Source of the DNA: Pseudooceanicola pacificus
GTDB lineage: Bacteria; Pseudomonadota; Alphaproteobacteria; Rhodobacterales; Rhodobacteraceae
Direction: 5' to 3'
DNA: 64,000 bases
Assembly (NCBI RefSeq): GCF_009789075.1
Contig: NZ_WNXQ01000011.1
Span: 1 to 64,000, forward strand
Shown: piece after piece, positions 1-64,000 of the stretch
Layout of the letters: every line of letters starts with the position of its first letter
Position numbering within the stretch: position 1 is the first letter of the stretch
Made by a program: the position numbers and the translations under genes
Notes under the pieces: model-generated
What the model saw: the letters and a program-made list of their open reading frames with translations, nothing else
Told to the model about the DNA's origin: nothing
Database searches by the model: none

Positions 1-38
1 GCCTTGAACTCAGGCGCATGCTGCTTCCGTTTCGACAT
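1..38 (-). CDS. IS3-family transposase OrfA, N-terminal fragment (runs off the window)
   Basis: The visible residues are MSKRKQHAPEFKA, the usual beginning of an IS3-family OrfA, whose helix-turn-helix domain binds the element's ends. The ATG is at 38-36, preceded by AGAAGGAGATCAGAG. Only 12 to 13 codons are in the window. OrfA is normally joined to the OrfB integrase by programmed frameshifting; that part is not visible. Confidence 0.7.
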   Translation of the reverse strand, partial: MSKRKQHAPEFK

Positions 39-118
39 CTCTGATCTCCTTCTCGTCGAAGATCAGCAGACTGCAAATCATAGCTTATGTCAGTGTCCGA
101 ATTTCGGGGGGTAGCTCA
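1..118 (-). mobile_element. IS3-family insertion sequence, left-end fragment
   Basis: The first 118 bases read, on the minus strand, as the beginning of an IS3-type element: a terminus starting TGAGCTACCCCCCG at about 118, a short leader, a strong ribosome-binding site (AGAAGGAGAT) and the start of an orfA. The rest lies beyond the left window edge. The plus-strand end '...GGGGGTAGCTCA' directly abuts the interior of a second IS3 orfA, so this element appears to have inserted into the neighbour. The exact end base and any target duplication cannot be verified because the other end is outside the window. Confidence 0.7.
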
Positions 119-304
119 GTTCGCCAGATCGGCGTGACGCAGCAGACTTACTATCGATGGCGCAAAGAGTATGGCGGCATGAGCCGGGACCAGCTCAAAC
201 GTCTGAAGCAGCTCGAGACTGAGAATGCCCGGCTCAGGCGCGCGGTTTCAGATCTGACGTTGGACAAGATGATCCTGACCGAGGCCGCCCGGGGAAACTA
301 CTGA
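119..304 (+). pseudogene. IS3-family transposase OrfA, N-terminally truncated
   Basis: The open frame reads VRQIGVTQQTYYRWRKEYGG and continues through a leucine-zipper-like stretch (QLKRLKQLETEN) to LTEAARGNY and a stop at 302-304. This is the second half of an IS3-family OrfA: the end of the helix-turn-helix and the coiled coil used for multimerisation. The start codon and roughly the first 30 residues are missing because another IS is inserted at about 118/119. The stop overlaps the beginning of the orfB frame, as is usual where OrfAB is made by -1 frameshifting. Confidence 0.75.
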
Positions 305-1152
305 GCCCCGCCCGCCGTCGTCGATGTATCGACCATGTGCGGCAGACCCTTGGCGTATCTGAGCGCCGGGCCTGCCGCACATTGGGACAGCATCGCTCGA
401 CACAGCGCAAGGTGCCCAACGGTTTGCCGGATGAAGAACGGCTGACCGATGACATCATCGCGCTGACGCGAGAGTTTGGGCGCTACGGGTATCGCATGAT
501 CACCGGGATGCTGAACAACAGCGGCTGGCATGTGAACCACAAGCGCGTCGAACGGATCTGGCGGCGGGAGGGGCTTAAAGTCCCGCTGAAACAACCCAAG
601 AAGGGTCGGCTTTGGCTGAATGACGGCTCGTGCGTTCGGCTCCGGCCGGAACGCCCGAACCATGTCTGGTCCTATGACTTTGTCCAGGACCGGACCCACG
701 ACGGGCGAGTATATCGCACGCTCAACATCATTGACGAGTTCACGAAGGAGGCGCTGGTGATCCGTGTCAAACGCAAGCTCAATTCTGGCGATGTGGTGGA
801 TGCCTTGATTGACCTGTTCATCCTGCGCGGTCCGCCGGAATACATACGGTCCGACAATGGCGCTGAATTTATTGCCAAGAAGGTGCGGGCCTGGATTGGC
901 GCAGTCGGTGCCAAGACGGCCTTCATTGCGCCAGGATCACCTTGGGAGAACGGTTACTGCGAAAGCTTCAACGCAAGATTCCGGGACGAGTTGCTGAACG
1001 GCGAGGTCTTCTACACGCTACGCGAAGCCCAAATCCTGATCGAGAGATGGCGTCGACACTACAACACTGTCAGGCCGCACAGCGCTCTTGGGTATCGTCC
1101 ACCAGCTCCCGAGAGCATCGTCTCGATAGACCAGAGGCCGACCATGCACTAA
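301..1152 (+). CDS. IS3-family transposase OrfB (rve integrase core)
   Basis: This is the catalytic half of an IS3 transposase. The frame is open from about 301 (LSPARRRRCIDHV); the first standard ATG/GTG-type start is at 337. Motifs in order are an HTH_21 region (RYGYRMITGMLNN, RVERIWRREGLKVP), then the DDE core: first Asp in WSYDFVQDR, second in IRSDNGAEF, and Glu in GYCESFNARFRDELL, ending with the typical NTVRPHSALGYRPP. The length and all catalytic residues look intact. It is normally translated as a fusion with OrfA, and since orfA is truncated here, production of active transposase is doubtful. Confidence 0.9.
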   Translation: MSPARRRRCIDHVRQTLGVSERRACRTLGQHRSTQRKVPNGLPDEERLTDDIIALTREFGRYGYRMITGMLNNSGWHVNHKRVERIWRREGLKVPLKQPKKGRLWLNDGSCVRLRPERPNHVWSYDFVQDRTHDGRVYRTLNIIDEFTKEALVIRVKRKLNSGDVVDALIDLFILRGPPEYIRSDNGAEFIAKKVRAWIGAVGAKTAFIAPGSPWENGYCESFNARFRDELLNGEVFYTLREAQILIERWRRHYNTVRPHSALGYRPPAPESIVSIDQRPTMH

Positions 1153-1186
1153 CAATCAAACCGGACCACTCGATGGGGGCAGATCA

Positions 1187-1399
1187 GGATGCGAAACTGC
1201 CGACCGCCAGAACCTTGAAGTCAAGCAGCAGATCGCCGAGGCGGGCGTGACCTTCGTTGACCTGCCCGCCGGAGATGTCGAAAAGCTGAACCAGATCCTG
1301 TCGACGGTTGGGTTCGAATGGGCCGAGCAACTCGATGCCCAAGGCAAGCCCGGAACCGAGATCCTGGAAGCCTTCCGGTCCGCGCTGAAAAGGAACTGA
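1187..1399 (+). pseudogene. TRAP transporter substrate-binding protein DctP, C-terminal remnant
   Basis: Immediately after the IS3 right end the frame ADRQNLEVKQQIAEAG, VTFVDLPAGDVEKLN, FEWAEQLDAQGKPG, EILEAFRSALKRN runs to a TGA at 1397-1399. This matches the last 65 to 70 residues of a DctP-type periplasmic binding protein. The N-terminal 80% is missing and no start or promoter remains. It implies that a TRAP importer stood here before IS insertion and deletion. Confidence 0.7.
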
Positions 1400-1782
1400 T
1401 ACCAGATCGTGGTCGGCCCGGCTCCTGTGTCGGGCCAGGCCACCAAAAACGCGCAGAAGTCAGCCGGTGGGTGCATCTGAATCCTGCCCTTCGACACTCA
1501 GCCTGGTCGTCCGTTATGCAGCTGAAGTCCGGGCGAGCCGTGCATACGTTCGGCCACATTGATCTGGCGTAGATGCGCCTCGCCGGTCCCGATCTCGGCG
1601 ACGAGTTGATGCGCGAACGGCGCGGGCGAATTGGGTTTCGGCGATATGGCGCAGATGGGCGGCAGCGAGAGTGTCCGACCTTTTGTGTATGACTGATCCG
1701 GTCCATGCTTCATCGAAAGGACGCATGAATGACCATCTCGAAAGAAATCCTGGATGGATAACGTACAGGATCTTCCGCACAT
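1400..1782. other. Non-coding stretch between remnants
   Basis: No convincing gene is visible. A short inverted repeat (GGCCCG at 1415-1420 and CGGGCC at 1431-1436) just after the dctP remnant could be its old terminator, but it lacks a T-run. Small open frames on both strands resemble no family I recognise. The stretch is most likely decayed DNA. Confidence 0.5.
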
Positions 1783-1975
1783 TTGATTCCGGCGATGGTT
1801 CCTTTCAGACTGGCTGACCCGGACGGTCAGAAGGATATACTTGGGACAACGATCATGCAGCGCCCGGCCCAACCGGAAGAAGTAGCCGGGGCGGTGCCGT
1901 TTCTGGCGTCCGACGAGGCATCCTATATGACCGGATCCGAAATGGTGGTCGATGGCGGCTATACCGCGCAGCAAA
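1783..1975 (+). pseudogene. Short-chain dehydrogenase/reductase, C-terminal remnant
   Basis: The frame contains QRPAQPEEVAGAVPFLASDE, ASYMTGSEMVVDGGY and TAQ, the standard end of a classical SDR (RxxxPEEVA, YxTG, VDGGYTxQ). The Rossmann domain and the YxxxK active site are absent. The normal stop codon is also lost: the frame runs on past VDGGYTAQ into unrelated sequence. An in-frame TAA at 1759-1761 closes it upstream. This is a non-functional fragment. Confidence 0.7.
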
Positions 1976-2070
1976 ATGGGCGGAGCCGGAAGCTTGGGAC
2001 AGGCGGGTCCGGTTGGCCGCGAACCGATCCTGGCCAGCCGGGCACCGGCTGCCCGCCTGGCCTGGTTCCG

Positions 2071-3256
2071 TCAGGCGTCGGCACGCGGAAGGCGGATTTC
2101 GGACAGAACCTCCTCCGTGTGCTCGCCCAGCCGCGGTGGCAGCCGGCGCACCCGGCCGGGGCTGTCCGAGAACTGGACCGGTATCCGGAGCGTCACGACG
2201 GCGCCCTCTGTCGGGTGCTCGTGGCGCTCGAAATACCCGGTTTGAACCAGATAGGGATCAACCAGCAGATCCTCCAGGCTGTTGGCCGGTCCATTCGGCA
2301 CGTCGGCCGCGTCGAACCGGCGGCGCCACTCGGCGGTTGTATTCCCCGCGATTGCCTCGGCGAGGAACCAATATAACTAGTCAATGTGATCGGTGCGCAA
2401 CTCTGCTGTGGCAAATCGTGGATCGTCGCGCAGCTCGGGCCGGCCTATGGCGTCGAAGAGACGCAGCCACTGGTTGTCCATCGCCGCCATCACACAGATG
2501 TGCCCGTCCTGCGTTGGATAAGGCCGATGATGGGGCGAGAATACCCGGCTGTAACCCATGCCCAGATCGGGCCGGTCGAGCGTTGCGCCCCAGAGATGCT
2601 CGATCAGATTGAAGTTGACCATCGCATCCATCATCGGCACGTTTACCTGCTGCCCGTGGCCGGTGCGCTCGCGCCAGACGAAGGCCATCGCGATGGACGA
2701 TGCCTGGATGTAACCGCATAGTTGTCGGCGATTACCGTGGGTAATAGCGCGGCTCATCGGTGGCCCGGGCCATCATCCCGGCTACGCCGCTGGCGCCCTG
2801 GATCACATCGTCGAAAGCAAGCCAGTCGCGGCGCTCGCCATCCAGCCGGAAGCCAGAAGACGAGGCATGAATGATGCGGGGATTGACCGCGCGGATCGCC
2901 TCGTAGTCGACGCCCAGCCGTTCGGCGGCGCCGGGGCGTATCGAATGCACCAGCACGTCCGCGGAACGCACCAGATCAAGGAGCGCGGCCCGCGCGTCGG
3001 GTTTCTTCAGGTCGAGCACGACCGAGCGTTTGTTGCGGTTTGTATTGAGGAACAGTGCCCCCATCTTCGGGTTGCGCGACGGTCCCACCTGGCGTGTGTA
3101 GTTGCCGTCGGGTGACTCGATCTTGATGACGTCGGCCCCCATGTCGCCGAGGATCTGGATCGCCACCGGTCCAAGCACGTTGACCGAAAGATCAAGCACC
3201 CTGTAACCCGCAAGCGGTCCGTCCCCCTCGGCTGGCTGCTGCGGCTGACTGTCCAT
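2071..3256 (-). pseudogene. Class III (CaiB/BaiF) CoA-transferase, decayed
   Basis: Nearly the whole protein can be read but in pieces. The start MDSQPQQPAEGDGPLAGYRV at 3256 follows an AAGGGAAAAG ribosome-binding site. The N-terminal frame (LGDMGADVIKIESPDG, LNTNRNKRSVVLDLKKPDA) ends prematurely at about 2732 in EPRYYPR-stop. The next segment (LCGYIQASSIAMAF onward) is reached only after two small indels near 2715-2740. It is then cut by an in-frame TAG at 2377-2379 (TDHID-stop-LYWFLAEAIAGN). The last part (DVPNGPANSLEDLLVDP) is in the same frame and ends at 2071. Members transfer CoA between acyl donors and carboxylic acids; this copy cannot make a full-length product. Confidence 0.8.
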
Positions 3257-3502
3257 TTTCTTTTCCCTTTGCGGTATCGCACCCTTCGAGTCAGCAATGC
3301 GCGCCGTAGTCTGGCGGTCAGTCGACCCGCGACCCAAGGGCTCAGCGCCGCGAGCGAAGCTTGCGATCGCTGTATTGCTGTTCTGACGGCGTGCGTGGTC
3401 GTGGCGCTTCCGTGACGAACTTGTCCCATAGGGCCTCCTTCCATTCCTGCGAAAGGATCACACCATTAAACCGTGGGATCAAACACCTAAGCCGAAGAAA
3501 TC
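3257..3502. other. Intergenic stretch between divergent pseudogenes
   Basis: It lies between the minus-strand CoA-transferase pseudogene and the plus-strand binding-protein pseudogene. It probably held both promoters and the start and signal peptide of the binding protein, which can no longer be read. I see no intact gene. Confidence 0.4.
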
Positions 3503-4621
3503 GTGATGCCGGCGATCGTCGCCATGTCGGGAGCGATCGCCGTGACCGGACAGGATGCGCAAAAGGGGATCGCAGTTGCCCTTGAGCACATCAACGCCGA
3601 TGGCGGCGTCGCCGGTCGGCCGCTGAAGATCCAACTTTACGACACACAGGGCAATCCCGGGGTGGTGCGCCAGGTGATGGAGCGGTTGACCCGCCTCGAG
3701 CGGGCTCCGGTCATCCTTGGCTGCGAGATCAGCGCAGGCACATCGGCTGCGGCGCAGTTCGCCGAGCAGGCGCGGGTTCCTCACCTGAACTCGCCGGCGG
3801 TGTCGGCCGAGCTCCTCGAGCGCGGTTACAAATGGTATTTCTCCGATCAGATCACAGCCGATACCGAGGCGGCCACGGTCGTGGAATTCTTCGAACACCT
3901 GATGACGCAAGGCGACGTCGTCCCGGCGTTGCTTTATGAAGACAGCCCGCGCGGCGCCGGAACCATCGAGCGGATCGAAGTTCTGCTGGAGGAGCGGGGC
4001 ATCGAGATCGCCGCCAGCGCGCCGTATTCGCGCAGCGATCGCAACCTTCTGCCGCCGGTCAAGCGGGTGCAGACATCGAGTGCCAACATGGTGATCTGGG
4101 CCGGCTACACCGAAGATGTGGTGACCAAGCTCCAGGCAATGCAGCAGCATGACTTCAAGCCCTACATTGTCGGAATCAGTGGCGGTTCGGGTGATGTGCG
4201 CACCCCGCAACTGGTGGACAGGGGCTTCGTCGAGGACGTCAATCTCAGCACGGTGGACTACTAAAATCCCGACATGGACCGCGCCCAGCGTTTTGTGAAG
4301 GCTTACGAGTAACGGCACGGCATCGTGCCGTCAAGCTATGCGTCGATGTGCAACCGCGGTGTCTACACGCTGAAGGCCGTGCTGGAGAAGACGCTTGAGT
4401 CCGGCCAGAAACTGACGACCGAGAACCTTCGCGCCGCCATCCTTAAGATCGACATCCCCGGCGATCAGCTGATCTCGCCGTTCTCGCGGATCAAATTCGA
4501 CGAACACGGCAGGAACGTCGGATCGCAGAACCTGATCGCGCAATGGAAGAACGGCGGCACGAAAAAGGTCACGATCTGGCCGCCAGAGGTGGCTGTGGAA
4601 GAGCCCAATCCTCTGAACTGA
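3503..4621 (+). pseudogene. Branched-chain amino-acid-type ABC substrate-binding protein (LivJ-like), decayed
   Basis: The body is clearly a periplasmic-binding-protein type I (Peripla_BP_6): SGAIAVTGQDAQKGIAVALE, HINADGGVAGRPLKIQLYD, PVILGCEISAGTSAAAQFAE and VIWAGYTEDVVTKLQAM. No signal peptide precedes residue 1. Two in-frame stops break the C-terminal lobe: TAA at 4262-4264 (STVDY-stop-NPDMDRAQRF) and TAA at 4310-4312 (FVKAYE-stop-RHGIVPSSYA). The frame then continues cleanly to the natural stop at 4619-4621. The substrate was probably an amino acid or organic/aromatic acid. The permease genes expected of a Liv system are absent. Confidence 0.8.
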
Positions 4622-4647
4622 TGCGAAAACTATAACCGGGGCCCAAG

Positions 4648-5334
4648 ATGAAGCTGTCGATCGAGTCTCTCGTCTCCGGTTACGGTCTGCTCGACGCGCT
4701 CCACGGCGTCAGCATCGAGATCGGCCGAGGGCGAGGTCGTGGCTGTGATCGGACCGAACGGCGCGGGCAAATCTACCCTTCTGCGCACGATTTCGGGCCT
4801 TGTGGCCGCCCGTTCCAGAGCGATCCGCCACGATGGCAAGGAAATCGGCGGTTTTGCCGCCAGCGAGATTCCGCGCCTCGGCCTCGTCCATGTTCCTGAG
4901 GCGCGGCACGTCTTCGGGTCACTCACGGTCGAGCAAAATCTGATCGTGGGTGCGAGCGCCGCACTCGACGCGAAAGACCGAAAGGACGCCCTTTCCGATG
5001 CTGAGCCAGAAGGCCCGCGAACTTGCCGGAGGGCTCTCAGGCGGTCAGCAGCAGATGCTGGCGATCGGGCGCGCTTATGGCCCGGCCCAGCATGATCATG
5101 CTCGACGAGCCGTCGCTCGGCCCCGCGCCTCTGATGGTCGAGCAGATGTACGAGGCCCTCGACGGTCGGCGCCGCACCGGCCTGAGCATTCTTCTGGTGA
5201 AACAGGATGTCTACATGGCGCTGGATTTCGCCAGCCGCGCCTATGTTCTGGAAAACGGGACAATCGCCCTCGCCGCAGCCTCTGACGTCTTGCGCCACGA
5301 CGATCACGTGCGCCGTTCGTATTTGGGAATCTGA
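4648..5334 (+). pseudogene. LivF-type ABC transporter ATP-binding protein, frameshifted
   Basis: All ATPase landmarks can be read, in three different frames. The start MKLSIESLVSGYGLLDALHG is at 4648. Walker A (GPNGAGKST) needs a shift near 4730. The signature LSGGQQQMLAIGRA needs another shift near 5000, next to an apparent short deletion. Walker B (MIMLDEPSLGPAP) and the C-terminus (VRRSYLGI) need a third near 5080. A functional LivF would energise uptake with LivJ, LivH, LivM and LivG. It lies 26 bp after the LivJ-like pseudogene, so both were one operon. Confidence 0.8.
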
Positions 5335-5408
5335 CCCGCCCTGTGCCCGCATTCCGCCTGCCATTCAGACCGGCAGCGGCGACAGACCGTGCGCAAACTG
5401 CGGACCGA

Positions 5409-6563
5409 TCAGCCCCGTAGCGCCGAGATGCCCAGGGCCCCCTGTGCCAGAAGCAGCGCCTGAAGCTGGTTGGTGCCTTCAGCGATCGTGAGATGTCGCA
5501 CATCGCGATAATAGCGCTCGACGGGGAAATCACGGGTGTATCCGGCCCCGCCGTGCACTTGCAGGGCAGTCTCGCAAACCCGCAGAGCCGTATCGGAGTT
5601 GTGACGCTTGGCCATGGAACAGGCCCGGCCGCGATCCGGTGCCCCGCGATCCAGCGCGTCAGCGGCCCGGCACGCCAGCAACCGCGAGGTTTCCACGCCA
5701 GTCAACATATCTGCGATCATCTGCTGGACCAGTTGAAACCCGCCGATCTTGCGTCCGAACTGTTCTCGCGCGCCCGCATATCGCAGCGCCGCCTCATAGG
5801 CGGCAATTGACAGGCCCAGGCAGGTGAAAGAAACGAAACAGCGCCCCACGTTCAGATAATGCTTGGCGATGGCGAACGCCTCGCCCTCGGCGCCGATCAG
5901 GTGGTCTGCGGGCAGCAATACGTCCTCAAACAGCAGCTCGCCTAGCGGGCATGAATTCATGCCCATGCTGCGGACCTCTCGGGTTGAAAACCCTGCTGTT
6001 CCCGCCTCGACCACGAAGGCCGATACCTCCGCGCGTTCGCCGTCGCCCGACCGCGCGAAAACCACCCCGAGATCGGCCCCGGTCCCGTTGGAGATATACA
6101 GTTTGCGTCCGTTCAGCCGCCAGCCATCACCGTCGCGCCGGGCCCGTGTTTCCACGTTGCTGGCGTCCGAGCCGACGTTCGGCTCGGTCAGCGCAAAAAA
6201 GGCTGTCTTGCGACCCGAAACCAGATCGCCCAGCCACATTGCCTGTTGCTCCGGCGTTCCATGCTGCGCGACGATCATCAGGACAAGGTTCGACGTGCTG
6301 ACGATGCTGCGCAGCGACGGCCATACCTGAGACAGCTCGCACAGCAGCGCGCAATATGTCAGATAATCAAGCCCGGCACCGCCTTGCGCCTCTGGCAAAA
6401 GACCGCCCAGCAGGCCGAACTCGCCCATCTTCTGCAACACTTCGGGCGGCGGCGGACGGTGGGCATCCTCGTGCGCCTCGACCAGGGGCGCCACCTCGGC
6501 GTCAAGGTATTTGCGGAAGCTGCGCCGCGCCGTTTCCTGCCAGTCGTCCAGCTCAAACTGCAT
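5409..6563 (-). CDS. Acyl-CoA dehydrogenase
   Basis: A 384-residue FAD-dependent acyl-CoA dehydrogenase, which introduces the alpha,beta double bond into an acyl-CoA and passes electrons to ETF. Visible motifs are the N-terminal helical domain, FFALTEPNVGSDASN (flavin/substrate region), LNGRKLYISNG, AREQFGRKIGGFQ, LQVHGGAGYTRDFPVERYYRD and IAEGTNQLQ, whose Glu is at the usual MCAD-type catalytic-base position. The ATG at 6563 follows GGAGTGAGGACCG. It is the last gene of minus-strand cluster A, 6 bp after the CoA-transferase stop. The substrate is unknown; the local context suggests a short branched or dicarboxylic acyl-CoA. Confidence 0.9.
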   Translation of the reverse strand: MQFELDDWQETARRSFRKYLDAEVAPLVEAHEDAHRPPPPEVLQKMGEFGLLGGLLPEAQGGAGLDYLTYCALLCELSQVWPSLRSIVSTSNLVLMIVAQHGTPEQQAMWLGDLVSGRKTAFFALTEPNVGSDASNVETRARRDGDGWRLNGRKLYISNGTGADLGVVFARSGDGERAEVSAFVVEAGTAGFSTREVRSMGMNSCPLGELLFEDVLLPADHLIGAEGEAFAIAKHYLNVGRCFVSFTCLGLSIAAYEAALRYAGAREQFGRKIGGFQLVQQMIADMLTGVETSRLLACRAADALDRGAPDRGRACSMAKRHNSDTALRVCETALQVHGGAGYTRDFPVERYYRDVRHLTIAEGTNQLQALLLAQGALGISALRG

Positions 6564-6569
6564 CGGTCC

Positions 6570-7691
6570 TCACTCCAGCTTTTCGGCTTGGTCCAGAATT
6601 TCGGCCTGATGCTCGCCCACTGCCGGGACGTGGCCCGCCGGATCACTCATCCCAGCCATCGGCACCGGGAAGGCCATCACCTGGGCCGCGCCGGCTGAGC
6701 GCACCATCCCGCGCGCCTTGAGCTGCGGGTCCCGGGCCAGATCCTCCAGCCCGTTGACCGGGGCGAAGGGAACATCCTCGGCCTCGAAGATCTCCGCCCA
6801 ATGCGCATAGGGACGCGCGGCGATCAGCGGGGTCAGGGCGGCGCGGATATCATCCGTGCGGTCGGTGCGTGCGGCGAAGTCGTCAAGCGCAGGATCGTCG
6901 AAGCCCGTCATCCCGGTGGCACGGATCAGGCGGCGGAAGAAATGCGTCTCGATCGCGCCGATGGTGATGTATTTACCGTCGGCGGTCGCGAAGATACCAT
7001 AGGCGGCGCGGCGCAGGATATCGGCCTTTGTGATCTCGCGCCCGGCCTGGCGTCCGGCGTCCCACACACCGTAGCGCGGGGCGACCCAGCTGGCCAGCGC
7101 GTCGGTGATCGCCACGTCCAGATACTGGCCCCGCCCCGTGGCGTCGCGTCCGCGCAACGCAGCAAGAATGGTGATGATGGCATACATGGCTGCCGAGAGA
7201 TCCCCGATCGGCACGCCCGTCGTGTATTCAGGCGGTCCGTCGGGCGCGCCCGAGATCGCCACCGCGCCCGCCATCGCCGCGTAGTTCAGATCATGCCCCG
7301 GCCAGTCGCGCGCCGGCCCGGTCTGACCATAGCCGCTGACCGAACAGTAGACGAGGCCGGGATTGAGCGCCGAAAGCGTCTCATAGTCGATGCCCAGCCG
7401 CGCGGTCACGCCCGGGCGATAACCCTCGATCACGACGTCCGCCCGTTTGGCCAGCCGCAGGAAAGCCGCGCGGTCTGTGTCATCCTTTAGGTTCAGGGCG
7501 ATGCTTTTCTTGCCGCGGTTCACGGCGGCAAAGAGGCCGGGGAACATGGCGCGCGCGGCGTCGCCCGCGGGACGTTCGACCTTGATGACCTCGGCCCCCA
7601 TCTCGGCCAGTTGCTGCGTTGCATAGGGCCCAGGCAGAAGCTCGGTCAGATCGAGAACGCGAAGCCCCGAAAGCGGTGCAGTGCCAGTCAT
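6570..7691 (-). CDS. CaiB/BaiF CoA-transferase (alpha-methylacyl-CoA racemase-like)
   Basis: A class III family protein of 373 residues. It shows the N-terminal LSGLRVLDLTELLPGPYAT, the MGAEVIKVERPAGD motif, IEGYRPGVTARLGID, and the active-site Asp at about residue 134 in WPGHDLNYAAMAG. The GHD-NY context is typical of alpha-methylacyl-CoA racemase as well as some transferases, so it may epimerise a 2-methylacyl-CoA rather than move CoA. The start at 7691 has GGGAGAGC upstream and its ATGA overlaps the stop of the lyase gene, implying translational coupling. An upstream in-frame start (7742) lies inside that lyase gene and is less likely. Confidence 0.85.
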   Translation of the reverse strand: MTGTAPLSGLRVLDLTELLPGPYATQQLAEMGAEVIKVERPAGDAARAMFPGLFAAVNRGKKSIALNLKDDTDRAAFLRLAKRADVVIEGYRPGVTARLGIDYETLSALNPGLVYCSVSGYGQTGPARDWPGHDLNYAAMAGAVAISGAPDGPPEYTTGVPIGDLSAAMYAIITILAALRGRDATGRGQYLDVAITDALASWVAPRYGVWDAGRQAGREITKADILRRAAYGIFATADGKYITIGAIETHFFRRLIRATGMTGFDDPALDDFAARTDRTDDIRAALTPLIAARPYAHWAEIFEAEDVPFAPVNGLEDLARDPQLKARGMVRSAGAAQVMAFPVPMAGMSDPAGHVPAVGEHQAEILDQAEKLE

Positions 7692-8506
7692 TTTTGCTCT
7701 CCCGTGCTGTCTGCGCGGTCCGGGTCGGCAATCCCGGCGCATTCCGCCGAGTCGTCCTGTTCCAGGATCATGTCCCAGATCTTCTGACCCTGCGGATTTT
7801 CGAGCTCTTCCATCAGATGCGCCAGAAGCCCGGCGGATCGGCCAATCAGGGCGAAGGCCCGCGCCCAGATCGGGGCAAGCCCCATGTCCGAAACGGTGGC
7901 CCCGACCGCGCCGGCGGCGTTGATGGGCAGCAGACGTCCATATTCCTCGCGGGCGGCGGCCTCGACGGCCGCCATGAAGCGCCAGTGCCGCCCGTCGAAC
8001 CCATTCTCGCCGGCGATCCGGCGCAGGACCGGCGTGCGGGGGTCGCCGTCGACATGGATCGGATGACCGAGGCCTGGCACGATCCGGCGCGCCGCGCGAA
8101 AGGCGCGCACGGCCTCTTGCGCGCGGGCGGCATAGGCTGCGTCGTCGTCGCTGTCGGACAGCTCGCCGATCTCGTCGCGGGTAAAGGCCGCGGCGTTCTG
8201 CATGGTGCCGAGAAAATGGTTCCCCGCGCCCAGCAAGCCCGCGGCCACCGCACCCTGAAGCGATTCCGGCGCGCCGAGAATGGTCATCCGCGCGGCGATG
8301 GCGCTGGGGGTAAGGCCGTGATCGGTGGCGGTGACGATGATCGCGTTGGTCATCGCGCGGGTGCGGGCATCCGGCTCTTTCCCCGTGGCGGTGAAATAGA
8401 TCATGTCGACGAAATCCATCTTGCCCAGGATCTCATCGGCCAGATCGCGCCCGCGCACATAGATGCGGTCGCGGGTGGTGAAACCGATGTCCGTCTTTGC
8501 CGTCAT
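7688..8506 (-). CDS. Small citrate-synthase-fold protein, citryl-CoA lyase-like
   Basis: At 272 residues it matches the citryl-CoA lyase / C-terminal citrate-synthase type rather than full citrate synthase (about 430). The catalytic triad can be placed: His63 in ATDHGLTPSAIAARM, His148 in GLGHPIHVDGDPR and Asp207 in VSDMGLAPIWAR. Such enzymes cleave a citryl-CoA-like thioester to a keto acid and acetyl-CoA, or run the reverse condensation. Start and stop overlap neighbours by 4 bp (ATGA) on both sides. Its place between an ADP-forming synthetase and a CoA-transferase suggests a C-C cleavage step on a CoA thioester, possibly a branched hydroxy-tricarboxyl- or hydroxydicarboxyl-CoA. The true substrate is not determinable from sequence. 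Confidence 0.8.
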   Translation of the reverse strand: MTAKTDIGFTTRDRIYVRGRDLADEILGKMDFVDMIYFTATGKEPDARTRAMTNAIIVTATDHGLTPSAIAARMTILGAPESLQGAVAAGLLGAGNHFLGTMQNAAAFTRDEIGELSDSDDDAAYAARAQEAVRAFRAARRIVPGLGHPIHVDGDPRTPVLRRIAGENGFDGRHWRFMAAVEAAAREEYGRLLPINAAGAVGATVSDMGLAPIWARAFALIGRSAGLLAHLMEELENPQGQKIWDMILEQDDSAECAGIADPDRADSTGEQK

Positions 8507-10614
8507 TGCCTTGCCTTTCCTTCTATCTCGGTCGGAGCGCGCAGGATCACCGCGTCAAGCACCGTCGCACCCGCCGGACCGGCGCGCACCGGATTGAGAT
8601 CCATCTCCGCGATGTCGCCGCGCGCACCCAGGGCGGCCAGGATCACGAGAAGATCGGCCAGCGCGCCCAGATCGGCGCCGGGGCGGCCGCGCAGCGGACC
8701 CAGCAGTGCGCGTCCGCGGATCTCGTCGATCATCGCCAGCGCCTCGTCCCGCCCAAAGGGCGCGGCGCGGTGCGTGACGTCAGAAAGCGCCTCGACCATC
8801 ACGCCGCCGAGGCCGAAGCTCACCACCGGGCCGAACACCGGATCGCGGTGCAGTCCCGCCATCACCTCGACGCCCGGCCCATGTTCCATGCGCTCAACCA
8901 GAGCGCGCTCCAGCCTGTGCCCCTGTGCTGAAAGCGATGTCATCATCGCGCCCCAGGCCGCCGCCAGCGCCTGCTCATCCATCAGCCCGACGGCCACGGC
9001 CCCGGCTTCGGTCTTGTGCAGAAGACCGGGCACCAGCGCCTTGAGCACCACCGGAAAGCCGATCCCGCGCGCCGCCTCGCCTGCCTGTCTGGCACTGGTC
9101 ACGACCCGTCCTTCGGGCACGGTCAGACCCAGGTCGGCCAGCACCGCCTTGGCGGCAGCCTCGTCAAGCTCGCCGGGCGGAAATGCGGGTAGAGCAAGCG
9201 TGGAGGTCCCCGAGGGGCTCCAGTCGCCGCGCCAGATCAGCCGCTTCAACGCCGTCACTGCCTTGCCGAGGCTGCGAAAAGGCGCCAGCCCTGCCGCGTT
9301 CAGCGTGGCATAGCCAGCGGCGCGATGCCCGCTCATCCAGACCGGCAGGAGCAGAGCCGGGCTGTCCGGCGCCAGCGCGACCATGTCGTCGGCGGACCGG
9401 TCGGTGATCGGGCCGTAGTCGGCGGGAATCGGCAGAAGCACAACATCGGTGGCCGGGTCCCGCGCCACCAGCGACAGGCAATCGCGGTTGAGCTTGTCTT
9501 GGGTGAAGACCTGGGTGGTCAGGTCCACCGGGTTATCGACCGCCGCATAAGACGGGGCCAGCGCACGCAACCCCGCGCGGGTGCCGGGGGCCAGTTCGGA
9601 CAGGATCAGCCCGGCGCTGCCCACCATATCGGCGGCCAGCGCCGCTGTGCCACCCGAGAAGGAATAGACGCAGATCCCCCGCCGCGGGGCGATGCCGGCG
9701 CGCTCGAACAGCGCCGCCGTATCGATCAATTCGTCCAGATCCTCCACCTCGACGATGCCATGCTGGCGAAACAGTGCCGAGGTGACCGCCGCCGATCCGG
9801 CAAGCGCGGCGGTGTGCGAACGGGTGGCAGCAACGCCATAGTCCGACTTGCCCACCTTCATCGCCACCACCGGCTTGCCGGCGCGAGCAGCGGCGCGGGC
9901 AGCTGCCAGAAAGCGCGGCCCGTCGCGGAAGCCTTCGGCGAGAAGGGCGATTACCTTTATGTCGGGATCGCCCACCATGTGGTACACGACATCGGCCATG
10001 GTCAGGTCCGCTTCGTTGCCGGTAGAGCACCACAGGCCAACGCCGATACCCCGTTCGCTTGCCTGGATGAAGGCGCGGCCAAGTCCGCCGCCCTGGGTGA
10101 CAAGCCCAATGCCGCCGCTCAGCGTGTCGTTCTTGAATACCGGTGAAAAGGTCAGCCCAAGGCGGCGGTTGATGTTGCTCAGCCCTGGCGAGTTCGGCCC
10201 GTAGATGCGCATCCCGCTTTGCCGGGCGATTTCAGCCATCTCGGCTTCGACGGCACGGCCCTCATCCCCGGTTTCGCCAAAGCCAGAGGTGAAGACCACC
10301 GCAAACCCCGTTCCTGCTGCCGCGCAATCGCGCAAGGCGCCCACCACCGCATCGGCTGGAAGGCACACCACCGCCACATCGACGGGGCCAGGCAAGGCCG
10401 ACATTGCAGAATAGGCGCGCAAACCATGCACCCTTTCACGCCCGGGGTTGACCGGAAAGATCTGCCCATCGAAGTCGGAATGCTCGGCAAGGTTCAGCAA
10501 GGTGTCGCTGCCCACGCTACGGGGCCTTTCACTGGCGCCCAGGATCGCCACGCTGCGTGGCGACAAGAGCCGCGAAAGATCGGGAAAGTCGCGGGCGACC
10601 ACCGGCTTAGCCAC
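8503..10614 (-). CDS. Acetate--CoA ligase family (ADP-forming) acyl-CoA synthetase, fused alpha-beta
   Basis: About 703 residues in the order CoA-binding domain (SVAILGASERP), succinyl-CoA-ligase-like domains, then an ATP-grasp domain (FPVVLKALVPGLLHKTEAGA, VVSFGLGGVMVEALSDV, EMDLNPV). The phosphorylated His is probably His267 in ATRSHTAALAGS. It reversibly forms acyl-CoA from acid, CoA and ATP, giving ADP and Pi. I chose the GTG at 10614, whose reading frame overlaps the MaoC stop (GGTGGCTAA); the frame also allows a start at 10671. It is one of three such enzymes in the window. Confidence 0.85.
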   Translation of the reverse strand: MAKPVVARDFPDLSRLLSPRSVAILGASERPRSVGSDTLLNLAEHSDFDGQIFPVNPGRERVHGLRAYSAMSALPGPVDVAVVCLPADAVVGALRDCAAAGTGFAVVFTSGFGETGDEGRAVEAEMAEIARQSGMRIYGPNSPGLSNINRRLGLTFSPVFKNDTLSGGIGLVTQGGGLGRAFIQASERGIGVGLWCSTGNEADLTMADVVYHMVGDPDIKVIALLAEGFRDGPRFLAAARAAARAGKPVVAMKVGKSDYGVAATRSHTAALAGSAAVTSALFRQHGIVEVEDLDELIDTAALFERAGIAPRRGICVYSFSGGTAALAADMVGSAGLILSELAPGTRAGLRALAPSYAAVDNPVDLTTQVFTQDKLNRDCLSLVARDPATDVVLLPIPADYGPITDRSADDMVALAPDSPALLLPVWMSGHRAAGYATLNAAGLAPFRSLGKAVTALKRLIWRGDWSPSGTSTLALPAFPPGELDEAAAKAVLADLGLTVPEGRVVTSARQAGEAARGIGFPVVLKALVPGLLHKTEAGAVAVGLMDEQALAAAWGAMMTSLSAQGHRLERALVERMEHGPGVEVMAGLHRDPVFGPVVSFGLGGVMVEALSDVTHRAAPFGRDEALAMIDEIRGRALLGPLRGRPGADLGALADLLVILAALGARGDIAEMDLNPVRAGPAGATVLDAVILRAPTEIEGKARQ

Positions 10615-11098
10615 CTTGCGGCGCCCGCCGGACGAGCAGTTTCCAGACCCCTTCCACCACGGTTTCGCCACGCTGGTTGATGACCTCGCGCCGGAACGAC
10701 AGGATGCCGCGTTCGGGTTTCGAAGTCTCGCGCTTCTCGGCTACGGTAACGCGCACGCCAATCGTGTCGCCGATGAAGGTGGGGTTGGGAAAGCTGCACT
10801 GCATGTCGAGCAACCCCAGAAGCGAGGGTTCCAGGAACGTGTTCATCAGCATCCGCGTGGTCAGCCCGGACATCACCGACACCACCAGAAGCCCGTGCGC
10901 GATACGCTGGCCAAAGGCCGAATCGGCGGCATATTCGGCATCGACGTGCAGCCGGTTGAAGTCGCCTGACAGGCAGGCGAAATTCGCCACGTCGGCCTCG
11001 GTGATGGTACGGGTGGGGCTATCGAACTGGTCGCCTTCGTTCAGGTCCTCCCAGTAGAGTTGCTGGCCCTTGAGGGCCGAAAGATCGGGCCGTGTCAT
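10607..11098 (-). CDS. MaoC-family hotdog enoyl-CoA hydratase
   Basis: A 163-residue single-hotdog dehydratase. The hydratase-2 motif is intact: SGDFNRLHVD with catalytic Asp46 and His51, followed by FGQRIAHGLLVVSVMSGL. It should hydrate a trans-2-enoyl-CoA, generally to the (R)-3-hydroxyacyl-CoA, supplying the step between the ACADs and SDR of this cluster. The ATG (11098) overlaps the stop of the upstream acyl-CoA ligase by 4 bp. Of the three MaoC-like proteins in the window it is the only one with both catalytic residues. Confidence 0.9.
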   Translation of the reverse strand: MTRPDLSALKGQQLYWEDLNEGDQFDSPTRTITEADVANFACLSGDFNRLHVDAEYAADSAFGQRIAHGLLVVSVMSGLTTRMLMNTFLEPSLLGLLDMQCSFPNPTFIGDTIGVRVTVAEKRETSKPERGILSFRREVINQRGETVVEGVWKLLVRRAPQGG

Positions 11099-12603
11099 TG
11101 GGTTTCCTCCTCTGGCAGCGCTAGCACTGCCTCTTTCAGTTCAGCCTTGAGAACGCGGCCGGTCAGGTTGCGCGGCACCGCCGTCATAAAGACCACGCGC
11201 CGCGGGCGCTTGTATCGGTCAAGCCGGGTTTCGGCATGGGCGATCACATCGGCCGCTGTCAGCTGCGCGCCCGGCGCGGGCACGATCACTGCGCAGATCG
11301 CCTCGGTCCAGTGCGGATCGGGCAGGCCGATGCAATGCGCCTCGGCAATCGCCGGGTGGCCGGCCAGCGCCTCCTCGATCTCGGGGGCGTAGACATTGAT
11401 GCCGCCGCTCTTGATGATGTCGCGCTTGCGACCCGTGAACCAGAGCAGCCCTTCGTCGTCGATCCGGCCCAGATCGCCCACGGTCAGATAGTCGCCGCGC
11501 CGGGTTTCAGCGGTCAGCGCCTCATCCTTGTAATACCCGTCGTAGCGGCTTTCGCTGCGGGTGCAGATCTCGCCGACCTCGCCCTGCGGCACCTCGTTTC
11601 CATCGTCGTCGAGCAGTTTGAGTTCCACCCCGAAGAAGGGGCGGCCGACGCAGTTGCCCGCAAGGTTGCGGCGCAGATCCCGAGCGGTCAGGTTGGCATA
11701 GGGTCCTGCTTCGCTGGAGGCGGCATAGATCATCAGCGCATCGCCGAACTTGTCGAGCGCGGCACGCTTGAGGTCGAGATACATCTCGCCGCCGCCAGAT
11801 TGCAAAGTCCGCAGCGACGACAGATCGGCGCTCGCGAACCCCTCGGCCTCGACCATCCGCTGGAGCATGGCGGGCAGCAGCATGGTGGCGGTCAGCCGCT
11901 CGTCTTCGATCAGCCGCAGCGCGGCGGCCCCGTCGAAGCGGCGCATCAGATAGACGCTGGCACCCAGATAAAGCGGCAGCAGCGTATAGGTGCAGCCGGC
12001 CGACAGGCAGATCGGCAGCGCCGACAGCGCCCGGTCGTCGGGGCGGAAACGCTGCTCGATGGCGCGTTCCTCCATGCCGAAGAGACTGCGCAGCGCGCCC
12101 TTGGGCTTGCCGGTGGTCCCCGACGTGTGCAGCATGATCGTGGTGCCGTCCTGCCCTTGCGGCGGATCGGGCGGTGTGTCTGCCAGAAGGTCCGACAGGC
12201 GCGGCAGTCCTTGCGGGGCCCCGTCGCCGATGGTGACGATGTCGTCCACCACGGTCCGGAACAGATCGGCATGATCCAGCGCCGCATCGCCCAGCAGCAG
12301 GGTTTTGCTGTCCGAGCGGGCAACCACATCGGCCATGACTTCGGGCGCGATGCGATAGTTGATCGGTGCGGGAATTGCGCCTAGCCCCGTCACCGCCACA
12401 TAGGCGGCAAGGAAATCGGGATGATTTTCCGAGATCACCGCCACCTTGTCGCCCGGTCCGATGCCGCGCCGCGCCAGCACCGTCATCATCCGTTCCACCC
12501 GGTCAAGGAAATCTGTGTAGGTCTGGCTGCGTCCCTCAAATACCACTGCGGGTTTCGTCGGAAACCGCCGCGCATTCAGCCTGAGGGCATAGAGAAAGGT
12601 CAT
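11095..12603 (-). CDS. AMP-forming acyl-CoA synthetase
   Basis: A 502-residue ANL-superfamily ligase that activates a carboxylic acid via an acyl-adenylate to the CoA ester. Motifs: TSGTTGKPKG (P-loop, about 160-169), YAASSEAGP (A5), GDLGRIDDEGLLWFTGRKRD and IIKSGGINVYAPEIE, and the C-terminal catalytic lysine in LTGRVLK. Length and motifs are typical. The substrate cannot be read, but position inside a TRAP operon suggests it activates the imported acid. It ends 4 bp inside the MaoC gene and starts 17 bp after the upstream ACAD stop. Confidence 0.9.
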   Translation of the reverse strand: MTFLYALRLNARRFPTKPAVVFEGRSQTYTDFLDRVERMMTVLARRGIGPGDKVAVISENHPDFLAAYVAVTGLGAIPAPINYRIAPEVMADVVARSDSKTLLLGDAALDHADLFRTVVDDIVTIGDGAPQGLPRLSDLLADTPPDPPQGQDGTTIMLHTSGTTGKPKGALRSLFGMEERAIEQRFRPDDRALSALPICLSAGCTYTLLPLYLGASVYLMRRFDGAAALRLIEDERLTATMLLPAMLQRMVEAEGFASADLSSLRTLQSGGGEMYLDLKRAALDKFGDALMIYAASSEAGPYANLTARDLRRNLAGNCVGRPFFGVELKLLDDDGNEVPQGEVGEICTRSESRYDGYYKDEALTAETRRGDYLTVGDLGRIDDEGLLWFTGRKRDIIKSGGINVYAPEIEEALAGHPAIAEAHCIGLPDPHWTEAICAVIVPAPGAQLTAADVIAHAETRLDRYKRPRRVVFMTAVPRNLTGRVLKAELKEAVLALPEEETQ

Positions 12604-12619
12604 CGGCTTAGCCGCCTCC

Positions 12620-13792
12620 TCAGGTGAAGGCCGAGATCCCGAGAACCTCGCGCCCTATGATCAATGTCTGGATTTCCGATGTGCCTTCGGGGATCAGCCC
12701 GCCGCGCGTGTCGCGGAACAACCGTTCGACGGGGTAGTCGGTCGAATAGCCCAGCCCGCCGTGCGCCTGCAGCGCCATCGAGGCCACCTCATGCGCCGCC
12801 TCGCTGGCATAGAGCTTGGCGATCGAACATTCCTTGCGCCCAGGCAGACCCGCGTCCAGCGCTTGGGCGGCACGGTCAGTCAACGCGCGCGCCGCTTCGG
12901 TGCGGATGGTCATGTCGACGATCAGCTTCTGCACCAGCTGATAGCTTCCGATCACGTTGCCGAACTGCTTGCGCGTCTTGACGTAATCGGTGGACAGGTC
13001 CAACGACCGCTGCGCCGCGCCCACCGCGCCCGCCGCCACGTTGAGCCGGCCATAATTCAACCCCGTAAGGATCGCCTTGAGGCCCTTTCCCGCAGGACCC
13101 AACAGGTTTTCCTTTGGCACCTTTGCGTCTTGAAAGGCCAGCTGCGATGTCGCGGTGGCCTTGATGAACATCGTGCCCACCCGCGAAGCTTCGAAATCGG
13201 TCTCCTCGAGGTCCACGATGAACAGACTCAGATCGCCATCACAGCCTTCCGTGAATGTCCGTGCCACCAGGATTCCGACCCGGCCGTTGACGCCGTTCGT
13301 CGTCCACAGCTTGCCGCCATTGATCAGCCAGTGGTCGCCCTTGTCCTCGGCGCGGGTCTGCACCGAGGCAACATCAGAGCCGTGGTCGGGTTCGGTGATC
13401 CCCACCCAGACCGGCATCTGGCCAGCCATGACGGGTTTCAGCCACTTTTCCTTCTGGCGCGCATCGCCCAGGTGGTGGAACAGTGCGATCACGATGTTCA
13501 CGGTGTTGAGCAGAACCCGGAGTGAAAGCCAGCGGTATCCTGCTTCCTCCATCATCATCGCCCAGGTGCGATAGCTGAGGCCGTAGCCACCGGCCTCTTC
13601 CGAGAGAAGCCCGCCAAGATAGCCGAACTGGCGTAGCTCGCCCATTATCGCCCAGGGCAGATCGCCCGTCGCCTCGCATTGCGAGATGCGCTCTTCGGTC
13701 AGCTCGCGCGCCATGAAGCCCCGGATGCTGTCTCGCAGCATCCGCGTCTCTTGATCCTCGACACAGGCGGAGGCCGGGACATGTTTAGCCAT
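12620..13792 (-). CDS. Acyl-CoA dehydrogenase
   Basis: A 390-residue ACAD. The start is taken as MAKHVPASACV at 13792, which overlaps the SDR stop (GATATGGCTAA) and has GGGGGG just upstream; longer starts lie inside the SDR gene. Motifs: WVGITEPDHGSDVAS, LINGGKLWTTNG, TRKQFGNVIGSYQ, LQAHGGLGYSTDYPVERLFRD and IPEGTSEIQTLIIGREVLG, with the MCAD-type catalytic Glu in PEGTSEIQ. It presumably dehydrogenates the acyl-CoA made by the neighbouring AMP-forming synthetase. Confidence 0.9.
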   Translation of the reverse strand: MAKHVPASACVEDQETRMLRDSIRGFMARELTEERISQCEATGDLPWAIMGELRQFGYLGGLLSEEAGGYGLSYRTWAMMMEEAGYRWLSLRVLLNTVNIVIALFHHLGDARQKEKWLKPVMAGQMPVWVGITEPDHGSDVASVQTRAEDKGDHWLINGGKLWTTNGVNGRVGILVARTFTEGCDGDLSLFIVDLEETDFEASRVGTMFIKATATSQLAFQDAKVPKENLLGPAGKGLKAILTGLNYGRLNVAAGAVGAAQRSLDLSTDYVKTRKQFGNVIGSYQLVQKLIVDMTIRTEAARALTDRAAQALDAGLPGRKECSIAKLYASEAAHEVASMALQAHGGLGYSTDYPVERLFRDTRGGLIPEGTSEIQTLIIGREVLGISAFT

Positions 13793-14534
13793 ATCGCCCC
13801 CCGGTGATGTGAAGCGTCTCGCCCGAGATGTATTCCGCCGCATCCGAGGCGAGGAACACCACGCCGTTGGCGATGTCGCGTTCGTTGCCAAGGCGCTGCA
13901 CGGTATTCATTGCCAGAGCGCGCGACTTTATCCGGTCGTAGTTTGGAAGCGCCTCGATCATCTCGGTGGCGATGAACCCCGGCGCGATGGCATTTACGGT
14001 GACATTGAAGCGCCCCTGTTCCATCCCCAGCGCCCGGGTGAAGCCGATGATGCCGGCCTTGGCGGCGGCATAGTTGGTCTGTCCCGGATTGCCGAGATAG
14101 GCGCGAGAGGAGATGTTGATCACCCGGCCCCACTTCTGTTCCATGAAGTACGGCACCACGGCGCGCGAGCAGGTATAGGCACCCTTCAGGATCACGCCCA
14201 CAACAGCGTCCCAGTCCTGTTCGGGCATCTTGGTGATGTAGTTGTCGCGCGGAAATCCGGCATTGTTGACCAGGATGTGGACGGCGCCAAATGCTTCGAT
14301 CGTGCGCGAGACGAGGGCTTCGACCTGTGCCTCGTTCGTGACATCGCAGACCACGCCGATCGCGTCGTATCCGTCGGCCTCAAGAGCGGCGCGGGTGGCT
14401 TCTGTGGTTTCGGGGTCGATATCGGTGATCACCACCTTCGCCCCCTCTTCGGCCAGCGCGCGGGCGGTCACTGCGCCGATCCCGCGACCCGATCCGGTGA
14501 CGATAGCCACCTTGTCCTTTAGTCCCAGTTCCAA
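13785..14534 (-). CDS. Short-chain dehydrogenase/reductase (3-hydroxyacyl-CoA dehydrogenase-like)
   Basis: A classical SDR of 249 residues: nucleotide-binding TGSGRGIG at 13-20, VCDVTNE, LVNNAG at 88-93, and an active site with Ser142/143, Tyr155 and Lys159 (NYAAAKAG), ending GETLHITGGRYG. It is FabG-like, so NAD(P)-dependent oxidation of a 3-hydroxyacyl-CoA is a reasonable role after the MaoC hydratase in the same operon. It follows the DctM gene by 19 bp and overlaps the next ACAD by 8 bp. Confidence 0.85.
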   Translation of the reverse strand: MELGLKDKVAIVTGSGRGIGAVTARALAEEGAKVVITDIDPETTEATRAALEADGYDAIGVVCDVTNEAQVEALVSRTIEAFGAVHILVNNAGFPRDNYITKMPEQDWDAVVGVILKGAYTCSRAVVPYFMEQKWGRVINISSRAYLGNPGQTNYAAAKAGIIGFTRALGMEQGRFNVTVNAIAPGFIATEMIEALPNYDRIKSRALAMNTVQRLGNERDIANGVVFLASDAAEYISGETLHITGGRYG

Positions 14535-14553
14535 GTTACGCTCCTTCAGGTTG

Positions 14554-15843
14554 TCAGTATTCGCCCGAGAACACGGTTACGATCTCGGGAAAGAATGCGA
14601 TCAGGGCCAAGACCGCGAACTCGGCCAGCACGAAAGGCAGCACCCCGACAAAGACCCGTTTAAGAGGCACGCCGGTGATCGAGCTGGCGACGAAAACGTT
14701 CATTCCGATTGGGGGGGTAATCAGCCCGATTTCGACCGTTTTGGTCACCAGGATGCCGAACCAGATCGGCGAATAGCCAAGCTCCATGACCATTGGAAAG
14801 ACGATCGGCATGGTCAGGATCAGGATCGCCAGCTGATCCATCACGCAGCCCAGCAGGATGTAGATCAGGATCAGGATTAAAATCACCACGCCCGGCCCGA
14901 TCTCAAGCCCTTGCACGTACGAAACCAGCGCCTGCGGTGCCATGGTCAGGGTGACAAAATAGCCGAAAATGTGCGCCCCGATAATAATGGTGAAGATCAT
15001 TGCAGTCGGGCGCGTTGTACGTTCGAGCGCCCCCATGAATTCGCGCCAGCCCATACGTCTGAGCAACCCGGCGGCAATCATGATCGCGCCAAAGCAGCCG
15101 ACCGCGGCGGCTTCGGTCACGGTGACAGCGCCAGAATAAATCCCGGCCACGACAAAGACGAACAGCAGAACCACCGGCCAGATGTCGCGCAGTGACGCGA
15201 AGCGCTCACGCCACCCATGGCTTTGCACTGGTGGCGCCAGATCGCGGTTCAGCGTCGCCCAGACCATCGTGATCCCGGCAAAGCTGAGCGCGGTAATGAG
15301 ACCCGGCAGAATGCCGGCAATGAACAGCCCGCCGATCGAGGTTTCGGTGATGATACCGTAAACCATCAGCACAACCGAAGGCGGGATCATGATCGACAAC
15401 GTCCCGGCGGCCGCAACCGTGCCTACGATCATGCCGCGGTCATAGCCATATTTCTCAGCCTCGGGCGCGACGGTGCGCGCCATCGTGGCCGTCGCCGCGG
15501 TGGACGAGCCCGAAACCGCCCCGAAGCCTGCGCTGGTAAAGACCGTGGCCACGGCCAGTCCGCCGGGCAAATGGCCCACCCACCTGTTGGCGGCGCGGAA
15601 CATGTCCGACGAAATCCGACTGGCCGACAGGATCTCGGCCATCAAGATGAACAAGGGAATGGCGGTCAACAGCCAAGAGGCGGTGTTGCGATACGGGGCC
15701 ACCGACAGGATGCCGAGCGCCAGATTGAGCCCGCCGATCAGATACAGGCCGACGGTGCCGGCGATGCCCATCGCGAAGCCTATCGGCATCCCGACGACGA
15801 GAAGCCCCGCCAGCAATAGCGACACAGGTGCAAGAAATTCCAT
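14554..15843 (-). CDS. dctM: TRAP transporter large permease DctM
   Basis: A 429-residue, very hydrophobic inner-membrane protein with about 12 membrane segments. It carries TRAP-M signatures: AGFGAVSGSSTAATATMART, AAAGTLSIMIPPSVVLMVYG, ETSIGGLFIAGILPGL, and the C-terminal GLITPPIGMNVFVAS. It forms the sodium-coupled translocation channel with DctQ and receives substrate from DctP. The gene starts 2 bp after the dctQ stop codon. Confidence 0.93.
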   Translation of the reverse strand: MEFLAPVSLLLAGLLVVGMPIGFAMGIAGTVGLYLIGGLNLALGILSVAPYRNTASWLLTAIPLFILMAEILSASRISSDMFRAANRWVGHLPGGLAVATVFTSAGFGAVSGSSTAATATMARTVAPEAEKYGYDRGMIVGTVAAAGTLSIMIPPSVVLMVYGIITETSIGGLFIAGILPGLITALSFAGITMVWATLNRDLAPPVQSHGWRERFASLRDIWPVVLLFVFVVAGIYSGAVTVTEAAAVGCFGAIMIAAGLLRRMGWREFMGALERTTRPTAMIFTIIIGAHIFGYFVTLTMAPQALVSYVQGLEIGPGVVILILILIYILLGCVMDQLAILILTMPIVFPMVMELGYSPIWFGILVTKTVEIGLITPPIGMNVFVASSITGVPLKRVFVGVLPFVLAEFAVLALIAFFPEIVTVFSGEY

Positions 15844-15845
15844 AC

Positions 15846-16415
15846 TCAGCCAATCCGATCCGAAGCGCCGCGAAGGTGCTGAACGTCACCCGCCGCATTT
15901 ACGAGAAGGCGCAGAACGATCAGCACGCAGCCAATCGGCGCAATCACAAGCGTGGTGACGAGAGGCGCGTCGATGTCGCCGGATGTGCGATATCCGAAGT
16001 CCCACGCCTTAAGCGCCTCGCGCGAGGCACCGTAACAGATCAGCGCAAAAAACGCGGCCGCTGCCAATCGCAAGACGACATTGAAACCGGCCCGCAGCCC
16101 TTCGGGCAGAGCATCAAACACTATCCCCACTCGCACGTGGCCATCATACATTTCCAGATAGCTCAGGCTTCCGAACACGATGATGGGCATCAGATATAGC
16201 TCTGTAGCGCCAATGACCCCTTCGATCGGGTCATTCAGGATATAGCGCGTAAAGACCTGTATGAGGATCAGCACCAGCATGACCATCATCGCAGCGCGCG
16301 ACAGCCAGTTCATCCCGGTATCCACCCGGTCCATCGCTCGGCCCAGAGGACCGTGCAATCCAACTCTCGGCGACGGCACGGCGTCCTCTCGGGGATCAAG
16401 ATCGTGACGGGACAC
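15846..16415 (-). CDS. dctQ: TRAP transporter small permease DctQ
   Basis: A 189-residue protein with four predicted membrane helices (AAMMVMLVLILIQVFTRYIL, LYLMPIIVFGSLSYLEMYDG, LAAAAFFALICYG, LVIAPIGCVLIVLRLLV). The EMYDGHVRV motif after helix 2 is typical of DctQ proteins. It partners DctM in the membrane. The gene lies 11 bp downstream of dctP in the order P-Q-M. Confidence 0.9.
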   Translation of the reverse strand: MSRHDLDPREDAVPSPRVGLHGPLGRAMDRVDTGMNWLSRAAMMVMLVLILIQVFTRYILNDPIEGVIGATELYLMPIIVFGSLSYLEMYDGHVRVGIVFDALPEGLRAGFNVVLRLAAAAFFALICYGASREALKAWDFGYRTSGDIDAPLVTTLVIAPIGCVLIVLRLLVNAAGDVQHLRGASDRIG

Positions 16416-16426
16416 GGTTGCGCGCC

Positions 16427-17470
16427 TTACTGCGTCTGGTGCTTTTCGATGTTCGCACGAAACATCTCCAGCACTTCGCCCGCAGGCAGTCCGCGCTCTT
16501 GCAGACCAGAGACCCAGGCATCGAACACCGGCGCTGTGGCCGATTTGACCTTTTCGCGCTGCGCTTCATCCAGAACGATGACCTCGATACCGCTGTCCCG
16601 CATCTTGTCCTCAAGCTCGGCGGCCGATCGGTCGGTTTCTTCGGCAACTCGCTGCATCGCCTCCTGCGACGCCTGTTGAATGGCCTGTTGATGCTCTGGC
16701 GACAGATCCTGCCAGACCTCCTCGCGGATCGCGTAGGGCGCCCAATACACAAAAACATCCAGACCCAGAACGGCGGTATCGATTACCTCGTCCAGCTTGT
16801 AGGAATAGATGCTGGTGGTGGGAAAGATCGTGCCGTCGACGGTGCCGGTGCGGATGGCCTGATAGGTTTCCGGGCTGGGAATATCAACCGGCGCGCCCCC
16901 CAGGGCCTTGACCGACTCCGCCATGTTCCCGGCAATGGTTTTCAGTTTCAGCCCTTTGATGTCATCAATGCCGCTAACATCCTGGTCGCGGGTGAACAGG
17001 TTGTAGGTCGAGGTCATTACACCCCAGACTGGGCGCATCCCGTTGGCCAGGAAGTCGTTTTGCAGGATCGGATCCGACGTCACCGTTTCAAAAAAAGCGG
17101 GCGTCCCGACAACGCTCTGCGAGAAAAGGCCAGGAAGCGTGTGCACGCCCGCCAGCGGCATCGTGCCCCCGTTATAGGCCGGCGGAACATAGCCGATGTC
17201 CACCACGCCTGTCTGCACCATCGAGAACATATCGCGCAGCGAACCCAACTGACCGGCACCGAAATACTGAAACTTGACCTCGCCATCGGTCAGCTCGGTT
17301 ACGCGGTCCATCCAGTAGGTGGTGCCGGTCTCGACGATGTAGTGGCCGGGCGGAAAGGTATCTGCAACCTTGAGTGTCACTTCGGCCGCCGCAATTTGCG
17401 GCATCGTTCCGACCGCGATCACCAGCGCCGCCCCTGCGGCAAACCGATCGAGTTTTGTGTTTCTTGTCAT
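16427..17470 (-). CDS. dctP: TRAP transporter substrate-binding protein DctP
   Basis: About 347 residues, starting at MTRNTKLDR (ATG 17470, with GGGAGGAAG upstream). A signal peptide ends near PQIAAA, so it is exported to the periplasm. The DctP fold is seen in VADTFPPGHYIVETG, YFGAGQLGSLRDMFSMVQTG, VWGVMTSTYNLFTRDQDV and LKLKTIAGNMAESVKALGG. The conserved Arg that binds the ligand carboxylate is expected near TRDQDV-LKTI but cannot be fixed here. It is the first gene of cluster A. The ligand is probably an organic acid later activated by the ligases downstream. Confidence 0.92.
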   Translation of the reverse strand: MTRNTKLDRFAAGAALVIAVGTMPQIAAAEVTLKVADTFPPGHYIVETGTTYWMDRVTELTDGEVKFQYFGAGQLGSLRDMFSMVQTGVVDIGYVPPAYNGGTMPLAGVHTLPGLFSQSVVGTPAFFETVTSDPILQNDFLANGMRPVWGVMTSTYNLFTRDQDVSGIDDIKGLKLKTIAGNMAESVKALGGAPVDIPSPETYQAIRTGTVDGTIFPTTSIYSYKLDEVIDTAVLGLDVFVYWAPYAIREEVWQDLSPEHQQAIQQASQEAMQRVAEETDRSAAELEDKMRDSGIEVIVLDEAQREKVKSATAPVFDAWVSGLQERGLPAGEVLEMFRANIEKHQTQ

Positions 17471-17697
17471 GGCAGTCTTCCTCCCTGTGGCGTTGTCGAT
17501 CAGCGCACCATGGTGCGGTGAACCGGTCAATGTTTATGGGTGGCCGGGAGCGCAACTGTCGCGAGATCACACATATATGCGAATACGCGAACTGAATCCG
17601 CGGCGACGCAACAGAGAAGATCGAACGCCAATCGTGGGTGGGAATCTCCAGCGCTTTCACGGCCGAAAGAAAGGATTCCGTGGCCTGCCGATCAACA
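17471..17697 (-). promoter_or_regulatory. Cluster A upstream region with operator-like site
   Basis: This is the leader of the dctP operon, now cut off from more distal sequence by the IS66 element at 17698. At 17570-17579 it holds CACATATATG, one mismatch from the CACATATGTG palindrome found at 36414, 38316 and 43628. The base after it extends the match to the 38316 copy (TGCGAA). No unambiguous -35/-10 pair could be assigned. Confidence 0.45.
17690..17697. repeat. IS66 target-site duplication, left copy
   Basis: GATCAACA, identical to 20176-20183. Eight bases is the characteristic duplication length for IS66-family transposition. Confidence 0.9.
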
Positions 17698-17719
17698 GTA
17701 AGCGGCGGCTGCGCCCCAC
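17698..17719. repeat. IS66 left terminal inverted repeat
   Basis: 22 bp beginning GTAAGCGGCG and ending GCCCCAC. It pairs with 20154-20175 with two mismatches (positions 11 and 14). Confidence 0.9.
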
Positions 17720-17782
17720 GTTGTAGATGAGCTCCGGCACTGCGAGGTGATATCCATCTCATGATGGGGAGTGTGTTTCGCA

Positions 17783-18190
17783 ATGTGCGCGACAAATTCG
17801 TTTCTCAGATCTCTGGGCGTCGAGATCTACGGGTCAGGTCATCGGCGCTGGCCGGACGACGTGAAGGCTCGCGCTGTGGCAGAGACTTTGGAGCCGGGAG
17901 CGACCGTGAATGCGATTGCCGAGCGATATGACATCCGCCCAAACCAGCTCTCGGCTTGGCGGCGTCTGGCAAAGCAGGGCCAGCTGGTTCTTCCTCCGGC
18001 GGAACTCGGAGAGCCGGTCTTCGCGCCTCTGGTCATTTGCGATCCGACTGAGACGCCCGAGCTTTCCGACGCGAAGCCCCAGCAGGTGATCCGGATCGTC
18101 AAGGGAACAACCCGGATCGAGCTGTCTTCTGACACGTCGGCAGGTCAGATCGCCGCGATCGTGCGCGCTCTGGAAGCGCCTGCATGCTGA
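17783..18190 (+). CDS. tnpA: IS66 family accessory protein TnpA
   Basis: About 135 residues from the ATG at 17783; an in-frame GTG exists at 17771. SLGVEIYGSGHRRWPDDVKA, AETLEPGATVNAIAERYDIR and NQLSAWRRLAKQGQLV form the helix-turn-helix typical of IS66 TnpA. It is needed for transposition but not itself catalytic. Its stop overlaps the tnpB start (18184). Confidence 0.9.
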   Translation: MCATNSFLRSLGVEIYGSGHRRWPDDVKARAVAETLEPGATVNAIAERYDIRPNQLSAWRRLAKQGQLVLPPAELGEPVFAPLVICDPTETPELSDAKPQQVIRIVKGTTRIELSSDTSAGQIAAIVRALEAPAC

Positions 18191-18537
18191 TGCCGTCTCA
18201 AGGGGTCCGCATCCTGGTGGCGACGAAGCCGGTAGACTTCCGCAAGGGGCATGATGGACTGGCAGCCTTGGTGCAGTCGACCTTGACCGAAGATCCGTTC
18301 ACCGGGACGGTCTTTATCTTTCGGGCGAATCGCGCAGACCGGATGAAGATCCTGTTCTGGGACGGCAGCGGTCTCGTCATGGCCTACAAACGGCTGGAGG
18401 AGAGCACCTTCACCTGGCCCGCGATCCGGGATGGTGCGATGACCCTGAATCGCGCCCAGTTCGAGGCGCTGTTCGCCGGGCTGGACTGGCGGCGGGTGCG
18501 GTCTCTGGAGACGCGCGCCCCCGCTGTGGCAGAGTGA
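18184..18537 (+). CDS. tnpB: IS66 family accessory protein TnpB
   Basis: 117 residues with the family hallmarks VRILVATKPVDFRKGHDGLA, GTVFIFRANRADRMKILFWD and GSGLVMAYKRLEESTFTWP. Its exact role in IS66 transposition is not established. It overlaps tnpA by 7 bp, suggesting coupled translation, and appears intact. Confidence 0.93.
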   Translation: MLMPSQGVRILVATKPVDFRKGHDGLAALVQSTLTEDPFTGTVFIFRANRADRMKILFWDGSGLVMAYKRLEESTFTWPAIRDGAMTLNRAQFEALFAGLDWRRVRSLETRAPAVAE

Positions 18538-18591
18538 CTCAGGGCGGGGAAAGCCGGCCTGACAAACGCAGGAGCGGGATATGATGCCGCC

Positions 18592-20147
18592 ATGTCCAGC
18601 GCCCTATCCCTCGACCTGTCGGCCATTCCGGAAGACCAGCGTGACGCTGTTCTGGCCGTCCTGCGCGAGCGTGATGCACTCAGGGAAGCCAACAAGCGCC
18701 TCGAGCACCTCGTCGCCGAACTGAACCAGGTCGTGCATGGCAAAAGGTCCGAGAAACTGAGTGAGGACGAGCGGCATCTGGCCTTCGAAGATCTGGAAAC
18801 TGCCGTCGTCGAGGCAGAGGCCCAGCAGGATGAAGACGCCACGGCCTCGTCCGGTCCGCGGCGATCCAAGGTCGCCCGCCGCAATCGGGGCAATTTGCCT
18901 GGGAGCCTCCCCCGGATCGAGCAGATGATCGAGCCGGCCAGCCTGGAGTGTCCCTGCGGCTGCGGCACGATGCACCGGATCGGCGAGGACCGCAGCGAGC
19001 GGCTGGACATCGTGCCGGCCCAGCTCCGCGTCATCGTGACGGTTCGACCCAAGTATGCCTGCCGTGCCTACGCCGAAGGGGTCACCCAGGCGCCAGCCCC
19101 TGCCTTCCTGATCGAGGGCGGGCTGCCGACCGAGGGCGCCATTGCGTATGTGCTCGTCGCCAAGTTCGCCGACCATTTGCCTCTCTATCGCCAGAGCCAG
19201 ATCCTCGCGCGTTCCGGGATCGACCTTCGGCGCAGCACGCCCGCCGATTGGGTCGGCACCGCGGCCTTCCACCTTGCCCCGGTGGTCGACCGGCTCGCCG
19301 AGCACCTGAAGGGCTCGGGCAAACTCTTCATGGACGAAACGACGGCGCCGGTTCTGGAGCCCGGGCGAGGCAGGACGAAGACTGGCTTCCTCTGGGCGCT
19401 GGCCCGAGATGATCGGGGCTGGGGCGGCGATGACCCGCCCGGCGTGGTCTTCACTTACCGCCCGAGCCGCGCCGGCGTGAACGCGGAGCAGATCCTGCAG
19501 GGCTTCGACGGCATCCTGCAGCTGGACGGCTATCCCGGCTACGATCGGCTGACGCGCCCCTCGCGCAAGGGCGGCGCGCCGATCACGGTTGCGCACTGCT
19601 GGGCACATGCCCGCCGGAAGCTGAAGGAAGTCTTCGACCGTGATGGATCGGAGATCGCCGCCGAGGGGCTGCGCCGGATCGCCGAGTTCTACCGGATCGA
19701 AACCGAGATCCGCGGCATGGGACCGGGACAGCGCCTGTCTGCGAGACAGACACGCACCGCGCCGCTGGTGGCCGAGTTCGGCGAATGGTTGCAGAGCCAG
19801 CGCCGCCGATCTCCGCCAAGTCCCGCCTCGGTGAGAAACTCGCCTATATCCACCGGCAGTGGGACGGGCTACAGACCTTCCTGCAGGACGGACGCGTCGA
19901 GATCGACTCCAATGCCGTGGAGAATCTCATCAGGCCGATCGCCCTGACGCGGAAGAACGCACTCTTCGCCGGCCACGACGAAGGTGGTCGGACCTGGGGC
20001 CGCATCGCCTCGCTCATCGCCACAGCAAAGATCAACGAAATCGAACCCTTTGTCTATCTCAAGGCGACGCTCGAGGCGATCGCGGCAGGGCATCCCGCGA
20101 ACCGGATCGACGAGTTGCTACCCTGGAACTTCAAGCCGTCGAGCTGA
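18592..20147 (+). pseudogene. tnpC: IS66 family transposase TnpC, frameshifted
   Basis: The DDE transposase reads normally from MSSALSLDLSAIPEDQRD through a leucine-rich coiled coil, a Cys-rich zinc-binding part (LECPCGCGTMHRIGEDRSER) and the first two acidic residues (LFMDETTAPVL, LQLDGYPGYDRL). Near 19800-19815 it goes out of frame: GEWLQSQRRRSPPSPAS ends at 19947. The correct continuation, AKSRLGEKLAYIHRQWDG and DSNAVENLIRPIALTRKNAL with the third acidic residue, lies in another frame and ends at 20147. A 1-base indel therefore separates the catalytic Glu, so active transposase is not expected from this copy. Confidence 0.85.
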
Positions 20148-20153
20148 ACTCCG

Positions 20154-20175
20154 GTGGGGCGTAGACGCCGCTTAC
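20154..20175. repeat. IS66 right terminal inverted repeat
   Basis: Reverse complement of 17698-17719 at 20 of 22 positions; the outer end is CGCTTAC at 20175. Confidence 0.9.
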
Positions 20176-20183
20176 GATCAACA
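20176..20183. repeat. IS66 target-site duplication, right copy
   Basis: GATCAACA, identical to 17690-17697. Confidence 0.9.
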
Positions 20184-20479
20184 CGATGATGGTCGGCCTC
20201 TTTCGCGGCGCCTCTCTTCAAGCCGGTATTCTTGGGGCGGGCCGAAACCGTGGTCGCACTGCTCTGGGCAGCGCATCCTACACCGCCCGGCCTTCGGGGA
20301 TGCCGGTGCTAACGACGCCCCGCCGGTCAGGCTCAACCTTGAGCCTGACGCGAAGAGGCTATTTCCGCCGCCTGAAAATGGACCCTGAAATCGGCAAATG
20401 GCGCGTTTGGTCCGCGACCCCCAAGTCCCGTTTTCATGAAGCCGGGCCATTTTGTTACGGCACTGGCTGATGCAGACGA
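20184..20479. other. Non-coding stretch with a perfect palindrome
   Basis: No convincing gene is seen. At 20326-20349 there is a perfect 11-bp stem with a 2-base loop (arm GTCAGGCTCAA). The following 100 bases have no family match I recognise. It could be a relic of another mobile element or a transcription terminator reading from either side. Before the IS66 insertion this stretch was contiguous with the dctP leader at 17471-17697. Confidence 0.4.
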
Positions 20480-21283
20480 TCAGGAAGTCAGGGACTGTTG
20501 ATCCATCTTCTTCAGATTTCGAACGATTTCTTCGCGCATGATCCCTACGATCTCTGCTTCGGATCGCAAGATTACATCGGTTGGAGCGCCAACCCCGACA
20601 GCAAAAAGCCGCGAACTCAGGTGGTTAGGAAACGGCATGGAAATCAAGCCGCTCCCCTGAACCACCTGATCGGTTGAGAGGTAATAGCCCTTGGCACGGG
20701 TTTCTGCCAACGAGGCCACGAAAGCTTTCACGTCCACTGCCGGTTTGTCGGGTGCGCGATAGGCGTTGATTTTGCGGAACAAACTGCGCACTTCGTCGTC
20801 ACTGAAACGACTCATCAGAACGCGCCCGACACCGGAGTTCCCCAGCGGACGACGTGTCCCGAGCGATATGTGGTGGATCGGCGAATCTTTCGGAAGGATA
20901 ACTTGGACGTACTCAGCTTCGTCCCCGTTCTTGGTTGCCAGAACCACCACATGCTGCGTGCGTTCCGAGATGTTTTTGAGCAGCCGGTGGATCGTGCCTT
21001 CGCCGAACAGATCTGGATTCATCCATGACCCTAAAAGCGGAACGCGCTCGGTGGGGAAGTAGCTCTTCTTTCGGGAATCGTGGGTCAGAAATCCAAGCTT
21101 AACCAAGCTTTTGAGCAGCGCCGAGGTACTTGACTGCGGGTACCCCAGTTCCTTGGATACTTCCACGACCGACAGCGGTCGCCGAACTTCATCGAAGTAC
21201 ACCAAAGTCTGACAGGTGCGCGCCACCGATTTCACAATGTGATCGCCGCCTGATTTTGTTGAAATCTGTTGCGTGGTTTCCAT
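20480..21283 (-). CDS. IclR-family transcriptional regulator
   Basis: 267 residues from the ATG at 21283 (GGAGGAGATC just upstream). An N-terminal winged helix-turn-helix (LSVVEVSKELGYPQSSTSAL, LLKSLVKLGFLTHDSRKKSY) precedes the IclR effector domain (TQHVVVLATKNGDEAEYVQV, GRVLMSRFSDDEVRSLFRKI, LFAVGVGAPTDVI). IclR proteins usually bind a catabolic intermediate and control neighbouring operons. It lies 144 bp downstream of the cluster B synthetase on the same strand and could be co-transcribed with it or act on cluster A. A longer upstream start (21325) has no ribosome-binding site. Confidence 0.9.
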   Translation of the reverse strand: METTQQISTKSGGDHIVKSVARTCQTLVYFDEVRRPLSVVEVSKELGYPQSSTSALLKSLVKLGFLTHDSRKKSYFPTERVPLLGSWMNPDLFGEGTIHRLLKNISERTQHVVVLATKNGDEAEYVQVILPKDSPIHHISLGTRRPLGNSGVGRVLMSRFSDDEVRSLFRKINAYRAPDKPAVDVKAFVASLAETRAKGYYLSTDQVVQGSGLISMPFPNHLSSRLFAVGVGAPTDVILRSEAEIVGIMREEIVRNLKKMDQQSLTS

Positions 21284-21426
21284 GATCTCCTCCCTCCGCG
21301 TGCAGTTATATGCACAGCGTTCCACGCGAAAGGATGGCCGCGCTTGTGAATTCTGTCAACTGTTAGAAAACGCCGGGAGCACGCCGCAAGCGACTTGGGG
21401 ATCAGGGAAGATTTCGGGTCCGGTTG

Positions 21427-23541
21427 TCAGTGGTCTCCTCGCATGGCGGGTATAATCACACCGTCAGCGGCGACGGCACCCTGCCCGCTTGCCCCGACGA
21501 TCAATGGATTGACATCAATAGTCTCAAGCGCGGCCCCGTGATGGGCGGCAAATGCAGACAGTCGGGCAAGGGCGTTGGCGAGAGCGTCGAGGTCGCGCTC
21601 GGGTGCGCCTCGGAATGCGTCCAGCAGTTTGCGGCTGCGGATTTCGTCAATCATACGGCGCGCTTCGGCAGGTCCAAATGGTGCGACGCGGAAAGACACG
21701 TCTTCGAGGGCCTCGACAAACACCCCGCCCAGACCGAACATGACCACCGGGCCGAAAGCCGGGTCCTGGGTCACGCCGAGTATAGCCTCCAGTCCAGGTG
21801 CTGCCTGTTCCGCCACGACCAGTCCGTCGATCCGCGCACCGGGCATCTTCTCGGACGCCAGGTCCAGGATTCGTGCCCCGGCAGAGCGGACATCTTCGGC
21901 CGAATGCAAATCAAGCGCTACGCCCCCGATGTCGGATTTGTGCAGTATGTCGGGCGAGGCAATCTTCAGCACGACCGGGAATCCCATTTCTTGCGCTGCC
22001 TGGGCCGCCGCTTCGGGGGTGGTGGCCAGAGTTTCGCGCACGATCCCGATTCCGGCCTCTGCAAGCAGGGCCTTGGCCTCGATCTCGTTCACCATTCCGT
22101 CCGGCAACGGCGACAGGTTGGACAGTTCGGGGATCGGGTCCTTTTCTCCTGCCCGCGCGAAGGAACGGGCAAAATAGCGCAACGCGGCCATAGCCCGGAC
22201 CGCGCGGGTCGGTTCCTCGAACACAATGAACCCCGACTTTTCATATGCGGCGCGACCCTCTGGCTCTGTCAGCGAACAGAACAGCATTGGCCGACCGGGA
22301 TATTTCGCGCGGATGCGCTCAAGACCGCTTCGAATGGCTTCGTTCAGGTCGGCGACCAGACCGACCGTCGACATGAAGATGATTGCTCCGTGGATGTCGC
22401 CATCGCCGAACAACACATCCATGTTGGTTTCCAGAAGGTCGATCTGATTGACCAGCTGCGCCGTCACATCAACCGGGTTTCGGACACCGGCAAATGGCAG
22501 CACCTCTTTCAGCTTTTTCTGTGCATGATCGGGAAGCGCAGGCACGTCAAGTTTCAGCTTTTCGGCTTCGTCGGCCATCAGCACCCCAACCCCGCCCGAG
22601 ACTGTCACAAGGCCCAGCCGGTCGCCCTGCATCATCGCCGCGGATTCGGCGCAGGCATAAGTCACATCGAACATTTCATCGACCGATTGCGCCCGGTAAA
22701 CGCCGTACTGCCGGAAAGCCGCGTCATAGACCGAGTCTGCCCCAGCCAATGAGGCGGTATGCGATTGCGCGGCCTCTGCCCCGACCGCACTGCGCCCGAC
22801 TTTCATCATGACCACCGGCTTTTCGCAGGCACGCGCCAGCTCCAGTGCCTCGACCAGCCTGTCGCGATCGGTTGCACCTTCGAGATATCCCATGATCACG
22901 CGGGTATCGTCATCTTGTGCGCAATAGGCCACGGCATCAGCAAAATCGACATCGCAGGAATTGCCCGTCGTCGCCCAGGTATTGACCCCAAGTCCGCGCA
23001 TTCGAACGAGCGTCATGCAATACGAGCCGAACGCGCCGCTCTGGCTGACAATCGACACGCCGCCGGGTTTTGGCAGATGCTTCTCGACCCCGGGTGTGAA
23101 TGTTGCATACAGGTTATGGCGCACATTCGCGATACCAAGGCAGTTCGGCCCCACAAGCCGTATACCGCCCTCGCGCGCGATGTCGACCATGCGCGCCTGA
23201 AGGGCGGCCCCGTCAGCATCGACCTCCGAGAAACCCGAGCTGAAGATCACCGCCCCCCGCACACCCTGGGCCGCGCACTGTTCGACCGCCTGAACGGCCA
23301 GCGGCGCGGGCAGCGCGATCACAGCCAGGTCCGGTGTCGTGGGGGCCTCCGAGATCGACGGATACGCCGTCAGGCCCTGCACCTCGGGCGATTTTGGGTT
23401 GATCGGCAGGATCGGGCCGTCGAAACCGTGCCGTTTGAGAAAATCCACCGGCCTTCCACCGATGCGCTTGGGGTCGCTTGAGGCGCCAATCACAGCTACT
23501 GAGCGAGGTTTGAAAATGGCATCCATTCCGTGAATTCGCAT
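21427..23541 (-). CDS. Acetate--CoA ligase family (ADP-forming) acyl-CoA synthetase, fused alpha-beta
   Basis: 704 residues with the CoA-binding domain (FKPRSVAVIGASSDPKRIGG), ligase-CoA domains with probable phospho-His in EAAQSHTASLAGAD, and a C-terminal ATP-grasp domain (FPVVLKIASPDILHKSDIGG, VVMFGLGGVFVEALEDVSF, IDVNPLIVG). It interconverts acid + CoA + ATP and acyl-CoA + ADP + Pi. The start at 23541 has AAAGGAAG 8 bp upstream. It is the third gene of cluster B after the CoA-transferase and an ACAD, and may activate the imported acid or conserve ATP from an acyl-CoA product. Confidence 0.9.
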   Translation of the reverse strand: MRIHGMDAIFKPRSVAVIGASSDPKRIGGRPVDFLKRHGFDGPILPINPKSPEVQGLTAYPSISEAPTTPDLAVIALPAPLAVQAVEQCAAQGVRGAVIFSSGFSEVDADGAALQARMVDIAREGGIRLVGPNCLGIANVRHNLYATFTPGVEKHLPKPGGVSIVSQSGAFGSYCMTLVRMRGLGVNTWATTGNSCDVDFADAVAYCAQDDDTRVIMGYLEGATDRDRLVEALELARACEKPVVMMKVGRSAVGAEAAQSHTASLAGADSVYDAAFRQYGVYRAQSVDEMFDVTYACAESAAMMQGDRLGLVTVSGGVGVLMADEAEKLKLDVPALPDHAQKKLKEVLPFAGVRNPVDVTAQLVNQIDLLETNMDVLFGDGDIHGAIIFMSTVGLVADLNEAIRSGLERIRAKYPGRPMLFCSLTEPEGRAAYEKSGFIVFEEPTRAVRAMAALRYFARSFARAGEKDPIPELSNLSPLPDGMVNEIEAKALLAEAGIGIVRETLATTPEAAAQAAQEMGFPVVLKIASPDILHKSDIGGVALDLHSAEDVRSAGARILDLASEKMPGARIDGLVVAEQAAPGLEAILGVTQDPAFGPVVMFGLGGVFVEALEDVSFRVAPFGPAEARRMIDEIRSRKLLDAFRGAPERDLDALANALARLSAFAAHHGAALETIDVNPLIVGASGQGAVAADGVIIPAMRGDH

Positions 23542-23564
23542 TGGACTTCCTTTGATGTTCGTAA

Positions 23565-24731
23565 TTAGTAGGACTTTGGCAGGCCGAGGGCATGTTCCGC
23601 GATAAACGAAAGCACCAGTTGCGGGGTGACCGGCGCGATGCGGAACAGGATGGCTTCCCGAACAAGACGCTCGACATGGTATTCCTTGGCGTATCCGAAC
23701 CCGCCGAAGGTCAGCTGCGCGGTCTGAGTCGCCTTCACCGCCGCTTCGCCCGCTAGGTATTTGCCAGCGTTGGCTTCATTACCGCAGGGCTTGCCAGCGT
23801 CATAGAGTGCGCCGGCGTGCATCGCCATCAGGTTGGCCGCCTCCAGTTCCGCCCAGCTGGCGGCCAGGGGGTGCTGTACACCCTGATTCTGACCGATTGG
23901 TCTGCCGAAAACGACGCGCTCATTGGCGTAATCCGCGGCGCGCCGAAGCGCATTCCGCCCGATTCCGACTGCTTCAGCGGCAATCAGAACCCGTTCGGGG
24001 TTCAGCCCGTGCAGGATCTGACGAAATCCCTGGCCTTCTTCGCCGATCAGATCCCCGGCAGGGATCGGAAGCCCGTCGATGAACAGTTCGTTCGAGTCGA
24101 CACATTTGCGGCCCATCTTTTCGATTTCGCGCACGGTGACGAAAGATCGGTCAAGGTCGGTGTAAAAAAGGCTCAATCCTTCTGTCGGTTTCTTGACGTC
24201 CTCAAGCGGGGTCGTGCGCGCCAGCAACAGGATCTTGTCGGCCTCCTGAGCGGTTGAAATCCAGACTTTCTGGCCGTGCACCACATACCGGTCACCCTGT
24301 CGCACGGCGCGTGTTTTCAGTTTGGTGGTGTCCAGGCCGGTTGTCGGCTCGGTCACCCCGAAACACGCACGTTCGTCGCCTGCCACCAAAGGCGGAAGGT
24401 ATCTCTGTTTCTGGTCATCGGTGCCGAACTTCACGACTGGGTTCAGACCGAAGATATTCATGTGAATCGCCGATGCGGCGCTGTTGCCGCCGCCGGATTC
24501 CGCAATGGCCTGCATCATAATCGCGGCATCGACGATGCCAAGACCGGCACCTCCGTACTCTTCGGGGATTGCAATCCCCAGCCAACCATCGCGGGCCAGC
24601 TTTTGATGCAGCTCTCGCGGGAAGCCGCCTACGCGATCGCGTGTCAGCCAGAACTCGTCGTCGAATTCCTCGCAGATCCGCAGGATCGCATCGCGGATTC
24701 CCTGCTGTTCGGATGTCATCTGATAGGTCAT
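23565..24731 (-). CDS. Acyl-CoA dehydrogenase (catalytic Glu on helix G, isovaleryl/long-chain type)
   Basis: 388 residues. FGVTEPTTGLDTTKLKTRA, VHGQKVWISTAQEADKI, ERVVFGRPIGQNQGVQHPLA and GGFGYAKEYHVERLVREA are typical. The usual C-terminal EGTxxIQ is replaced by RIAPVTPQLVL, so the MCAD-position Glu is missing. A Glu is present at about residue 246 in LNPERVLIAAE, the position used by isovaleryl-CoA and long-chain acyl-CoA dehydrogenases. It should therefore be active, probably on a branched or bulky acyl-CoA. It lies 23 bp upstream of the synthetase and 30 bp after the CoA-transferase. Confidence 0.88.
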   Translation of the reverse strand: MTYQMTSEQQGIRDAILRICEEFDDEFWLTRDRVGGFPRELHQKLARDGWLGIAIPEEYGGAGLGIVDAAIMMQAIAESGGGNSAASAIHMNIFGLNPVVKFGTDDQKQRYLPPLVAGDERACFGVTEPTTGLDTTKLKTRAVRQGDRYVVHGQKVWISTAQEADKILLLARTTPLEDVKKPTEGLSLFYTDLDRSFVTVREIEKMGRKCVDSNELFIDGLPIPAGDLIGEEGQGFRQILHGLNPERVLIAAEAVGIGRNALRRAADYANERVVFGRPIGQNQGVQHPLAASWAELEAANLMAMHAGALYDAGKPCGNEANAGKYLAGEAAVKATQTAQLTFGGFGYAKEYHVERLVREAILFRIAPVTPQLVLSFIAEHALGLPKSY

Positions 24732-24761
24732 GATTTTCTCCTCACGTCTTGCAGACCGGGC

Positions 24762-25976
24762 TCAGCGGCCCGGTTCGGCCACAGTGCCTTGTTCGATTAG
24801 GGTGTCGATTTGCCCGGTGTCGTACGCGAGCTCTTGTAAGATTGCGCGGGTGTCGGCACCCAGTTCGCTGCGCCCAAGCCAGCGCAGCCGCCCCGGCGTC
24901 TTGTCCAGCTTTGGTACCGGCCCGACGACCTTGGTGTCGTCGCCCTCCACCCCGACAATGTCCCCCCGCGCGGCGATCTGAGGATCGGCCAGGATGTCAT
25001 CGACGTCATAGACCATCGCAGCCACGGCATCGTGGGCGCTAAAAATGTCGATAACCTTCTGCGCGTCATGCTGCGCAACGAATGCCCCGAGCCGGTCAAC
25101 GATTTCGTCCATATGCTTCGCAAAGCCGTCGAGGCTCTGGAACTGCGGCTGCTCCGCCCATTTTTTGCCGACTGCCGCCTCCAGGAGGCGCCGCCCGGTT
25201 GCAGCACTGCCCGCGCTGACGGTGATCCATTTACCGTCGCGGGCGCGGAACACCCCCGCAGGGGCGTAGGAATTGGGGGCCTGAAGCCCATTTCGGTCAA
25301 CGGAAATCCCCGCGCCGGTGCGCGTGGGCACATGGTAGTCGATCAAGCGCAAGAGCGGCTCGAAAATGGCCAGGTCCACGACTTGCCCCCGAGCACTGCC
25401 GTTTCGCACCGCGTGCAGCGCCATCATCGTGCCGTAAGCCGCCATGAGGCCTGTGGTCGAATCCGCCGCGGGGAACCCGGGGTGCATCGGCGCATTGTCG
25501 GCAAAGCCTGTTATGTGGGCCAGCCCGCTCATTGCTTCACCCGCGCGGCCAAATCCGGGCCACGAGGCGCGCGGTCCGGTCTGGCCGTAACCCGATATCC
25601 GTACAATCACCAGATCGGGGTTCCACTCATGCAGGACCTCTGGGGCCAACCCTGCCCGTTCCAGAACACCGGGTCGAAAGTTCTCGATAAGCACATGGGC
25701 GTTTTCGACCAGCCGCCGCAGAACGGCGCGGCCATCTTCACTCTTCCAGTCCAGCGCCATCAGACGCTTGTTTCGTGCCAGGGTCTTCCACCAGGCGCCC
25801 ACGCCATCGCTGGTCCGCGCGCTCAGCACCCGCAGCATGTCACCCATCCCCGGACGCTCGATCTTGACCACGTCAGCGCCAAAATCGGACAGCAATGCGC
25901 CGCACATCGGTGCCGCGATCACATGCCCCAGTTCAATCACCCTGACATCGCTCAGTGGTCCATTATCCATTTTCAC
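24762..25976 (-). CDS. CaiB/BaiF-family CoA-transferase with non-canonical active site
   Basis: 404 residues with class III features: LSDVRVIELGHVIAAPMCGA, LLSDFGADVVKIERPGMGD, LIENFRPGVLERAGLAPEVL and RISGYGQTGPRASWPG. At the catalytic Asp position (compare GHDLNYAAM in the cluster A homologue) it reads GFGRAGEAMSG, placing Gly143 where Asp is expected. This substitution needs an alignment to confirm; it may mark a subfamily using another carboxylate such as the nearby Glu147. First gene of cluster B, divergent from cluster C. Confidence 0.82.
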   Translation of the reverse strand: MKMDNGPLSDVRVIELGHVIAAPMCGALLSDFGADVVKIERPGMGDMLRVLSARTSDGVGAWWKTLARNKRLMALDWKSEDGRAVLRRLVENAHVLIENFRPGVLERAGLAPEVLHEWNPDLVIVRISGYGQTGPRASWPGFGRAGEAMSGLAHITGFADNAPMHPGFPAADSTTGLMAAYGTMMALHAVRNGSARGQVVDLAIFEPLLRLIDYHVPTRTGAGISVDRNGLQAPNSYAPAGVFRARDGKWITVSAGSAATGRRLLEAAVGKKWAEQPQFQSLDGFAKHMDEIVDRLGAFVAQHDAQKVIDIFSAHDAVAAMVYDVDDILADPQIAARGDIVGVEGDDTKVVGPVPKLDKTPGRLRWLGRSELGADTRAILQELAYDTGQIDTLIEQGTVAEPGR

Positions 25977-26132
25977 GTATCTGCCTCGTTCTGCGAATTT
26001 TCCGACGTCAAGCCCTAGTTTGCGGCTCTGAAAGCCTCAGTCTGCTCGGAACCGGAATCTATTGCGAGAATAATCGAACAGCCGTTAGATCTCCGAAAGG
26101 GACCAATGTTTTTTCACTTGACGGAGGAAAGT
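25977..26132. promoter_or_regulatory. Divergent promoter region between clusters B and C
   Basis: 156 bp separate the divergent starts at 25976 and 26133, so both promoters should lie here. No CACATATGTG site is present and no clear -35/-10 was assigned. GGAGG at 26123-26127 is a well-placed ribosome-binding site for the GTG at 26133. Confidence 0.5.
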
Positions 26133-27548
26133 GTGCCAGAGCCGAACACGAATCAAATGACGACACCCCGCCCCACGGTTGGCCAAGCTCTGGACGGGCT
26201 GTTCGATCCGCGCACCATCGCGGTGGTTGGCGCATCCCGCACCAAGGGCAAGTTGGGGCAGGCCGTTTTGGCCCTGCTGAAGAGCAACGGTTACAGCGGC
26301 AGGATCATCCCCGTGAACCCTTCGGGCGGCGAGATCGAAGGCCTTCCGGCTGTGCGCAGCCTGGACGAGATCGACAGCCCGATCGACGTGGTTGTGCTGG
26401 CAACGCCGGTCGGGGTCGCGCTGGACGCTCTGGAGACCTGCACCAGGCTCGATGTCAAGGTCGTGGTCGGGGTCACCTCGGGCTTTTCCGAAGCCGGCGA
26501 AGATGGGCATGAAAACGAAGAGCGCTTGCGCCGGATCATGCAAGACGCGCCCTTTCGACTGGTTGGGCCGAACTGCGAAGGTGTGGTGCGCCCCGCGTCG
26601 GACCTGCAACTGACTTTCAGCCCGATGTTCAACGATCTTCGGCCTGGTCCCGTGGCCATGATTTCCCAGTCCGGCGCACTTGCGGGCCTTATGGCTTTGC
26701 GTCTGGGCGAACGCGGCGTGGGCATCAACGCCATCGTTTCCAGCGGCAACGAAACCGACCTGACCGCAGCGGACCTGCTGGATTATCTGGGCAATGACCC
26801 CCAGACGCGGGTCGTTCTTTGCTACGTCGAGGAACTGCGTGATGGACGCCGTTTTGCCGAAGCGGCCCAGCGGCTGACCCGGGCGGGGAAGCATGTCGTC
26901 GCGGTCAAGAGCGGGCGCAGCCGCGCCGGGTCACGCGCGGTCCAATCTCATACCGGCGCCATGGCCGGGGACGACCGGGTGATCAGCGCGGTCTTTCGCG
27001 AAACCGGTGTCATCCGTGCCCGTGAGTCCGTGGCAGCCGTCGATGCCGTAACGGCGCTCGCCGCGGGTCGGCGACCGGCCGGAAACAGGGTCGGGATCAT
27101 TTCTGTCACCGGCGGGCTTGGGGTCGAAATGACCGACCTGGCCGAAAGCGCGGGCTTCGAAGTTCCGGTGCTGGATGAAACGACGCAGACGGCGCTGTCG
27201 CGCTATGTGCCCTTTTATGGGTCAGTGACAAACCCGGTCGATCTGACCGGTGTGGTTTTGGCGAATCCAACATATGTCGGACGCTGTCTGGAGGCCGTTA
27301 CCGCCGATCCGGGCGTGGATATTGCCATCGCAATTATCACATTTGTGCCAGATCAGCAGTTCATCGAGGCCTTGGCCGAGGCGTTCGACAACACAGACAA
27401 GCCAATCTTGATCGTCTGGACCGGTTCGGCGCGCAGCAATGCCTCGGGCGAGGCGCTGCGCGAACGAGCCGTTCCTGTCTATGATTCGCCCGCTCGGGCG
27501 GCATCGGGCCTCGCCGCCCTCGCGGTCGCGACAGGAGAAGTGGCATGA
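26133..27548 (+). CDS. Acetate--CoA ligase family (ADP-forming), alpha (CoA-binding) subunit
   Basis: About 471 residues equal to the N-terminal two thirds of the fused synthetases elsewhere in the window: FDPRTIAVVGASRTKGKLGQ (CoA-binding), SGFSEAGEDGHENEERLRRI, FRLVGPNCEGVV, AMISQSGALAGLMALRLGER, and the probable phospho-His in RAVQSHTGAMAGDD. No ATP-grasp domain is present; it is encoded by the next gene. The GTG at 26133 has GGAGG at ideal spacing; an ATG at 26106 (9 codons longer) is possible. The stop overlaps the next start as ATGA. Confidence 0.88.
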   Translation: MPEPNTNQMTTPRPTVGQALDGLFDPRTIAVVGASRTKGKLGQAVLALLKSNGYSGRIIPVNPSGGEIEGLPAVRSLDEIDSPIDVVVLATPVGVALDALETCTRLDVKVVVGVTSGFSEAGEDGHENEERLRRIMQDAPFRLVGPNCEGVVRPASDLQLTFSPMFNDLRPGPVAMISQSGALAGLMALRLGERGVGINAIVSSGNETDLTAADLLDYLGNDPQTRVVLCYVEELRDGRRFAEAAQRLTRAGKHVVAVKSGRSRAGSRAVQSHTGAMAGDDRVISAVFRETGVIRARESVAAVDAVTALAAGRRPAGNRVGIISVTGGLGVEMTDLAESAGFEVPVLDETTQTALSRYVPFYGSVTNPVDLTGVVLANPTYVGRCLEAVTADPGVDIAIAIITFVPDQQFIEALAEAFDNTDKPILIVWTGSARSNASGEALRERAVPVYDSPARAASGLAALAVATGEVA

Positions 27549-28216
27549 CCCAAAGAGAAACACTGGAAAATTGGCAGCGTGCCGGGCGCACGGTGATCCA
27601 CGAGGCCGATGCGAAGGATCTGCTGCAACGGATCGGAATCCCGGTGCCCCGACGTGACCCCGACCACGGGCGCTGTGCCGCCAAGCTGTGCCACGATGAC
27701 TATCCGCATAAGTCCGATCACGGGCTCGTCCGTTTGGGTCTTTCCCCTGAAGAGGCGAAACAGGCCGCCGCGGAAATGGCGGAACGTTTTGCGGGCGGCA
27801 CGGCGCTGATCGAGGAAATGGAAGAAGGGTCCGTGGCAGAATGGATCATCGGCTGCAAACGCGACGACACCTTTGGTCCGATCGTTCTGGCCGGTCCTGG
27901 CGGCATCCTTGTGGAACTGATTGATGCCGCCGAAATCAGGCTTGCGCCCGCCACGCCGCAAACTGCCGAGGCCATGGTGCGATCGGGTCCGGGGGCGCGG
28001 TTGCTGACAGGATTACGCGGCGCTGAACCGGCCGACAAAGGTGCCCTGGCAGACCTGATTTCACGCATATCTGTTTTCTTTGCCGAGAACGCCGATCTGA
28101 TCTCGGAAATTGAAATCAACCCTGTGATGGTCCGGGCCGACGGGAAGGGATTGGTCGCCGCCGATGCCTTGATCGTCTTGTCTTCCAACGCGGACGAACA
28201 GGAGAAATTAACGTGA
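27545..28216 (+). CDS. Acetate--CoA ligase family (ADP-forming), beta (ATP-grasp) subunit
   Basis: 223 residues forming the ATP-grasp_5 domain: AKLCHDDYPHKSDHGLVRLG, TALIEEMEEGSVAEWIIGCK, FGPIVLAGPGGILVELIDAA and EIEINPVMVRADGKG. With the upstream alpha subunit it reconstitutes an ADP-forming acyl-CoA synthetase. The first 40 residues (IPVPRRDPDHGRCAAKLC) are slightly shorter than in related domains, so a small deletion is possible, though the ATP-binding and metal-binding segments are intact. Confidence 0.85.
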   Translation: MTQRETLENWQRAGRTVIHEADAKDLLQRIGIPVPRRDPDHGRCAAKLCHDDYPHKSDHGLVRLGLSPEEAKQAAAEMAERFAGGTALIEEMEEGSVAEWIIGCKRDDTFGPIVLAGPGGILVELIDAAEIRLAPATPQTAEAMVRSGPGARLLTGLRGAEPADKGALADLISRISVFFAENADLISEIEINPVMVRADGKGLVAADALIVLSSNADEQEKLT

Positions 28217-28713
28217 TACGTCACCCTTTTGGAGAGTTGTCACTTGGCCAGACCGGCATTTCGAGTGGTCGGACGATGACCGAAACCGATGTCGTCAATT
28301 TCTGCATGTTGACTGGGAACTGGCTGGAACTTCACTCCAACGTCGAGCACGCCAAATCGTCTCTGTATGGCCAGCGCCTCGTGCAGGGCAGCCTCGTGTT
28401 CTCGATCGTCAATGCGATGATCCCCTTCGACAGTTCTGTGCTGGCCGCTTTCTATGGCTGTGACAAGCTGCGCTTTTTGCGGCCCACTTTTATCAACGAC
28501 ACCCTTTGGGCCCAAACCGAAATCATCGACCTGAAGGACCATGACAAAAAGCACGGTGTCGTGACCAGCAAACTGGAAGGCATCAACCAGCGGGACGAGA
28601 CGGTCCTGCGCTGCGAGTTCAGCCTGTTGATCCGCAAGTCGCGTCTGGATCGCCCCGGAGAGCCGGCCAAAATCCACGCGTCGCGCGACAAAACACAAGG
28701 AGAGAGCGCATGA
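28213..28713 (+). CDS. MaoC-like hotdog protein with substituted catalytic Asp
   Basis: 166 residues starting at a GTG that overlaps the preceding stop. The hotdog fold is clear (MTETDVVNFCMLTGNWLELH, YGQRLVQGSLVFSIVNAMIP, CDKLRFLRPTFINDTLWAQT). In the hydratase motif SGDxNxLH the Asp is Asn36 here (TGNWLELH) while His41 remains. It may be a weak hydratase, a thioesterase-like binder, or the non-catalytic half of a heteromer. Sits between the split synthetase and an ACAD in cluster C, overlapping the ACAD start by 4 bp. Confidence 0.8.
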   Translation: MIRHPFGELSLGQTGISSGRTMTETDVVNFCMLTGNWLELHSNVEHAKSSLYGQRLVQGSLVFSIVNAMIPFDSSVLAAFYGCDKLRFLRPTFINDTLWAQTEIIDLKDHDKKHGVVTSKLEGINQRDETVLRCEFSLLIRKSRLDRPGEPAKIHASRDKTQGESA

Positions 28714-29852
28714 ACTTTCTGACACCCGAGCAAGAGATGTGGCGCGCGACCGTCGAGCGTTTTGTCGAGGAAGAGATCGGCCGAGACTATATCCGCAATT
28801 GCGACCGCGAGCGCGAATACCCCTACGAAGCCTATGAAAAAGTGGCCAAGCAGGGCTGGCTCGGCATCCTGTTTTCAGAAGAGAGCGGCGGTCTTGGCGG
28901 TGACATCATGGACTATGCCCTGATGTGCGAAGGGTTGGCCAAATACGGCTTTGACTTCTCGACCGGGTTGATGGTGGCGACGTTCACCGCGATGAATGTC
29001 GAGAAATTCGGCACGCCCGAGCAAAAAGAGCGGTACATCCAGCCCTTCCTCGATGGCGACATCCGCTTTTCGATCTCGATTTCCGAACCGGGCGCGGGGT
29101 CGGATGCGGCATCGACAAAGACCCGGGCGCGGCGCGACGGCAACGGCTGGGTCGTCAACGGGCAGAAACTGTGGTGCTCGGGCGCTGCGGCCGATAACGC
29201 AATCCTTGCCATGCTGACCCGGACCGACCCCGACGCGCCCAAACACAAGGGGCTGTCGGTTTTCCTGATCCCCAATGACACCGAAGGTCTGGACATCCGC
29301 AAGCTGCCGACCATGGCGCGCCGCGCAACCGGCACCACCGAGATTTTCGTGGACGACGTGAAACTGCCGGCCGATGCGCTGCTGGGCACGGAAAACGATG
29401 GCTGGAAGATCATCACCGACCATCTGGAACTGGAACGCGTGGCCGTGGCCGCCGCCTATGTGGGCAATGCCCAGACAGCCCTAGACGATGCTCTGCGCTA
29501 CGCCCACGAACGGATTCAGTTCGACAAGCCGATCTTCGACTTTCAGGTGATCCGCCACATGCTGGCCGACATGCAGACCCAGGTCGATGCCGCCCGGCTG
29601 TTGGTTTATCGCGCCGCCAGCCTGGCCGCAGCCAAGACGCCCTGCACGCGAGAGGTCTCGATGGCAAAGCTCTATGCCTCCGAGACGCTGCAGACGGTGA
29701 CGCGCAACGGAATGCAGATCCTGGGTGGCCACTCGATGCTGCCCGAAGCAGATATGGAGCGGTATTTCCGCGAAGGGATGCAAAGCACCATCGGCGGCGG
29801 AACCTCGCAGATTCAGCGCACCCTCATCGCCAAGACCATGCGCCCGGGCTGA
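28710..29852 (+). CDS. Acyl-CoA dehydrogenase (helix-G Glu type)
   Basis: 380 residues. ISISEPGAGSDAASTKTRAR, VNGQKLWCSGAAADN, ERIQFDKPIFDFQ and LGGHSMLPEADMERYFREG are ACAD motifs. The MCAD-position Glu is Gly (IGGGTSQIQ, about 363), but Glu242 in HLELERVAVAAAY matches the isovaleryl-CoA dehydrogenase catalytic base. It likely acts on a 2- or 3-branched acyl-CoA. It lies between MaoC-like and thiolase-like genes and so fits a degradation module of activation, dehydrogenation, hydration and cleavage. Confidence 0.9.
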   Translation: MNFLTPEQEMWRATVERFVEEEIGRDYIRNCDREREYPYEAYEKVAKQGWLGILFSEESGGLGGDIMDYALMCEGLAKYGFDFSTGLMVATFTAMNVEKFGTPEQKERYIQPFLDGDIRFSISISEPGAGSDAASTKTRARRDGNGWVVNGQKLWCSGAAADNAILAMLTRTDPDAPKHKGLSVFLIPNDTEGLDIRKLPTMARRATGTTEIFVDDVKLPADALLGTENDGWKIITDHLELERVAVAAAYVGNAQTALDDALRYAHERIQFDKPIFDFQVIRHMLADMQTQVDAARLLVYRAASLAAAKTPCTREVSMAKLYASETLQTVTRNGMQILGGHSMLPEADMERYFREGMQSTIGGGTSQIQRTLIAKTMRPG

Positions 29853-29899
29853 CAGTTCGGGGCGCAGCGGGACAGCCCGACAAGAAGGAGAAAGAGCAT

Positions 29900-31072
29900 A
29901 TGAAGAACGGACGAGAACCGGTGGTCGTCGGCGTTGCCGATGCGCCGCTGGAGGACGGCAAGTTCGTCACAAAGGCTTCGGTCCTTGGTCATGCCGCGTT
30001 GGTGGCAAAAGCCGCCGTCGAAGAAGCCGGACTGAAACTGAGCGATGTCGACGGCCTGCTGACCGCCGGCATGTGGGGTGTCCCCGGCCCCGGCCAACTG
30101 GCCACGGTGACGCTGGGCGAATATCTGGGCATCATGCCGATATTCGTCGATGGCACGAATATTGGTGGTTCGGCATTCGAGGCCCATGTCGCACATGCTG
30201 CCATGGCGCTTCGCGAAGGCTATTGCGAGGTTGCGCTGATCGTCTACAGCTCAGACCAGAAATCCCTGCGCAGCCGCAACCTGGGGGGCCGGCCCTCGGT
30301 CCTGTCCATGCAACATGAAACACCCTTTGGGATGCCCACGCCTGTGGGCGGCTATGCGATGGCCGCGCAGCGCCACATGCACGAATACGGCACCACGTCC
30401 GAAAACCTCGCCGAAATCGCCGTCGCGACCCGGAAATGGGCACAGTTGAATCCCGAGGCGACGCGGCGCGATCCGCTGTCGATCGACGACGTACTGTCCA
30501 GCACGATGATCTCGGAGCCGCTGCACCTGCTCGATTGCTGTCTCGTCACCGACGGGGCCGGCGCCATCGTCATGACCACCGCCGAGCGGGCCAAGGACCT
30601 CAACACCCGTCCCGTCGCGGTCAAGGGCTATGGCGAGGCGCATACCCACTGGGCCATCGGCGAAATGCCGGACCTCGCCCGCCTGCTTCCCGCGCAAAAG
30701 GCCGGGGAACGCGCAATGAAAATGGCCGGGGTGAGCCATTCGGATATCGACCTGGTCGAGATCTATGACAGCTTTACCATCACCGTGCTGCTCTCGCTCG
30801 AGGCTCTCGGCTTCTGCAAGATCGGCGAGGGCGGGGATTTCGTGTCGGGCCAGCGCACTGCACCGGGCGGAGCGTTCCCAATGAACACCAGTGGCGGCGG
30901 CCTTTCGGCGCTGCATCCAGGCATGTTCGGAATGTTCTTGCTGATTGAGGCGGTCCGGCAGCTTCGCGACGAGGCCGGCGAACGCCAGGTCAAGGGCGCC
31001 GAGACCGCGCTGGTACACGGAACCGGGGGCACGCTGTCCTCTGGCGCGACCGTGATTTTGCAAAAGGACTGA
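29900..31072 (+). CDS. Thiolase-like (SCP2/Ltp2-type) protein lacking thiolase cysteines
   Basis: 390 residues of the thiolase superfamily: SVLGHAALVAKAAVEEAGLK, YGTTSENLAEIAVATRKWAQ, LLDCCLVTDGAGAIVM, EIYDSFTITVLLSLEALGFC, GGGLSALHPGMFGMFLLIEA and VHGTGGTLSSGATVIL. The nucleophilic Cys of thiolases is absent (NIGGSAFEAH at 87-96), and the second Cys near the C-terminus is Gly/Thr in HGTGGT. It therefore is unlikely to be an ordinary thiolase. Followed by a DUF35 gene, it resembles Ltp2, the retro-aldolase that works with ChsH2-DUF35 in steroid side-chain degradation. Start ATG 29900 has AAGGAGAAAGAGC upstream. Confidence 0.85.
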   Translation: MKNGREPVVVGVADAPLEDGKFVTKASVLGHAALVAKAAVEEAGLKLSDVDGLLTAGMWGVPGPGQLATVTLGEYLGIMPIFVDGTNIGGSAFEAHVAHAAMALREGYCEVALIVYSSDQKSLRSRNLGGRPSVLSMQHETPFGMPTPVGGYAMAAQRHMHEYGTTSENLAEIAVATRKWAQLNPEATRRDPLSIDDVLSSTMISEPLHLLDCCLVTDGAGAIVMTTAERAKDLNTRPVAVKGYGEAHTHWAIGEMPDLARLLPAQKAGERAMKMAGVSHSDIDLVEIYDSFTITVLLSLEALGFCKIGEGGDFVSGQRTAPGGAFPMNTSGGGLSALHPGMFGMFLLIEAVRQLRDEAGERQVKGAETALVHGTGGTLSSGATVILQKD

Positions 31073-31076
31073 ACCG

Positions 31077-31481
31077 ATGAGTACAGAAAAACCGCTTCCG
31101 GTAATCGACCATGACAGCACCCCCTACTGGGAGGCCGCGCGCCAGGGCCGCCTCGACATCCCGCTCTGCGGCGATTGCGGCAAGCATCATTTCTATCCGC
31201 GATCCGTTTGCCCGCATTGCCATTCCGACAATCTCGACTTCGATACCGTCAGCGGGCGAGGCGAGGTGCATACCTTCACCATCGCGCGCCGTCCGGCTGG
31301 GCCGGCATTCGCTGATGACGTGCCATATGTCGTGGCATTGATCGAGCTGGAGGAAGGCCCCCGGATGATGAGCCGGATCCAGACCGGCGATCCCGAGAAG
31401 GTTCATATCGGGGCCAAGGTGGAAGTGACGTTCGTCAAGGCAAACGACGAAGTGACATTTCCCTACTTCAAATTGACCTGA
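31077..31481 (+). CDS. DUF35 zinc-ribbon/OB-fold protein, thiolase partner
   Basis: 134 residues: an N-terminal zinc ribbon with Cys31, Cys34, Cys45 and Cys48 (CGDCGKHHFYPRSVCPHC), then an OB-fold (GEVHTFTIARRPAGPAFADD, VVALIELEEGPRMMSRI). DUF35 proteins form complexes with thiolase-fold enzymes and are thought to help bind acyl-CoA. It begins 4 bp after the thiolase-like gene and is the last gene of cluster C, followed by a strong hairpin. Confidence 0.9.
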   Translation: MSTEKPLPVIDHDSTPYWEAARQGRLDIPLCGDCGKHHFYPRSVCPHCHSDNLDFDTVSGRGEVHTFTIARRPAGPAFADDVPYVVALIELEEGPRMMSRIQTGDPEKVHIGAKVEVTFVKANDEVTFPYFKLT

Positions 31482-31517
31482 GGCCAGTGGCATAGCCACT
31501 TCGGGGTCGAATGTAGG

Positions 31518-31560
31518 AGAGCCGCCGCAGAGGGTATCTGCGGTGGCTCTTCGCTTTTCG
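31518..31560. terminator. Bidirectional hairpin terminator between convergent clusters C and D
   Basis: A 12-bp stem (31518-31529 with 31539-31550, one G-T mismatch, 9-base loop) followed by TCGCTTTTCG. It lies between the end of the DUF35 gene and the end of the convergent TRAP permease. Confidence 0.75.
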
Positions 31561-31564
31561 GAGG

Positions 31565-33508
31565 TCACCCGGCGCGGCCGGGCTGCGGTGCTCCGTGCAG
31601 AAACCGCCACGCCAAGAGTCCGGCCAGCGCCAGCCCGCCAATGATGTCGGCCGCAGGCGCGGCGTAAAACAGCAAGGCGGCAGCCGACAGGAACAGCAAC
31701 CGGCCGATGACCGGCACCTTTCCACGAAACCAGCCGCTTGTGCCGACGCTGACGGCAAAAACCGCGGCGGAGGCAACGCCCATATCCATTAGGATTTGCC
31801 CCGTGCCGCCCTGGGCCAGTATGCCCGGCCGAAACACAAACAGAAATGGCACCACATAGATCGCTCCGGCCAGCATCAGCGCGCGACCCGCCACCCGCCA
31901 GAAATTGGCCCCTGCCAGGGCGGCGGCGGCATAGACACTGGCGCAGACCGGTGGCGTGATGGCCGACAGGATCGCATAGTAGAAGACAAAAAGATGAGCC
32001 GTCAGTTCGGGTAGGCCAAGCCGCACGAGACTGGGCGCGGCGATTGCCGCCGCCAGCACATAGGAGGCCGTCGTCGGCACGTCCATGCCCAGCAGGATCG
32101 CCAGCACCGCCGCCAGCAACAGGGCCACGATCAACCCCTGACCGGACACAGAGAACAACAGGTTCGAGACTTTGACCCCGGCACCCGTCGCCGTCAGAAC
32201 CTTGACGACGATGGCGGCGCAGGCAAGCAGCGCCGCGATCATCACCAGCGCCCGCCCTGCTTCGACCATCCCCTCATAGATGTCGCGGGCCAGCTTGGCC
32301 CAACAGGCCAGCACACCCTGCTTTTTTCCGTCGCGTGCGAAGGGACGCACCAGACCACAGGCCACGACCAGCACGATGATCGCACCCGCCCCTGCATAGC
32401 TTGGCGTGTAACCGTTGAAAAGGAAATAGACCATCGCCGCGATGGGAAGGAACAGCGGGATCGACTTGTCCGGCGCAAGGAATTCCGCCGGTTCGGGCAT
32501 TTCGCTCCTTGGTGTCGGCTGAAGCCCTGTGCGGCGGGCATAGAGATCCACGCCGAACCATACCGCAAGGTAATAGAGAAACGCCGGACCGATCGCCGCG
32601 ATGACGATATCGGTGTAGGGAATGGCCAGGAACTCGGCCATGATAAAAGCCGCCGCCCCCATCACCGGCGGCGTAAGCTGGCCGGCGGAGGAGGCGACTG
32701 CCTCAACCGCCCCGGCAAAGGCCGGCGGATAGCGCAGTCGCTTCATCGTGGGGATTGTAATCGACCCGGTCGCCATGACATTGGCCACCGCCGAGCCGGT
32801 CACCGTCCCGAACATCGCCGATGACAGGGCACAGACCTTTGCCGGACCGCCATAAGAGCGCCCGGCGATCCAGGTCGCCATTTTCATAAAGGAATCTGTC
32901 GACCCGGTGGATAACAGCAGAGCCCCCAGAAGCACATAGATCACGATGACCCGAGCCCCGATATCCGCAAGGTAGCCAAAGAGGCCAGTAGTCGAGCTGT
33001 AGAAAGTCTCGACCGCCGTACGGGCCGACACACGCGGTGGGCGCCAGGCCCCTTCGATCAGATCATGGCCGAAATAAAAATAGATCACAGTGCAAAGCGC
33101 CAGCAGCGGCAGGAACCAGCCGATCACCCGGCGCGCCGCTTCAAGAGTCAGCAGAACAGCCAACAGACCGGCCGCCTTGTCGAGCGGCCCGTAGCGCACC
33201 ATGATATCCGAAAAGCGATCCCGGTTCACGATTACATAGAGGCAAACCGCGAACGCCAGTAGTCCCAGCATGATGTCCACAGCCCGTTCAATCCCGCTTC
33301 GCGCACCGGTGCGCGAGGCCCGCGCCGCATAGAGAAAGAACGCGCAGCCGATACCGAAACCGACAAAAATCGGTCGCTGAACCAGCGGTTCGAACTGTCC
33401 GAAGAGGGCATTATAGAAATGCAGCGCGACGAATGCGGCGAACAATACGCCAAGCGCCTGCTCTCCGCGCCGTTCCCAATTGGGTATTGCGGTCGATGTC
33501 TGCGTCAT
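31565..33508 (-). CDS. TAXI-type TRAP transporter fused permease (4TM/12TM)
   Basis: 647 residues with about 18 hydrophobic segments. The first part corresponds to the small subunit, the second to the large one: ALSSAMFGTVTGSAVANVMA, TGSITIPTMKRLRYPPAFAG, AVEAVASSAGQLTPPVMGAA, LLGMDVPTTASYVLAAAIAA and ILSAITPPVCASVYAAAAL. Fused permeases of this type work with TAXI-family binding proteins. It follows the TAXI gene by 89 bp with an intervening hairpin, and is the last gene of minus-strand cluster D. Confidence 0.92.
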   Translation of the reverse strand: MTQTSTAIPNWERRGEQALGVLFAAFVALHFYNALFGQFEPLVQRPIFVGFGIGCAFFLYAARASRTGARSGIERAVDIMLGLLAFAVCLYVIVNRDRFSDIMVRYGPLDKAAGLLAVLLTLEAARRVIGWFLPLLALCTVIYFYFGHDLIEGAWRPPRVSARTAVETFYSSTTGLFGYLADIGARVIVIYVLLGALLLSTGSTDSFMKMATWIAGRSYGGPAKVCALSSAMFGTVTGSAVANVMATGSITIPTMKRLRYPPAFAGAVEAVASSAGQLTPPVMGAAAFIMAEFLAIPYTDIVIAAIGPAFLYYLAVWFGVDLYARRTGLQPTPRSEMPEPAEFLAPDKSIPLFLPIAAMVYFLFNGYTPSYAGAGAIIVLVVACGLVRPFARDGKKQGVLACWAKLARDIYEGMVEAGRALVMIAALLACAAIVVKVLTATGAGVKVSNLLFSVSGQGLIVALLLAAVLAILLGMDVPTTASYVLAAAIAAPSLVRLGLPELTAHLFVFYYAILSAITPPVCASVYAAAALAGANFWRVAGRALMLAGAIYVVPFLFVFRPGILAQGGTGQILMDMGVASAAVFAVSVGTSGWFRGKVPVIGRLLFLSAAALLFYAAPAADIIGGLALAGLLAWRFLHGAPQPGRAG

Positions 33509-33531
33509 GTTCTCTCCGAGAGCGGTAACGG

Positions 33532-33552
33532 CGGGGTGCCCGCAGCACCCCG
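33532..33552. terminator. Intra-operon hairpin between binding protein and permease genes
   Basis: A perfect 8-bp GC-rich stem (CGGGGTGC / GCACCCCG) with a 5-base loop, in the 89-bp gap between the TAXI binding-protein stop and the permease start. No T-run follows on the minus strand. It could attenuate transcription or protect the upstream mRNA, giving more binding protein than permease. Confidence 0.55.
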
Positions 33553-33597
33553 TCTGGATCAGCCTATGGCCGCCGTCGTGACGGCCCGCGATTCCGG

Positions 33598-34569
33598 TCA
33601 GCTTCCGGCCGCCTCTCTCCAGTAACGTTCCGCACCTGGATGATAGGTAATTCCTGCCTCCATCGTGGCGACGGCATCGGCGGCAATGTCATAGTCCGCC
33701 AGTTGTGGCCAGGCTTCGGTCAGCAGGCTCATGTTCTGGTGGATGCTGCGAGCGATGTCGTAGGCGGTCTGGTCATCCATGACACCGGTGCGGGTCAGAA
33801 AGAAAACGTTGAGCTTCGGAACGCGCATTGCTTCGGAGCCGGGAATGAGTTCTGCCGGAAGAGTTGTGAAACCGACGCCCTCCATAGCCCCAGTCGCCGC
33901 TTTCTCCTGCTCTTCGGTAAAGCCGATCAAGCGCATCTTGGTGCTGGTCATCAATTCCTGTAGACTTGCATCGACGGAGTCTGCGGCCCCGTATTTACTG
34001 TAACCGACGATTTGGCGGTTCTTGATGCCTTCCACCGCGTCCCCAACGGCGCCATGCACCAGGTCCGCGTTGATATCGAACATCGACAGGACACCGGTCG
34101 TCAACGTCTCGGCCGCCGATCCGCGGATGCCGGGATTGAACTTCTTCCCGTCCAGTTCGTCCAGCGTCGTCACACCAGACTCGTCGGTGACCGCGATCAG
34201 CAGGATCGAAGCGCTGTAAGGATAAAGCGCAACCGTATCTGGGATTGCGTTACCTTCGAACTTGCCGGTCCCGTTTCTGGCGGAGATCAGAATGTCGGTG
34301 GTGGCAAGCCCAAGGTCGATCTCGTCGCGCGCCAGCCGCAGCACATTGTCCACGCTGGCCCCGGTTTCGATCACGCTGACATTGGTGCCTTCCATACCGG
34401 TCTCGATTGCCTTGCTCATCGCAACCGAAATGGTGAAATGGCTCGACGTCGGGCTGGTCGTGCCCATCGTGAGATCCTTGGCAGATGCCGCGCCGCCAAG
34501 GGCCATCGCCCCCACAGCCGAAATAGCACCCATCGCCGCCCGGAACCCGGTCAACTTGTGTTGGAACAT
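33598..34569 (-). CDS. TAXI-family TRAP transporter solute-binding protein
   Basis: 323 residues with a signal peptide ending near GGAASA. The TAXI family is recognised from LTMGTTSPTSSHFTISVAMS, VSVIETGASVDNVLRLARDE and IDLGLATTDILISARNG, with the family's repeated small-residue motif in NPGIRGSAAETLTTGVL. It captures substrate in the periplasm for the fused permease downstream. Its place behind a class I CoA-transferase-like pair suggests the ligand is an acid metabolised by them. ATG 34569 follows GGGAGGATAAA. Confidence 0.88.
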   Translation of the reverse strand: MFQHKLTGFRAAMGAISAVGAMALGGAASAKDLTMGTTSPTSSHFTISVAMSKAIETGMEGTNVSVIETGASVDNVLRLARDEIDLGLATTDILISARNGTGKFEGNAIPDTVALYPYSASILLIAVTDESGVTTLDELDGKKFNPGIRGSAAETLTTGVLSMFDINADLVHGAVGDAVEGIKNRQIVGYSKYGAADSVDASLQELMTSTKMRLIGFTEEQEKAATGAMEGVGFTTLPAELIPGSEAMRVPKLNVFFLTRTGVMDDQTAYDIARSIHQNMSLLTEAWPQLADYDIAADAVATMEAGITYHPGAERYWREAAGS

Positions 34570-34615
34570 TTTATCCTCCCGTTTTTGACTTTAAGAGAAT
34601 CGTCAGCCCGGCCGC

Positions 34616-35383
34616 TCAAGCACGCAAGGCCCCCGATATGTCGATCCGCTCTCTCAGAACGCGCAATTCTTCCTCCGTTGGTGGCCGCGTTTGCGGCACC
34701 TCGCCTCTGATCGCCAGATCGAACCCCGTATGACGCTGGACCTCTTCGGGCGTATTGCCCCCATGCACCGATTTCAGTTGCATTCGCAGCGTCGTCTTGT
34801 CGAATTCCATAACCGCTCGCGGCGTCACCACCAGGCGCGGCCCTTCATTGACCAACCCGGCGTCGCGTTTCGCGGCAGGCCCGGACAGATGTCCGGGTAT
34901 TGTAATGAAATCGACCGTTTCCACAAAGTTTCGCGCCGTGTGCACGGTGGGGCAAATGTAATACCGCGACGAGGTGTGGCAGTATGACAGGTTCGCCGCT
35001 CCCGGCCCGCGCATCTTTGGTGCGTGCAGTGTGCCGCCGACGTGGTGCAGGTTGATGTTGCCGTACACATCGTGCTGCAAACCACTGTGAAAGAAAAAAT
35101 CCAGCCCGTGATGGCTGTGGCCGAACAACTCGATAAAGGTCTCGGCGGCCTCGCAGCGGCCGAGCGCACGATCGTCCAGCATCGACGGATACAAACGCCC
35201 CGGCTCGGGGTTGAAGAACATCTCGCCGCCGACCGTCAGGTTCGGTGCATGCAGCTCGCGGGCTAGCGCAATGGCCGCCATCGGCACCAACGCGGCTGCA
35301 CCCGCCGCACCCAGTTCTCCGTCGGCCAGATCGCGGGCCAACACGACGACCATCTGTTCAATTGGGGAAACCGCTGCACTCAT
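34616..35383 (-). CDS. Class I CoA-transferase-like beta subunit (IpdB/GctB-like)
   Basis: 255 residues of the SugarP_isomerase/CoA-transferase fold: APNLTVGGEMFFNPEPGRLY, FGHSHHGLDFFFHSGLQHDV, YGNINLHHVGGTLHAPKMRG, GPRLVVTPRAVMEFDKTTLR and TPEEVQRHTGFDL. Relatives include glutaconate CoA-transferase subunit B and IpdB, which with IpdA hydrolyses a cyclic ketone ring in steroid degradation rather than moving CoA. I cannot assign the catalytic Glu from sequence alone, so transferase versus hydrolase is open. Overlaps the alpha gene by 4 bp (ATGA). Confidence 0.85.
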   Translation of the reverse strand: MSAAVSPIEQMVVVLARDLADGELGAAGAAALVPMAAIALARELHAPNLTVGGEMFFNPEPGRLYPSMLDDRALGRCEAAETFIELFGHSHHGLDFFFHSGLQHDVYGNINLHHVGGTLHAPKMRGPGAANLSYCHTSSRYYICPTVHTARNFVETVDFITIPGHLSGPAAKRDAGLVNEGPRLVVTPRAVMEFDKTTLRMQLKSVHGGNTPEEVQRHTGFDLAIRGEVPQTRPPTEEELRVLRERIDISGALRA

Positions 35384-36318
35384 TCGTTCCGTGCCTCGGC
35401 TTCGAGCACGGCGAAATACCCGGTTCCCCCGACCGCTTCGATGTAGTCGCTCTGGTTTTTCGGCTCGGTCAGGTGGCGGGTGATATAGGCGTCCAGCCCC
35501 GTGCTGTCGCCGGTCCGGGCGGCATCCCCCAGATCGGCGTAGGCATCAATATGTTCCTCGTCCATCGCATAGTTGGGAAAGCTCGCCGTTGGGTGCGCGC
35601 CATAGGGCACCTCGACCACGGCATCGACATAATTAGAAGGCACGGTAACCCGCGAGGGATCGTCCAGAACGACCTCGTCCGGCACGATCCGGTCCACGCT
35701 GGCAATGACCATGTCAGACGCGCGTGCCATCAGCTGATCGGCGTAGACCATCGTGCTGAGATGGCGCAGGTTTCCCCAACGGTCGGCTTCCTGCGCGTGC
35801 AAGAACGTCACTCTGGGGCGGATCGGCCCGACGGCGTGAATACGGCGGCCGGAGAACGGGCAGTCGATTTCGTGCAAAAGCGGGTTGTGCTTCAGAACGT
35901 CCGATCCGCGCAGCGCGTCGATTGGCTGGAACGGCACGCCATGAGCCGACGCCATCAGCCCGCCCACCACGGTCAGCGCATCCAGCGCGTGCGCGGTCAC
36001 CTGCCCTGCCTCGACCGCGCGGCGGAAGTTCGGGCAAAGCCGGTTTTCCAGCGTAACGCCGGGAATAAAGACCTGTGCGACCGCGCCTGCCGCAATCATC
36101 AGGTCGACATCATACCCCGCGCCCGGCGAGGAATACACATGCAGACCATCTGCGCCCGCGGCCAGCAACGCGCGCACCAGTGCGACAGGGCGGCTTTGCT
36201 TGAACAGACCACCGAGACAAAGCTCGGGGCGTTCTTCCAAAGCGCCTCGTGCCAGCCGGGCTGCGTCTTGCAGGCCTGTGACCTTGCTGCGACGTGTGGG
36301 TTTCGCTTGGCCTTCCAT
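35380..36318 (-). CDS. Class I CoA-transferase-like alpha subunit (IpdA/GctA-like)
   Basis: About 312 residues from the ATG at 36318; a TTG at 36357 is 13 codons longer. The fold is recognised in LCLGGLFKQSRPVALVRALL, HVYSSPGAGYDVDLMIAAGA, FIPGVTLENRLCPNFRRAVE, FLHAQEADRWGNLRHLSTM and VPYGAHPTASFPNY. It partners the beta subunit and together they either transfer CoA or hydrolytically open a cyclic beta-ketoacyl-CoA, as IpdAB does. It is the first gene of cluster D and has a CACATATGTG palindrome about 100 bp upstream. Confidence 0.85.
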   Translation of the reverse strand: MEGQAKPTRRSKVTGLQDAARLARGALEERPELCLGGLFKQSRPVALVRALLAAGADGLHVYSSPGAGYDVDLMIAAGAVAQVFIPGVTLENRLCPNFRRAVEAGQVTAHALDALTVVGGLMASAHGVPFQPIDALRGSDVLKHNPLLHEIDCPFSGRRIHAVGPIRPRVTFLHAQEADRWGNLRHLSTMVYADQLMARASDMVIASVDRIVPDEVVLDDPSRVTVPSNYVDAVVEVPYGAHPTASFPNYAMDEEHIDAYADLGDAARTGDSTGLDAYITRHLTEPKNQSDYIEAVGGTGYFAVLEAEARNE

Positions 36319-36413
36319 CGTTGGGCGTGACACTCCGATAGTGATTGCGCTGACCAATCCTAGTTGACGCTATGGGGTCCATCACCTTCCGACTGGCGCA
36401 AAGCCTGATCGAA

Positions 36414-36423
36414 CACATATGTG
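36414..36423. promoter_or_regulatory. Operator-like palindrome CACATATGTG upstream of cluster D
   Basis: A perfect 10-bp palindrome about 96 bp upstream of the alpha-subunit start, in the gap 36319-36464. The surrounding sequence (AACACATATGTGGAAATG, then CTTGCGCC) resembles that at 38316 (AACACATATGTGCGAAAG, then TGTTGCGCC), so similarity extends over about 30 bp. Likely a binding site for a shared regulator. Confidence 0.55.
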
Positions 36424-36464
36424 GAAATGCTTGCGCCCGGTCCCTCACAGGCAATTGAGACCGG

Positions 36465-37886
36465 TCAGAACCACCCTGCCGCGACACCGCCGCCAACGAT
36501 GAGCGTGATGAGGAGGATGCTCGCAACACCGAAGATCCCGTTCCACCGCAAGCCGATGGTCAGCGGCCGCTCGCCCACGATGGAGGAGGCGTAGACCACC
36601 GCCGTGATGGCCGGTCCCATGCAGATGATGCTGCTCCAGCCACCAGCCAGCGCAAGGCCCAGAGCAAGCGGCGACAAACCTTCCACGCCGACGCGGTTGA
36701 CCACCTCTGCCAGCAGGACCACCGAGATCATCGGATGCACGCCCAGCAGCCCCGTCAGAAACACCGTCATGATCAACAGCACAACAGTCGTGACCGGCCG
36801 CGTGGCCATCCAGCCCAAATGGTCGGCAATCCATTCGACCGGGGCGACTTCCAATGCGACAAGACCAATGAATCCCGCCGATGCGATCACGCTCATTTCG
36901 GTCGCGAAACCCGGTGCCTGGGTCACAAACCGGCGCGATATACCGGCAAGGCTGCCACTGCCGCTGCGCATAACCGACCAGAGCAGCGCATAGATCGGCA
37001 CGATGGTGATCAGGACGGTCTGGAAACTGTACTGGGTCAACCGGTCCAGCGTGATCACGGCGGCGCCCAAAAAAAGCACATGCCCGGACACGATCAGGAC
37101 GGCCCAGCGGCTCCAGTCCGGCAAGTCACCGGTCAGGGCCGGTGCCCGGCCGCGCGCCGAGGGCGGGCGCCACCATTCCACCGTGTCGAACAGCCATCCC
37201 AGAAGAAACAGAATCCCGGCCAGAGCAATCCCGTAAGGCGCTAGCTTCGTCCATTCGAGCCCCGGTATTGTGAGAATCATCAGATTGAGAGCGAATCCGA
37301 ACGGCGTCCAGAAAGCGATCGAGGAAAACCCCCGCATACAGGCGCTTACCATCCTGCGCTTGCGAGCCTGGAACACGAATTCGTCCATCTCGTGCCGATG
37401 CGCCGCCAGCCCTTTCATTATGATCTCCAGCATCACCCCAAGCCCGCCGAGATTTAGAAGCACCCCGAACAGATGCCCGCCCGCACCCAGAGAGGCGTAG
37501 CGACGGGTCGGCGGCTGCAGTGTCAGGAATTCACCGGCAACCTCGACGATCGGGTCTTGGGTGGCCGCGATGCGCAGGAAGGCGACAGCCGTGAGCAGCG
37601 CGGACAGGAACACGACACGCCCGGCCGCTTCGACAAAGATGCCGGCTCGGATCCCGTCTGCCAGCGCCAGAAGGGCAATCGCGAGGGAAAAGAAAAGCAG
37701 TACCCATCCGATGCGGGCGATATAGCGAGATGCAATAACGAGATAGAGTCCGAAGAACGGCACGGCTGCAATGGACGCAATGCTGGAGGAGAAAACGCCC
37801 TGCACGATGGCTGCGCCGAGACAAATCAGCAGACATAGGGCAGTAATGCGCGTGGCGGAAGGCTTCACGGATTTATTGGACAACAA
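36465..37886 (-). CDS. Polytopic membrane transport protein of unassigned family
   Basis: 473 residues with about 12 hydrophobic segments and no signal peptide beyond the first helix. Helix-breaking GLLGVHPMISVVLLAEVV near the C-terminus and the GAGGHLFGVLLNLGGLGVM segment in the first half recall the hairpin-containing permeases of the ion-transporter superfamily (DctM, DASS and related), suggesting an organic-anion transporter. I cannot assign a family with confidence. It is transcribed toward cluster D, ending 147 bp upstream of the alpha-subunit start. Start ATG 37886. Confidence 0.6.
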   Translation of the reverse strand: MLSNKSVKPSATRITALCLLICLGAAIVQGVFSSSIASIAAVPFFGLYLVIASRYIARIGWVLLFFSLAIALLALADGIRAGIFVEAAGRVVFLSALLTAVAFLRIAATQDPIVEVAGEFLTLQPPTRRYASLGAGGHLFGVLLNLGGLGVMLEIIMKGLAAHRHEMDEFVFQARKRRMVSACMRGFSSIAFWTPFGFALNLMILTIPGLEWTKLAPYGIALAGILFLLGWLFDTVEWWRPPSARGRAPALTGDLPDWSRWAVLIVSGHVLFLGAAVITLDRLTQYSFQTVLITIVPIYALLWSVMRSGSGSLAGISRRFVTQAPGFATEMSVIASAGFIGLVALEVAPVEWIADHLGWMATRPVTTVVLLIMTVFLTGLLGVHPMISVVLLAEVVNRVGVEGLSPLALGLALAGGWSSIICMGPAITAVVYASSIVGERPLTIGLRWNGIFGVASILLITLIVGGGVAAGWF

Positions 37887-38315
37887 CTCGCCCCACCGTT
37901 CCGAAAGCGTCCCTCATGTCTGCGAGGCGACGGCAACTGAGTTCGCTCAAGGCAAGAACGCGGAGCAAATGCGAGGTCGACTATTGCACCCTACAAGCTG
38001 TGACACGCAGGGCGTCGATCTCGTGAACGCGGGAATGGCACGAAACAACTCTCGTCGGAGCCGACCGCATTTTTCTTTGGTCTTCGAGGATACATCGTCT
38101 GGCGAAAAATGACACGACGGCACCTCGAAATATCTATTCGCAATCGCGCGCTAGTCCTCTGGACCTTATACGCCACCACCCTCAGCCAGATTTGCCATTC
38201 TTTCCGAAGCTTTACTGGTCAGGGTCAATTTCCGATTCAGCGCCGATACGGGTGGAAGTTCGACATCCAGAATGTCCAACTGCCGCAAGTATCACAATAC
38301 GAAATCCTGTTCCAA

Positions 38316-38325
38316 CACATATGTG
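38316..38325. promoter_or_regulatory. Operator-like palindrome CACATATGTG upstream of cluster E
   Basis: A perfect 10-bp palindrome 86 bp upstream of the MmgE/PrpD start codon, in the context TTCCAACACATATGTGCGAA. Same core as 36414-36423 and 43628-43637. Confidence 0.55.
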
Positions 38326-38375
38326 CGAAAGTGTTGCGCCGAGAGTTGATTGCGTCTTCCTTTATCAGGCAATGT

Positions 38376-38400
38376 GCAGTGCAGTGCAGTGCAGTGCAGT
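38376..38400. repeat. Pentanucleotide tandem repeat (GCAGT)5
   Basis: Five perfect copies of GCAGT end directly against GAAGGA, the ribosome-binding site of the gene at 38411. Copy-number change would alter the length of the 5' untranslated region in 5-base steps. It could also change the frame if translation begins upstream (an open frame extends back through the repeat to 38192). Confidence 0.9.
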
Positions 38401-38410
38401 GAAGGACAAT

Positions 38411-39841
38411 ATGGTCAGCGATTTCACCAGCCGTTTGTCGCGGTTCGTTGCCGCGCCGCACCGGCTGAGCGATGCGGACGCCGAGCAGGCCGCGCTTTGC
38501 GTTGAGGATACCATAGCCGCCATCTATGGCGGGTGGCATGAGCCGGTGGTTCGCCGGCTGGCCGCGCTCGACGCAGGTGGACCGGCAGTCCCAGCGGGGA
38601 ATACTGCAGGTGGCAGCCCCGAACAGGCTGCGTTCCTGAACGCGGTTGCCGGGCATGCGCTCGATTTTGACGATGTCCACACGGTCAGCGTCACTCATCC
38701 CAGTGTTGTGATCGTGCCGGCGCTGCTGGCCATTGCGGATGTCCGGCCGGATACGGTCGATCGCATTGCCCCTGCGCTTGCGGTCGGAACAGCCGTCAAT
38801 GTCGCGCTCGGTCAGATCCTGGGTTTTGACCACTACAACAAGGGCTGGCACGCAACGTCGACCATTGGGGTTCTGGCATCGGCGGCAGCGGTCGCGCATC
38901 AGCTTGGGCTCGGCGACGACGCGGTTCGCAACGCTCTGTCCCTCGCGGCGTCGCTGGCCGGGGGGATGCAGATCAATTTCGGCGCCATGGCGAAACCGAT
39001 CCAGGCCGGAAACGCCGCCCTTGTCGGATTGCGGGCCACCCGGATGGCCGAGGCCGGCATCACAGGCGCCCCGGATATCTTCGCGGCGCGCGGCTTCTTC
39101 GACCTTTATGCCGGCCCGGACGGGATTGCGGCCGACCCCGCAGCGGTGGAACCGCGGATCGATCTGGGCACGGTGTCCCGCAAGCTGTATCCCTGCTGCT
39201 ACCTCACCCACAGGATGATCGCCGCCGGGCGGCACCTTCACGCCGAACGCGGCGGCGAGGCGGTGCCCGAAGGATCGGTGATTGAAATGACAGTGCCCGA
39301 AAGCGTCATGGTCCCGTTGCACGTCACCGACCCCAAAGATGGAATGCAGGCCAAGTTCTGTGCCGCCTATACGCTCGCCGTGGCCCTGCAGCAGGGCCAG
39401 GTCGGGCTGGTGGATTTCGAAGGGGACAACCCCCATCGCCCCGCGGTGCGCCGGCTTATGGACATGATCAGTATCCAAACAACACCGGAATCGGGGCGGG
39501 ATCACGCTGGCGTGGACCATGGGACGGTCCATGTCCGCCTGCGCAAAGGGAACGTAACCCTGGCCGAAACCTCGGTCGCGGCGCACCCCGGCTCTCCCTC
39601 GGATCCGGCAACCCCTGCCGCGATCGGCGACAAAATCGCCGATTGCCTCGGAAAATATCGCAGGGACGGGGGCGCGGCGCCCTCTGCCAGTGCGTTCCGC
39701 CGGGATCTGCGCACGCGGCTGCATCTGCCGCCACTGCGAGAGGCGTCGGCCCCCGACGGGCAAAAAAACCATGCGCGGCAGGACAAGCCCGTGAAGGAAA
39801 TGTCCAGCGCCGATCAAACACCGTCTGAAAGGACCGTCTGA
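38411..39841 (+). CDS. MmgE/PrpD family protein (2-methylcitrate dehydratase-like)
   Basis: 476 residues of the MmgE/PrpD fold: AALCVEDTIAAIYGGWHEPV, AFLNAVAGHALDFDDVHTVS, VTHPSVVIVPALLAIADV, KGWHATSTIGVLASAAAVAH, LAGGMQINFGAMAKPIQAGN, and KLYPCCYLTHRMIAAGRHLH. Family members dehydrate or decarboxylate small di- and tricarboxylic acids such as 2-methylcitrate or cis-aconitate. The start ATG 38411 has GAAGGA 4 bp upstream; the frame is open 73 codons further but without a better site. Its last 40 residues are charged and may be dispensable. The stop overlaps the next start by one base. Confidence 0.85.
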   Translation: MVSDFTSRLSRFVAAPHRLSDADAEQAALCVEDTIAAIYGGWHEPVVRRLAALDAGGPAVPAGNTAGGSPEQAAFLNAVAGHALDFDDVHTVSVTHPSVVIVPALLAIADVRPDTVDRIAPALAVGTAVNVALGQILGFDHYNKGWHATSTIGVLASAAAVAHQLGLGDDAVRNALSLAASLAGGMQINFGAMAKPIQAGNAALVGLRATRMAEAGITGAPDIFAARGFFDLYAGPDGIAADPAAVEPRIDLGTVSRKLYPCCYLTHRMIAAGRHLHAERGGEAVPEGSVIEMTVPESVMVPLHVTDPKDGMQAKFCAAYTLAVALQQGQVGLVDFEGDNPHRPAVRRLMDMISIQTTPESGRDHAGVDHGTVHVRLRKGNVTLAETSVAAHPGSPSDPATPAAIGDKIADCLGKYRRDGGAAPSASAFRRDLRTRLHLPPLREASAPDGQKNHARQDKPVKEMSSADQTPSERTV

Positions 39842-40899
39842 TGGAATCGATGATTCATGACATGGCAGAGCGACTGTTCCGCGACCATGTCACCCACCGC
39901 ATGCGCGAAGACGCCGCCTCGGGACAATGCCCCGAGGCGCTCTGGACGCAGATCGAGGAGGCAGGGTTAACCATGGCGCTGGTGCCAGAGGACGCAGGCG
40001 GTTTCGGCGTGCCACCCGCCGAGGCGCTCGGACTTTTGCGTATTGCCGGGGCGCATGGCCTCCCCTTGCCTCTGGCTGAAACCCTGATCGCAAATGCCGT
40101 GCTGGCGACCGCGAATATGGCCCTTCCCGGTGGCAGGCTGACCATCGCCGAAGGCGAAGCCCTGCGGTTGGAACAGCGCGGCAAGAGGGTCCATGCGAGC
40201 GGGCATCTGACACTGGTGCCCTTTGCCCGCTGGGCGAGCCTCATCGTGACCATTGCCGTCCTGGACGGTACCGATCACGTCCTGTCCCTGCCGGTGAAGG
40301 TTCTGAACGTTGCCCCGGCGCAGGATCTCGCCGGGATGCCGCGCGACGACATCAAGCTCGATCATACCCTGGCAGAGACCGATGCGGTGCCCCTACCACG
40401 ACCCATGGGCGGGATGCGCCAGCTCGGCGCTCTTATCCGCAGTCTTGCCGCCGCCGGCGCGATGGAGACCATCCTGGAGATGAGCATTCAATACGCCAAC
40501 GACCGGGTGCAGTTCGGACGGCCAATCGGCAAGTTTCAGGCGATCCAGCACAATCTGGCGACCATGGCCGGGGAAACCGCTGCCTCGCGCACGGCCGCCG
40601 AAATGGCGGCCGGCAGCTATGACACACCGGCCTTTGCGCTGACCGTTGCCGCCGCCAAGGCCCGCGCCGGAGAAGCGGCGGAGAAGGTCGGGGCCCTGGC
40701 CCACCAGATTCACGGGGCCATCGGTTATACGCAGGAACACGCGCTTCATCATTTCACCAAACGGATCTGGGGATGGCGTGACGACTTCGGTACCGAGCTT
40801 GACTGGACCAGGGAACTTGGGCGCGCCGCCCTGTCGAGCCCCCACGACACGTTCTGGCATTTCATCACCGACAGCGCGGCAAAAGGGGCCCCGGCATGA
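39841..40899 (+). CDS. Acyl-CoA dehydrogenase family, non-catalytic-type partner subunit
   Basis: 352 residues, shorter than usual. The ACAD C-terminal domain is clear (ANDRVQFGRPIGKFQAIQHN, LAHQIHGAIGYTQEHALHHF). The TEPxxGSD flavin/substrate segment in the middle domain is missing and no Glu is seen at either known catalytic-base position (the helix-G region reads SLAAAGAMETILEM). Such ACADs form heteromers in which the partner carries the base. It overlaps the next ACAD gene by 4 bp, consistent with a 1:1 complex like ChsE1-ChsE2. Confidence 0.82.
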   Translation: MESMIHDMAERLFRDHVTHRMREDAASGQCPEALWTQIEEAGLTMALVPEDAGGFGVPPAEALGLLRIAGAHGLPLPLAETLIANAVLATANMALPGGRLTIAEGEALRLEQRGKRVHASGHLTLVPFARWASLIVTIAVLDGTDHVLSLPVKVLNVAPAQDLAGMPRDDIKLDHTLAETDAVPLPRPMGGMRQLGALIRSLAAAGAMETILEMSIQYANDRVQFGRPIGKFQAIQHNLATMAGETAASRTAAEMAAGSYDTPAFALTVAAAKARAGEAAEKVGALAHQIHGAIGYTQEHALHHFTKRIWGWRDDFGTELDWTRELGRAALSSPHDTFWHFITDSAAKGAPA

Positions 40900-42044
40900 C
40901 ACTCACCGCCTTTTCGCCACCCCCGCCCGGTACCGATTTTGACGACCTCCGGCAGGAGGTCCGCACGTTCCTGGCCGAAGAGCTGGCCGATTTCCCCCCC
41001 GAAAAGCGCGCGAAATCGTGGAATGGGTTCAGCCGCGATTTTTCACGAAAGCTCGCACAGCGCGGTTGGGTCGGCATGACCTTTCCCAAGGAATACGGCG
41101 GCCACGCGCGCAATGCGTTGGAGCGCTATGTCGTGTCCGAAGAGCTGCTGGCCGCCGGTGCCCCGGTGATTTCGCACTGGATCGCAGATCGGCAGAGCGG
41201 TCCGCTCATACTTGCCAAGGGCACCGATGATCAGAAACGCCGGATCGTACCGCGCATCGCCGCGGGCGAACTGTGTTTCTGCATCGGGATGAGCGAGCCG
41301 GATTCCGGCTCGGACCTGGCGGCGACGCGCACGATGGCCACCGAGGTCGAAGGGGGGTTCCGGATCAACGGCACGAAGGTCTGGACGACCTATGCGCATG
41401 TCGCCGATTACATGATCCTGTTCTGCCGCACCGGCAAGAGCGACGACCGCCACGGCGGGATGAGCCAATTTCTGGTCGATCTCAAGGCCACCGACAACAT
41501 TCAGATCACCCCGATCATCGACCTGAGCGGCGAGCATCATTTCAACCAGGTGGTATTCGACGATACCTTTTTGCCCTCCGATGCACTGCTGGGCGAAAAG
41601 GGCGAGGGCTGGTCACAGGTCATGAGCGAACTGGCGTTCGAGCGCAGCGGCCCCGAGCGGTTCCTGTCGTCGTTTGCCCTTATCGAGGAACTGATCCGAT
41701 TGCTGCGCGACGACGCAACCGAAGCGCAGCAGGCCGAGATTGGCCGTTTGTCCGCGCATCTGATGGTGCTGCGGCAGATGTCACGATCGGTGGCCGGAAT
41801 GTTGAACGAAGGAGAGAACCCGTCACTTCAGGCCGCCATTGTCAAAGATCTGGGAGCGCTTTTCGAAAAGGACATTCCGCGCCTGGCCCGAAGTCTTGTG
41901 TCGCGCCCGGCGGTGCCTGGCGGGAGCGATAGCTATGCGGCTGTTCTGGCGTATACGGAACTCGCCGTTCCGTCGTTTTCGTTGCGCGGCGGCACACGCG
42001 AAATTCTTCGCGGTATCATTGCGCGGGGACTCGGACTGAGATGA
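40896..42044 (+). CDS. Acyl-CoA dehydrogenase, catalytic-type partner subunit
   Basis: 382 residues. Motifs: FPKEYGGHARNALERYVVSE, CIGMSEPDSGSDLAATRTMA, INGTKVWTTYAHVADYMILF and RGGTREILRGIIARGLGL. The MCAD-position Glu is Gly in RGGTREI. A Glu at about 249 in LAFERSG lies at the isovaleryl-CoA dehydrogenase position. The FAD pyrophosphate-binding RxQFG motif, present in the upstream partner, is not seen here, which supports a shared FAD site in a heteromer. Last gene of cluster E; converges on an IclR gene 40 bp away. Confidence 0.85.
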   Translation: MTLTAFSPPPPGTDFDDLRQEVRTFLAEELADFPPEKRAKSWNGFSRDFSRKLAQRGWVGMTFPKEYGGHARNALERYVVSEELLAAGAPVISHWIADRQSGPLILAKGTDDQKRRIVPRIAAGELCFCIGMSEPDSGSDLAATRTMATEVEGGFRINGTKVWTTYAHVADYMILFCRTGKSDDRHGGMSQFLVDLKATDNIQITPIIDLSGEHHFNQVVFDDTFLPSDALLGEKGEGWSQVMSELAFERSGPERFLSSFALIEELIRLLRDDATEAQQAEIGRLSAHLMVLRQMSRSVAGMLNEGENPSLQAAIVKDLGALFEKDIPRLARSLVSRPAVPGGSDSYAAVLAYTELAVPSFSLRGGTREILRGIIARGLGLR

Positions 42045-42084
42045 TCCCGCCTGCGGAATGACAACAACGGCGGGCGGCACACGT

Positions 42085-42903
42085 CTAGTGTCGGCCGGTT
42101 TCCCCAACCTCCGAACGATAGCCGAGTGCTCGGGAGAGCTGTTCAGCGGCCGTTTTGGCAGCGGCAACATATCGCTTCTTGTTACGCTTGGCGCGCTCCA
42201 GAGGAGCACCAATCACCAATGCCCCTGCCAAGTGTCCGTCGGCGCGAAAGACCGGAACCCCGAACCCCGCTGCATCTACATGCGCGGTTCCAGCTGTACT
42301 GGAATACCCGGTCTTGCGAATCTCCGAAATTAACCCGCGCAGTTCATTTTCATCGGTGATCGAATTAGGCGTCAGCGGCTTTAATTCAGTGCGCCGAAAA
42401 TAATCGTCCAGTTCCTGCTGCGTGTCAAAGGCCAGCATGACCAGCCCCGATGCCGAACAGAACAATGGCCGGTTGATCCCCTGTTGGGCGACATACCGAA
42501 CGGGCTGGGGGCTTTCGATGACCGACGAATAAATGACTTTCTCGCCGTCCCGGACAGCAAACAGGATGGTTTCACCGGTCTGGTTAACCACATCATTCAT
42601 CACCCCGCGCAGGACCGATTCGAACGGATGGTTGGTCAGAATTGACTGGGCGAACTGAAAAATCCTCGGACCCAGAAAGTAATTGTCTTCCTCGCGCATC
42701 AGATACCCCTTCTCGGTGAGGGGCCGAAGCAGCACCAGCAAACTGCTTTTGGGGCAATCAATCGCGATACTGAGTTCCGAAAGAGACATGTGACGTTTGC
42801 AGCGCGCCAAAAGATCGAACAACGCAAGGATACGCGTCAAGGACCGGGGCCCTTCCGATGTGCGCCCGGCGGCTTCGGCTGGGTCAGATTGCGCGGTTTT
42901 CAT
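42085..42903 (-). CDS. IclR-family transcriptional regulator
   Basis: About 272 residues. N-terminal winged helix-turn-helix (SLTRILALFDLLARCKRHMS, LSELSIAIDCPKSSLLVLLR) and C-terminal effector domain (GETILFAVRDGEKVIYSSVI, INRPLFCSASGLVMLAFDTQ, GYSSTAGTAHVDAAGFGVPV, LAGALVIGAPLERA). The ATG at 42903 has GGAG 8 bases upstream; an ATG at 42909 is too close to it. It lies between clusters E and F, both of which have a CACATATGTG palindrome upstream, and is a good candidate to bind it. Confidence 0.9.
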   Translation of the reverse strand: MKTAQSDPAEAAGRTSEGPRSLTRILALFDLLARCKRHMSLSELSIAIDCPKSSLLVLLRPLTEKGYLMREEDNYFLGPRIFQFAQSILTNHPFESVLRGVMNDVVNQTGETILFAVRDGEKVIYSSVIESPQPVRYVAQQGINRPLFCSASGLVMLAFDTQQELDDYFRRTELKPLTPNSITDENELRGLISEIRKTGYSSTAGTAHVDAAGFGVPVFRADGHLAGALVIGAPLERAKRNKKRYVAAAKTAAEQLSRALGYRSEVGETGRH

Positions 42904-42937
42904 AGTCATGTCTCCAGTGCCGCTATCCGGAACAGGC

Positions 42938-43420
42938 CTATGCCTTTCCTGGCTCTTTATCCGTCGTGCGGGCCTTGATCATCCGCAGCGGCGTATACTC
43001 CAATACCTGTTCTCCGGTTTGCTTGAACACCTTGTTTCGCGTCCGCACCAATCCGCGGTTCGGACGGCTCTTCGACCGGCGCGATTCTGTTACCTCGACC
43101 TCACAATGGATGGTGTCCCCGGCAAATGTGGGTCCCATGACCTTCAGTTCCATGTCCAGAAAGGCAAAGCCTGTATGTTGCATTGTGGATTGGGTCAAGA
43201 GCCCTTCCATGAAGGTATAGACCAGCGCACCGGGCGCGGCGAAACCGGGGATATTGGATTCCTTCTCCTGGAAGTCACGATTGATGAACAAGACCTCAAG
43301 CATGCCGGTGACGCTGACAAAATTCGTGATATCGGTTTCGGTCACGGTGCGCCCAATGGTCCGAAACCTGCGCCCCACAGGCAAATCTTCGTAACAAAAC
43401 CCGAGTCCTACAGTTTCCAT
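42938..43420 (-). CDS. MaoC-like hotdog protein lacking hydratase catalytic residues
   Basis: 160 residues of the MaoC type (GRTVTETDITNFVSVTGMLE, GALVYTFMEGLLTQSTMQHT, ELKVMGPTFAGDTIHCEVEV, NKVFKQTGEQVLEYTPLRM). At the motif SGDxNxLH it reads TGMLEVLF, so both Asp (Met40) and His (Phe45) are lost. It cannot be a standard hydratase-2; it may be the structural half of a heteromeric hydratase (as one subunit is in ChsH1-ChsH2) or bind acyl-CoA. It is 34 bp upstream of, and likely co-transcribed with, the IclR gene. Confidence 0.8.
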   Translation of the reverse strand: METVGLGFCYEDLPVGRRFRTIGRTVTETDITNFVSVTGMLEVLFINRDFQEKESNIPGFAAPGALVYTFMEGLLTQSTMQHTGFAFLDMELKVMGPTFAGDTIHCEVEVTESRRSKSRPNRGLVRTRNKVFKQTGEQVLEYTPLRMIKARTTDKEPGKA

Positions 43421-43737
43421 TCCGCAAAAATCCCTTGATCAGTTCCATTTTCTGAGAGGGTTCGGCCACATGTCCTGCGCCCGGAACACGCCCCGGTTCC
43501 TTCACGCTAGGCGGCAAGCTCCGCAGCAATCAATCGACTGCCTCGTTTTTGCGGCTTTCACGTCGATTGAGCACATTCTTGATGAATCGCATTCTTAGCT
43601 CCATTGGCCCCTTTTTCCACGCCGCAGCACATATGTGGTTTTACGCGGCTGGGGCCGGATAGCGGTTGGGACATACCGAACGCGGGCCTTACCTTTTGTG
43701 AACAGGCGCCAAATGCCATGACCCGAAGAGGACCAGC
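43421..43737. promoter_or_regulatory. Divergent promoter region between the IclR/MaoC genes and cluster F
   Basis: 317 bp with no gene seen. It separates the minus-strand MaoC-like/IclR genes from the plus-strand ACAD operon. A CACATATGTG palindrome lies at 43628-43637, 101 bp upstream of the ACAD start. GAAGAGGACCAGC precedes the ATG at 43738. Confidence 0.55.
43628..43637. promoter_or_regulatory. Operator-like palindrome CACATATGTG upstream of cluster F
   Basis: A perfect 10-bp palindrome between divergent gene groups, one of which encodes an IclR regulator. Same core as 36414-36423 and 38316-38325. Confidence 0.55.
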
Positions 43738-44850
43738 ATGAATTTCGGCTTTTCCGACGAACACGATGCCATACGCGACACGCTGGCACGAATGCTGAGA
43801 GATCACGCCACTCTCGCGGTGGCGCATGACTGTCTTGAGGCTGCCGACGGGTTCGATTCCGCAACCTGGACCGCCTTGGCGGACGGCGGATGGCTGGGCC
43901 TTGCAATTGCCGAAGACTACGGGGGGGCGGCGATGGGGGCGATCGAACTGGCCATTGTCGCCGAAGAGATCGGCCGTAGCCTGGCCGCCATACCTTTTGG
44001 CCCGGTTCTTGGCCTGGCGATCCCCGCGATTCAGGACTTGGGCACGCAAAGCCAAAGGGAAAATCTGCTTCCCCGGATCGCCGAAGGCCGCATGATCGTT
44101 ACCGCCGCGCTTGCCGAGGATGGAGGGTCTGCACCGGAACGGGTCTCGGCAAAAGTACTGCAGGATCGCCTTTCGGGAAGGAAATCGCCAGTTTCGTTCG
44201 CATCCGATGCGTCATTCGCGATCGTCGCCGCCCTGGACGAAGGCGGCACCGCGCGCTTTTATCTGGCGGATCTTTCGGACCCCTCGGTGTCGATCAGCGC
44301 GCTGGATGCGATCGACCGCACCCGTCCGACGTCCGAGATTGTCTTTCACGACACGCCGGTTGAACTGCTTCCCGGTTCCGATCCCGCAGCGATCCGGACT
44401 CTTTTGGATGGCGCCGCAGTGTTGGCCGCCTTCGAACAGATCGGCCTGGCCGAGCGGGCGCTTTTCCTGACCAGAGACTATGCCTGCGAGCGGCAGGCGT
44501 TCGGACGCCAGATCGGCAGTTTTCAGGCGGTCAAGCACCGGCTCGCGGACATGTTCGCCAAGATCGAGCTGGCACGGTCCAATGCTTTTTTCGGCGCCTG
44601 GGCGCTGGCGAGCGGGGATGAACGGCTGTCCGAAGCGGCGGCGGTAGCACGCCTCGCGGCTCTCGATGCAGTGCAATTCACCACTGAGGAATCGGTGCAG
44701 CTTCACGGTGGGATCGGGTTCACCTGGGCGGCCGACCCGCATTTGTTTCTGCGGCGAGGATGGCAGTTGAAGGCCGAACTCGGCCTGGCCGATTTGTGGC
44801 GCGAGCGGCTGCTTTGCAATCTGGCGGACGGCCAAAGGGCCGCGAACTGA
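43738..44850 (+). CDS. Acyl-CoA dehydrogenase family, non-catalytic-type partner subunit
   Basis: 370 residues. The N-terminal helical domain (GWLGLAIAEDYGGAAMGAIE, AIVAEEIGRSLAAIPFGPVL) and C-terminal domain (RQAFGRQIGSFQAVKHRLAD, VQLHGGIGFTWAADPHLFLR) are well formed. The middle domain has AALAEDGGSAPERVSAK in place of TEPxxGSD. No Glu is found at either catalytic-base position; the C-terminus ends without EGTxxIQ. Probably the non-catalytic half of a heteromer with the next gene, 10 bp downstream. Confidence 0.82.
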   Translation: MNFGFSDEHDAIRDTLARMLRDHATLAVAHDCLEAADGFDSATWTALADGGWLGLAIAEDYGGAAMGAIELAIVAEEIGRSLAAIPFGPVLGLAIPAIQDLGTQSQRENLLPRIAEGRMIVTAALAEDGGSAPERVSAKVLQDRLSGRKSPVSFASDASFAIVAALDEGGTARFYLADLSDPSVSISALDAIDRTRPTSEIVFHDTPVELLPGSDPAAIRTLLDGAAVLAAFEQIGLAERALFLTRDYACERQAFGRQIGSFQAVKHRLADMFAKIELARSNAFFGAWALASGDERLSEAAAVARLAALDAVQFTTEESVQLHGGIGFTWAADPHLFLRRGWQLKAELGLADLWRERLLCNLADGQRAAN

Positions 44851-44860
44851 CAAGGACAAA

Positions 44861-46093
44861 GTGCAGATGGATTTCAGCGACAGCCCGGAAGAAGCCGCGT
44901 TCCGCGCCAAGGCGCGCGACTGGCTTGATGCCAACACGACCCGCCGCAATGGAAGCGAAAAGGCCCAGGACCATTTCATGGCCCGCGACGCCGACGAAGT
45001 TGCCCGTGCGCGCGACTGGCAGGCACGAAAGGCCGACGCAGGCTGGGCGGGGCTGACATGGCCCCGTGCTTTCGGTGGGCGTGACGCCACTCCGATCGAG
45101 CAAGTGATCTGGAATCAAGAGGAAGGGCGCTACGCCGTCCCGCCCAACGTCTTTCTGATCGGGATCGGGCTGGTTGGGCCTACGGTCATGATCCACGGCA
45201 CCGAAGACCAGAAAACAAGATTCTTGCCCCGGGCTCTCACGGGCGAAGACATCTGGTGCCAGCTTTTTTCCGAACCCGCCGCCGGGTCCGATTTGGCCGG
45301 TATCCGCACCCGTGCACGCCGCGAAGACGACGAATGGGTGATCTCCGGTCAGAAGGTTTGGACCTCGGGGGCGCAATATTCCACTCACGGCATCCTGCTG
45401 GCGCGCACCGATCCACAGGTGCCCAAGCACAAGGGAATGACCATGTTCCTTGTGGACATGTCCGACCCGGCCATCGAAACCCGTCCTATTCGCCAGATTT
45501 CGGGCAGCTCCAGTTTCAACGAAGTGTTCATCGACAACCTGCGCGTGCCAGACAGCGCCCGCTTGGGCGGTGTATCCGAAGGGTGGAAGGTGGCGCTGAC
45601 CACACTCATGAACGAACGGTTCAGTATTTCCGTCGGCCGGGCCAGTGGCGGTGCGCGGGCCGAGGAATTGATTGATCTGGCTACCCGTGTCGAACGGAAC
45701 GGTCGCCCGGCCATCGAGGACGACGAGGTGCGCGCGCGCATTGCCGATTTCATCGCGCGTCAACGCGGACTGGAATTCACCTCTTACCGGGTCATGACGT
45801 CGCTTTCGCGCGGCCAGGCACCGGGTGAAGAGGGCTCGATCGGCAAGCTGTTGCTGGGCAAGCTGCGGCAGGAAATGGGCGCTTTCGGGATGGATCTGGC
45901 GGGAACTTCGGCGGGCATATCGGCCAAGGTCGGGGATGACGTGGCGCGCTGGCGCAACGAATACCTGACCGCGCCCGGCAACCGGATTGCCGGGGGGTCG
46001 GACGAAATCCAGCGCACCATCATCGGAGAACGCATTCTCGGGCTGCCGCCCGAAGTACGCGTCGACAAGGATGTCGCATTTTCGGAGCTTTGA
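44861..46093 (+). CDS. Acyl-CoA dehydrogenase, catalytic-type partner subunit
   Basis: 410 residues from a GTG at 44861 (AAGGACAAA upstream); an ATG is two codons in. Motifs: WPRAFGGRDATPIEQVIWNQ, LFSEPAAGSDLAGIRTRARR, ISGQKVWTSGAQYSTHGILL, FLVDMSDPAIETRPI and GGSDEIQRTIIGERILGLPP. The MCAD-position Glu is Gly (GGSDEIQ), with a candidate base Glu252 in TLMNERFSI at the isovaleryl-type position. Pairs with the preceding ACAD. The next gene encodes a TAXI binding protein, tying the pair to an imported substrate. Confidence 0.87.
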   Translation: MQMDFSDSPEEAAFRAKARDWLDANTTRRNGSEKAQDHFMARDADEVARARDWQARKADAGWAGLTWPRAFGGRDATPIEQVIWNQEEGRYAVPPNVFLIGIGLVGPTVMIHGTEDQKTRFLPRALTGEDIWCQLFSEPAAGSDLAGIRTRARREDDEWVISGQKVWTSGAQYSTHGILLARTDPQVPKHKGMTMFLVDMSDPAIETRPIRQISGSSSFNEVFIDNLRVPDSARLGGVSEGWKVALTTLMNERFSISVGRASGGARAEELIDLATRVERNGRPAIEDDEVRARIADFIARQRGLEFTSYRVMTSLSRGQAPGEEGSIGKLLLGKLRQEMGAFGMDLAGTSAGISAKVGDDVARWRNEYLTAPGNRIAGGSDEIQRTIIGERILGLPPEVRVDKDVAFSEL

Positions 46094-46142
46094 TCCGAAA
46101 ATGCGAATTCCCGGAGTAAGAACCAACAAGGAGTAGAAAATC

Positions 46143-47288
46143 ATGAACTTCAAGTCAACTGGTATCGCTGCTGCCTTTCTGGCGATTGCCGCGTCGGCCA
46201 ATGCCCAGGAAATCGAATTGCCTGACGTGATCGCTTGGTCGGCCTATGACACGGGATCAGCCGGTCATGCACATTCCATAGCCATCGGTAACATGATGCG
46301 CAGCAAATACGGATCGACGGTCCGCGTGCTTCCGGGGCGAAACGACGTCTCGCGGATGACCCCGCTCAAAAACGGGACGGTCGATTACTGCCTGTGCGGC
46401 ATTGCCTCATATTTCGCCGCCGAAGGGGTTTTCCTTTTTGCTGCGCCTGAATGGGGGCCGCAGCCAATCCGGGCAGTTCTTCAGGCCGTCGGCGATTACG
46501 GACTGGGTGTCGCTGTCGCCGCCGATGCAGGCATCGAAACCATCGCGGATCTCAAGGGGAAACGGGTCGCTCGTGCCGTCAGTTCTCCCGCGATTGGCAA
46601 CAACATGGAGGGACTGCTGGCCTTTGGCGACCTGACATGGGACGACGTAGAAACCGTGGAGTTTTCGGGCTATGTGAACTCTCTCAAGGGTATTCTCGAA
46701 AATCGCGTGGATGCGGCGTTTGCCCTGACGACGACGACCGTGAATTATCAGATCGAATCGAGCCCGCGCGGTCTCAAATGGCTTGAAACACCCGCGGACC
46801 AAGACGAAGCGTGGCAGCGTTATACCAGCGTGACGCCCTTCGTGACACCGCACATGGTGTCGGTGGGACCCGCCATCGACCCCGACTCGCCTCTGCCCAT
46901 GGCGCTGTATCCCTATCCGCTTCTCGTCACTGAAACCGATCAGAATACCAGCGAGGTGCGCAACATCGTCGCCGCGCTTGACGCCGGGTTCGACGATTAC
47001 AAGGATGCCGCCCCCGGTGCCAATGCATATGCGATCGATCGCCAGATCCTGTCTTGGGTGATGCCGTGGAGCGATGGCAGCGTTGCGTATTTCAAGGAAA
47101 AGGGCCTCTGGACCCCGGAGGCCCAGGCCAACCAAGACAAGTTGGTGGAACGGCAAGAGGTGCTCCTCCAGGCCTGGAACGCATTTGTCGACGGCGCTCC
47201 CGAGGGTGAAGAAGAATTTGCCCCTGCATGGATGGAAGCCCGTGCCGCCGCACTGGAAGAGGCCGGCCACGAAGTCTTCTTTCGCTGA
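46143..47288 (+). CDS. TAXI-family TRAP transporter solute-binding protein
   Basis: 381 residues. A signal peptide ends at SANA-QE. TAXI-type features are WSAYDTGSAGHAHSIAIGNM, VLPGRNDVSRMTPLKNGTVD and ADAGIETIADLKGKRVARAV. The protein is longer than usual for TAXI proteins (about 320), with an extended C-terminal helical region (LVERQEVLLQAWNAFVDGAP). It collects substrate for the fused permease 67 bp downstream. ATG 46143 follows GGAGTAGAAAATC. Confidence 0.85.
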   Translation: MNFKSTGIAAAFLAIAASANAQEIELPDVIAWSAYDTGSAGHAHSIAIGNMMRSKYGSTVRVLPGRNDVSRMTPLKNGTVDYCLCGIASYFAAEGVFLFAAPEWGPQPIRAVLQAVGDYGLGVAVAADAGIETIADLKGKRVARAVSSPAIGNNMEGLLAFGDLTWDDVETVEFSGYVNSLKGILENRVDAAFALTTTTVNYQIESSPRGLKWLETPADQDEAWQRYTSVTPFVTPHMVSVGPAIDPDSPLPMALYPYPLLVTETDQNTSEVRNIVAALDAGFDDYKDAAPGANAYAIDRQILSWVMPWSDGSVAYFKEKGLWTPEAQANQDKLVERQEVLLQAWNAFVDGAPEGEEEFAPAWMEARAAALEEAGHEVFFR

Positions 47289-47355
47289 TGCGACACAGCG
47301 CGGCGTCCAGGGGCGCCGCGCCGGATGAAACGCAGCACAGAACGGGAGTACGGGC

Positions 47356-49323
47356 ATGACACCAAAATCGCAGGACACGCCGGCGCAACCGACCGAAATG
47401 GGCACGCTGCCCGCCTTCGTTCGCTGGTTGCTCGTCGTCTCGGCAGTGCTGTTGACCGCGGCCTCGGTCAATCACCTCTTCAATCTGGGGTTCTTCATGA
47501 ACGTCCGGTTGCTTGAAATTCACTACCTCTATGTGATGCTTCTGCTGACGCTGCCGCTGGTGTTTCTTGTCTTTCCCTGTTCAAAGTCAGATTCCTACGG
47601 ATCGACGCGGTGGTGGGATTACTTTCTGGCCCTGCTGGCCCTGATCACCTGCGCCTTCTTTGCCTACTACGGGCGCAGCGTGGTGAACAAAGGGTGGGAT
47701 TTCGCCGCTCCTCTTAATGCCGTGATCGCCAGCTTCGCCTTCTGGTTCCTGCTGCTCGTGGCCGCGCGCCGCACCGGCGGCTGGATGCTCTTCGCGGTAA
47801 TTCTAGTGTTTTCCATCTACCCCATGGTCGCCAGCTATGCGCCCGGCCCGATCCAGGGCTTCCAGCGCTCACCCGTCGAGACGGCGATTTTCCACGCGAT
47901 GAGCGGCGAAAGTGTGCTGGGCATACCGATGCGCAGCTTTGTCAATCTTGTCGTGGGGTTCATGATCTTCGGGGTCGCGATGCAACATACCGGCGCAGGT
48001 CCGTTTTTTATCGACATCGCCTTTGCCGCGCTCGGACATGTCCGGGGCGGGCCGGCCAAGGTAGGAGTTCTGACCAGCGGGCTGACCGGTTCGATGAGCG
48101 GCAGCGTGATCACCAATGTGCTGACGACCGGATCAATTACCATTCCAGCGATGAAAAAGGTGGGGTTCAGGCCCACTTATGCGGCAGGGATCGAAGCGGC
48201 GGCGTCGACGGGGGCGGTGCTGATGCCCCCTATCATGGGCGCCACGGCCTTTGTCATGGCGACATTCCTGGCGACCGACTACACCAACATCGTTTTGGCG
48301 GCGGTGCTTCCTTCGCTGTTCTACTTTTTCGGCCTGTTCGCACAAATCGACGCATACTCCGCGCGCAACGGACTGAAAGGCGTTCCGCGCGCCGACCTTC
48401 CCAGGATCGGCAAGGTGCTGCGCGAAGGCTGGTACTTTCTCGCCGTCTTCGGGCTGCTGATCTGGATGCTGCTCTACCTCAAGCGCGAGGCGATCGCTCC
48501 ATTCTATGCGACCGCGCTGCTTCTTTTCCTGAACCAGCTGCTCTCAAAATCACGCTGGGGGCGAAAAGAGCTGATGAACTTTCTGATAGCCACGGGACGT
48601 TTGTTCGTCGAACTGGTTGCCATTCTTGCGGCGGTTGGGCTGATCGTCGGCGGGCTGGCGGTGACCGGGATGTCCGGGACAATCTCGAACGATCTGCTGT
48701 TCATCGCGGGCGGCAACATCTTTCTGCTTCTGCTGCTCGGGGCATTGACCAGTTTCATTCTTGGAATGGGCATGACCGTGACCGCCGCCTATGTGATTCT
48801 CGCGGTGTCGCTGGCACCCGCCCTGGTCGCCGGCGGACTCGATCCGATCGGCGTCCATTTATTTATCCTTTACTGGAGCATGCTGAGCTATATCACTCCC
48901 CCGGTCGCGCTGGCGGCTTTTGCCGCGGCGGCCATCGCCCAGGCCAAACCCTTTGCGTCTGCCTTCGAAGCGATGAAGCTTGGAAGCATCGTCTATATAA
49001 TTCCCTTCTTCTTCGTCCTTGATCCGGCGTTCATCCTGCAAGCCGGTCCACTCGAAAGCCTGCTTACGGTTCTGCGCGCCGGTCTCGGCATTCTGCTGAT
49101 CTGCGCCGGTATTCAGGGGTATCTGTTTGGCGTCGGGCGGATCGAAACCGGGCTGCCAGGAACAATCGCCCGCGTCCTTCTTGGTATTGCCGGTCTGGCC
49201 TTCGCCTTTCCCTCGAACGCGGGTCTGGCGGTTCCGATCCTCGGCGCGGTGGGCGCAGGTGCCGCTATGGCGGCAGTGGCGGTCGCTTTGGTGATGGTCT
49301 CGGCCAAGCAGGAGAAAGCGTAA
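47356..49323 (+). CDS. TAXI-type TRAP transporter fused permease
   Basis: 655 residues, roughly 18 membrane segments. Signatures: GVLTSGLTGSMSGSVITNVL, TTGSITIPAMKKVGFRPTYA, GIEAAASTGAVLMPPIMGAT, ILGMGMTVTAAYVILAVSLA and YWSMLSYITPPVALAAFAAA. It is the fused small/large permease for the TAXI protein encoded just before it. The C-terminal 70 residues form extra hydrophobic segments. The thioesterase gene follows 1 bp after the stop. Confidence 0.92.
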   Translation: MTPKSQDTPAQPTEMGTLPAFVRWLLVVSAVLLTAASVNHLFNLGFFMNVRLLEIHYLYVMLLLTLPLVFLVFPCSKSDSYGSTRWWDYFLALLALITCAFFAYYGRSVVNKGWDFAAPLNAVIASFAFWFLLLVAARRTGGWMLFAVILVFSIYPMVASYAPGPIQGFQRSPVETAIFHAMSGESVLGIPMRSFVNLVVGFMIFGVAMQHTGAGPFFIDIAFAALGHVRGGPAKVGVLTSGLTGSMSGSVITNVLTTGSITIPAMKKVGFRPTYAAGIEAAASTGAVLMPPIMGATAFVMATFLATDYTNIVLAAVLPSLFYFFGLFAQIDAYSARNGLKGVPRADLPRIGKVLREGWYFLAVFGLLIWMLLYLKREAIAPFYATALLLFLNQLLSKSRWGRKELMNFLIATGRLFVELVAILAAVGLIVGGLAVTGMSGTISNDLLFIAGGNIFLLLLLGALTSFILGMGMTVTAAYVILAVSLAPALVAGGLDPIGVHLFILYWSMLSYITPPVALAAFAAAAIAQAKPFASAFEAMKLGSIVYIIPFFFVLDPAFILQAGPLESLLTVLRAGLGILLICAGIQGYLFGVGRIETGLPGTIARVLLGIAGLAFAFPSNAGLAVPILGAVGAGAAMAAVAVALVMVSAKQEKA

Positions 49324-49324
49324 T

Positions 49325-49738
49325 ATGAGCGCACAAGACGGCAGACCGGACATCCCCGCCCCGTTCAACGCATTGCTCGGCGTGCGCTTCGTCTCGTGGT
49401 CCGGTGGCAAAGCCGAGTTGCGGTTGCCCATCGGACGCGATCACCTGAACGGCGCTTTTTCGGTGCATGGCGGTGTCTACGCGACCATGCTGGACAACGC
49501 GGTCACCTTTTGCGCGTCCTACGCGGGGGATGGCCGCCCCGGTCATCGCTGCCTTACGCTTTCGCTTACCACCAGTTTCGTCGCCCCGGCGGCCGAAGGA
49601 GACACGCTGACGGCCCGCGCGCGCATTGTCGGGGGCGGACGCAAACTGGTTTTTGTACAGGGCGAGATCTTCAATCAGGACGGGCACCATCTGGCCCATG
49701 GCGATGCCGTGATCAAGCGGCTCGCACCACCGTCGTGA
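49325..49738 (+). CDS. PaaI-type hotdog acyl-CoA thioesterase
   Basis: 137 residues with the PaaI/4HBT_2 fold: FNALLGVRFVSWSGGKAELR, GAFSVHGGVYATMLDNAVTF and RCLTLSLTTSFVAPAAEGDT. The Asp in HGGVYATMLDNA is at the usual catalytic position. It hydrolyses an acyl-CoA to acid and CoA, perhaps to release CoA from dead-end thioesters of the pathway. It is translated almost directly after the permease, inside cluster F. Confidence 0.85.
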   Translation: MSAQDGRPDIPAPFNALLGVRFVSWSGGKAELRLPIGRDHLNGAFSVHGGVYATMLDNAVTFCASYAGDGRPGHRCLTLSLTTSFVAPAAEGDTLTARARIVGGGRKLVFVQGEIFNQDGHHLAHGDAVIKRLAPPS

Positions 49739-49798
49739 CCACCTGAGTGATCCGATGGTGAGCGAGACCAAACAAACGAAGGACAAAAGGAGACAGAA

Positions 49799-50575
49799 AT
49801 GATCAACCCGATGGCATTGGACAATCAAGTGGTTATCGTCACAGGCGCCGGACAGGGTATCGGCCGCGGTGTGGCGGCGCTGTCGGCAGAGCTGGGCGCC
49901 AAGGTCGTGGTGAACGATCTGAACGAGGACGGCGTCAAGGAAACCGCCGAACAGATCGGTGGCAATGCCCGCGCCATCGTGGGGAATGTGGCCGACCCGG
50001 ACTTTCCCGGGAAGCTCGTGAAATTCGCCCTCGACGAATTCGGCGACATCAACGGGCTTGTGAACAACGCCGGGATCGTGCGCGCCGCGATGATCCACAA
50101 GATGGACCGGGCCACCTGGCAACAGGTCATCGACGTGAACCTCACCGGTGTCTTCGCCTGCCTGCAGGCCGTTGGGACCTATTACAAGGAACAGGCCGAA
50201 AAAGACCCTGAAAGCGCCGCGCGCCGTGCCATCGTCAATATCTCATCCGATGCCGGGCGTCGCGGCACCATCGGTCAGATCAATTATGGCGCGGCAAAAT
50301 CCGGGGTTCTGGGTCTGACAATGAGCGCCGCGCGTGAATGGGGCCGTTACCGCATTAACGTCAATTCGGTCTGTTTCGGAATGGTCGAGACGCCAATGAC
50401 TGAGACCATCCGCTCTGAAAAATTCGCCGACAGGTATATGGCGCAGATCCCGATGGGACGGATGAGCACCCCAGAAGAAGTCGCGCAGCCCGTCTGTTTC
50501 CTGTTGTCCAACGCGGCATCCTATATCACCGGCCAGCACCTGAGCGTGAACGGTGGCTTCCACATCGGGTTCTGA
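49799..50575 (+). CDS. Short-chain dehydrogenase/reductase (17beta-HSD/3-hydroxyacyl-CoA type)
   Basis: 258 residues: TGAGQGIG at 15-22, NDLNEDG (an acidic residue after beta-2, favouring NAD), LVNNAG at 87-92, Ser149/150, Tyr163 and Lys167 (NYGAAKSG), and a C-terminal ITGQHLSVNGGFHIGF. Resembles SDRs acting on 3-hydroxyacyl-CoA or on side-chain alcohols. AAAAGGAGACAGAA precedes the ATG. In cluster F it lies just upstream of the DUF35/thiolase-like pair. Confidence 0.87.
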   Translation: MINPMALDNQVVIVTGAGQGIGRGVAALSAELGAKVVVNDLNEDGVKETAEQIGGNARAIVGNVADPDFPGKLVKFALDEFGDINGLVNNAGIVRAAMIHKMDRATWQQVIDVNLTGVFACLQAVGTYYKEQAEKDPESAARRAIVNISSDAGRRGTIGQINYGAAKSGVLGLTMSAAREWGRYRINVNSVCFGMVETPMTETIRSEKFADRYMAQIPMGRMSTPEEVAQPVCFLLSNAASYITGQHLSVNGGFHIGF

Positions 50576-50576
50576 G

Positions 50577-50960
50577 ATGGCCGGCATTGGACAAGGCCCA
50601 GGGCCGGACGCCGTCTTCGCCGCGAAGCTGGCCGAGGGCGTCTTCGAGATTCAGAAATGTGGCGGCTGCGGCACCCATGTATTCCATCCGCGCGTGATCT
50701 GTCCGGCCTGCGGCAGCGCGGATCTGGGATGGATCGCGCCAACCGGGAGGGGCACCGTCTATGCGCGAACGGTCGTGCGCCGAAAACCGGAACGAGGCGG
50801 CGATTACAACGTGGTTCTGGTGGACCTGGAGGAAGGGGTACGAATGATGTCGCGCATCGACGGTATCGCGCATGACCAGATTGTCGCCGGGCTGAAAGTA
50901 ACCGCGTCGATCGGCGAAGGCGCCGAAGGTGACCCCGCCGTGGTTTTCCGGCCAGAATGA
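50577..50960 (+). CDS. DUF35 zinc-ribbon/OB-fold protein, thiolase partner
   Basis: 127 residues from the ATG one base after the SDR stop. The zinc ribbon has Cys28, Cys31, Cys42 and Cys45 (CGGCGTHVFHPRVICPAC); the OB-fold follows (GRGTVYARTVVRRKPERGGD, VVLVDLEEGVRMMSRIDGI). It is a paralogue of the cluster C protein. Its stop overlaps the thiolase-like start as ATGA, supporting complex formation. In cluster F the order is DUF35 then thiolase, the reverse of cluster C. Confidence 0.9.
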   Translation: MAGIGQGPGPDAVFAAKLAEGVFEIQKCGGCGTHVFHPRVICPACGSADLGWIAPTGRGTVYARTVVRRKPERGGDYNVVLVDLEEGVRMMSRIDGIAHDQIVAGLKVTASIGEGAEGDPAVVFRPE

Positions 50961-52114
50961 GAAGCAAATTGAGTTTACGGGGAAAAGCCGCCATCGTCGG
51001 TGCAGCGCTGGCAGGCTGCGGCGAGGCCCATGGCAAAAGCTCGATGGAGATCACAATCGAGGGGGTGCATGGCGCGCTTGCCGATGCGGGGATCGCACTT
51101 GGCGAGGTCGATGCCATTGCCACCTGCCAGCCGCTGGATATGCTGTCGGGTCTTACACTGGCGCAGGAATTGGGCTTGAACCCCAGGTTTACGATGAACA
51201 ATCGCATGGGCGGCTCGTCGTTCCTGTCGCACACGCTCTGGGCCGCGATGCTGCTCGAATTGCGGCTCGCTGATACCGTGTTGATCTGCTACGGATCGAA
51301 CCAGCGCACCGCCTCGGGCAAGCTGATGACCGCGCTTGGCCTGCCGACCTACGAGGCCCCCTACAAGCCGCTGTTCCCGCTGTCGTCCTACGCGCTTGCC
51401 GCGGACCGTCACATGACGCAATTCGGCACAACGCGCGAACAGCTGGCCGACGTGGCGGTGGCGGCCCGCGCCTGGGCAAAAAAGAACCCCGACGCTTTCA
51501 TGCGCGATCCTCTGACGCGCGAGGATGTGATCGCCTCGCGGCCGGTTTCGGACCCTCTGCGGGTGCGCGACTGCTGCCTTGTGACCGATGGCGGCGGGGC
51601 GATAGTTATGCGGCGGGCCGAGACGGCCAAGGATCACCCCAGGCCACCGGTGTATCTGCTGGGCGGCGGCGAGGGCACGACGCACCGCGACATCTCCGAA
51701 ATGGCGGACCTGACCGTGACCGGCGCTGCGCAATCGGGGCGAACGGCCATGGACATGGCGGGTGTCAAACCCGCGGACATCGACGTGGTCCAGCTCTACG
51801 ACGCGTTCACCATCAATGTGATCCTTTTTCTAGAAGATCTGGGCTTTTGCAAGAAAGGTGAAGGCGGTGCGTTTGTGGCGAACGGCGGCATCGCGCCCGG
51901 CGGTCATCTGCCGGTCAACACCAATGGCGGCGGGCTGTCCTGCGTCCATCCCGGCATGTACGGCATCTTCACGCTGGTCGAAGCGGTGCGACAGCTGCGC
52001 GGCGAAGCCGGAGACCGCCAGATCGACGGCGCCGAGCTGGTCCTGGCCCATGGCAACGGCGGTGTCCTGTCCAGCCAGGTGACGAATATCCTGGGCACCG
52101 AAGCCACCCTCTGA
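50957..52114 (+). CDS. Thiolase-like (SCP2/Ltp2-type) protein lacking thiolase cysteines
   Basis: 385 residues. VHGALADAGIALGEVDAIAT, FGTTREQLADVAVAARAWAK, RDCCLVTDGGGAIVMRRAET, QLYDAFTINVILFLEDLGFC and GGGLSCVHPGMYGIFTLVEA match the cluster C protein. The thiolase nucleophile position has no Cys (NNRMGGSSFL, 81-90) and the C-terminal motif is HGNGGVLSS. With its DUF35 partner it may cleave a beta-hydroxyacyl-CoA by a retro-aldol reaction, releasing a ketone and an acyl-CoA. It ends cluster F, before a strong hairpin. Confidence 0.85.
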   Translation: MRSKLSLRGKAAIVGAALAGCGEAHGKSSMEITIEGVHGALADAGIALGEVDAIATCQPLDMLSGLTLAQELGLNPRFTMNNRMGGSSFLSHTLWAAMLLELRLADTVLICYGSNQRTASGKLMTALGLPTYEAPYKPLFPLSSYALAADRHMTQFGTTREQLADVAVAARAWAKKNPDAFMRDPLTREDVIASRPVSDPLRVRDCCLVTDGGGAIVMRRAETAKDHPRPPVYLLGGGEGTTHRDISEMADLTVTGAAQSGRTAMDMAGVKPADIDVVQLYDAFTINVILFLEDLGFCKKGEGGAFVANGGIAPGGHLPVNTNGGGLSCVHPGMYGIFTLVEAVRQLRGEAGDRQIDGAELVLAHGNGGVLSSQVTNILGTEATL

Positions 52115-52134
52115 ACAGACGAAGGAAGCAATGA

Positions 52135-52160
52135 AGCGGCCCTTCTTGCGAAGGGCCGCT
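52135..52160. terminator. Bidirectional hairpin terminator between convergent clusters F and G
   Basis: A perfect 10-bp stem (arm AGCGGCCCTT) with a 6-base loop lies between the thiolase-like stop (52114) and the convergent DctP stop (52183). T-runs are short on both sides. Confidence 0.8.
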
Positions 52161-52182
52161 GTGTATTCAGGCCTGAAACGGC

Positions 52183-53316
52183 TCAGTTCGGGTAGGTTGC
52201 GAAGTCGATCTTGGAATAAATCTCCTGACGCAGAAGGTCTGCATAAGGCTGATGATTGTCCCGGATCGGTTGCAGCGGCTGAACCAGACCGTGCCATTTC
52301 ACGATCAGTTCGCGATAGCTTGCGATCAGCGGTTCCGGATCTTCGATGCCGCGTTCCTCGCGCGAGATGCGGGCGATCTCTTCAAGATCGGCGGTGCGGA
52401 AATCGATCAGATCCTGAAGAAACTCGGGCGAGGGTTCGTGCACCTCAAGACCAAGGTCGCCGGCCTCTTTCAGCACGTCCAGATCGTCGGTTTCGTAATA
52501 CACCTCGGTCTGCGCAAGGGCGTCGGGCAGGTTCTTGGCGAATTGCTCGCGTTGCTCCGGCGAAAGTGAGGCCCAGAATGTCGGGCTGGCGGCAAAGATC
52601 GAACCGGAATGGTAGGTGCCCAGCGGCAACTCCGTCAGGTGCTTGGCGACCTCGATCAGACTGTGCCCCTTGAGCGCACCGACCGGCTGCACCGCAGCGG
52701 TGACGACACCGTGGCTCATCGTGTCGTACATCTCGCTCGTCGGCACGTTTACCGGCTCTGCCCCAAGGCGTGTCGCCCAGCGGTCCCAGACCGACCCGCC
52801 CGTGCGCAGCTTGACCCCTTGCATATCCTCGATGGTCACAATCGGCTGGGTCGTCAGCAATACATAAGGCGCAGTGCTGATCCCGCTAAGCGCCACCATA
52901 CCGTTCTTGGCAAACTCGTCCTTGCATGGCTGACAGTGCAGCATGACGAATTCGCTGGTCGCGCCGGCCATGGCATAGTGGTCCTCGCCCAAAAGAGCGA
53001 GATCGGCGACGAGCTGCGCATAGGGCATTTCCGACCTGAAATAGGTCAACGCCAGCAGACCTACATCGGCGACACCGTCGCGCAGGCCGGACAGTGTTGG
53101 CTTGGGGCCAAGCAAGGCGCCGCCGGTAAACAGCTTGAAGTCGAAGGCATCCGGAAATTCAGATTCGGTCATTTCGGCAAAGGCGGCATGGCCACGCGAT
53201 GTCGCGTGATTGGGTGACGTCCAGTTGGATATAGTCACCCGCTTTTCGGCCAGGGCCGGTGTCGCCGCTAGAACGGCCGTCGCCGCCAGCGCGGCAAACG
53301 CATTGGTCAGTTTCAT
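52183..53316 (-). CDS. dctP: TRAP transporter substrate-binding protein DctP
   Basis: 377 residues with a clear signal peptide (LAATAVLAATPALA). DctP fold: FDFKLFTGGALLGPKPTLSG, VADVGLLALTYFRSEMPYAQ, MQGVKLRTGGSVWDRWATRL and GVVTAAVQPVGALKGHSLIE. The conserved ligand-binding Arg is probably in KLRTGGS. It is the last gene of cluster G, after dctQ and dctM, preceded by an intergenic hairpin and GAGGAGGAGACCAC. Low sequence similarity to the cluster A DctP suggests a different ligand. Confidence 0.92.
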   Translation of the reverse strand: MKLTNAFAALAATAVLAATPALAEKRVTISNWTSPNHATSRGHAAFAEMTESEFPDAFDFKLFTGGALLGPKPTLSGLRDGVADVGLLALTYFRSEMPYAQLVADLALLGEDHYAMAGATSEFVMLHCQPCKDEFAKNGMVALSGISTAPYVLLTTQPIVTIEDMQGVKLRTGGSVWDRWATRLGAEPVNVPTSEMYDTMSHGVVTAAVQPVGALKGHSLIEVAKHLTELPLGTYHSGSIFAASPTFWASLSPEQREQFAKNLPDALAQTEVYYETDDLDVLKEAGDLGLEVHEPSPEFLQDLIDFRTADLEEIARISREERGIEDPEPLIASYRELIVKWHGLVQPLQPIRDNHQPYADLLRQEIYSKIDFATYPN

Positions 53317-53339
53317 GTGGTCTCCTCCTCTTTTTCAAG

Positions 53340-53359
53340 ACCCCGCTATTGCGCGGGGT
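53340..53359. terminator. Intra-operon hairpin between dctM and dctP
   Basis: A perfect 7-bp stem (ACCCCGC / GCGGGGT) with a 6-base loop in the 66-bp gap between the dctM stop and the dctP start. It may protect the 5' end of dctP mRNA or partly attenuate read-through. Confidence 0.5.
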
Positions 53360-53382
53360 TCGTCACGGCCGGGATGGCCAAA

Positions 53383-54690
53383 TCAGTTGCCGAGCTCTGG
53401 CAGGAACATGATCAGTTCGGGAAATGCGACCATGATGATAAGGACCACCACATCCGCAGCCAAAAACCACAAAACACCCTTGAAAATCAGTGAAATCGGG
53501 ACCGCATCTCCGACGATGCCCTTGATCACGAACACGTTCAGCCCCACCGGTGGGGTAATCAGAGCCATCTCGACCAGCTTGGTTGCAAGCACGCCCAGCC
53601 AGATCAGGCTGATATGGTTCGCCTCGTAGATCGGCAGAAGGATTGGCAGCGTCAGCAGCAGGATGCCCAGCGGATCGAGGATCATGCCCAGCAGGCAAAA
53701 GATCACGGCGGTGCCAAAAACCAGCATCACATAGCTGGCCCCCAGGTCAATCACCAAGTCCGTCATCGCTTCGGGGATACCGCTGATCGCCAGAAACCTC
53801 GAAAACAGGTTGGCACCGACCGCAATGATGAAGATCGCCGCGGTCATTTTCGCAGTGTCCATCAGCGCGATCCTGGAAACTTTCCAGTTCAGGGTGCCGC
53901 GCGCCGCCGCAATCGCGAAGGACAACGCCGCCCCGACAGCCCCGGCCTGCGTGGGTGTGAATATCCCGGTGAACAGACCGCCGAAAACGCCCACCACCAG
54001 CAAGAGCACGGGCCATGTCTCGCTCAGGGCCTCCAGCCGTTCGGACCATGTCGCGCTTTCGTCGTGCGACGGCGCGAGCGCGGGATTGATCCACACACGA
54101 ACGATGATTACGGCCCAGTACCCCAGCATCGTCAGTACGCCCGGCACGATCGCGGCCAGAAACAGCTTGCTGATCGCGACCTCGGCAAAAATACCGTAGA
54201 TGATCAGAAGGATGCTCGGCGGGATGAGCGACCCCATGGTGCCGGCTGCGGCAACCACGGCGGTACTCAGCCCGGGATCGTAGTCGCGCTTCAGCATTTC
54301 CGGCACCGCGATCCGGCCCATTGCCGCGGCGCAGGCCAGGCTGGAGCCGGCCGCCGCCGAAAACAGCGCCGCGCCGCCCACGCTGGCGACCGCCAGCCCC
54401 CCCGGCAGGAACGACAGCCAGACCCTGGCGGCCTTGAATATCCCGCGCGTGATGTCGGTCTGGTAACAGACGTAGCCCATCAAGAGGAACATCGGGATCG
54501 AGCTCAGCGTCCAGTGCGCGGCGAAGTCATAGGGCACCGCCGTCAGCAGGCCGAAAGCCGCGCCGCTTCCCAGCATCGCCCAGAACCCGAAGAAGGACAC
54601 GATACCCAGCGCGACCGCGATCGGAACGCGCAGCAAGACCAGCAGGATGACAGAAACGATGCCGCAAAGGCCGATCTGGAAAAAGCTCAC
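53383..54690 (-). CDS. dctM: TRAP transporter large permease DctM
   Basis: 435 residues, about 12 membrane segments. Signatures: GGAALFSAAAGSSLACAAAM, AAAGTMGSLIPPSILLIIYG, VFGGLFTGIFTPTQAGAVGA, FLLGMILDPLGILLLTLPIL-like segment and ALITPPVGLNVFVIKGI. It forms the transport channel with DctQ, 10 bp upstream in the same operon. The encoded order here is Q-M-P rather than the P-Q-M of cluster A. Confidence 0.93.
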   Translation of the reverse strand: MSFFQIGLCGIVSVILLVLLRVPIAVALGIVSFFGFWAMLGSGAAFGLLTAVPYDFAAHWTLSSIPMFLLMGYVCYQTDITRGIFKAARVWLSFLPGGLAVASVGGAALFSAAAGSSLACAAAMGRIAVPEMLKRDYDPGLSTAVVAAAGTMGSLIPPSILLIIYGIFAEVAISKLFLAAIVPGVLTMLGYWAVIIVRVWINPALAPSHDESATWSERLEALSETWPVLLLVVGVFGGLFTGIFTPTQAGAVGAALSFAIAAARGTLNWKVSRIALMDTAKMTAAIFIIAVGANLFSRFLAISGIPEAMTDLVIDLGASYVMLVFGTAVIFCLLGMILDPLGILLLTLPILLPIYEANHISLIWLGVLATKLVEMALITPPVGLNVFVIKGIVGDAVPISLIFKGVLWFLAADVVVLIIMVAFPELIMFLPELGN

Positions 54691-54700
54691 CGTTCCACTC

Positions 54701-55222
54701 CTATTCGTACATGTCGTGATTGGGGCCGGCCATGCCAGCGTCGGTGAAAGGCCTCTGGATCAGCTTGGCCAGCAAAAGCAGAACCATCAGCCCTGCACCA
54801 AGAGGCAGACAGAAGCGACCGGGCCAGACGGTCACCGCCGCCATACCCATGGATTTTTCTCCAATGGCGTATTTCTCGAGCGCGTCTATCCAGGTTTGCC
54901 AGGTCAGCAGGCCATAGAACACAGCCGACAATGCCAGCGCCAGCATGTCCAGAACGGTCCTGCCCGCCGCCGGGATCAGATCGTGAATCAGATCAACCTT
55001 GACGTGCTCGTTGGTAAATTCGACGAAGGGCAGCGGCAGGAAGACCAAGCCGACCATGTAATAGTATGACACGTAGTCCACCATTCCCGGCAGCGGCTCG
55101 GCGACAAACTGGCTCAGAACGACATCGATCGTCACATGGACCATCATCAGCGCCGCCAGGGCAGTCGCAATATAGGTAATAATCCGCGACACCCTGCCAA
55201 GTCGTGCAATAACTGTTTCCAT
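54701..55222 (-). CDS. dctQ: TRAP transporter small permease DctQ
   Basis: About 173 residues from the ATG at 55222 (GGGAAGAGATAGTG upstream). Four membrane helices are visible (IITYIATALAALMMVHVTID, YYMVGLVFLPLPFVEFTNEH, MLALALSAVFYGLLTWQTWI, LPLGAGLMVLLLLAKLI). EFTNEHVKVDLIHDLIP is the DctQ-type motif after helix 2. An ATG at 55267 overlaps the preceding gene's stop but lacks a ribosome-binding site. Confidence 0.88.
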   Translation of the reverse strand: METVIARLGRVSRIITYIATALAALMMVHVTIDVVLSQFVAEPLPGMVDYVSYYYMVGLVFLPLPFVEFTNEHVKVDLIHDLIPAAGRTVLDMLALALSAVFYGLLTWQTWIDALEKYAIGEKSMGMAAVTVWPGRFCLPLGAGLMVLLLLAKLIQRPFTDAGMAGPNHDMYE

Positions 55223-55263
55223 CACTATCTCTTCCCTGTCGTAAAAAGGGCCAATCCGCTTGG

Positions 55264-56040
55264 TCATGCGCCACGGAAAACCGGTTTTCTCTTGCTCAGA
55301 AAGGCGTCGATGCCTTCGGCGTGATCCGCGCTCTTGATGATTTGCCCCTGAATGATGGCTTCTGTTTCAAGAAAGTTCTCCAGAGACGGTTGCATCGCGG
55401 CGCGCATCAGCCGCTTGGTACCGGCCAGGGCAAAGGTTGGCCCCGCGGCCAGGTCTGTCGCATAGTCCAGGGCCGCCCGGTCGAGGGCATCATCGGGATG
55501 AACCTGGCTTGCCAATCCCAGGCTCAGGGCTTCATCCGCCGGCACCATCCGCGCTGAGAAGGCAAGGTCCGTCGCACGTTGCCGACCGATCAGATTCTGA
55601 AGGAAAAACGCCGCGCCGCCATCGGGGGCCAGCCCGATCTTGCGAAAAACCTGACCGAATCTTGCCGTCTCGGAGAGCAGGATAACGTCGCAGGCGAGCG
55701 CCATGCTCAGACCGATCCCGACCGCCGGACCGCGCACCGCGGCAACCACAGGCTTCTCGCAATTGAATATGGAAAGGATCATCTGGTGTGCCCTGTACAA
55801 GCGCGCCCGATCACCCCAGACATCGTCCTTGCCCATGGTCGAAATATCCGCACCCGCACAAAAAGCGCGGCCCTCGCCCCGCAGTAATACGGCGCGAATC
55901 CGCGGGTCAGTTTGGATATCGCGAAACGCGTCCAGGAGTTCGACGCGCATGTCGAGGGTCAGCGCATTCAGCTTGTCGGGCCGGTTCAACGACACGACGG
56001 CCAGACCTTCTGAGTGTTCCACAGTGATATCGCTTGTCAT
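55264..56040 (-). CDS. Enoyl-CoA hydratase/isomerase family protein
   Basis: 258 residues from the ATG at 56040 with GGGAGGGGC upstream. Crotonase fold: LNRPDKLNALTLDMRVELLD, GRAFCAGADISTMGKDD (oxyanion hole), GPAVGIGLSMALACDVILLS. In the second active-site loop it reads IGLAPDGGAAFFL, with Asp in the PDGG context of PaaG-type isomerases rather than the hydratase PExxxG Glu. It may therefore isomerise a double bond or hydrate a special enoyl-CoA. Lies between an ACAD and dctQ in cluster G. Confidence 0.88.
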   Translation of the reverse strand: MTSDITVEHSEGLAVVSLNRPDKLNALTLDMRVELLDAFRDIQTDPRIRAVLLRGEGRAFCAGADISTMGKDDVWGDRARLYRAHQMILSIFNCEKPVVAAVRGPAVGIGLSMALACDVILLSETARFGQVFRKIGLAPDGGAAFFLQNLIGRQRATDLAFSARMVPADEALSLGLASQVHPDDALDRAALDYATDLAAGPTFALAGTKRLMRAAMQPSLENFLETEAIIQGQIIKSADHAEGIDAFLSKRKPVFRGA

Positions 56041-56068
56041 GACCGCCCCTCCCTTTGGCGAAGATTCG

Positions 56069-57223
56069 TCAGTCAGTGAAGAGCGCCCGAGCAATCCCGT
56101 TCTTGTGTATCTGGGTCGTTCCCCCGGTGATCGTCAGCATCCGCACATCCCTCACCATCCGCTCCAACGGAAGCGAACCGAAATAGCCGTAGCCACCGAA
56201 CATCTGCATGGCGTCATGGGTGACGCGCTGTGCCATTTCGGTGGCCTGAACCTTGGCGATCGAAGACAATGTTGGATCGGCCTGGCCGCGGTCGATCAGC
56301 GACAGCGCCGTATAACACAACGACCGCGCGGCCTCGATCTGCACCTTCATGTCCGACATCATCCATTGCAGCCCCTGCATCTCGGACAGCGCCTTGCCGA
56401 ATTGCCGACGGGTCTTCATGTAGTCGCGTGCAAGGTCGAACGCCCCCTCGGCGACACCAAGCGCCAGTATCCCCATGCCGACGCGCGTGGCGTTATAGAC
56501 ACCCAGCGGGCGGACAAAGCCGCTGGAGTTGCCGGCCAGCCCTTCGGTCACGACGTTTTCGGACGGCACCCGCACATCGTCGAAATGGATCTCGCATTCG
56601 TTGCAGCCGCGCGCGCCCATCTTCTGTTCAAGAATATGGACCGAAACGCCGGGGCTTTTGCGGTGCACCAAAACGGTTCCGATGCCTCGCGCGCCTTTGC
56701 TTTCGCAGAACCGAGCATAGACCAGAAGGTAATCGGCCCTGTCGCCGAAAGTGGTAAAGATCTTGCCGCCGTTCAGCACAAACCCGTCCCCGTCCGGGCG
56801 CAGCGATGTCGTCACCGCGGTGGCGTCCGACCCGGCCTCTGGCTCGGTCCAGGAGATCGCGCATTCGATCTCGCCCGCGGCGAAGCGGGGCAGGAAAGAC
56901 TGCTTCAACGCCTCGCTGCCGCAGGTGGCGATGATCCGGGGCGAGACGTTCTGATCGTGAACGATCAGCGCGGTATTGAAATCCACCTTGGCCAGTTCCT
57001 CGATCACGAGATAGCAATCCACCAGCGGCGCACCGCCACCGCCGTATTCTTCGGGAATGGTCATGCCCAGATAGCCAAGCGCGGCCAGCCGATGGTGGTT
57101 TTCCTCGGGGTAGATGCCGTCGCGGTCCCAGCGTGCGGCGCGGTCCCGGAATTCCCCGAGCGCCAGTTTTCGCGCGGCATCCTTGAGAGCGACCTGTTCT
57201 GTCGTTAGCAACGAGGGATGCAT
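56069..57223 (-). CDS. Acyl-CoA dehydrogenase family, subunit lacking a catalytic Glu
   Basis: 384 residues with normal ACAD architecture: AISWTEPEAGSDATAVTTSL, LNGGKIFTTFGDRADYLLVY, TRRQFGKALSEMQGLQWMMS and MFGGYGYFGSLPLERMVRDV. The MCAD position is Gly (ITGGTTQIH). The isovaleryl position is Thr246 (VYNATRVGM), where the neighbouring ACAD has Glu. It probably needs a partner subunit or uses another residue. It begins 5 bp after the stop of the ACAD at 57229, its likely partner. Confidence 0.85.
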   Translation of the reverse strand: MHPSLLTTEQVALKDAARKLALGEFRDRAARWDRDGIYPEENHHRLAALGYLGMTIPEEYGGGGAPLVDCYLVIEELAKVDFNTALIVHDQNVSPRIIATCGSEALKQSFLPRFAAGEIECAISWTEPEAGSDATAVTTSLRPDGDGFVLNGGKIFTTFGDRADYLLVYARFCESKGARGIGTVLVHRKSPGVSVHILEQKMGARGCNECEIHFDDVRVPSENVVTEGLAGNSSGFVRPLGVYNATRVGMGILALGVAEGAFDLARDYMKTRRQFGKALSEMQGLQWMMSDMKVQIEAARSLCYTALSLIDRGQADPTLSSIAKVQATEMAQRVTHDAMQMFGGYGYFGSLPLERMVRDVRMLTITGGTTQIHKNGIARALFTD

Positions 57224-57228
57224 CCGCC

Positions 57229-58404
57229 CTACCCCCGCCGCTGGTCGAAGCTGTGGCCGTAGACCATGGCGGCGATCGTATTGCGCAGGATTTCGACGGT
57301 GCCACCGCCAAGCGCGAAGCCGCGCGCGTCACGCACCATACGTTCCAGCGGGTATTCGCGCGTGTAACCATTGTGACCGTGGATCTGCAGCGCTTCGTTC
57401 GTGACCCTCTGCGCCATTTCGTTGGCGTAAAGCTTGGCCATGGTCGCATCCATCGGATCGGGAAAGCCGTTCGGCGCGGGGTTGGTCGCGGCCCGATAGA
57501 CCATCAGACGCGCAGCATGGATCTGTGTGGCCATGTCGGCGATTTTCCATTGCAGGCCCTGGAATTCCTTGATCGGGCGCCCGAACTGATGGCGAATCTC
57601 GGAATACGACTTTGCAGCATCGAAAGCGCCCTGCGCCAGCCCCACGCACATCGCTGCGTTGCCCACCCGCTCGGGTCCGAAACTGCTCATCAACAGCGCG
57701 AAGGAGCGCGAGCTTTCCGGGTCCCCTTCGACCAGCACATCCTCGGGACCGGCCTTGTAGTTTTCAAGGATAATCTCGGCCTCGGTCAGTCCCCGGCCAC
57801 CCATCTTCAGCGATATGTGGCCGATCCGAGCGCCCGGCTTCTTCAGATCGACGACAAAGGCACCAATCCCCTTCGCCCCGCTGGCCTTGCCGAAACGGCA
57901 GAAGACCAGCGCATAATCGGCCACATGGGCGCCCGTGGACCAGCATTTGTTGCCATTCAGCACCCATCCGTCGCCGTCCCTTGTGGCCGTGGTGCGCAGG
58001 TCTGTCACCGCCGACCCCGCCTCGGGCTCGCTGATGGCGATTGCGATGAATTTCTTGCCGGCCGCCATGTCTGGCAGGAACCGCTTTTTCTGCTCGTCGC
58101 TGCCCAGAACGCTGATTGCCCGGGATGGGCCGTTCAGGTAGAGTTGCGAGACCAGCGCCGTGTTGAAACAGACCCGCGCCATTTCTTCCAGAAACACCGT
58201 GCCCTGGATCACTGGCGCGCCGGAGCCGCCGTATTCTTCAGGGATGAACATTCCCAGATAGCCAAGTTCGGCCAGCTTGTCGCGGTTCGCGGCTGGAAAC
58301 TCTTCGGCTTCGTCCCAATGGGCGGCCCTGGGAGCAAACTCGCGCTCAGCCAGCTTGCGTGCCTCGTTGCGAAAATCCTCCAATTCCGGATCGAGCTTGA
58401 ACAT
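57229..58404 (-). CDS. Acyl-CoA dehydrogenase (helix-G Glu type)
   Basis: 391 residues: FIPEEYGGSGAPVIQGTVFL, IAISEPEAGSAVTDLRTTAT, LNGNKCWSTGAHVADYALVF, IRHQFGRPIKEFQGLQWKIA and IHGHNGYTREYPLERMVRDA. The MCAD position is Gly (LGGGTVEIL). Glu245 in SFGPERVGNAA is the candidate base at the isovaleryl-CoA dehydrogenase position. In the flavin loop the usual GSD is GSA. It probably forms a pair with the Glu-less ACAD encoded downstream. It starts 1 bp after the CoA-transferase stop. Confidence 0.87.
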   Translation of the reverse strand: MFKLDPELEDFRNEARKLAEREFAPRAAHWDEAEEFPAANRDKLAELGYLGMFIPEEYGGSGAPVIQGTVFLEEMARVCFNTALVSQLYLNGPSRAISVLGSDEQKKRFLPDMAAGKKFIAIAISEPEAGSAVTDLRTTATRDGDGWVLNGNKCWSTGAHVADYALVFCRFGKASGAKGIGAFVVDLKKPGARIGHISLKMGGRGLTEAEIILENYKAGPEDVLVEGDPESSRSFALLMSSFGPERVGNAAMCVGLAQGAFDAAKSYSEIRHQFGRPIKEFQGLQWKIADMATQIHAARLMVYRAATNPAPNGFPDPMDATMAKLYANEMAQRVTNEALQIHGHNGYTREYPLERMVRDARGFALGGGTVEILRNTIAAMVYGHSFDQRRG

Positions 58405-58405
58405 G

Positions 58406-59596
58406 TCAGTAGGTGTCCTTTGATTGAGCAGAGGGCAGGTCCTGTTCCAGTGCGGTCAGGATGCGCGCCGTATCGGCGCCTACGGTTGGTGCGGGGATAG
58501 GGGTGACCTGTGGGTGAGCCGCGAAACGCATCGGCAGCCCTGGAACAGGGACCGTGCCCAGGTCTGGATGCGGAAGGTCATGGATCATGCCGCGGGCGCG
58601 CATGTCATCGTCCGACACCACCTCAGCGAGCGTGCGCACCGGGGCGCCCGGCACATGTGCGCTGCTCAGGGCCGCGAAAATCTCGGCGCGGGTCTGACTT
58701 GAGGTCCACGCCGTCACCCAGCCATCGACTTGGGCACGCCGCGCGCAGCGCGCGGGTCCCGCGGCCAGTTCGGGATCTTCGGCCAGATTAGGGCGACCCA
58801 TGGCCCGGGTCAGCTGCTGCCAGTGGCGATCATTCAGGCACATGATGGCCACCTGCCCGTCGCGCGCCGGAAACAGGTCGTAGGGTGCGACCTTGAGCAC
58901 GGCCTGACTGTTGCCGGCCCGGTCGGCGAACCCGTCAGGCGCCAGCAGATAGCTTGCGACATTCGACGCCAGCGCGTGGTGCGTGACGTCCTGCATCGCG
59001 ATCTGGACAAAATCCCCGCGCCCTGTCGCGCCGCGCGCATGCAACGCCGCCATAATGCCACCAAAAAGGTGGATACCGCCCAGAAAATCGGTGATCGCTG
59101 CGCCGCATTTCACCGGCGGACCATCGGGAAACCCGGTCACCGACATCAGCCCGGTCAGGGCCTGAATAGGAAAATCCATCGCCGGCGCATCGCGATAGAC
59201 GGAATCGGCCGCGTAGCCCTTTCCTGACCCCATGACCAGGCGCGGATTGCGGGCACAGAGTGTTTCCCACCCCAGCCGCAGTTTCTCCATCGTACCGGGA
59301 CGGAAATTCTCGATTAGAACATCGGCCGAATCTGCCAGCGCCAGCAGGGCGCTGCGCCCGCCCTCGGACCCCAGATCGAGCGTCACGCTCTGTTTGCTGG
59401 AATTGAGCATCATCGCTGCGGGGTTCTCGCGCCCGCCCGCGATGCCGCGGATACTGTCGCCGCCGGGCGGCTCGACCTTGATGACCTCGGCCCCCATGAG
59501 CGCGAACATCAGACCGCAATAGGGCCCAAGGTAGACCTGCCCGAGGTCGATCACCCGAAGACCGGCCAGCGGGCCACTATCGGGCGCCGCGTTCAT
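58406..59596 (-). CDS. CaiB/BaiF-family CoA-transferase
   Basis: 396 residues from the ATG at 59596, whose ATGA overlaps the preceding gene's stop. Motifs: LAGLRVIDLGQVYLGPYCGL, LMGAEVIKVEPPGGDSIRGI, LIENFRPGTMEKLRLGWETL, and the catalytic Asp141 in DAPAMDFPIQALTGLMSVTG. It moves CoA from a donor such as succinyl-CoA or an acyl-CoA product to the incoming acid. As the second gene of cluster G, it probably activates the TRAP-imported substrate. The frame extends far upstream inside the neighbouring gene but without a plausible start. Confidence 0.9.
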   Translation of the reverse strand: MNAAPDSGPLAGLRVIDLGQVYLGPYCGLMFALMGAEVIKVEPPGGDSIRGIAGGRENPAAMMLNSSKQSVTLDLGSEGGRSALLALADSADVLIENFRPGTMEKLRLGWETLCARNPRLVMGSGKGYAADSVYRDAPAMDFPIQALTGLMSVTGFPDGPPVKCGAAITDFLGGIHLFGGIMAALHARGATGRGDFVQIAMQDVTHHALASNVASYLLAPDGFADRAGNSQAVLKVAPYDLFPARDGQVAIMCLNDRHWQQLTRAMGRPNLAEDPELAAGPARCARRAQVDGWVTAWTSSQTRAEIFAALSSAHVPGAPVRTLAEVVSDDDMRARGMIHDLPHPDLGTVPVPGLPMRFAAHPQVTPIPAPTVGADTARILTALEQDLPSAQSKDTY

Positions 59597-60363
59597 GATC
59601 CGACAAAGCGCGGCGGGCGCTTTTCCTTGAAAGAGGCGACCGCCTCGCGGTGATCTGCGGTCTGCATGATATGGGCTTCGGCGGTTGCCTCGATCTCGAG
59701 ATAGGTCGCGAAATCGCAATCCATGCCACGGTTCAGCATCGACTTGCCCAGCCCAAAGGCTCGGGTCGGCCCTTCGGCCAGACGCGCGGCCAGCGCATCG
59801 GCCTCTGCGTCGAGCGCGTCTTCTTCGTGGATTGCGTGGACGATCCCAAGGTCGTGCGCCTCTTGGGCATCGATCACCTGGGCCGTCAGGAACATCGCCT
59901 TCGCCCGCTGCGTCCCGACCGTCCGCGCCAGCAAGTAAAGCCCGCCACCGTCGGGCACGATCGCCACGCGCGCATAGGCCTGGCAAAAGCGGGCCGAGGG
60001 CGCGGCCAGGATCACGTCAGCCAGAAGCGCAATGTTGAACCCCACGCCAAAGGCCGGCCCGGCAACCGCCGCGACGACCGGCTTTTCAAGATCATATAGC
60101 ATCCGGGTTACGCGGTGCTGTTGTTTCATGCGGTCCCGCATGGCCACAGGCGAAGAACCGGCGAAAGTGCTGATATCGCCTCCGGCGCAAAACGCGCCCC
60201 CGGCGCCCGTGATCAACAGCGCGCGCACGCGGTCATCGTCGCGCACCTGGGTGACGATGCGTTCCATCTCTTTGCGTGCGTCTTGATCAAGGGCATTCTT
60301 CTTCTCGGGAAAATCGAAAGTCATCCGACCAACGCTTTCCGAGCGGCTGTAGAGCAATGGCAC
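59593..60363 (-). CDS. Enoyl-CoA hydratase/isomerase family protein
   Basis: 256 residues from a GTG at 60363 that follows GGGAGGAGGAAGC closely; a longer start at 60453 lacks such a site. Crotonase features: FDFPEKKNALDQDARKEMER, ALLITGAGGAFCAGGDISTF, GPAFGVGFNIALLADVILAA, and YARVAIVPDGGGLYLLART, again the PDGG loop of PaaG-like isomerases. The hydratase Glu pair is not evident. First gene of cluster G, divergent from the nitronate monooxygenase-like gene. Confidence 0.87.
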   Translation of the reverse strand: MPLLYSRSESVGRMTFDFPEKKNALDQDARKEMERIVTQVRDDDRVRALLITGAGGAFCAGGDISTFAGSSPVAMRDRMKQQHRVTRMLYDLEKPVVAAVAGPAFGVGFNIALLADVILAAPSARFCQAYARVAIVPDGGGLYLLARTVGTQRAKAMFLTAQVIDAQEAHDLGIVHAIHEEDALDAEADALAARLAEGPTRAFGLGKSMLNRGMDCDFATYLEIEATAEAHIMQTADHREAVASFKEKRPPRFVGS

Positions 60364-60586
60364 CGCTTCCTCCTCCCAGGAATGGGCTAGCATGGAACAC
60401 GATAGGAGTGGCATTGAGCGACGGGCTATAGTCCGGTGCGGAAAATCAGACATGTGTAAAATTCACCCGTTCTGTGTATTTCCTTGCGGTCTGCTGGCAC
60501 GTTTTTTCGGCTTCCCTTCCCATGCGCGCCCGTCACGGCTACGGGCCTCGGCACCCCCTGTTGAAACAGCAAAGAAGAAATAGACA
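60364..60586. promoter_or_regulatory. Divergent promoter region between cluster G and the NMO-like gene
   Basis: 223 bp between divergent starts. ACATGTGT at 60451-60458 is a partial match to the CACATATGTG family but too weak to claim. No gene is seen. Confidence 0.4.
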
Positions 60587-61552
60587 ATGTACTCCGACAC
60601 CCCTCTCGGCCGCTTGCGCCTGCCTGTGATCTGCTCGCCCATGTTCCTGGTGTCCGGGCCGGATCTTGTCGTCGCCCAGTGCAAAGCCGGCGTCATCGGC
60701 AGCTTTCCGGCGCTGAACGCACGCGAGTCCGAAGGTGAACCGCCGCTGCTTGGAGCCTGGCTCAAGCGCATCACTGAAGAGCTTGACGCGCACAATCAGG
60801 CCAATCCCGATCGGCCCGCCGCGCCATTCGCGGTCAACCAGATCGTCCATCGATCGAATGATCGGATTGAGCGGGACGTCGAAATATGTGCGCGCTGGAA
60901 AGTGCCTGTCTGGATCACATCAATGGGCGCACGGGAAGACGTCAACCAGGCGGCACATGAGTGCGGCGGCACTGTACTGCACGATGTAATCAACAACAAA
61001 TACGCCAGGAAAGCGATCGACAAGGGCGCCGACGGCCTGATCGCGGTCTGCGCCGGCGCTGGCGGCCACGCCGGGGCCTTGTCACCCTTTGCGCTGGTTC
61101 AGGAAATCCGGAAATGGTTCGATGGTCCGCTTGCCCTGTCCGGGTCCATCGCGACCGGGCGCTCAATTCTGGCGGCGCAGGCCATGGGTGCGGATTTTGG
61201 GTATATCGGATCCCCCTTCATTGCCATGACCGAGGCGGTCGCGTCGGAGGAGTACAAGCAAATGATCGTCGAAGGCGGGGCCGATGATATTGTCTATACC
61301 GACTATTTCAGCGGCGTGCATGCCAACTATCTGAAACCGTCGGTGCGGGCGGTCGGTCTCGATCCGGACAACCTGGCCGGGATCGGCAACAAACTCGATC
61401 TGGCCACCGGCGACATTCGCCCCAAGGCCTGGCGTGACATCTGGGGCAGCGGTCAGGGGATCGGAGCGGTGAAAGAGGTGATGACCACGGCGGACTACGT
61501 CGACCGTCTCGACCGGGAATACCAGGGCGCCAAAGATGCGCTCTGTTCCTGA
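60587..61552 (+). CDS. Nitronate monooxygenase-like FMN flavoprotein
   Basis: 321 residues of the NMO/2-nitropropane dioxygenase family with a TIM-barrel FMN-binding fold: VICSPMFLVSGPDLVVAQCK, VIGSFPALNARESEGEPPLL, LIAVCAGAGGHAGALSPFAL (with the conserved His), LALSGSIATGRSILAAQAMG and ADFGYIGSPFIAMTEAVASE. Family members oxidise nitronates or act as enoyl reductases and NADH:quinone reductases, so the real substrate is uncertain. It is monocistronic, facing a terminator. The ATG 60587 follows AAAGAAGAAATAGACA. Confidence 0.88.
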   Translation: MYSDTPLGRLRLPVICSPMFLVSGPDLVVAQCKAGVIGSFPALNARESEGEPPLLGAWLKRITEELDAHNQANPDRPAAPFAVNQIVHRSNDRIERDVEICARWKVPVWITSMGAREDVNQAAHECGGTVLHDVINNKYARKAIDKGADGLIAVCAGAGGHAGALSPFALVQEIRKWFDGPLALSGSIATGRSILAAQAMGADFGYIGSPFIAMTEAVASEEYKQMIVEGGADDIVYTDYFSGVHANYLKPSVRAVGLDPDNLAGIGNKLDLATGDIRPKAWRDIWGSGQGIGAVKEVMTTADYVDRLDREYQGAKDALCS

Positions 61553-61559
61553 CGAAAGA

Positions 61560-61583
61560 GGGCGGCCAGTTGCCCGGCCGCCC
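61560..61583. terminator. Bidirectional hairpin terminator
   Basis: A perfect 8-bp GC stem (GGGCGGCC / GGCCGCCC) with an 8-base loop, between convergent genes ending at 61552 and 61624. It is followed by CATCTGTTTCTG. Confidence 0.75.
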
Positions 61584-61623
61584 ATCTGTTTCTGCGGTTG
61601 TCGCGAATGATCGAGACCCGATC

Positions 61624-62826
61624 TTAGCGGTCGTTTTGGTTGACGATCAGTTCTGCATTTTCGGGTAGTTCCGAAACAATGTTCACCTCGTCAGCACGAA
61701 TTCGTGCATGCAGTTTGAAGGTATCAGCGGCGGCGGCTTCCGCGGCGGAAGCGTCGGCACCGTCTTCCAGCACAAGCGAGAGGCGGATCATGTCGCGATC
61801 GTTCTCGCGCGTTACCACGGCCTGCGCGGCCTTTGCGCCCGGCGTGCCGATGACAACTTCTTCAACCACGCGCGGATAAACGAAAATCTCGCGCACTTTG
61901 ACCGCTGCCCCGACCCGTCCCTGCAATGCTGAAATCCGGCTGACGGTGCCATCCGCGTTGCTTTCCAGGGCAAAGGCGCTGTCGCCGGTGCCGAACCGGA
62001 TCATCGGCCAGGTGGCATCGCGCGCGGTCACGACAACCTCGCCCGGTTCACCATGGGCGACCTGTTCGCCGCTGATCGGATCGCAGATCTGCACCACGCG
62101 GTCGGGATGAACCAGGTAGCCTTTGCCGCCATCCTCATAGGCAACAAGGCCCAGATCGGCGGTGGCATAGGCGGCCCAGGTGGACACGCCGTATTCGGCC
62201 TCGATCCGGCGGCGCTTGGTCATCCAGTCGCCCATCTCACCGCCGAGGAAGGCTGTCTTCACCTTCCATGCGTCGCGGCCATAGGTTTCGATCACCTTGT
62301 CCGCCAGCGTCAGGAAAAACGCGGTCGAGGCGCAGATCGAAGTCACGCCGGTTTCGACGATGATCTGTGCCTGAAGCTCCGTATTGCCGACGCCGCCGGG
62401 GATTACGGTGGCGCCAGCAGCCTGTGCGGCTTCGTCGAACAAAAGCCCCGCGGGCACCAGATGATACATCCAGGTGTTCAGGATGATACCCCCCGGCCCC
62501 ACGCCTGCCGACTTGAACAGCAGGTCAAGGCCGTGGCCGCCGCCGCCCGAAAGGGCCGGTTCGAAAATCGGGCCGGGGGACACGTAGATCCGCCCGATAT
62601 CCTTCAGATCAGACGCCAGAAACCCGCCAAAGGGCGGGTTCTCGCGTTGGATTTTCAGAAGTTCTTCCTTTTTCATCACTGGAAGACGCGAGAGGTCCGT
62701 CACCGATGTGACGGCTGCCGGATCGAATCCGGCAGCCGCAAATCGCGATTTCAGGCCAGGAGCCTTGTTGGCCGCAGCGGCATAGGCTTGAGCTATATCT
62801 TGGTAGATATCATCAGACATTTCCAT
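61624..62826 (-). CDS. PaaK-like AMP-binding protein (phenylacetate--CoA ligase family) with atypical motifs
   Basis: 400 residues with the ANL/PaaK fold: IYVSPGPIFEPALSGGGGHG, LNTWMYHLVPAGLLFDEAAQ, TSICASTAFFLTLADKVIET, AFLGGEMGDWMTKRRRIEAE, AAYATADLGLVAYE and MIRFGTGDSAFALESN. The phosphate-binding SSGTTG loop is replaced by SGGGGHGLD, and the catalytic Lys near the end (EGKAxR in PaaK) is not visible (LPENAELIVNQNDR). It may be a specialised ligase or a CoA-thioester-forming enzyme using only part of the cycle. Co-directional with the hydratase 22 bp upstream. Confidence 0.78.
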   Translation of the reverse strand: MEMSDDIYQDIAQAYAAAANKAPGLKSRFAAAGFDPAAVTSVTDLSRLPVMKKEELLKIQRENPPFGGFLASDLKDIGRIYVSPGPIFEPALSGGGGHGLDLLFKSAGVGPGGIILNTWMYHLVPAGLLFDEAAQAAGATVIPGGVGNTELQAQIIVETGVTSICASTAFFLTLADKVIETYGRDAWKVKTAFLGGEMGDWMTKRRRIEAEYGVSTWAAYATADLGLVAYEDGGKGYLVHPDRVVQICDPISGEQVAHGEPGEVVVTARDATWPMIRFGTGDSAFALESNADGTVSRISALQGRVGAAVKVREIFVYPRVVEEVVIGTPGAKAAQAVVTRENDRDMIRLSLVLEDGADASAAEAAAADTFKLHARIRADEVNIVSELPENAELIVNQNDR

Positions 62827-62847
62827 GCCTCCTCGTCCAATCGGGCG

Positions 62848-63657
62848 TTAAATCGGGCAGTCCTTGCGGAAGTTCGGCGTGCGCTTCTCGCGGTGCGACA
62901 ACACACCCTCCTTGACGTCCTCGCTCATGAAGCCAAGCATCTCCAGCGCGGTCGACGCATCAAAGATCGGCCCGGCCTGGCGCAGCCAGTTGTTCAGCGA
63001 ATACTTGGTCCAGCGGATCGCGCTTTGCGAGCCGTTGGCCAGTTCGACAGCCGTGTCCAAAGCGATCTGCTGAAGCTCGTCATCCTCGACGCACATTGAC
63101 ACCAGACCGATACGCTCGGCCTCTTCGCCCGACACCGGCTTGCAGGTCATCAGATAGTATTTCGCCTTGGCCATCGAGGTCAGCAGCGGCCAGATGATCG
63201 CCGCGACGTCACCGGCGGCAACACCAAGGCGGGGATGACCATCGACAATCTTGGCCTTCTTTCCGGCGATCGAGATATCGGCCAGAATGGCAACCACAAG
63301 GCCCGCGCCGGCCGCAGGGCCATTGATCGCGGAAATGATCGGCTTGTTGCAGTTGATGATGTTATAGACGAGATCCTTGGCTTCTTTCCACGTCTTCATG
63401 ATCTCGTGCGAATTGCCAATCATGTTTTCGATCAGGCTGAAATCACCGCCGGCGGAAAACGCCTTGCCCGCGCCGGTCACGATGACCGCGTTAATGTCGG
63501 GGTCGCGGTCGATGTCGATCCACATGTCGGTCATCTGGGTGTGGGTTTCCGCATCCACGGAATTGAAGGTCTCGGGCCGGTCGAAGGTGATGCGCAGCAC
63601 GCGATCCGCCGGGTAGTCAAAATTCAGTTTGTCGTATTTTGCATAACGATCCGACAT
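62848..63657 (-). CDS. Enoyl-CoA hydratase/isomerase family protein
   Basis: 269 residues from the ATG at 63657, preceded by CACGGAGGAAATAG. Crotonase fold: FDRPETFNSVDAETHTQMTD, AVIVTGAGKAFSAGGDFSLI, NGPAAGAGLVVAILADISIA, KIVDGHPRLGVAAGDVAAII and PVSGEEAERIGLVSMCVED. The GHPRLGVAAGDVAAIIWPLL loop marks a subgroup distinct from the two cluster G homologues; the standard hydratase Glu pair is not apparent. Its neighbours are an ACAD upstream and a PaaK-like gene downstream. Confidence 0.88.
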   Translation of the reverse strand: MSDRYAKYDKLNFDYPADRVLRITFDRPETFNSVDAETHTQMTDMWIDIDRDPDINAVIVTGAGKAFSAGGDFSLIENMIGNSHEIMKTWKEAKDLVYNIINCNKPIISAINGPAAGAGLVVAILADISIAGKKAKIVDGHPRLGVAAGDVAAIIWPLLTSMAKAKYYLMTCKPVSGEEAERIGLVSMCVEDDELQQIALDTAVELANGSQSAIRWTKYSLNNWLRQAGPIFDASTALEMLGFMSEDVKEGVLSHREKRTPNFRKDCPI

Positions 63658-63685
63658 AGTTCTATTTCCTCCGTGGGGTATTGAA

Positions 63686-64000
63686 TTAACCAGGCAGCCC
63701 GAGGACCGCCTTGGACAGGATGTTTCTCTGGATTTCGTTCGATCCACCGTAGATCGTGGTGGGTCTGGCCTTGTAGAAGCTGGCCAGAACATCGACATTT
63801 ATGTTGCCGACCTGAAGCGGCCCGATGGAGCCGCCATCGGGGCCGGCTGCTTCGATCATCAGCTCGGTGATGCGCTGGAAGCATTCAGTCACCCAAATCT
63901 TCAGCATGGAGACATCCGCACCCAGCGTCTCGCCACGTTTGAGCTGATCTGCAAAACGGGCATAAAGTGCGGCATGATCTTCCACATCCAGTGCCGCCTG
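63686..64000 (-). CDS. Acyl-CoA dehydrogenase, C-terminal part (runs off the window)
   Basis: The last about 104 residues of an ACAD: DVEDHAALYARFADQLKRGE, LGADVSMLKIWVTECFQRIT, NINVDVLASFYKARPTTIYG and GGSNEIQRNILSKAVLGLPG. The MCAD-position Glu is Gly (YGGSNEIQ), so any catalytic base must be on helix G, outside the window. The gene enters from the right edge with no start visible. It lies 28 bp before the hydratase start and is probably in the same operon. Confidence 0.85.
   Translation of the reverse strand, partial: QAALDVEDHAALYARFADQLKRGETLGADVSMLKIWVTECFQRITELMIEAAGPDGGSIGPLQVGNINVDVLASFYKARPTTIYGGSNEIQRNILSKAVLGLPG

Follow-up and report, generated by a model that had tools for sequence, protein, structure and literature searches.

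Introduction

Among the described systems closest to the locus studied here are the heteromeric acyl-CoA dehydrogenases (ACADs) ChsE4-ChsE5, IpdE1-IpdE2 and PimC-PimD. A second point of reference is provided by the steroid aldolases Sal and Ltp2, whose catalytic motif is YDCY in Sal and YDHF with a second tyrosine in Ltp2, the residue partnering the aldolase tyrosine being cysteine in Sal and histidine in Ltp2 (PMC12329534).

The DNA analysed here, a stretch of 64,000 nucleotides from Pseudooceanicola pacificus (hereafter the window), belongs to a large self-transferable plasmid, near-identical copies of which occur in several marine bacteria. The plasmid cargo consists of successive modules, the majority of which combine an importer with CoA activation and a tailored round of beta-oxidation. 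The initial annotation had drawn a parallel with steroid side-chain catabolism. This parallel holds for parts of the locus, namely split ACADs with a Glu-less subunit, thiolase-like proteins with OB-fold partners and inert MaoC proteins, and is architectural only.

Gene content and organization

The inventory of the window is based on gene calls and Pfam scans of 50 window proteins, and bears out the ACAD, CoA-activating, cleavage and import genes listed by the initial annotation. Ten ACADs are complete (starting at 5409, 12620, 23565, 28710, 39841, 40896, 43738, 44867, 56069 and 57229), and an eleventh is cut by the window edge at 64000. They are accompanied by three intact class III CoA-transferases (6570, 24762 and 58406), a fourth being broken (2377-3256) and likewise annotated in pieces in the related plasmid pMaD1; three ADP-forming synthetases (8503, 21427 and a third split as 26106 and 27545); two thiolase-like/OB-fold pairs (29900/31077 and 50577/50957); and three proteins each of the MaoC-like (10607, 28210 and 42938) and crotonase (55264, 59593 and 62848) families. 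Four TRAP importers are encoded, two of the DctPQM type (14554-17470 and 52183-55267), whose two small permease genes were assigned from the pMaD1 annotation, and two of the TAXI type (31565-34569 and 46143-49323).

Additional genes, which had not been listed before, are a class I CoA-transferase pair (34616/35380), an MmgE/PrpD protein (38411), a citryl-CoA-lyase-like protein (7688), a PaaK-like ligase (61624), two IclR regulators (20480 and 42085), an IS3-type transposase (337-1152) and an insertion at 17783-20147, called IS66 after the annotation of relatives. Next to module A, the annotation of Roseovarius indicus has full-length CoA-transferase and transporter genes, which in the window are decayed (Table 1). 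Beyond the window, module H continues on the same contig with an ACAD, a MaoC protein, a transglutaminase-like protein, a CoA-transferase, a double MaoC protein and a thiolase-like/OB-fold pair.

The 3.89-Mb draft genome contains 65 matches to PF00441, corresponding to 1.07 expected per 64 kb, against 11 in the window (Poisson 2e-8; about 10 times the genome mean density). Since such genes generally cluster, this density shows that they are clustered, not that they form one system.

Table 1. Position and strand of the features of the 64,000-nucleotide window
Feature	Position	Strand	Basis
IS3-type transposase (rve domain), near contig edge	337..1152	+	Pfam rve/HTH_21
Decayed remnant: class III CoA-transferase and branched-chain ABC transporter pieces	2071..5334	.	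Fragmentary ORFs; separate pieces annotated in pMaD1
Module A: ACAD, CoA-transferase III, citryl-CoA-lyase-like, ADP-forming synthetase, MaoC (dyad kept), AMP-ligase, ACAD, SDR, TRAP DctM/Q/P	5409..17470	-	
IS66-type insertion, module A/core boundary	17783..20147	.	Transposases annotated here in pMaD1; none annotated at this place in R. indicus
g25, IclR-family regulator	20480..21283	-	Pfam IclR_C
Module B: ADP-forming acyl-CoA synthetase, ACAD (helix-G Glu), CoA-transferase III	21427..25970	-	
Module C: split ADP-forming synthetase, MaoC g31 (His kept, Asp to Asn), ACAD (helix-G Glu), thiolase-like g33 (YDSF), OB-fold g34 (Cys4)	26106..31481	+	
Module D: TAXI TRAP permease and receptor, class I CoA-transferase subunits	31565..36318	-	
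Candidate operator CACATATGTG, upstream of g38	36414..36423	.	
g39, probable membrane protein	36465..37805	-	No Pfam match; membrane reading from sequence
Candidate operator CACATATGTG, upstream of g40	38316..38325	.	
Module E: MmgE/PrpD g40, Glu-less ACAD g41, partner ACAD g42	38411..42044	+	
g43, IclR-family regulator, putative operator binder	42085..42903	-	
g44, MaoC-like, without Asp/His dyad	42938..43420	-	
Candidate operator CACATATGTG, between g44 and g45	43628..43637	.	
Module F: ACAD pair g45 (Glu-less)/g46, TAXI receptor and permease, 4HBT thioesterase, SDR, OB-fold g51 (Cys4), thiolase-like g52 (YDAF)	43738..52114	+	
Module G: TRAP DctP/M/Q, crotonase, ACAD g57 (no Glu), ACAD g58, CoA-transferase III, crotonase	52183..60363	-	
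g61, NMO/FabK-type flavoprotein	60587..61552	+	
Module H start: PaaK-like ligase, crotonase, edge-cut ACAD	61624..64000	-	

A co-inherited core on a conjugative plasmid

Pieces of the 107,835-bp contig which carries the window match contigs of Primorskyibacter flagellatus and Pseudooceanicola atlanticus at 99.955-99.99% identity over 87 and 100 kb. The same holds over 93 kb for pMaD1, a conjugative 255-kb plasmid of Marinovum algicola, while the leftover end pieces of the contig are 94-99% identical. Chromosomal controls, consisting of two 5-kb stretches, gave 73-90% identity to these relatives and to a further genome, G002 (pieces longer than 250 bases). Like other conjugative RepABC plasmids, pMaD1 carries ParA, ParB and RepC genes, a relaxase and a VirB/D4 system. 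The 15.6-kb transfer region of this plasmid recurs with 100% identity in both relatives and in the window's genome, where it is found on contig C6, with RepC there at 87%, C3 and C6 being separate contigs. That the region is plasmid cargo moving nearly unchanged between species had been missed by the initial annotation. Elsewhere on pMaD1 are AtuA and three biotin carboxylases, a hint at isoprenoids against which the position of AtuA, outside the window and the core, has to be counted; the 5.4-kb AtuA-bearing piece is 100% identical in the window's own genome.

Within this cargo, gene order is conserved across a 31.6-kb core (20480-52114) in diverged plasmids of 79-87% DNA identity. The order in Sulfitobacter pontiacus and R. 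indicus is that of the window, only g39 being a remnant in S. pontiacus, and in a further genome (G234) it is kept from g27, where the fetched stretch starts, to g52, only g40 being a short remnant. As g39 and g40 are each lost in one relative, they are not essential to the unit. Modules A (5.4-17.5 kb) and G (52.2-61.5 kb) do not lie beside the S. pontiacus core, and megablast of window pieces found neither of them on the S. pontiacus plasmid; in R. indicus, module A is present and module G consists of frameshifted pieces. From 61.6 kb onwards, the sequence belongs to a module of its own (H): of the 46 loci with its PaaK-like gene, 25 are from records for which no core locus appears among the 80 listed, including a 3.1-Mb contig of Shimia biformata.

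Core parts have also been found together in other arrangements. One genome (G146) has homologues of g27, g33/g34, g41/g42, g43 and g44 within 14 kb, in Paraburkholderia the g44 homologue directly precedes that of g31, and on a Marinosulfonomonas contig the part of module F from the ACAD pair to the thiolase adjoins modules B and C. The contexts found in Azospirillum, Sphingobium, Actibacterium and Aromatoleum have single parts in common with the window and carry no pointer to a substrate.

These data bear on the initial reading of the window as a single catabolic super-cluster. Its gene list and part of its analogy stand, but the whole 64 kb cannot be upheld as one system, modules A and G being absent or decayed in relatives and module H separate. 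A complete lack of co-inheritance or co-regulation had been named as the result that would tell against it; for the core, gene order is kept in diverged plasmids and three promoters share a conserved operator.

A conserved palindrome in three core promoters

The palindrome CACATATGTG occurs exactly in three core promoters, against 0.02 occurrences expected in the window, and S. pontiacus, R. indicus and G234 have it at these promoters, too. Across the four diverged copies, it is invariant at 10 of 10 positions at each promoter, where 39, 32 and 38% of the columns are invariant elsewhere, and it is part of the longest invariant run at all three. In another genome (G106), CACATATGTG lies upstream of a 55% identical g45 homologue, beside IclR homologues of 45% and 60% identity, and the g44/g45 site of G089 has it with one mismatch. 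In the 20 kb and 3.8 kb read around the g43 homologues of G146 and L148, respectively, no copy is present. Eleven further exact hits (in the thiolase loci L069, L076, L090, L093, L095, L096, L097, L100, L102 and L105, and a second hit in L050) were rejected as operators, all of them lying inside coding sequence, namely that of the homologue of a 285-aa MaoC gene found in module H; not every copy of the motif is thus an operator. A variant, CACATATATG, was noted upstream of the receptor gene of module A (17570; also in R. indicus, locus L141, at 19592), which, judging from two sequences only, may be related to the CACATATGTG site. No shared palindrome was found for modules B and C in two intergenic alignments and a perfect-dyad scan.

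A conserved palindromic putative operator at the promoters of several operons is the arrangement of an IclR regulon. It supports one regulon which would comprise the two TAXI importers, the CoA-transferase, MmgE/PrpD, the two split dehydrogenases, the inert MaoC protein and a thiolase-like/OB-fold pair. Its regulator is probably g43, which is predicted to bind CACATATGTG, although g25 could take its place.

Split dehydrogenases, inert MaoC proteins and thiolase-like/OB-fold pairs

The Glu-less ACAD partners noted by the initial annotation are confirmed for g41 and g45, and g57 also lacks the residue. As in ChsE-type pairs, g41/g42 and g45/g46 are adjacent ACADs of which one subunit is Glu-less. 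The best PDB matches of g45 and g46 are 6wy8_A (Tcur3481) and 4x28_A, respectively, which we take to be steroid-type split ACADs, and the best NCBIfam E-values were obtained with IpdE2 for g41 and g45 and with PimC for g42 and g46. The scores lie below the equivalog cut-offs, with 152.2 against 450 (IpdE2) and 113.1 against 652.7 (PimD) for g45, and 220.5 against 623.85 (PimC) for g46.

Catalytic death had been ascribed to the MaoC proteins. This is true of two of the three, g44 having lost both residues, as have seven homologues without the dyad, and g31 keeping the His with Asn in place of Asp, but not of g14, which keeps its dyad. With the catalytic Asp missing from g31, none of the MaoC proteins encoded in the core is intact; g31 and g44 may pair as a heteromeric MaoC.

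In the thiolase-like proteins, the tyrosine aligned with CtSal Tyr302 is kept and the thiolase cysteine positions are lost. The motif is YDAF in g52 and YDSF in g33, hence neither that of Sal nor that of Ltp2, and among 103 aligned rows YDAF occurs in 89, YDSF in 11, YDCF in two and YDDY in one. The residue partnering the aldolase tyrosine is thus Ala or Ser, so that the cleavage chemistry may differ or be absent. The PDB matches of g52 are headed by 4u4e, followed by 9myr and 6ok1, presumably Sal and Ltp2. An OB-fold homologue is present in 79 of 80 thiolase loci among the matches listed, the window's partners being g34 and g51. These are separate short proteins with CxxC-x10-CxxC (Cys4) and without a MaoC fusion, unlike the MaoC-fused Cys3His DUF35 of Shy.

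Proposed pathway and alternative explanations

We favour, with guarded confidence, the view that the locus is part of the catabolic cargo carried by a family of conjugative plasmids in marine Roseobacteraceae, with the core 20480-52114 as one unit and 31565-52114 as one regulon encoding an acid pathway, each enzymatic step of which is predicted from sequence. Carboxylates would be imported by the TAXI TRAP systems, and their CoA esters made or shuttled by the class I CoA-transferase, the synthetases of modules B and C and the CaiB-type transferase. The split ACADs, each with a Glu-bearing and a Glu-less subunit, would desaturate acyl-CoAs too bulky or branched for ordinary enzymes, and g31 with g44 would hydrate or handle the enoyl-CoA. 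As they have the aldolase tyrosine but not the thiolase cysteines, the OB-fold/thiolase-like pairs would split the 3-hydroxyacyl-CoA by retro-aldol cleavage rather than thiolysis. SDR and thioesterase would finish or correct, and g43 would control the set through CACATATGTG. Branched, alicyclic or isoprenoid carboxylates are our guess for the substrates.

A serious, if less probable, alternative is a loose depot, in which independent acid-degradation modules, each useful alone, gather on plasmids, and co-inheritance reflects recent common descent of one plasmid, not a shared pathway. The coming and going of modules A and G, the presence of module H on records without the core among the matches listed (as in S. 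biformata) and the loss of g39 and g40 in one relative each would fit this view; likewise, the four importers are unlike one another and the near-identical plasmid copies are not independent. It accounts less well for a core order and three identical operators kept at 79-87% DNA identity, and for core parts that are found together again in rearranged, diverged loci.

Degradation of steroid or bile-acid side chains, with the ring genes elsewhere or lost, appears improbable. Besides the PDB matches of g45/g46 and of g52, it is suggested by g38, whose best match, 6coj (presumably IpdA), is only slightly better than glutaconate CoA-transferases. The IpdA Glu105 position, chosen as the column where two aligned entries differ by Glu and Ala (residue number and IpdA identity of these entries being our assumption), is Ala in g38. 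IpdAB/IpdC-type ring degradation, suggested by g37/g38 and g61, was rejected on this residue and on g61 matching FabK-type enzymes best. KshA_C gave no match in the window's own genome, which, at 66.85% completeness, may still encode it. The IpdE2, PimC and PimD cut-offs are not reached, substrates would enter by TRAP systems, and the OB folds lack the Cys3His site and MaoC fusion of Shy. A steroid side-chain pathway was rejected as a candidate on these markers, the YDAF/YDSF motif differing also from YDCY/YDHF (PMC12329534). Least probable of all is a plasmid-borne duplication of ordinary fatty-acid beta-oxidation genes: most families are indeed beta-oxidation families, but the Pfam scans of the 50 window proteins found no FadB-type multifunctional protein, the thiolase cysteines are missing, the ACADs are split and Glu-less, and acid importers stand in place of fatty-acid uptake.

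The favoured reading, a plasmid-borne acid-degradation unit, can be extended to a bolder form, which is possible but rather unlikely: a self-transferable pathway new to the literature, in which 31565-52114 and modules B and C would form one CACATATGTG regulon, natural branched, alicyclic or isoprenoid acids would enter by TAXI import, and cleavage would involve a new type of retro-aldolase (Tyr and His, YDAF, separate OB-fold partner, heteromeric inert MaoC), all on a conjugative plasmid sweeping nearly unchanged through marine Roseobacteraceae. If true, marine bacteria, some of them algae-associated, would share by conjugation a complete, regulated carboxylic-acid kit named nowhere in the literature searched, with a thiolase-like cleavage enzyme whose active site would fit neither thiolases nor known steroid aldolases. 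Since the operator is conserved and cultured hosts exist (Marinovum algicola DG898, Sulfitobacter pontiacus DSM 110277, Roseovarius indicus DSM 26383), the question of the substrate is open to direct testing.

Comparison with known systems

In the literature searched, of which the 2015 Marinovum plasmid paper was not part, no title or abstract opening describes this cluster, and word counts on a Sulfitobacter plasmid survey (PMC13386836) gave no occurrence of acyl-CoA, fatty acid, TRAP, degradation or catabol. The RepABC conjugative plasmids of roseobacters, such as RepABC-2, are alike in their type IV secretion genes and in long-range synteny across genera (PMC5513947), whereas what is conserved here is catabolic cargo, a block of about 100 kb whose copies are 99.95-99.99% identical over 87-100 kb.

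In gene content, two catabolic loci resemble the window. The thn operon of anaerobic naphthalene degradation has a CoA-transferase and ACADs acting on a cyclic dicarboxylic acid (PMC11659651), and the mrc genes of limonene degradation combine two MaoC-like proteins, an enoyl-CoA hydratase, a 'citrate lyase' and ACADs in one island (PMC4109377); gene order and importers differ in both cases. Similarly, ChsE4-ChsE5, IpdE1-IpdE2 and PimC-PimD share with the putative heteromeric pairs of the window the adjacent large and small subunits of which one lacks the catalytic Glu, although the window pairs score far below the curated cut-offs. Finally, Sal-Shy and Ltp2-ChsH1/ChsH2 have in common with the window a thiolase fold with a DUF35/OB-fold partner, a catalytic-base tyrosine, the loss of the thiolase cysteines and MaoC partners, some of them inert (PMC12329534, PMC11321319). 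In the window, His-Pro-Gly is kept, but Ala or Ser takes the place of Cys or His as the second residue, and the OB fold is a separate protein with a Cys4 site.

Gene content and catalytic residues

All gene counts of the initial annotation were confirmed, with 64 genes called in the window and 50 proteins scanned against Pfam. In the 3.89-Mb genome of Pseudooceanicola pacificus, the acyl-CoA dehydrogenase (ACAD) C-terminal domain has 65 matches, 14 of which lie on contig C3, the source of the window, and 8 further on contig C7. The window itself holds 11 for 1.07 expected (Poisson 2e-8).

The ACAD family has two places for the catalytic Glu: it is retained at the C-terminal one in g10 and g16 and lies at the helix-G place in g27, g32, g42, g46 and g58; g41, g45 and g57 have it at neither. 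All three ACAD domains are present in g57, which is full-length; with its Glu-bearing neighbor g58, it is perhaps a third split dehydrogenase of a different kind.

Among the MaoC-like proteins, g14 has the catalytic dyad, Asn replaces Asp in g31 and its homologs from Sulfitobacter pontiacus, Roseovarius indicus and Paraburkholderia, and g44 and seven aligned homologs are devoid of the catalytic His and Asp. The g31- and g44-type genes, 14 kb apart in the window, are adjacent in Paraburkholderia, which suggests that both proteins may form one heteromer. ChsH1-ChsH2 provides a precedent (PMC11321319). The g44 type is also accompanied by an ACAD, a CaiB-type transferase, an IclR regulator and an importer on plasmids of Pontibrevibacter and Achromobacter, and no close g31 homolog was found in the two stretches examined.

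The thiolase-like protein g52 retains His-Pro-Gly and has no Cys at either of the two thiolase places. The YDAF/VHPG/HGNG motifs are exact in 72 of the 103 aligned thiolase-like rows, and the row of 9myr (CtSal) carries YDCY. In g52, the Tyr aligned with Tyr302 of CtSal is kept and Cys304 is replaced by Ala (PMC12329534).

Proposed pathway

Based on protein families and residues, TRAP importers would take up the substrate, which transferases and ADP- or AMP-forming ligases would activate with CoA, before dehydrogenation by the split ACADs, hydration by MaoC and retro-aldol cleavage by the thiolase-like/OB-fold pairs. The citryl-CoA-lyase-like protein of module A (best structure match, 6hxp) would catalyze retro-Claisen cleavage of a tertiary 3-hydroxyacyl-CoA. 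The conjugative plasmid pMaD1 of Marinovum algicola DG898 encodes AtuA (E 1.5e-144), three biotin carboxylases, an HMGL-like protein and a second citryl-CoA-lyase-like protein; C7 has a 5.4-kb piece of it, containing AtuA and genes for carboxylases, at 100% identity. An AtuA gene also lies within 2 and 14 kb of a g44 homolog in Paraburkholderia and Achromobacter. This context is only a hint at isoprenoid acids as substrate.

Features and their locations
Feature	Location	Remark
CACATATGTG	upstream of g38; upstream of g40; between g44 and g45	intergenic comparison
CACATATATG	17570-17579; R. indicus, L141 19592	upstream of module A receptor gene
Conserved intergenic blocks	21284-21426 (g25); 25971-26105 (g28/g29)	
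Transferase and ABC transporter remnants	2071-5334	
Protein at the end of the core	50957-52114	
g57	56069-57223	
AtuA, biotin carboxylases, HMGL-like, Old-Yellow-type reductase, second citryl-CoA-lyase-like	L137 4967-10361 and 28003-40982	pMaD1
Transglutaminase-like protein	L135 23130-23849	pMaD1
Thiamine, pantothenate, NAD biosynthesis genes	L138 26716-37933	pMaD1

A conserved operator in the core

Comparison of 14 intergenic stretches revealed the palindrome CACATATGTG, which occurs three times in the window, always at a promoter (g38, g40 and g44/g45), against an average of 0.02 over 100 shuffles; with at most one mismatch, there are six sites for 0.79 expected. S. pontiacus, R. indicus and genome G234 each have an exact copy at all three of these promoters; in G234, the middle copy precedes a g40 remnant and g41. 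In four-sequence alignments, all ten columns of the palindrome are invariant at three of three promoters, versus 39, 32 and 38% of the other columns, and it falls inside the longest invariant stretch of each alignment (18, 14 and 16 columns). Genome G106, whose homologs of g43, g25 and g45 are 45, 60 and 55% identical, has one exact site upstream of the g45 homolog. Among the thiolase loci, 15 of the closest 17 (L039-L055), which are largely near copies, have an exact site. Several observations count against the operator reading: G089 has one mismatch in the g44/g45 site and an exact g40 site, L148 and G146 have no site, and eleven exact matches in other loci fall within a MaoC gene. Homologs of the IclR regulator g43 (E <= 1e-40) occur in 7 of 295 family genomes, its own included. 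We infer that g43 binds CACATATGTG.

CACATATATG, kept in R. indicus, is a possible second or related operator. Long blocks conserved on three plasmids (TGTCAACTGTTAGAAAA; ATTGCGAGAA-AATCGAAC), without clear palindrome, are possible sites of the other IclR regulator, g25.

Core and optional modules

On S. pontiacus pDSM110277_a (79-82% DNA identity), the order from g25 to g52 is kept, with g39 as a remnant, and the core is followed by one small gene and a PaaK-like block. Neither module A nor module G lies beside this core, and neither was matched on this plasmid by megablast of window pieces. The stretch fetched from a 577-kb contig of G234 has g27-g52 in order, g40 being a short remnant, and on a Marinosulfonomonas contig, part of module F (ACAD pair to thiolase) directly adjoins modules B and C. 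R. indicus has all modules. Decay is complementary: the CoA-transferase and branched-chain ABC transporter genes are broken in the window, where module G is intact, whereas R. indicus annotates such genes full-length beside module A and has module G in pieces.

A PaaK-like gene, a crotonase, an ACAD pair, CoA-transferases and a thiolase-like/OB pair make up the block beyond 61.6 kb, which is a separate unit: among the matches listed, 46 of 80 thiolase loci have a PaaK-like gene, and of these, 13 have the g44 type as well, 8 share their record with a core locus and 25 sit on records that yielded no core locus. A transglutaminase-like gene is annotated within this block on pMaD1, in S. pontiacus and in R. 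indicus.

Recent plasmid transfer

The protein closing the core is 100% identical in Primorskyibacter flagellatus (106,878-bp contig) and Pseudooceanicola atlanticus (107,712-bp contig), both grouped under the window's own genus in the genome set used, and 92-98% identical in genera including Lutimaribacter, Phaeobacter, Salipiger, Roseovarius, Sulfitobacter and Heliomarina among the matches listed. Compared piecewise, C3 (107,835 bp) shows 99.956-99.985% identity with P. flagellatus across 87 kb, 99.955-99.99% with P. atlanticus across 100 kb and 99.97-99.98% with pMaD1 across 93 kb; for the respective end pieces, identity is 97.8% (19.9 kb), 94.3% (7.7 kb) and 99.3% (13.6 kb). As a control, two 5-kb stretches from large contigs of the same genome gave 73-90% against both genomes and G002 (pieces >250 bases). 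When two pieces of the window, of 24.0 and 21.0 kb, were searched by megablast in a set of 72,556 plasmids, pMaD1 matched at 100.0% and plasmids of Sagittula, Sulfitobacter alexandrii and Paracoccus at 96.8-97.8%.

pMaD1 (254,955 bp) has genes for ParA, ParB, RepC-9, a MOBP relaxase and a VirB/D4 system, and also for thiamine, pantothenate and NAD biosynthesis. P. pacificus (C6), P. flagellatus and P. atlanticus share its 15.6-kb transfer region at 100% identity, but the ParAB-RepC segment differs in P. pacificus (76% on C21; RepC 87% on C6). Therefore, the plasmid (or its cargo with the transfer region) moved recently, the replication unit having been swapped meanwhile.

Comparison with known systems

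A description of this cluster was not found in the literature searched, the main Marinovum plasmid paper lying outside that search. We regard the region as mobile cargo, built of modules for carboxylic-acid catabolism, whose core contains a conserved regulon. The parallel with steroid side-chain catabolism drawn in the initial annotation fails at the specific markers tested but holds for the parts, which resemble its enzymes.
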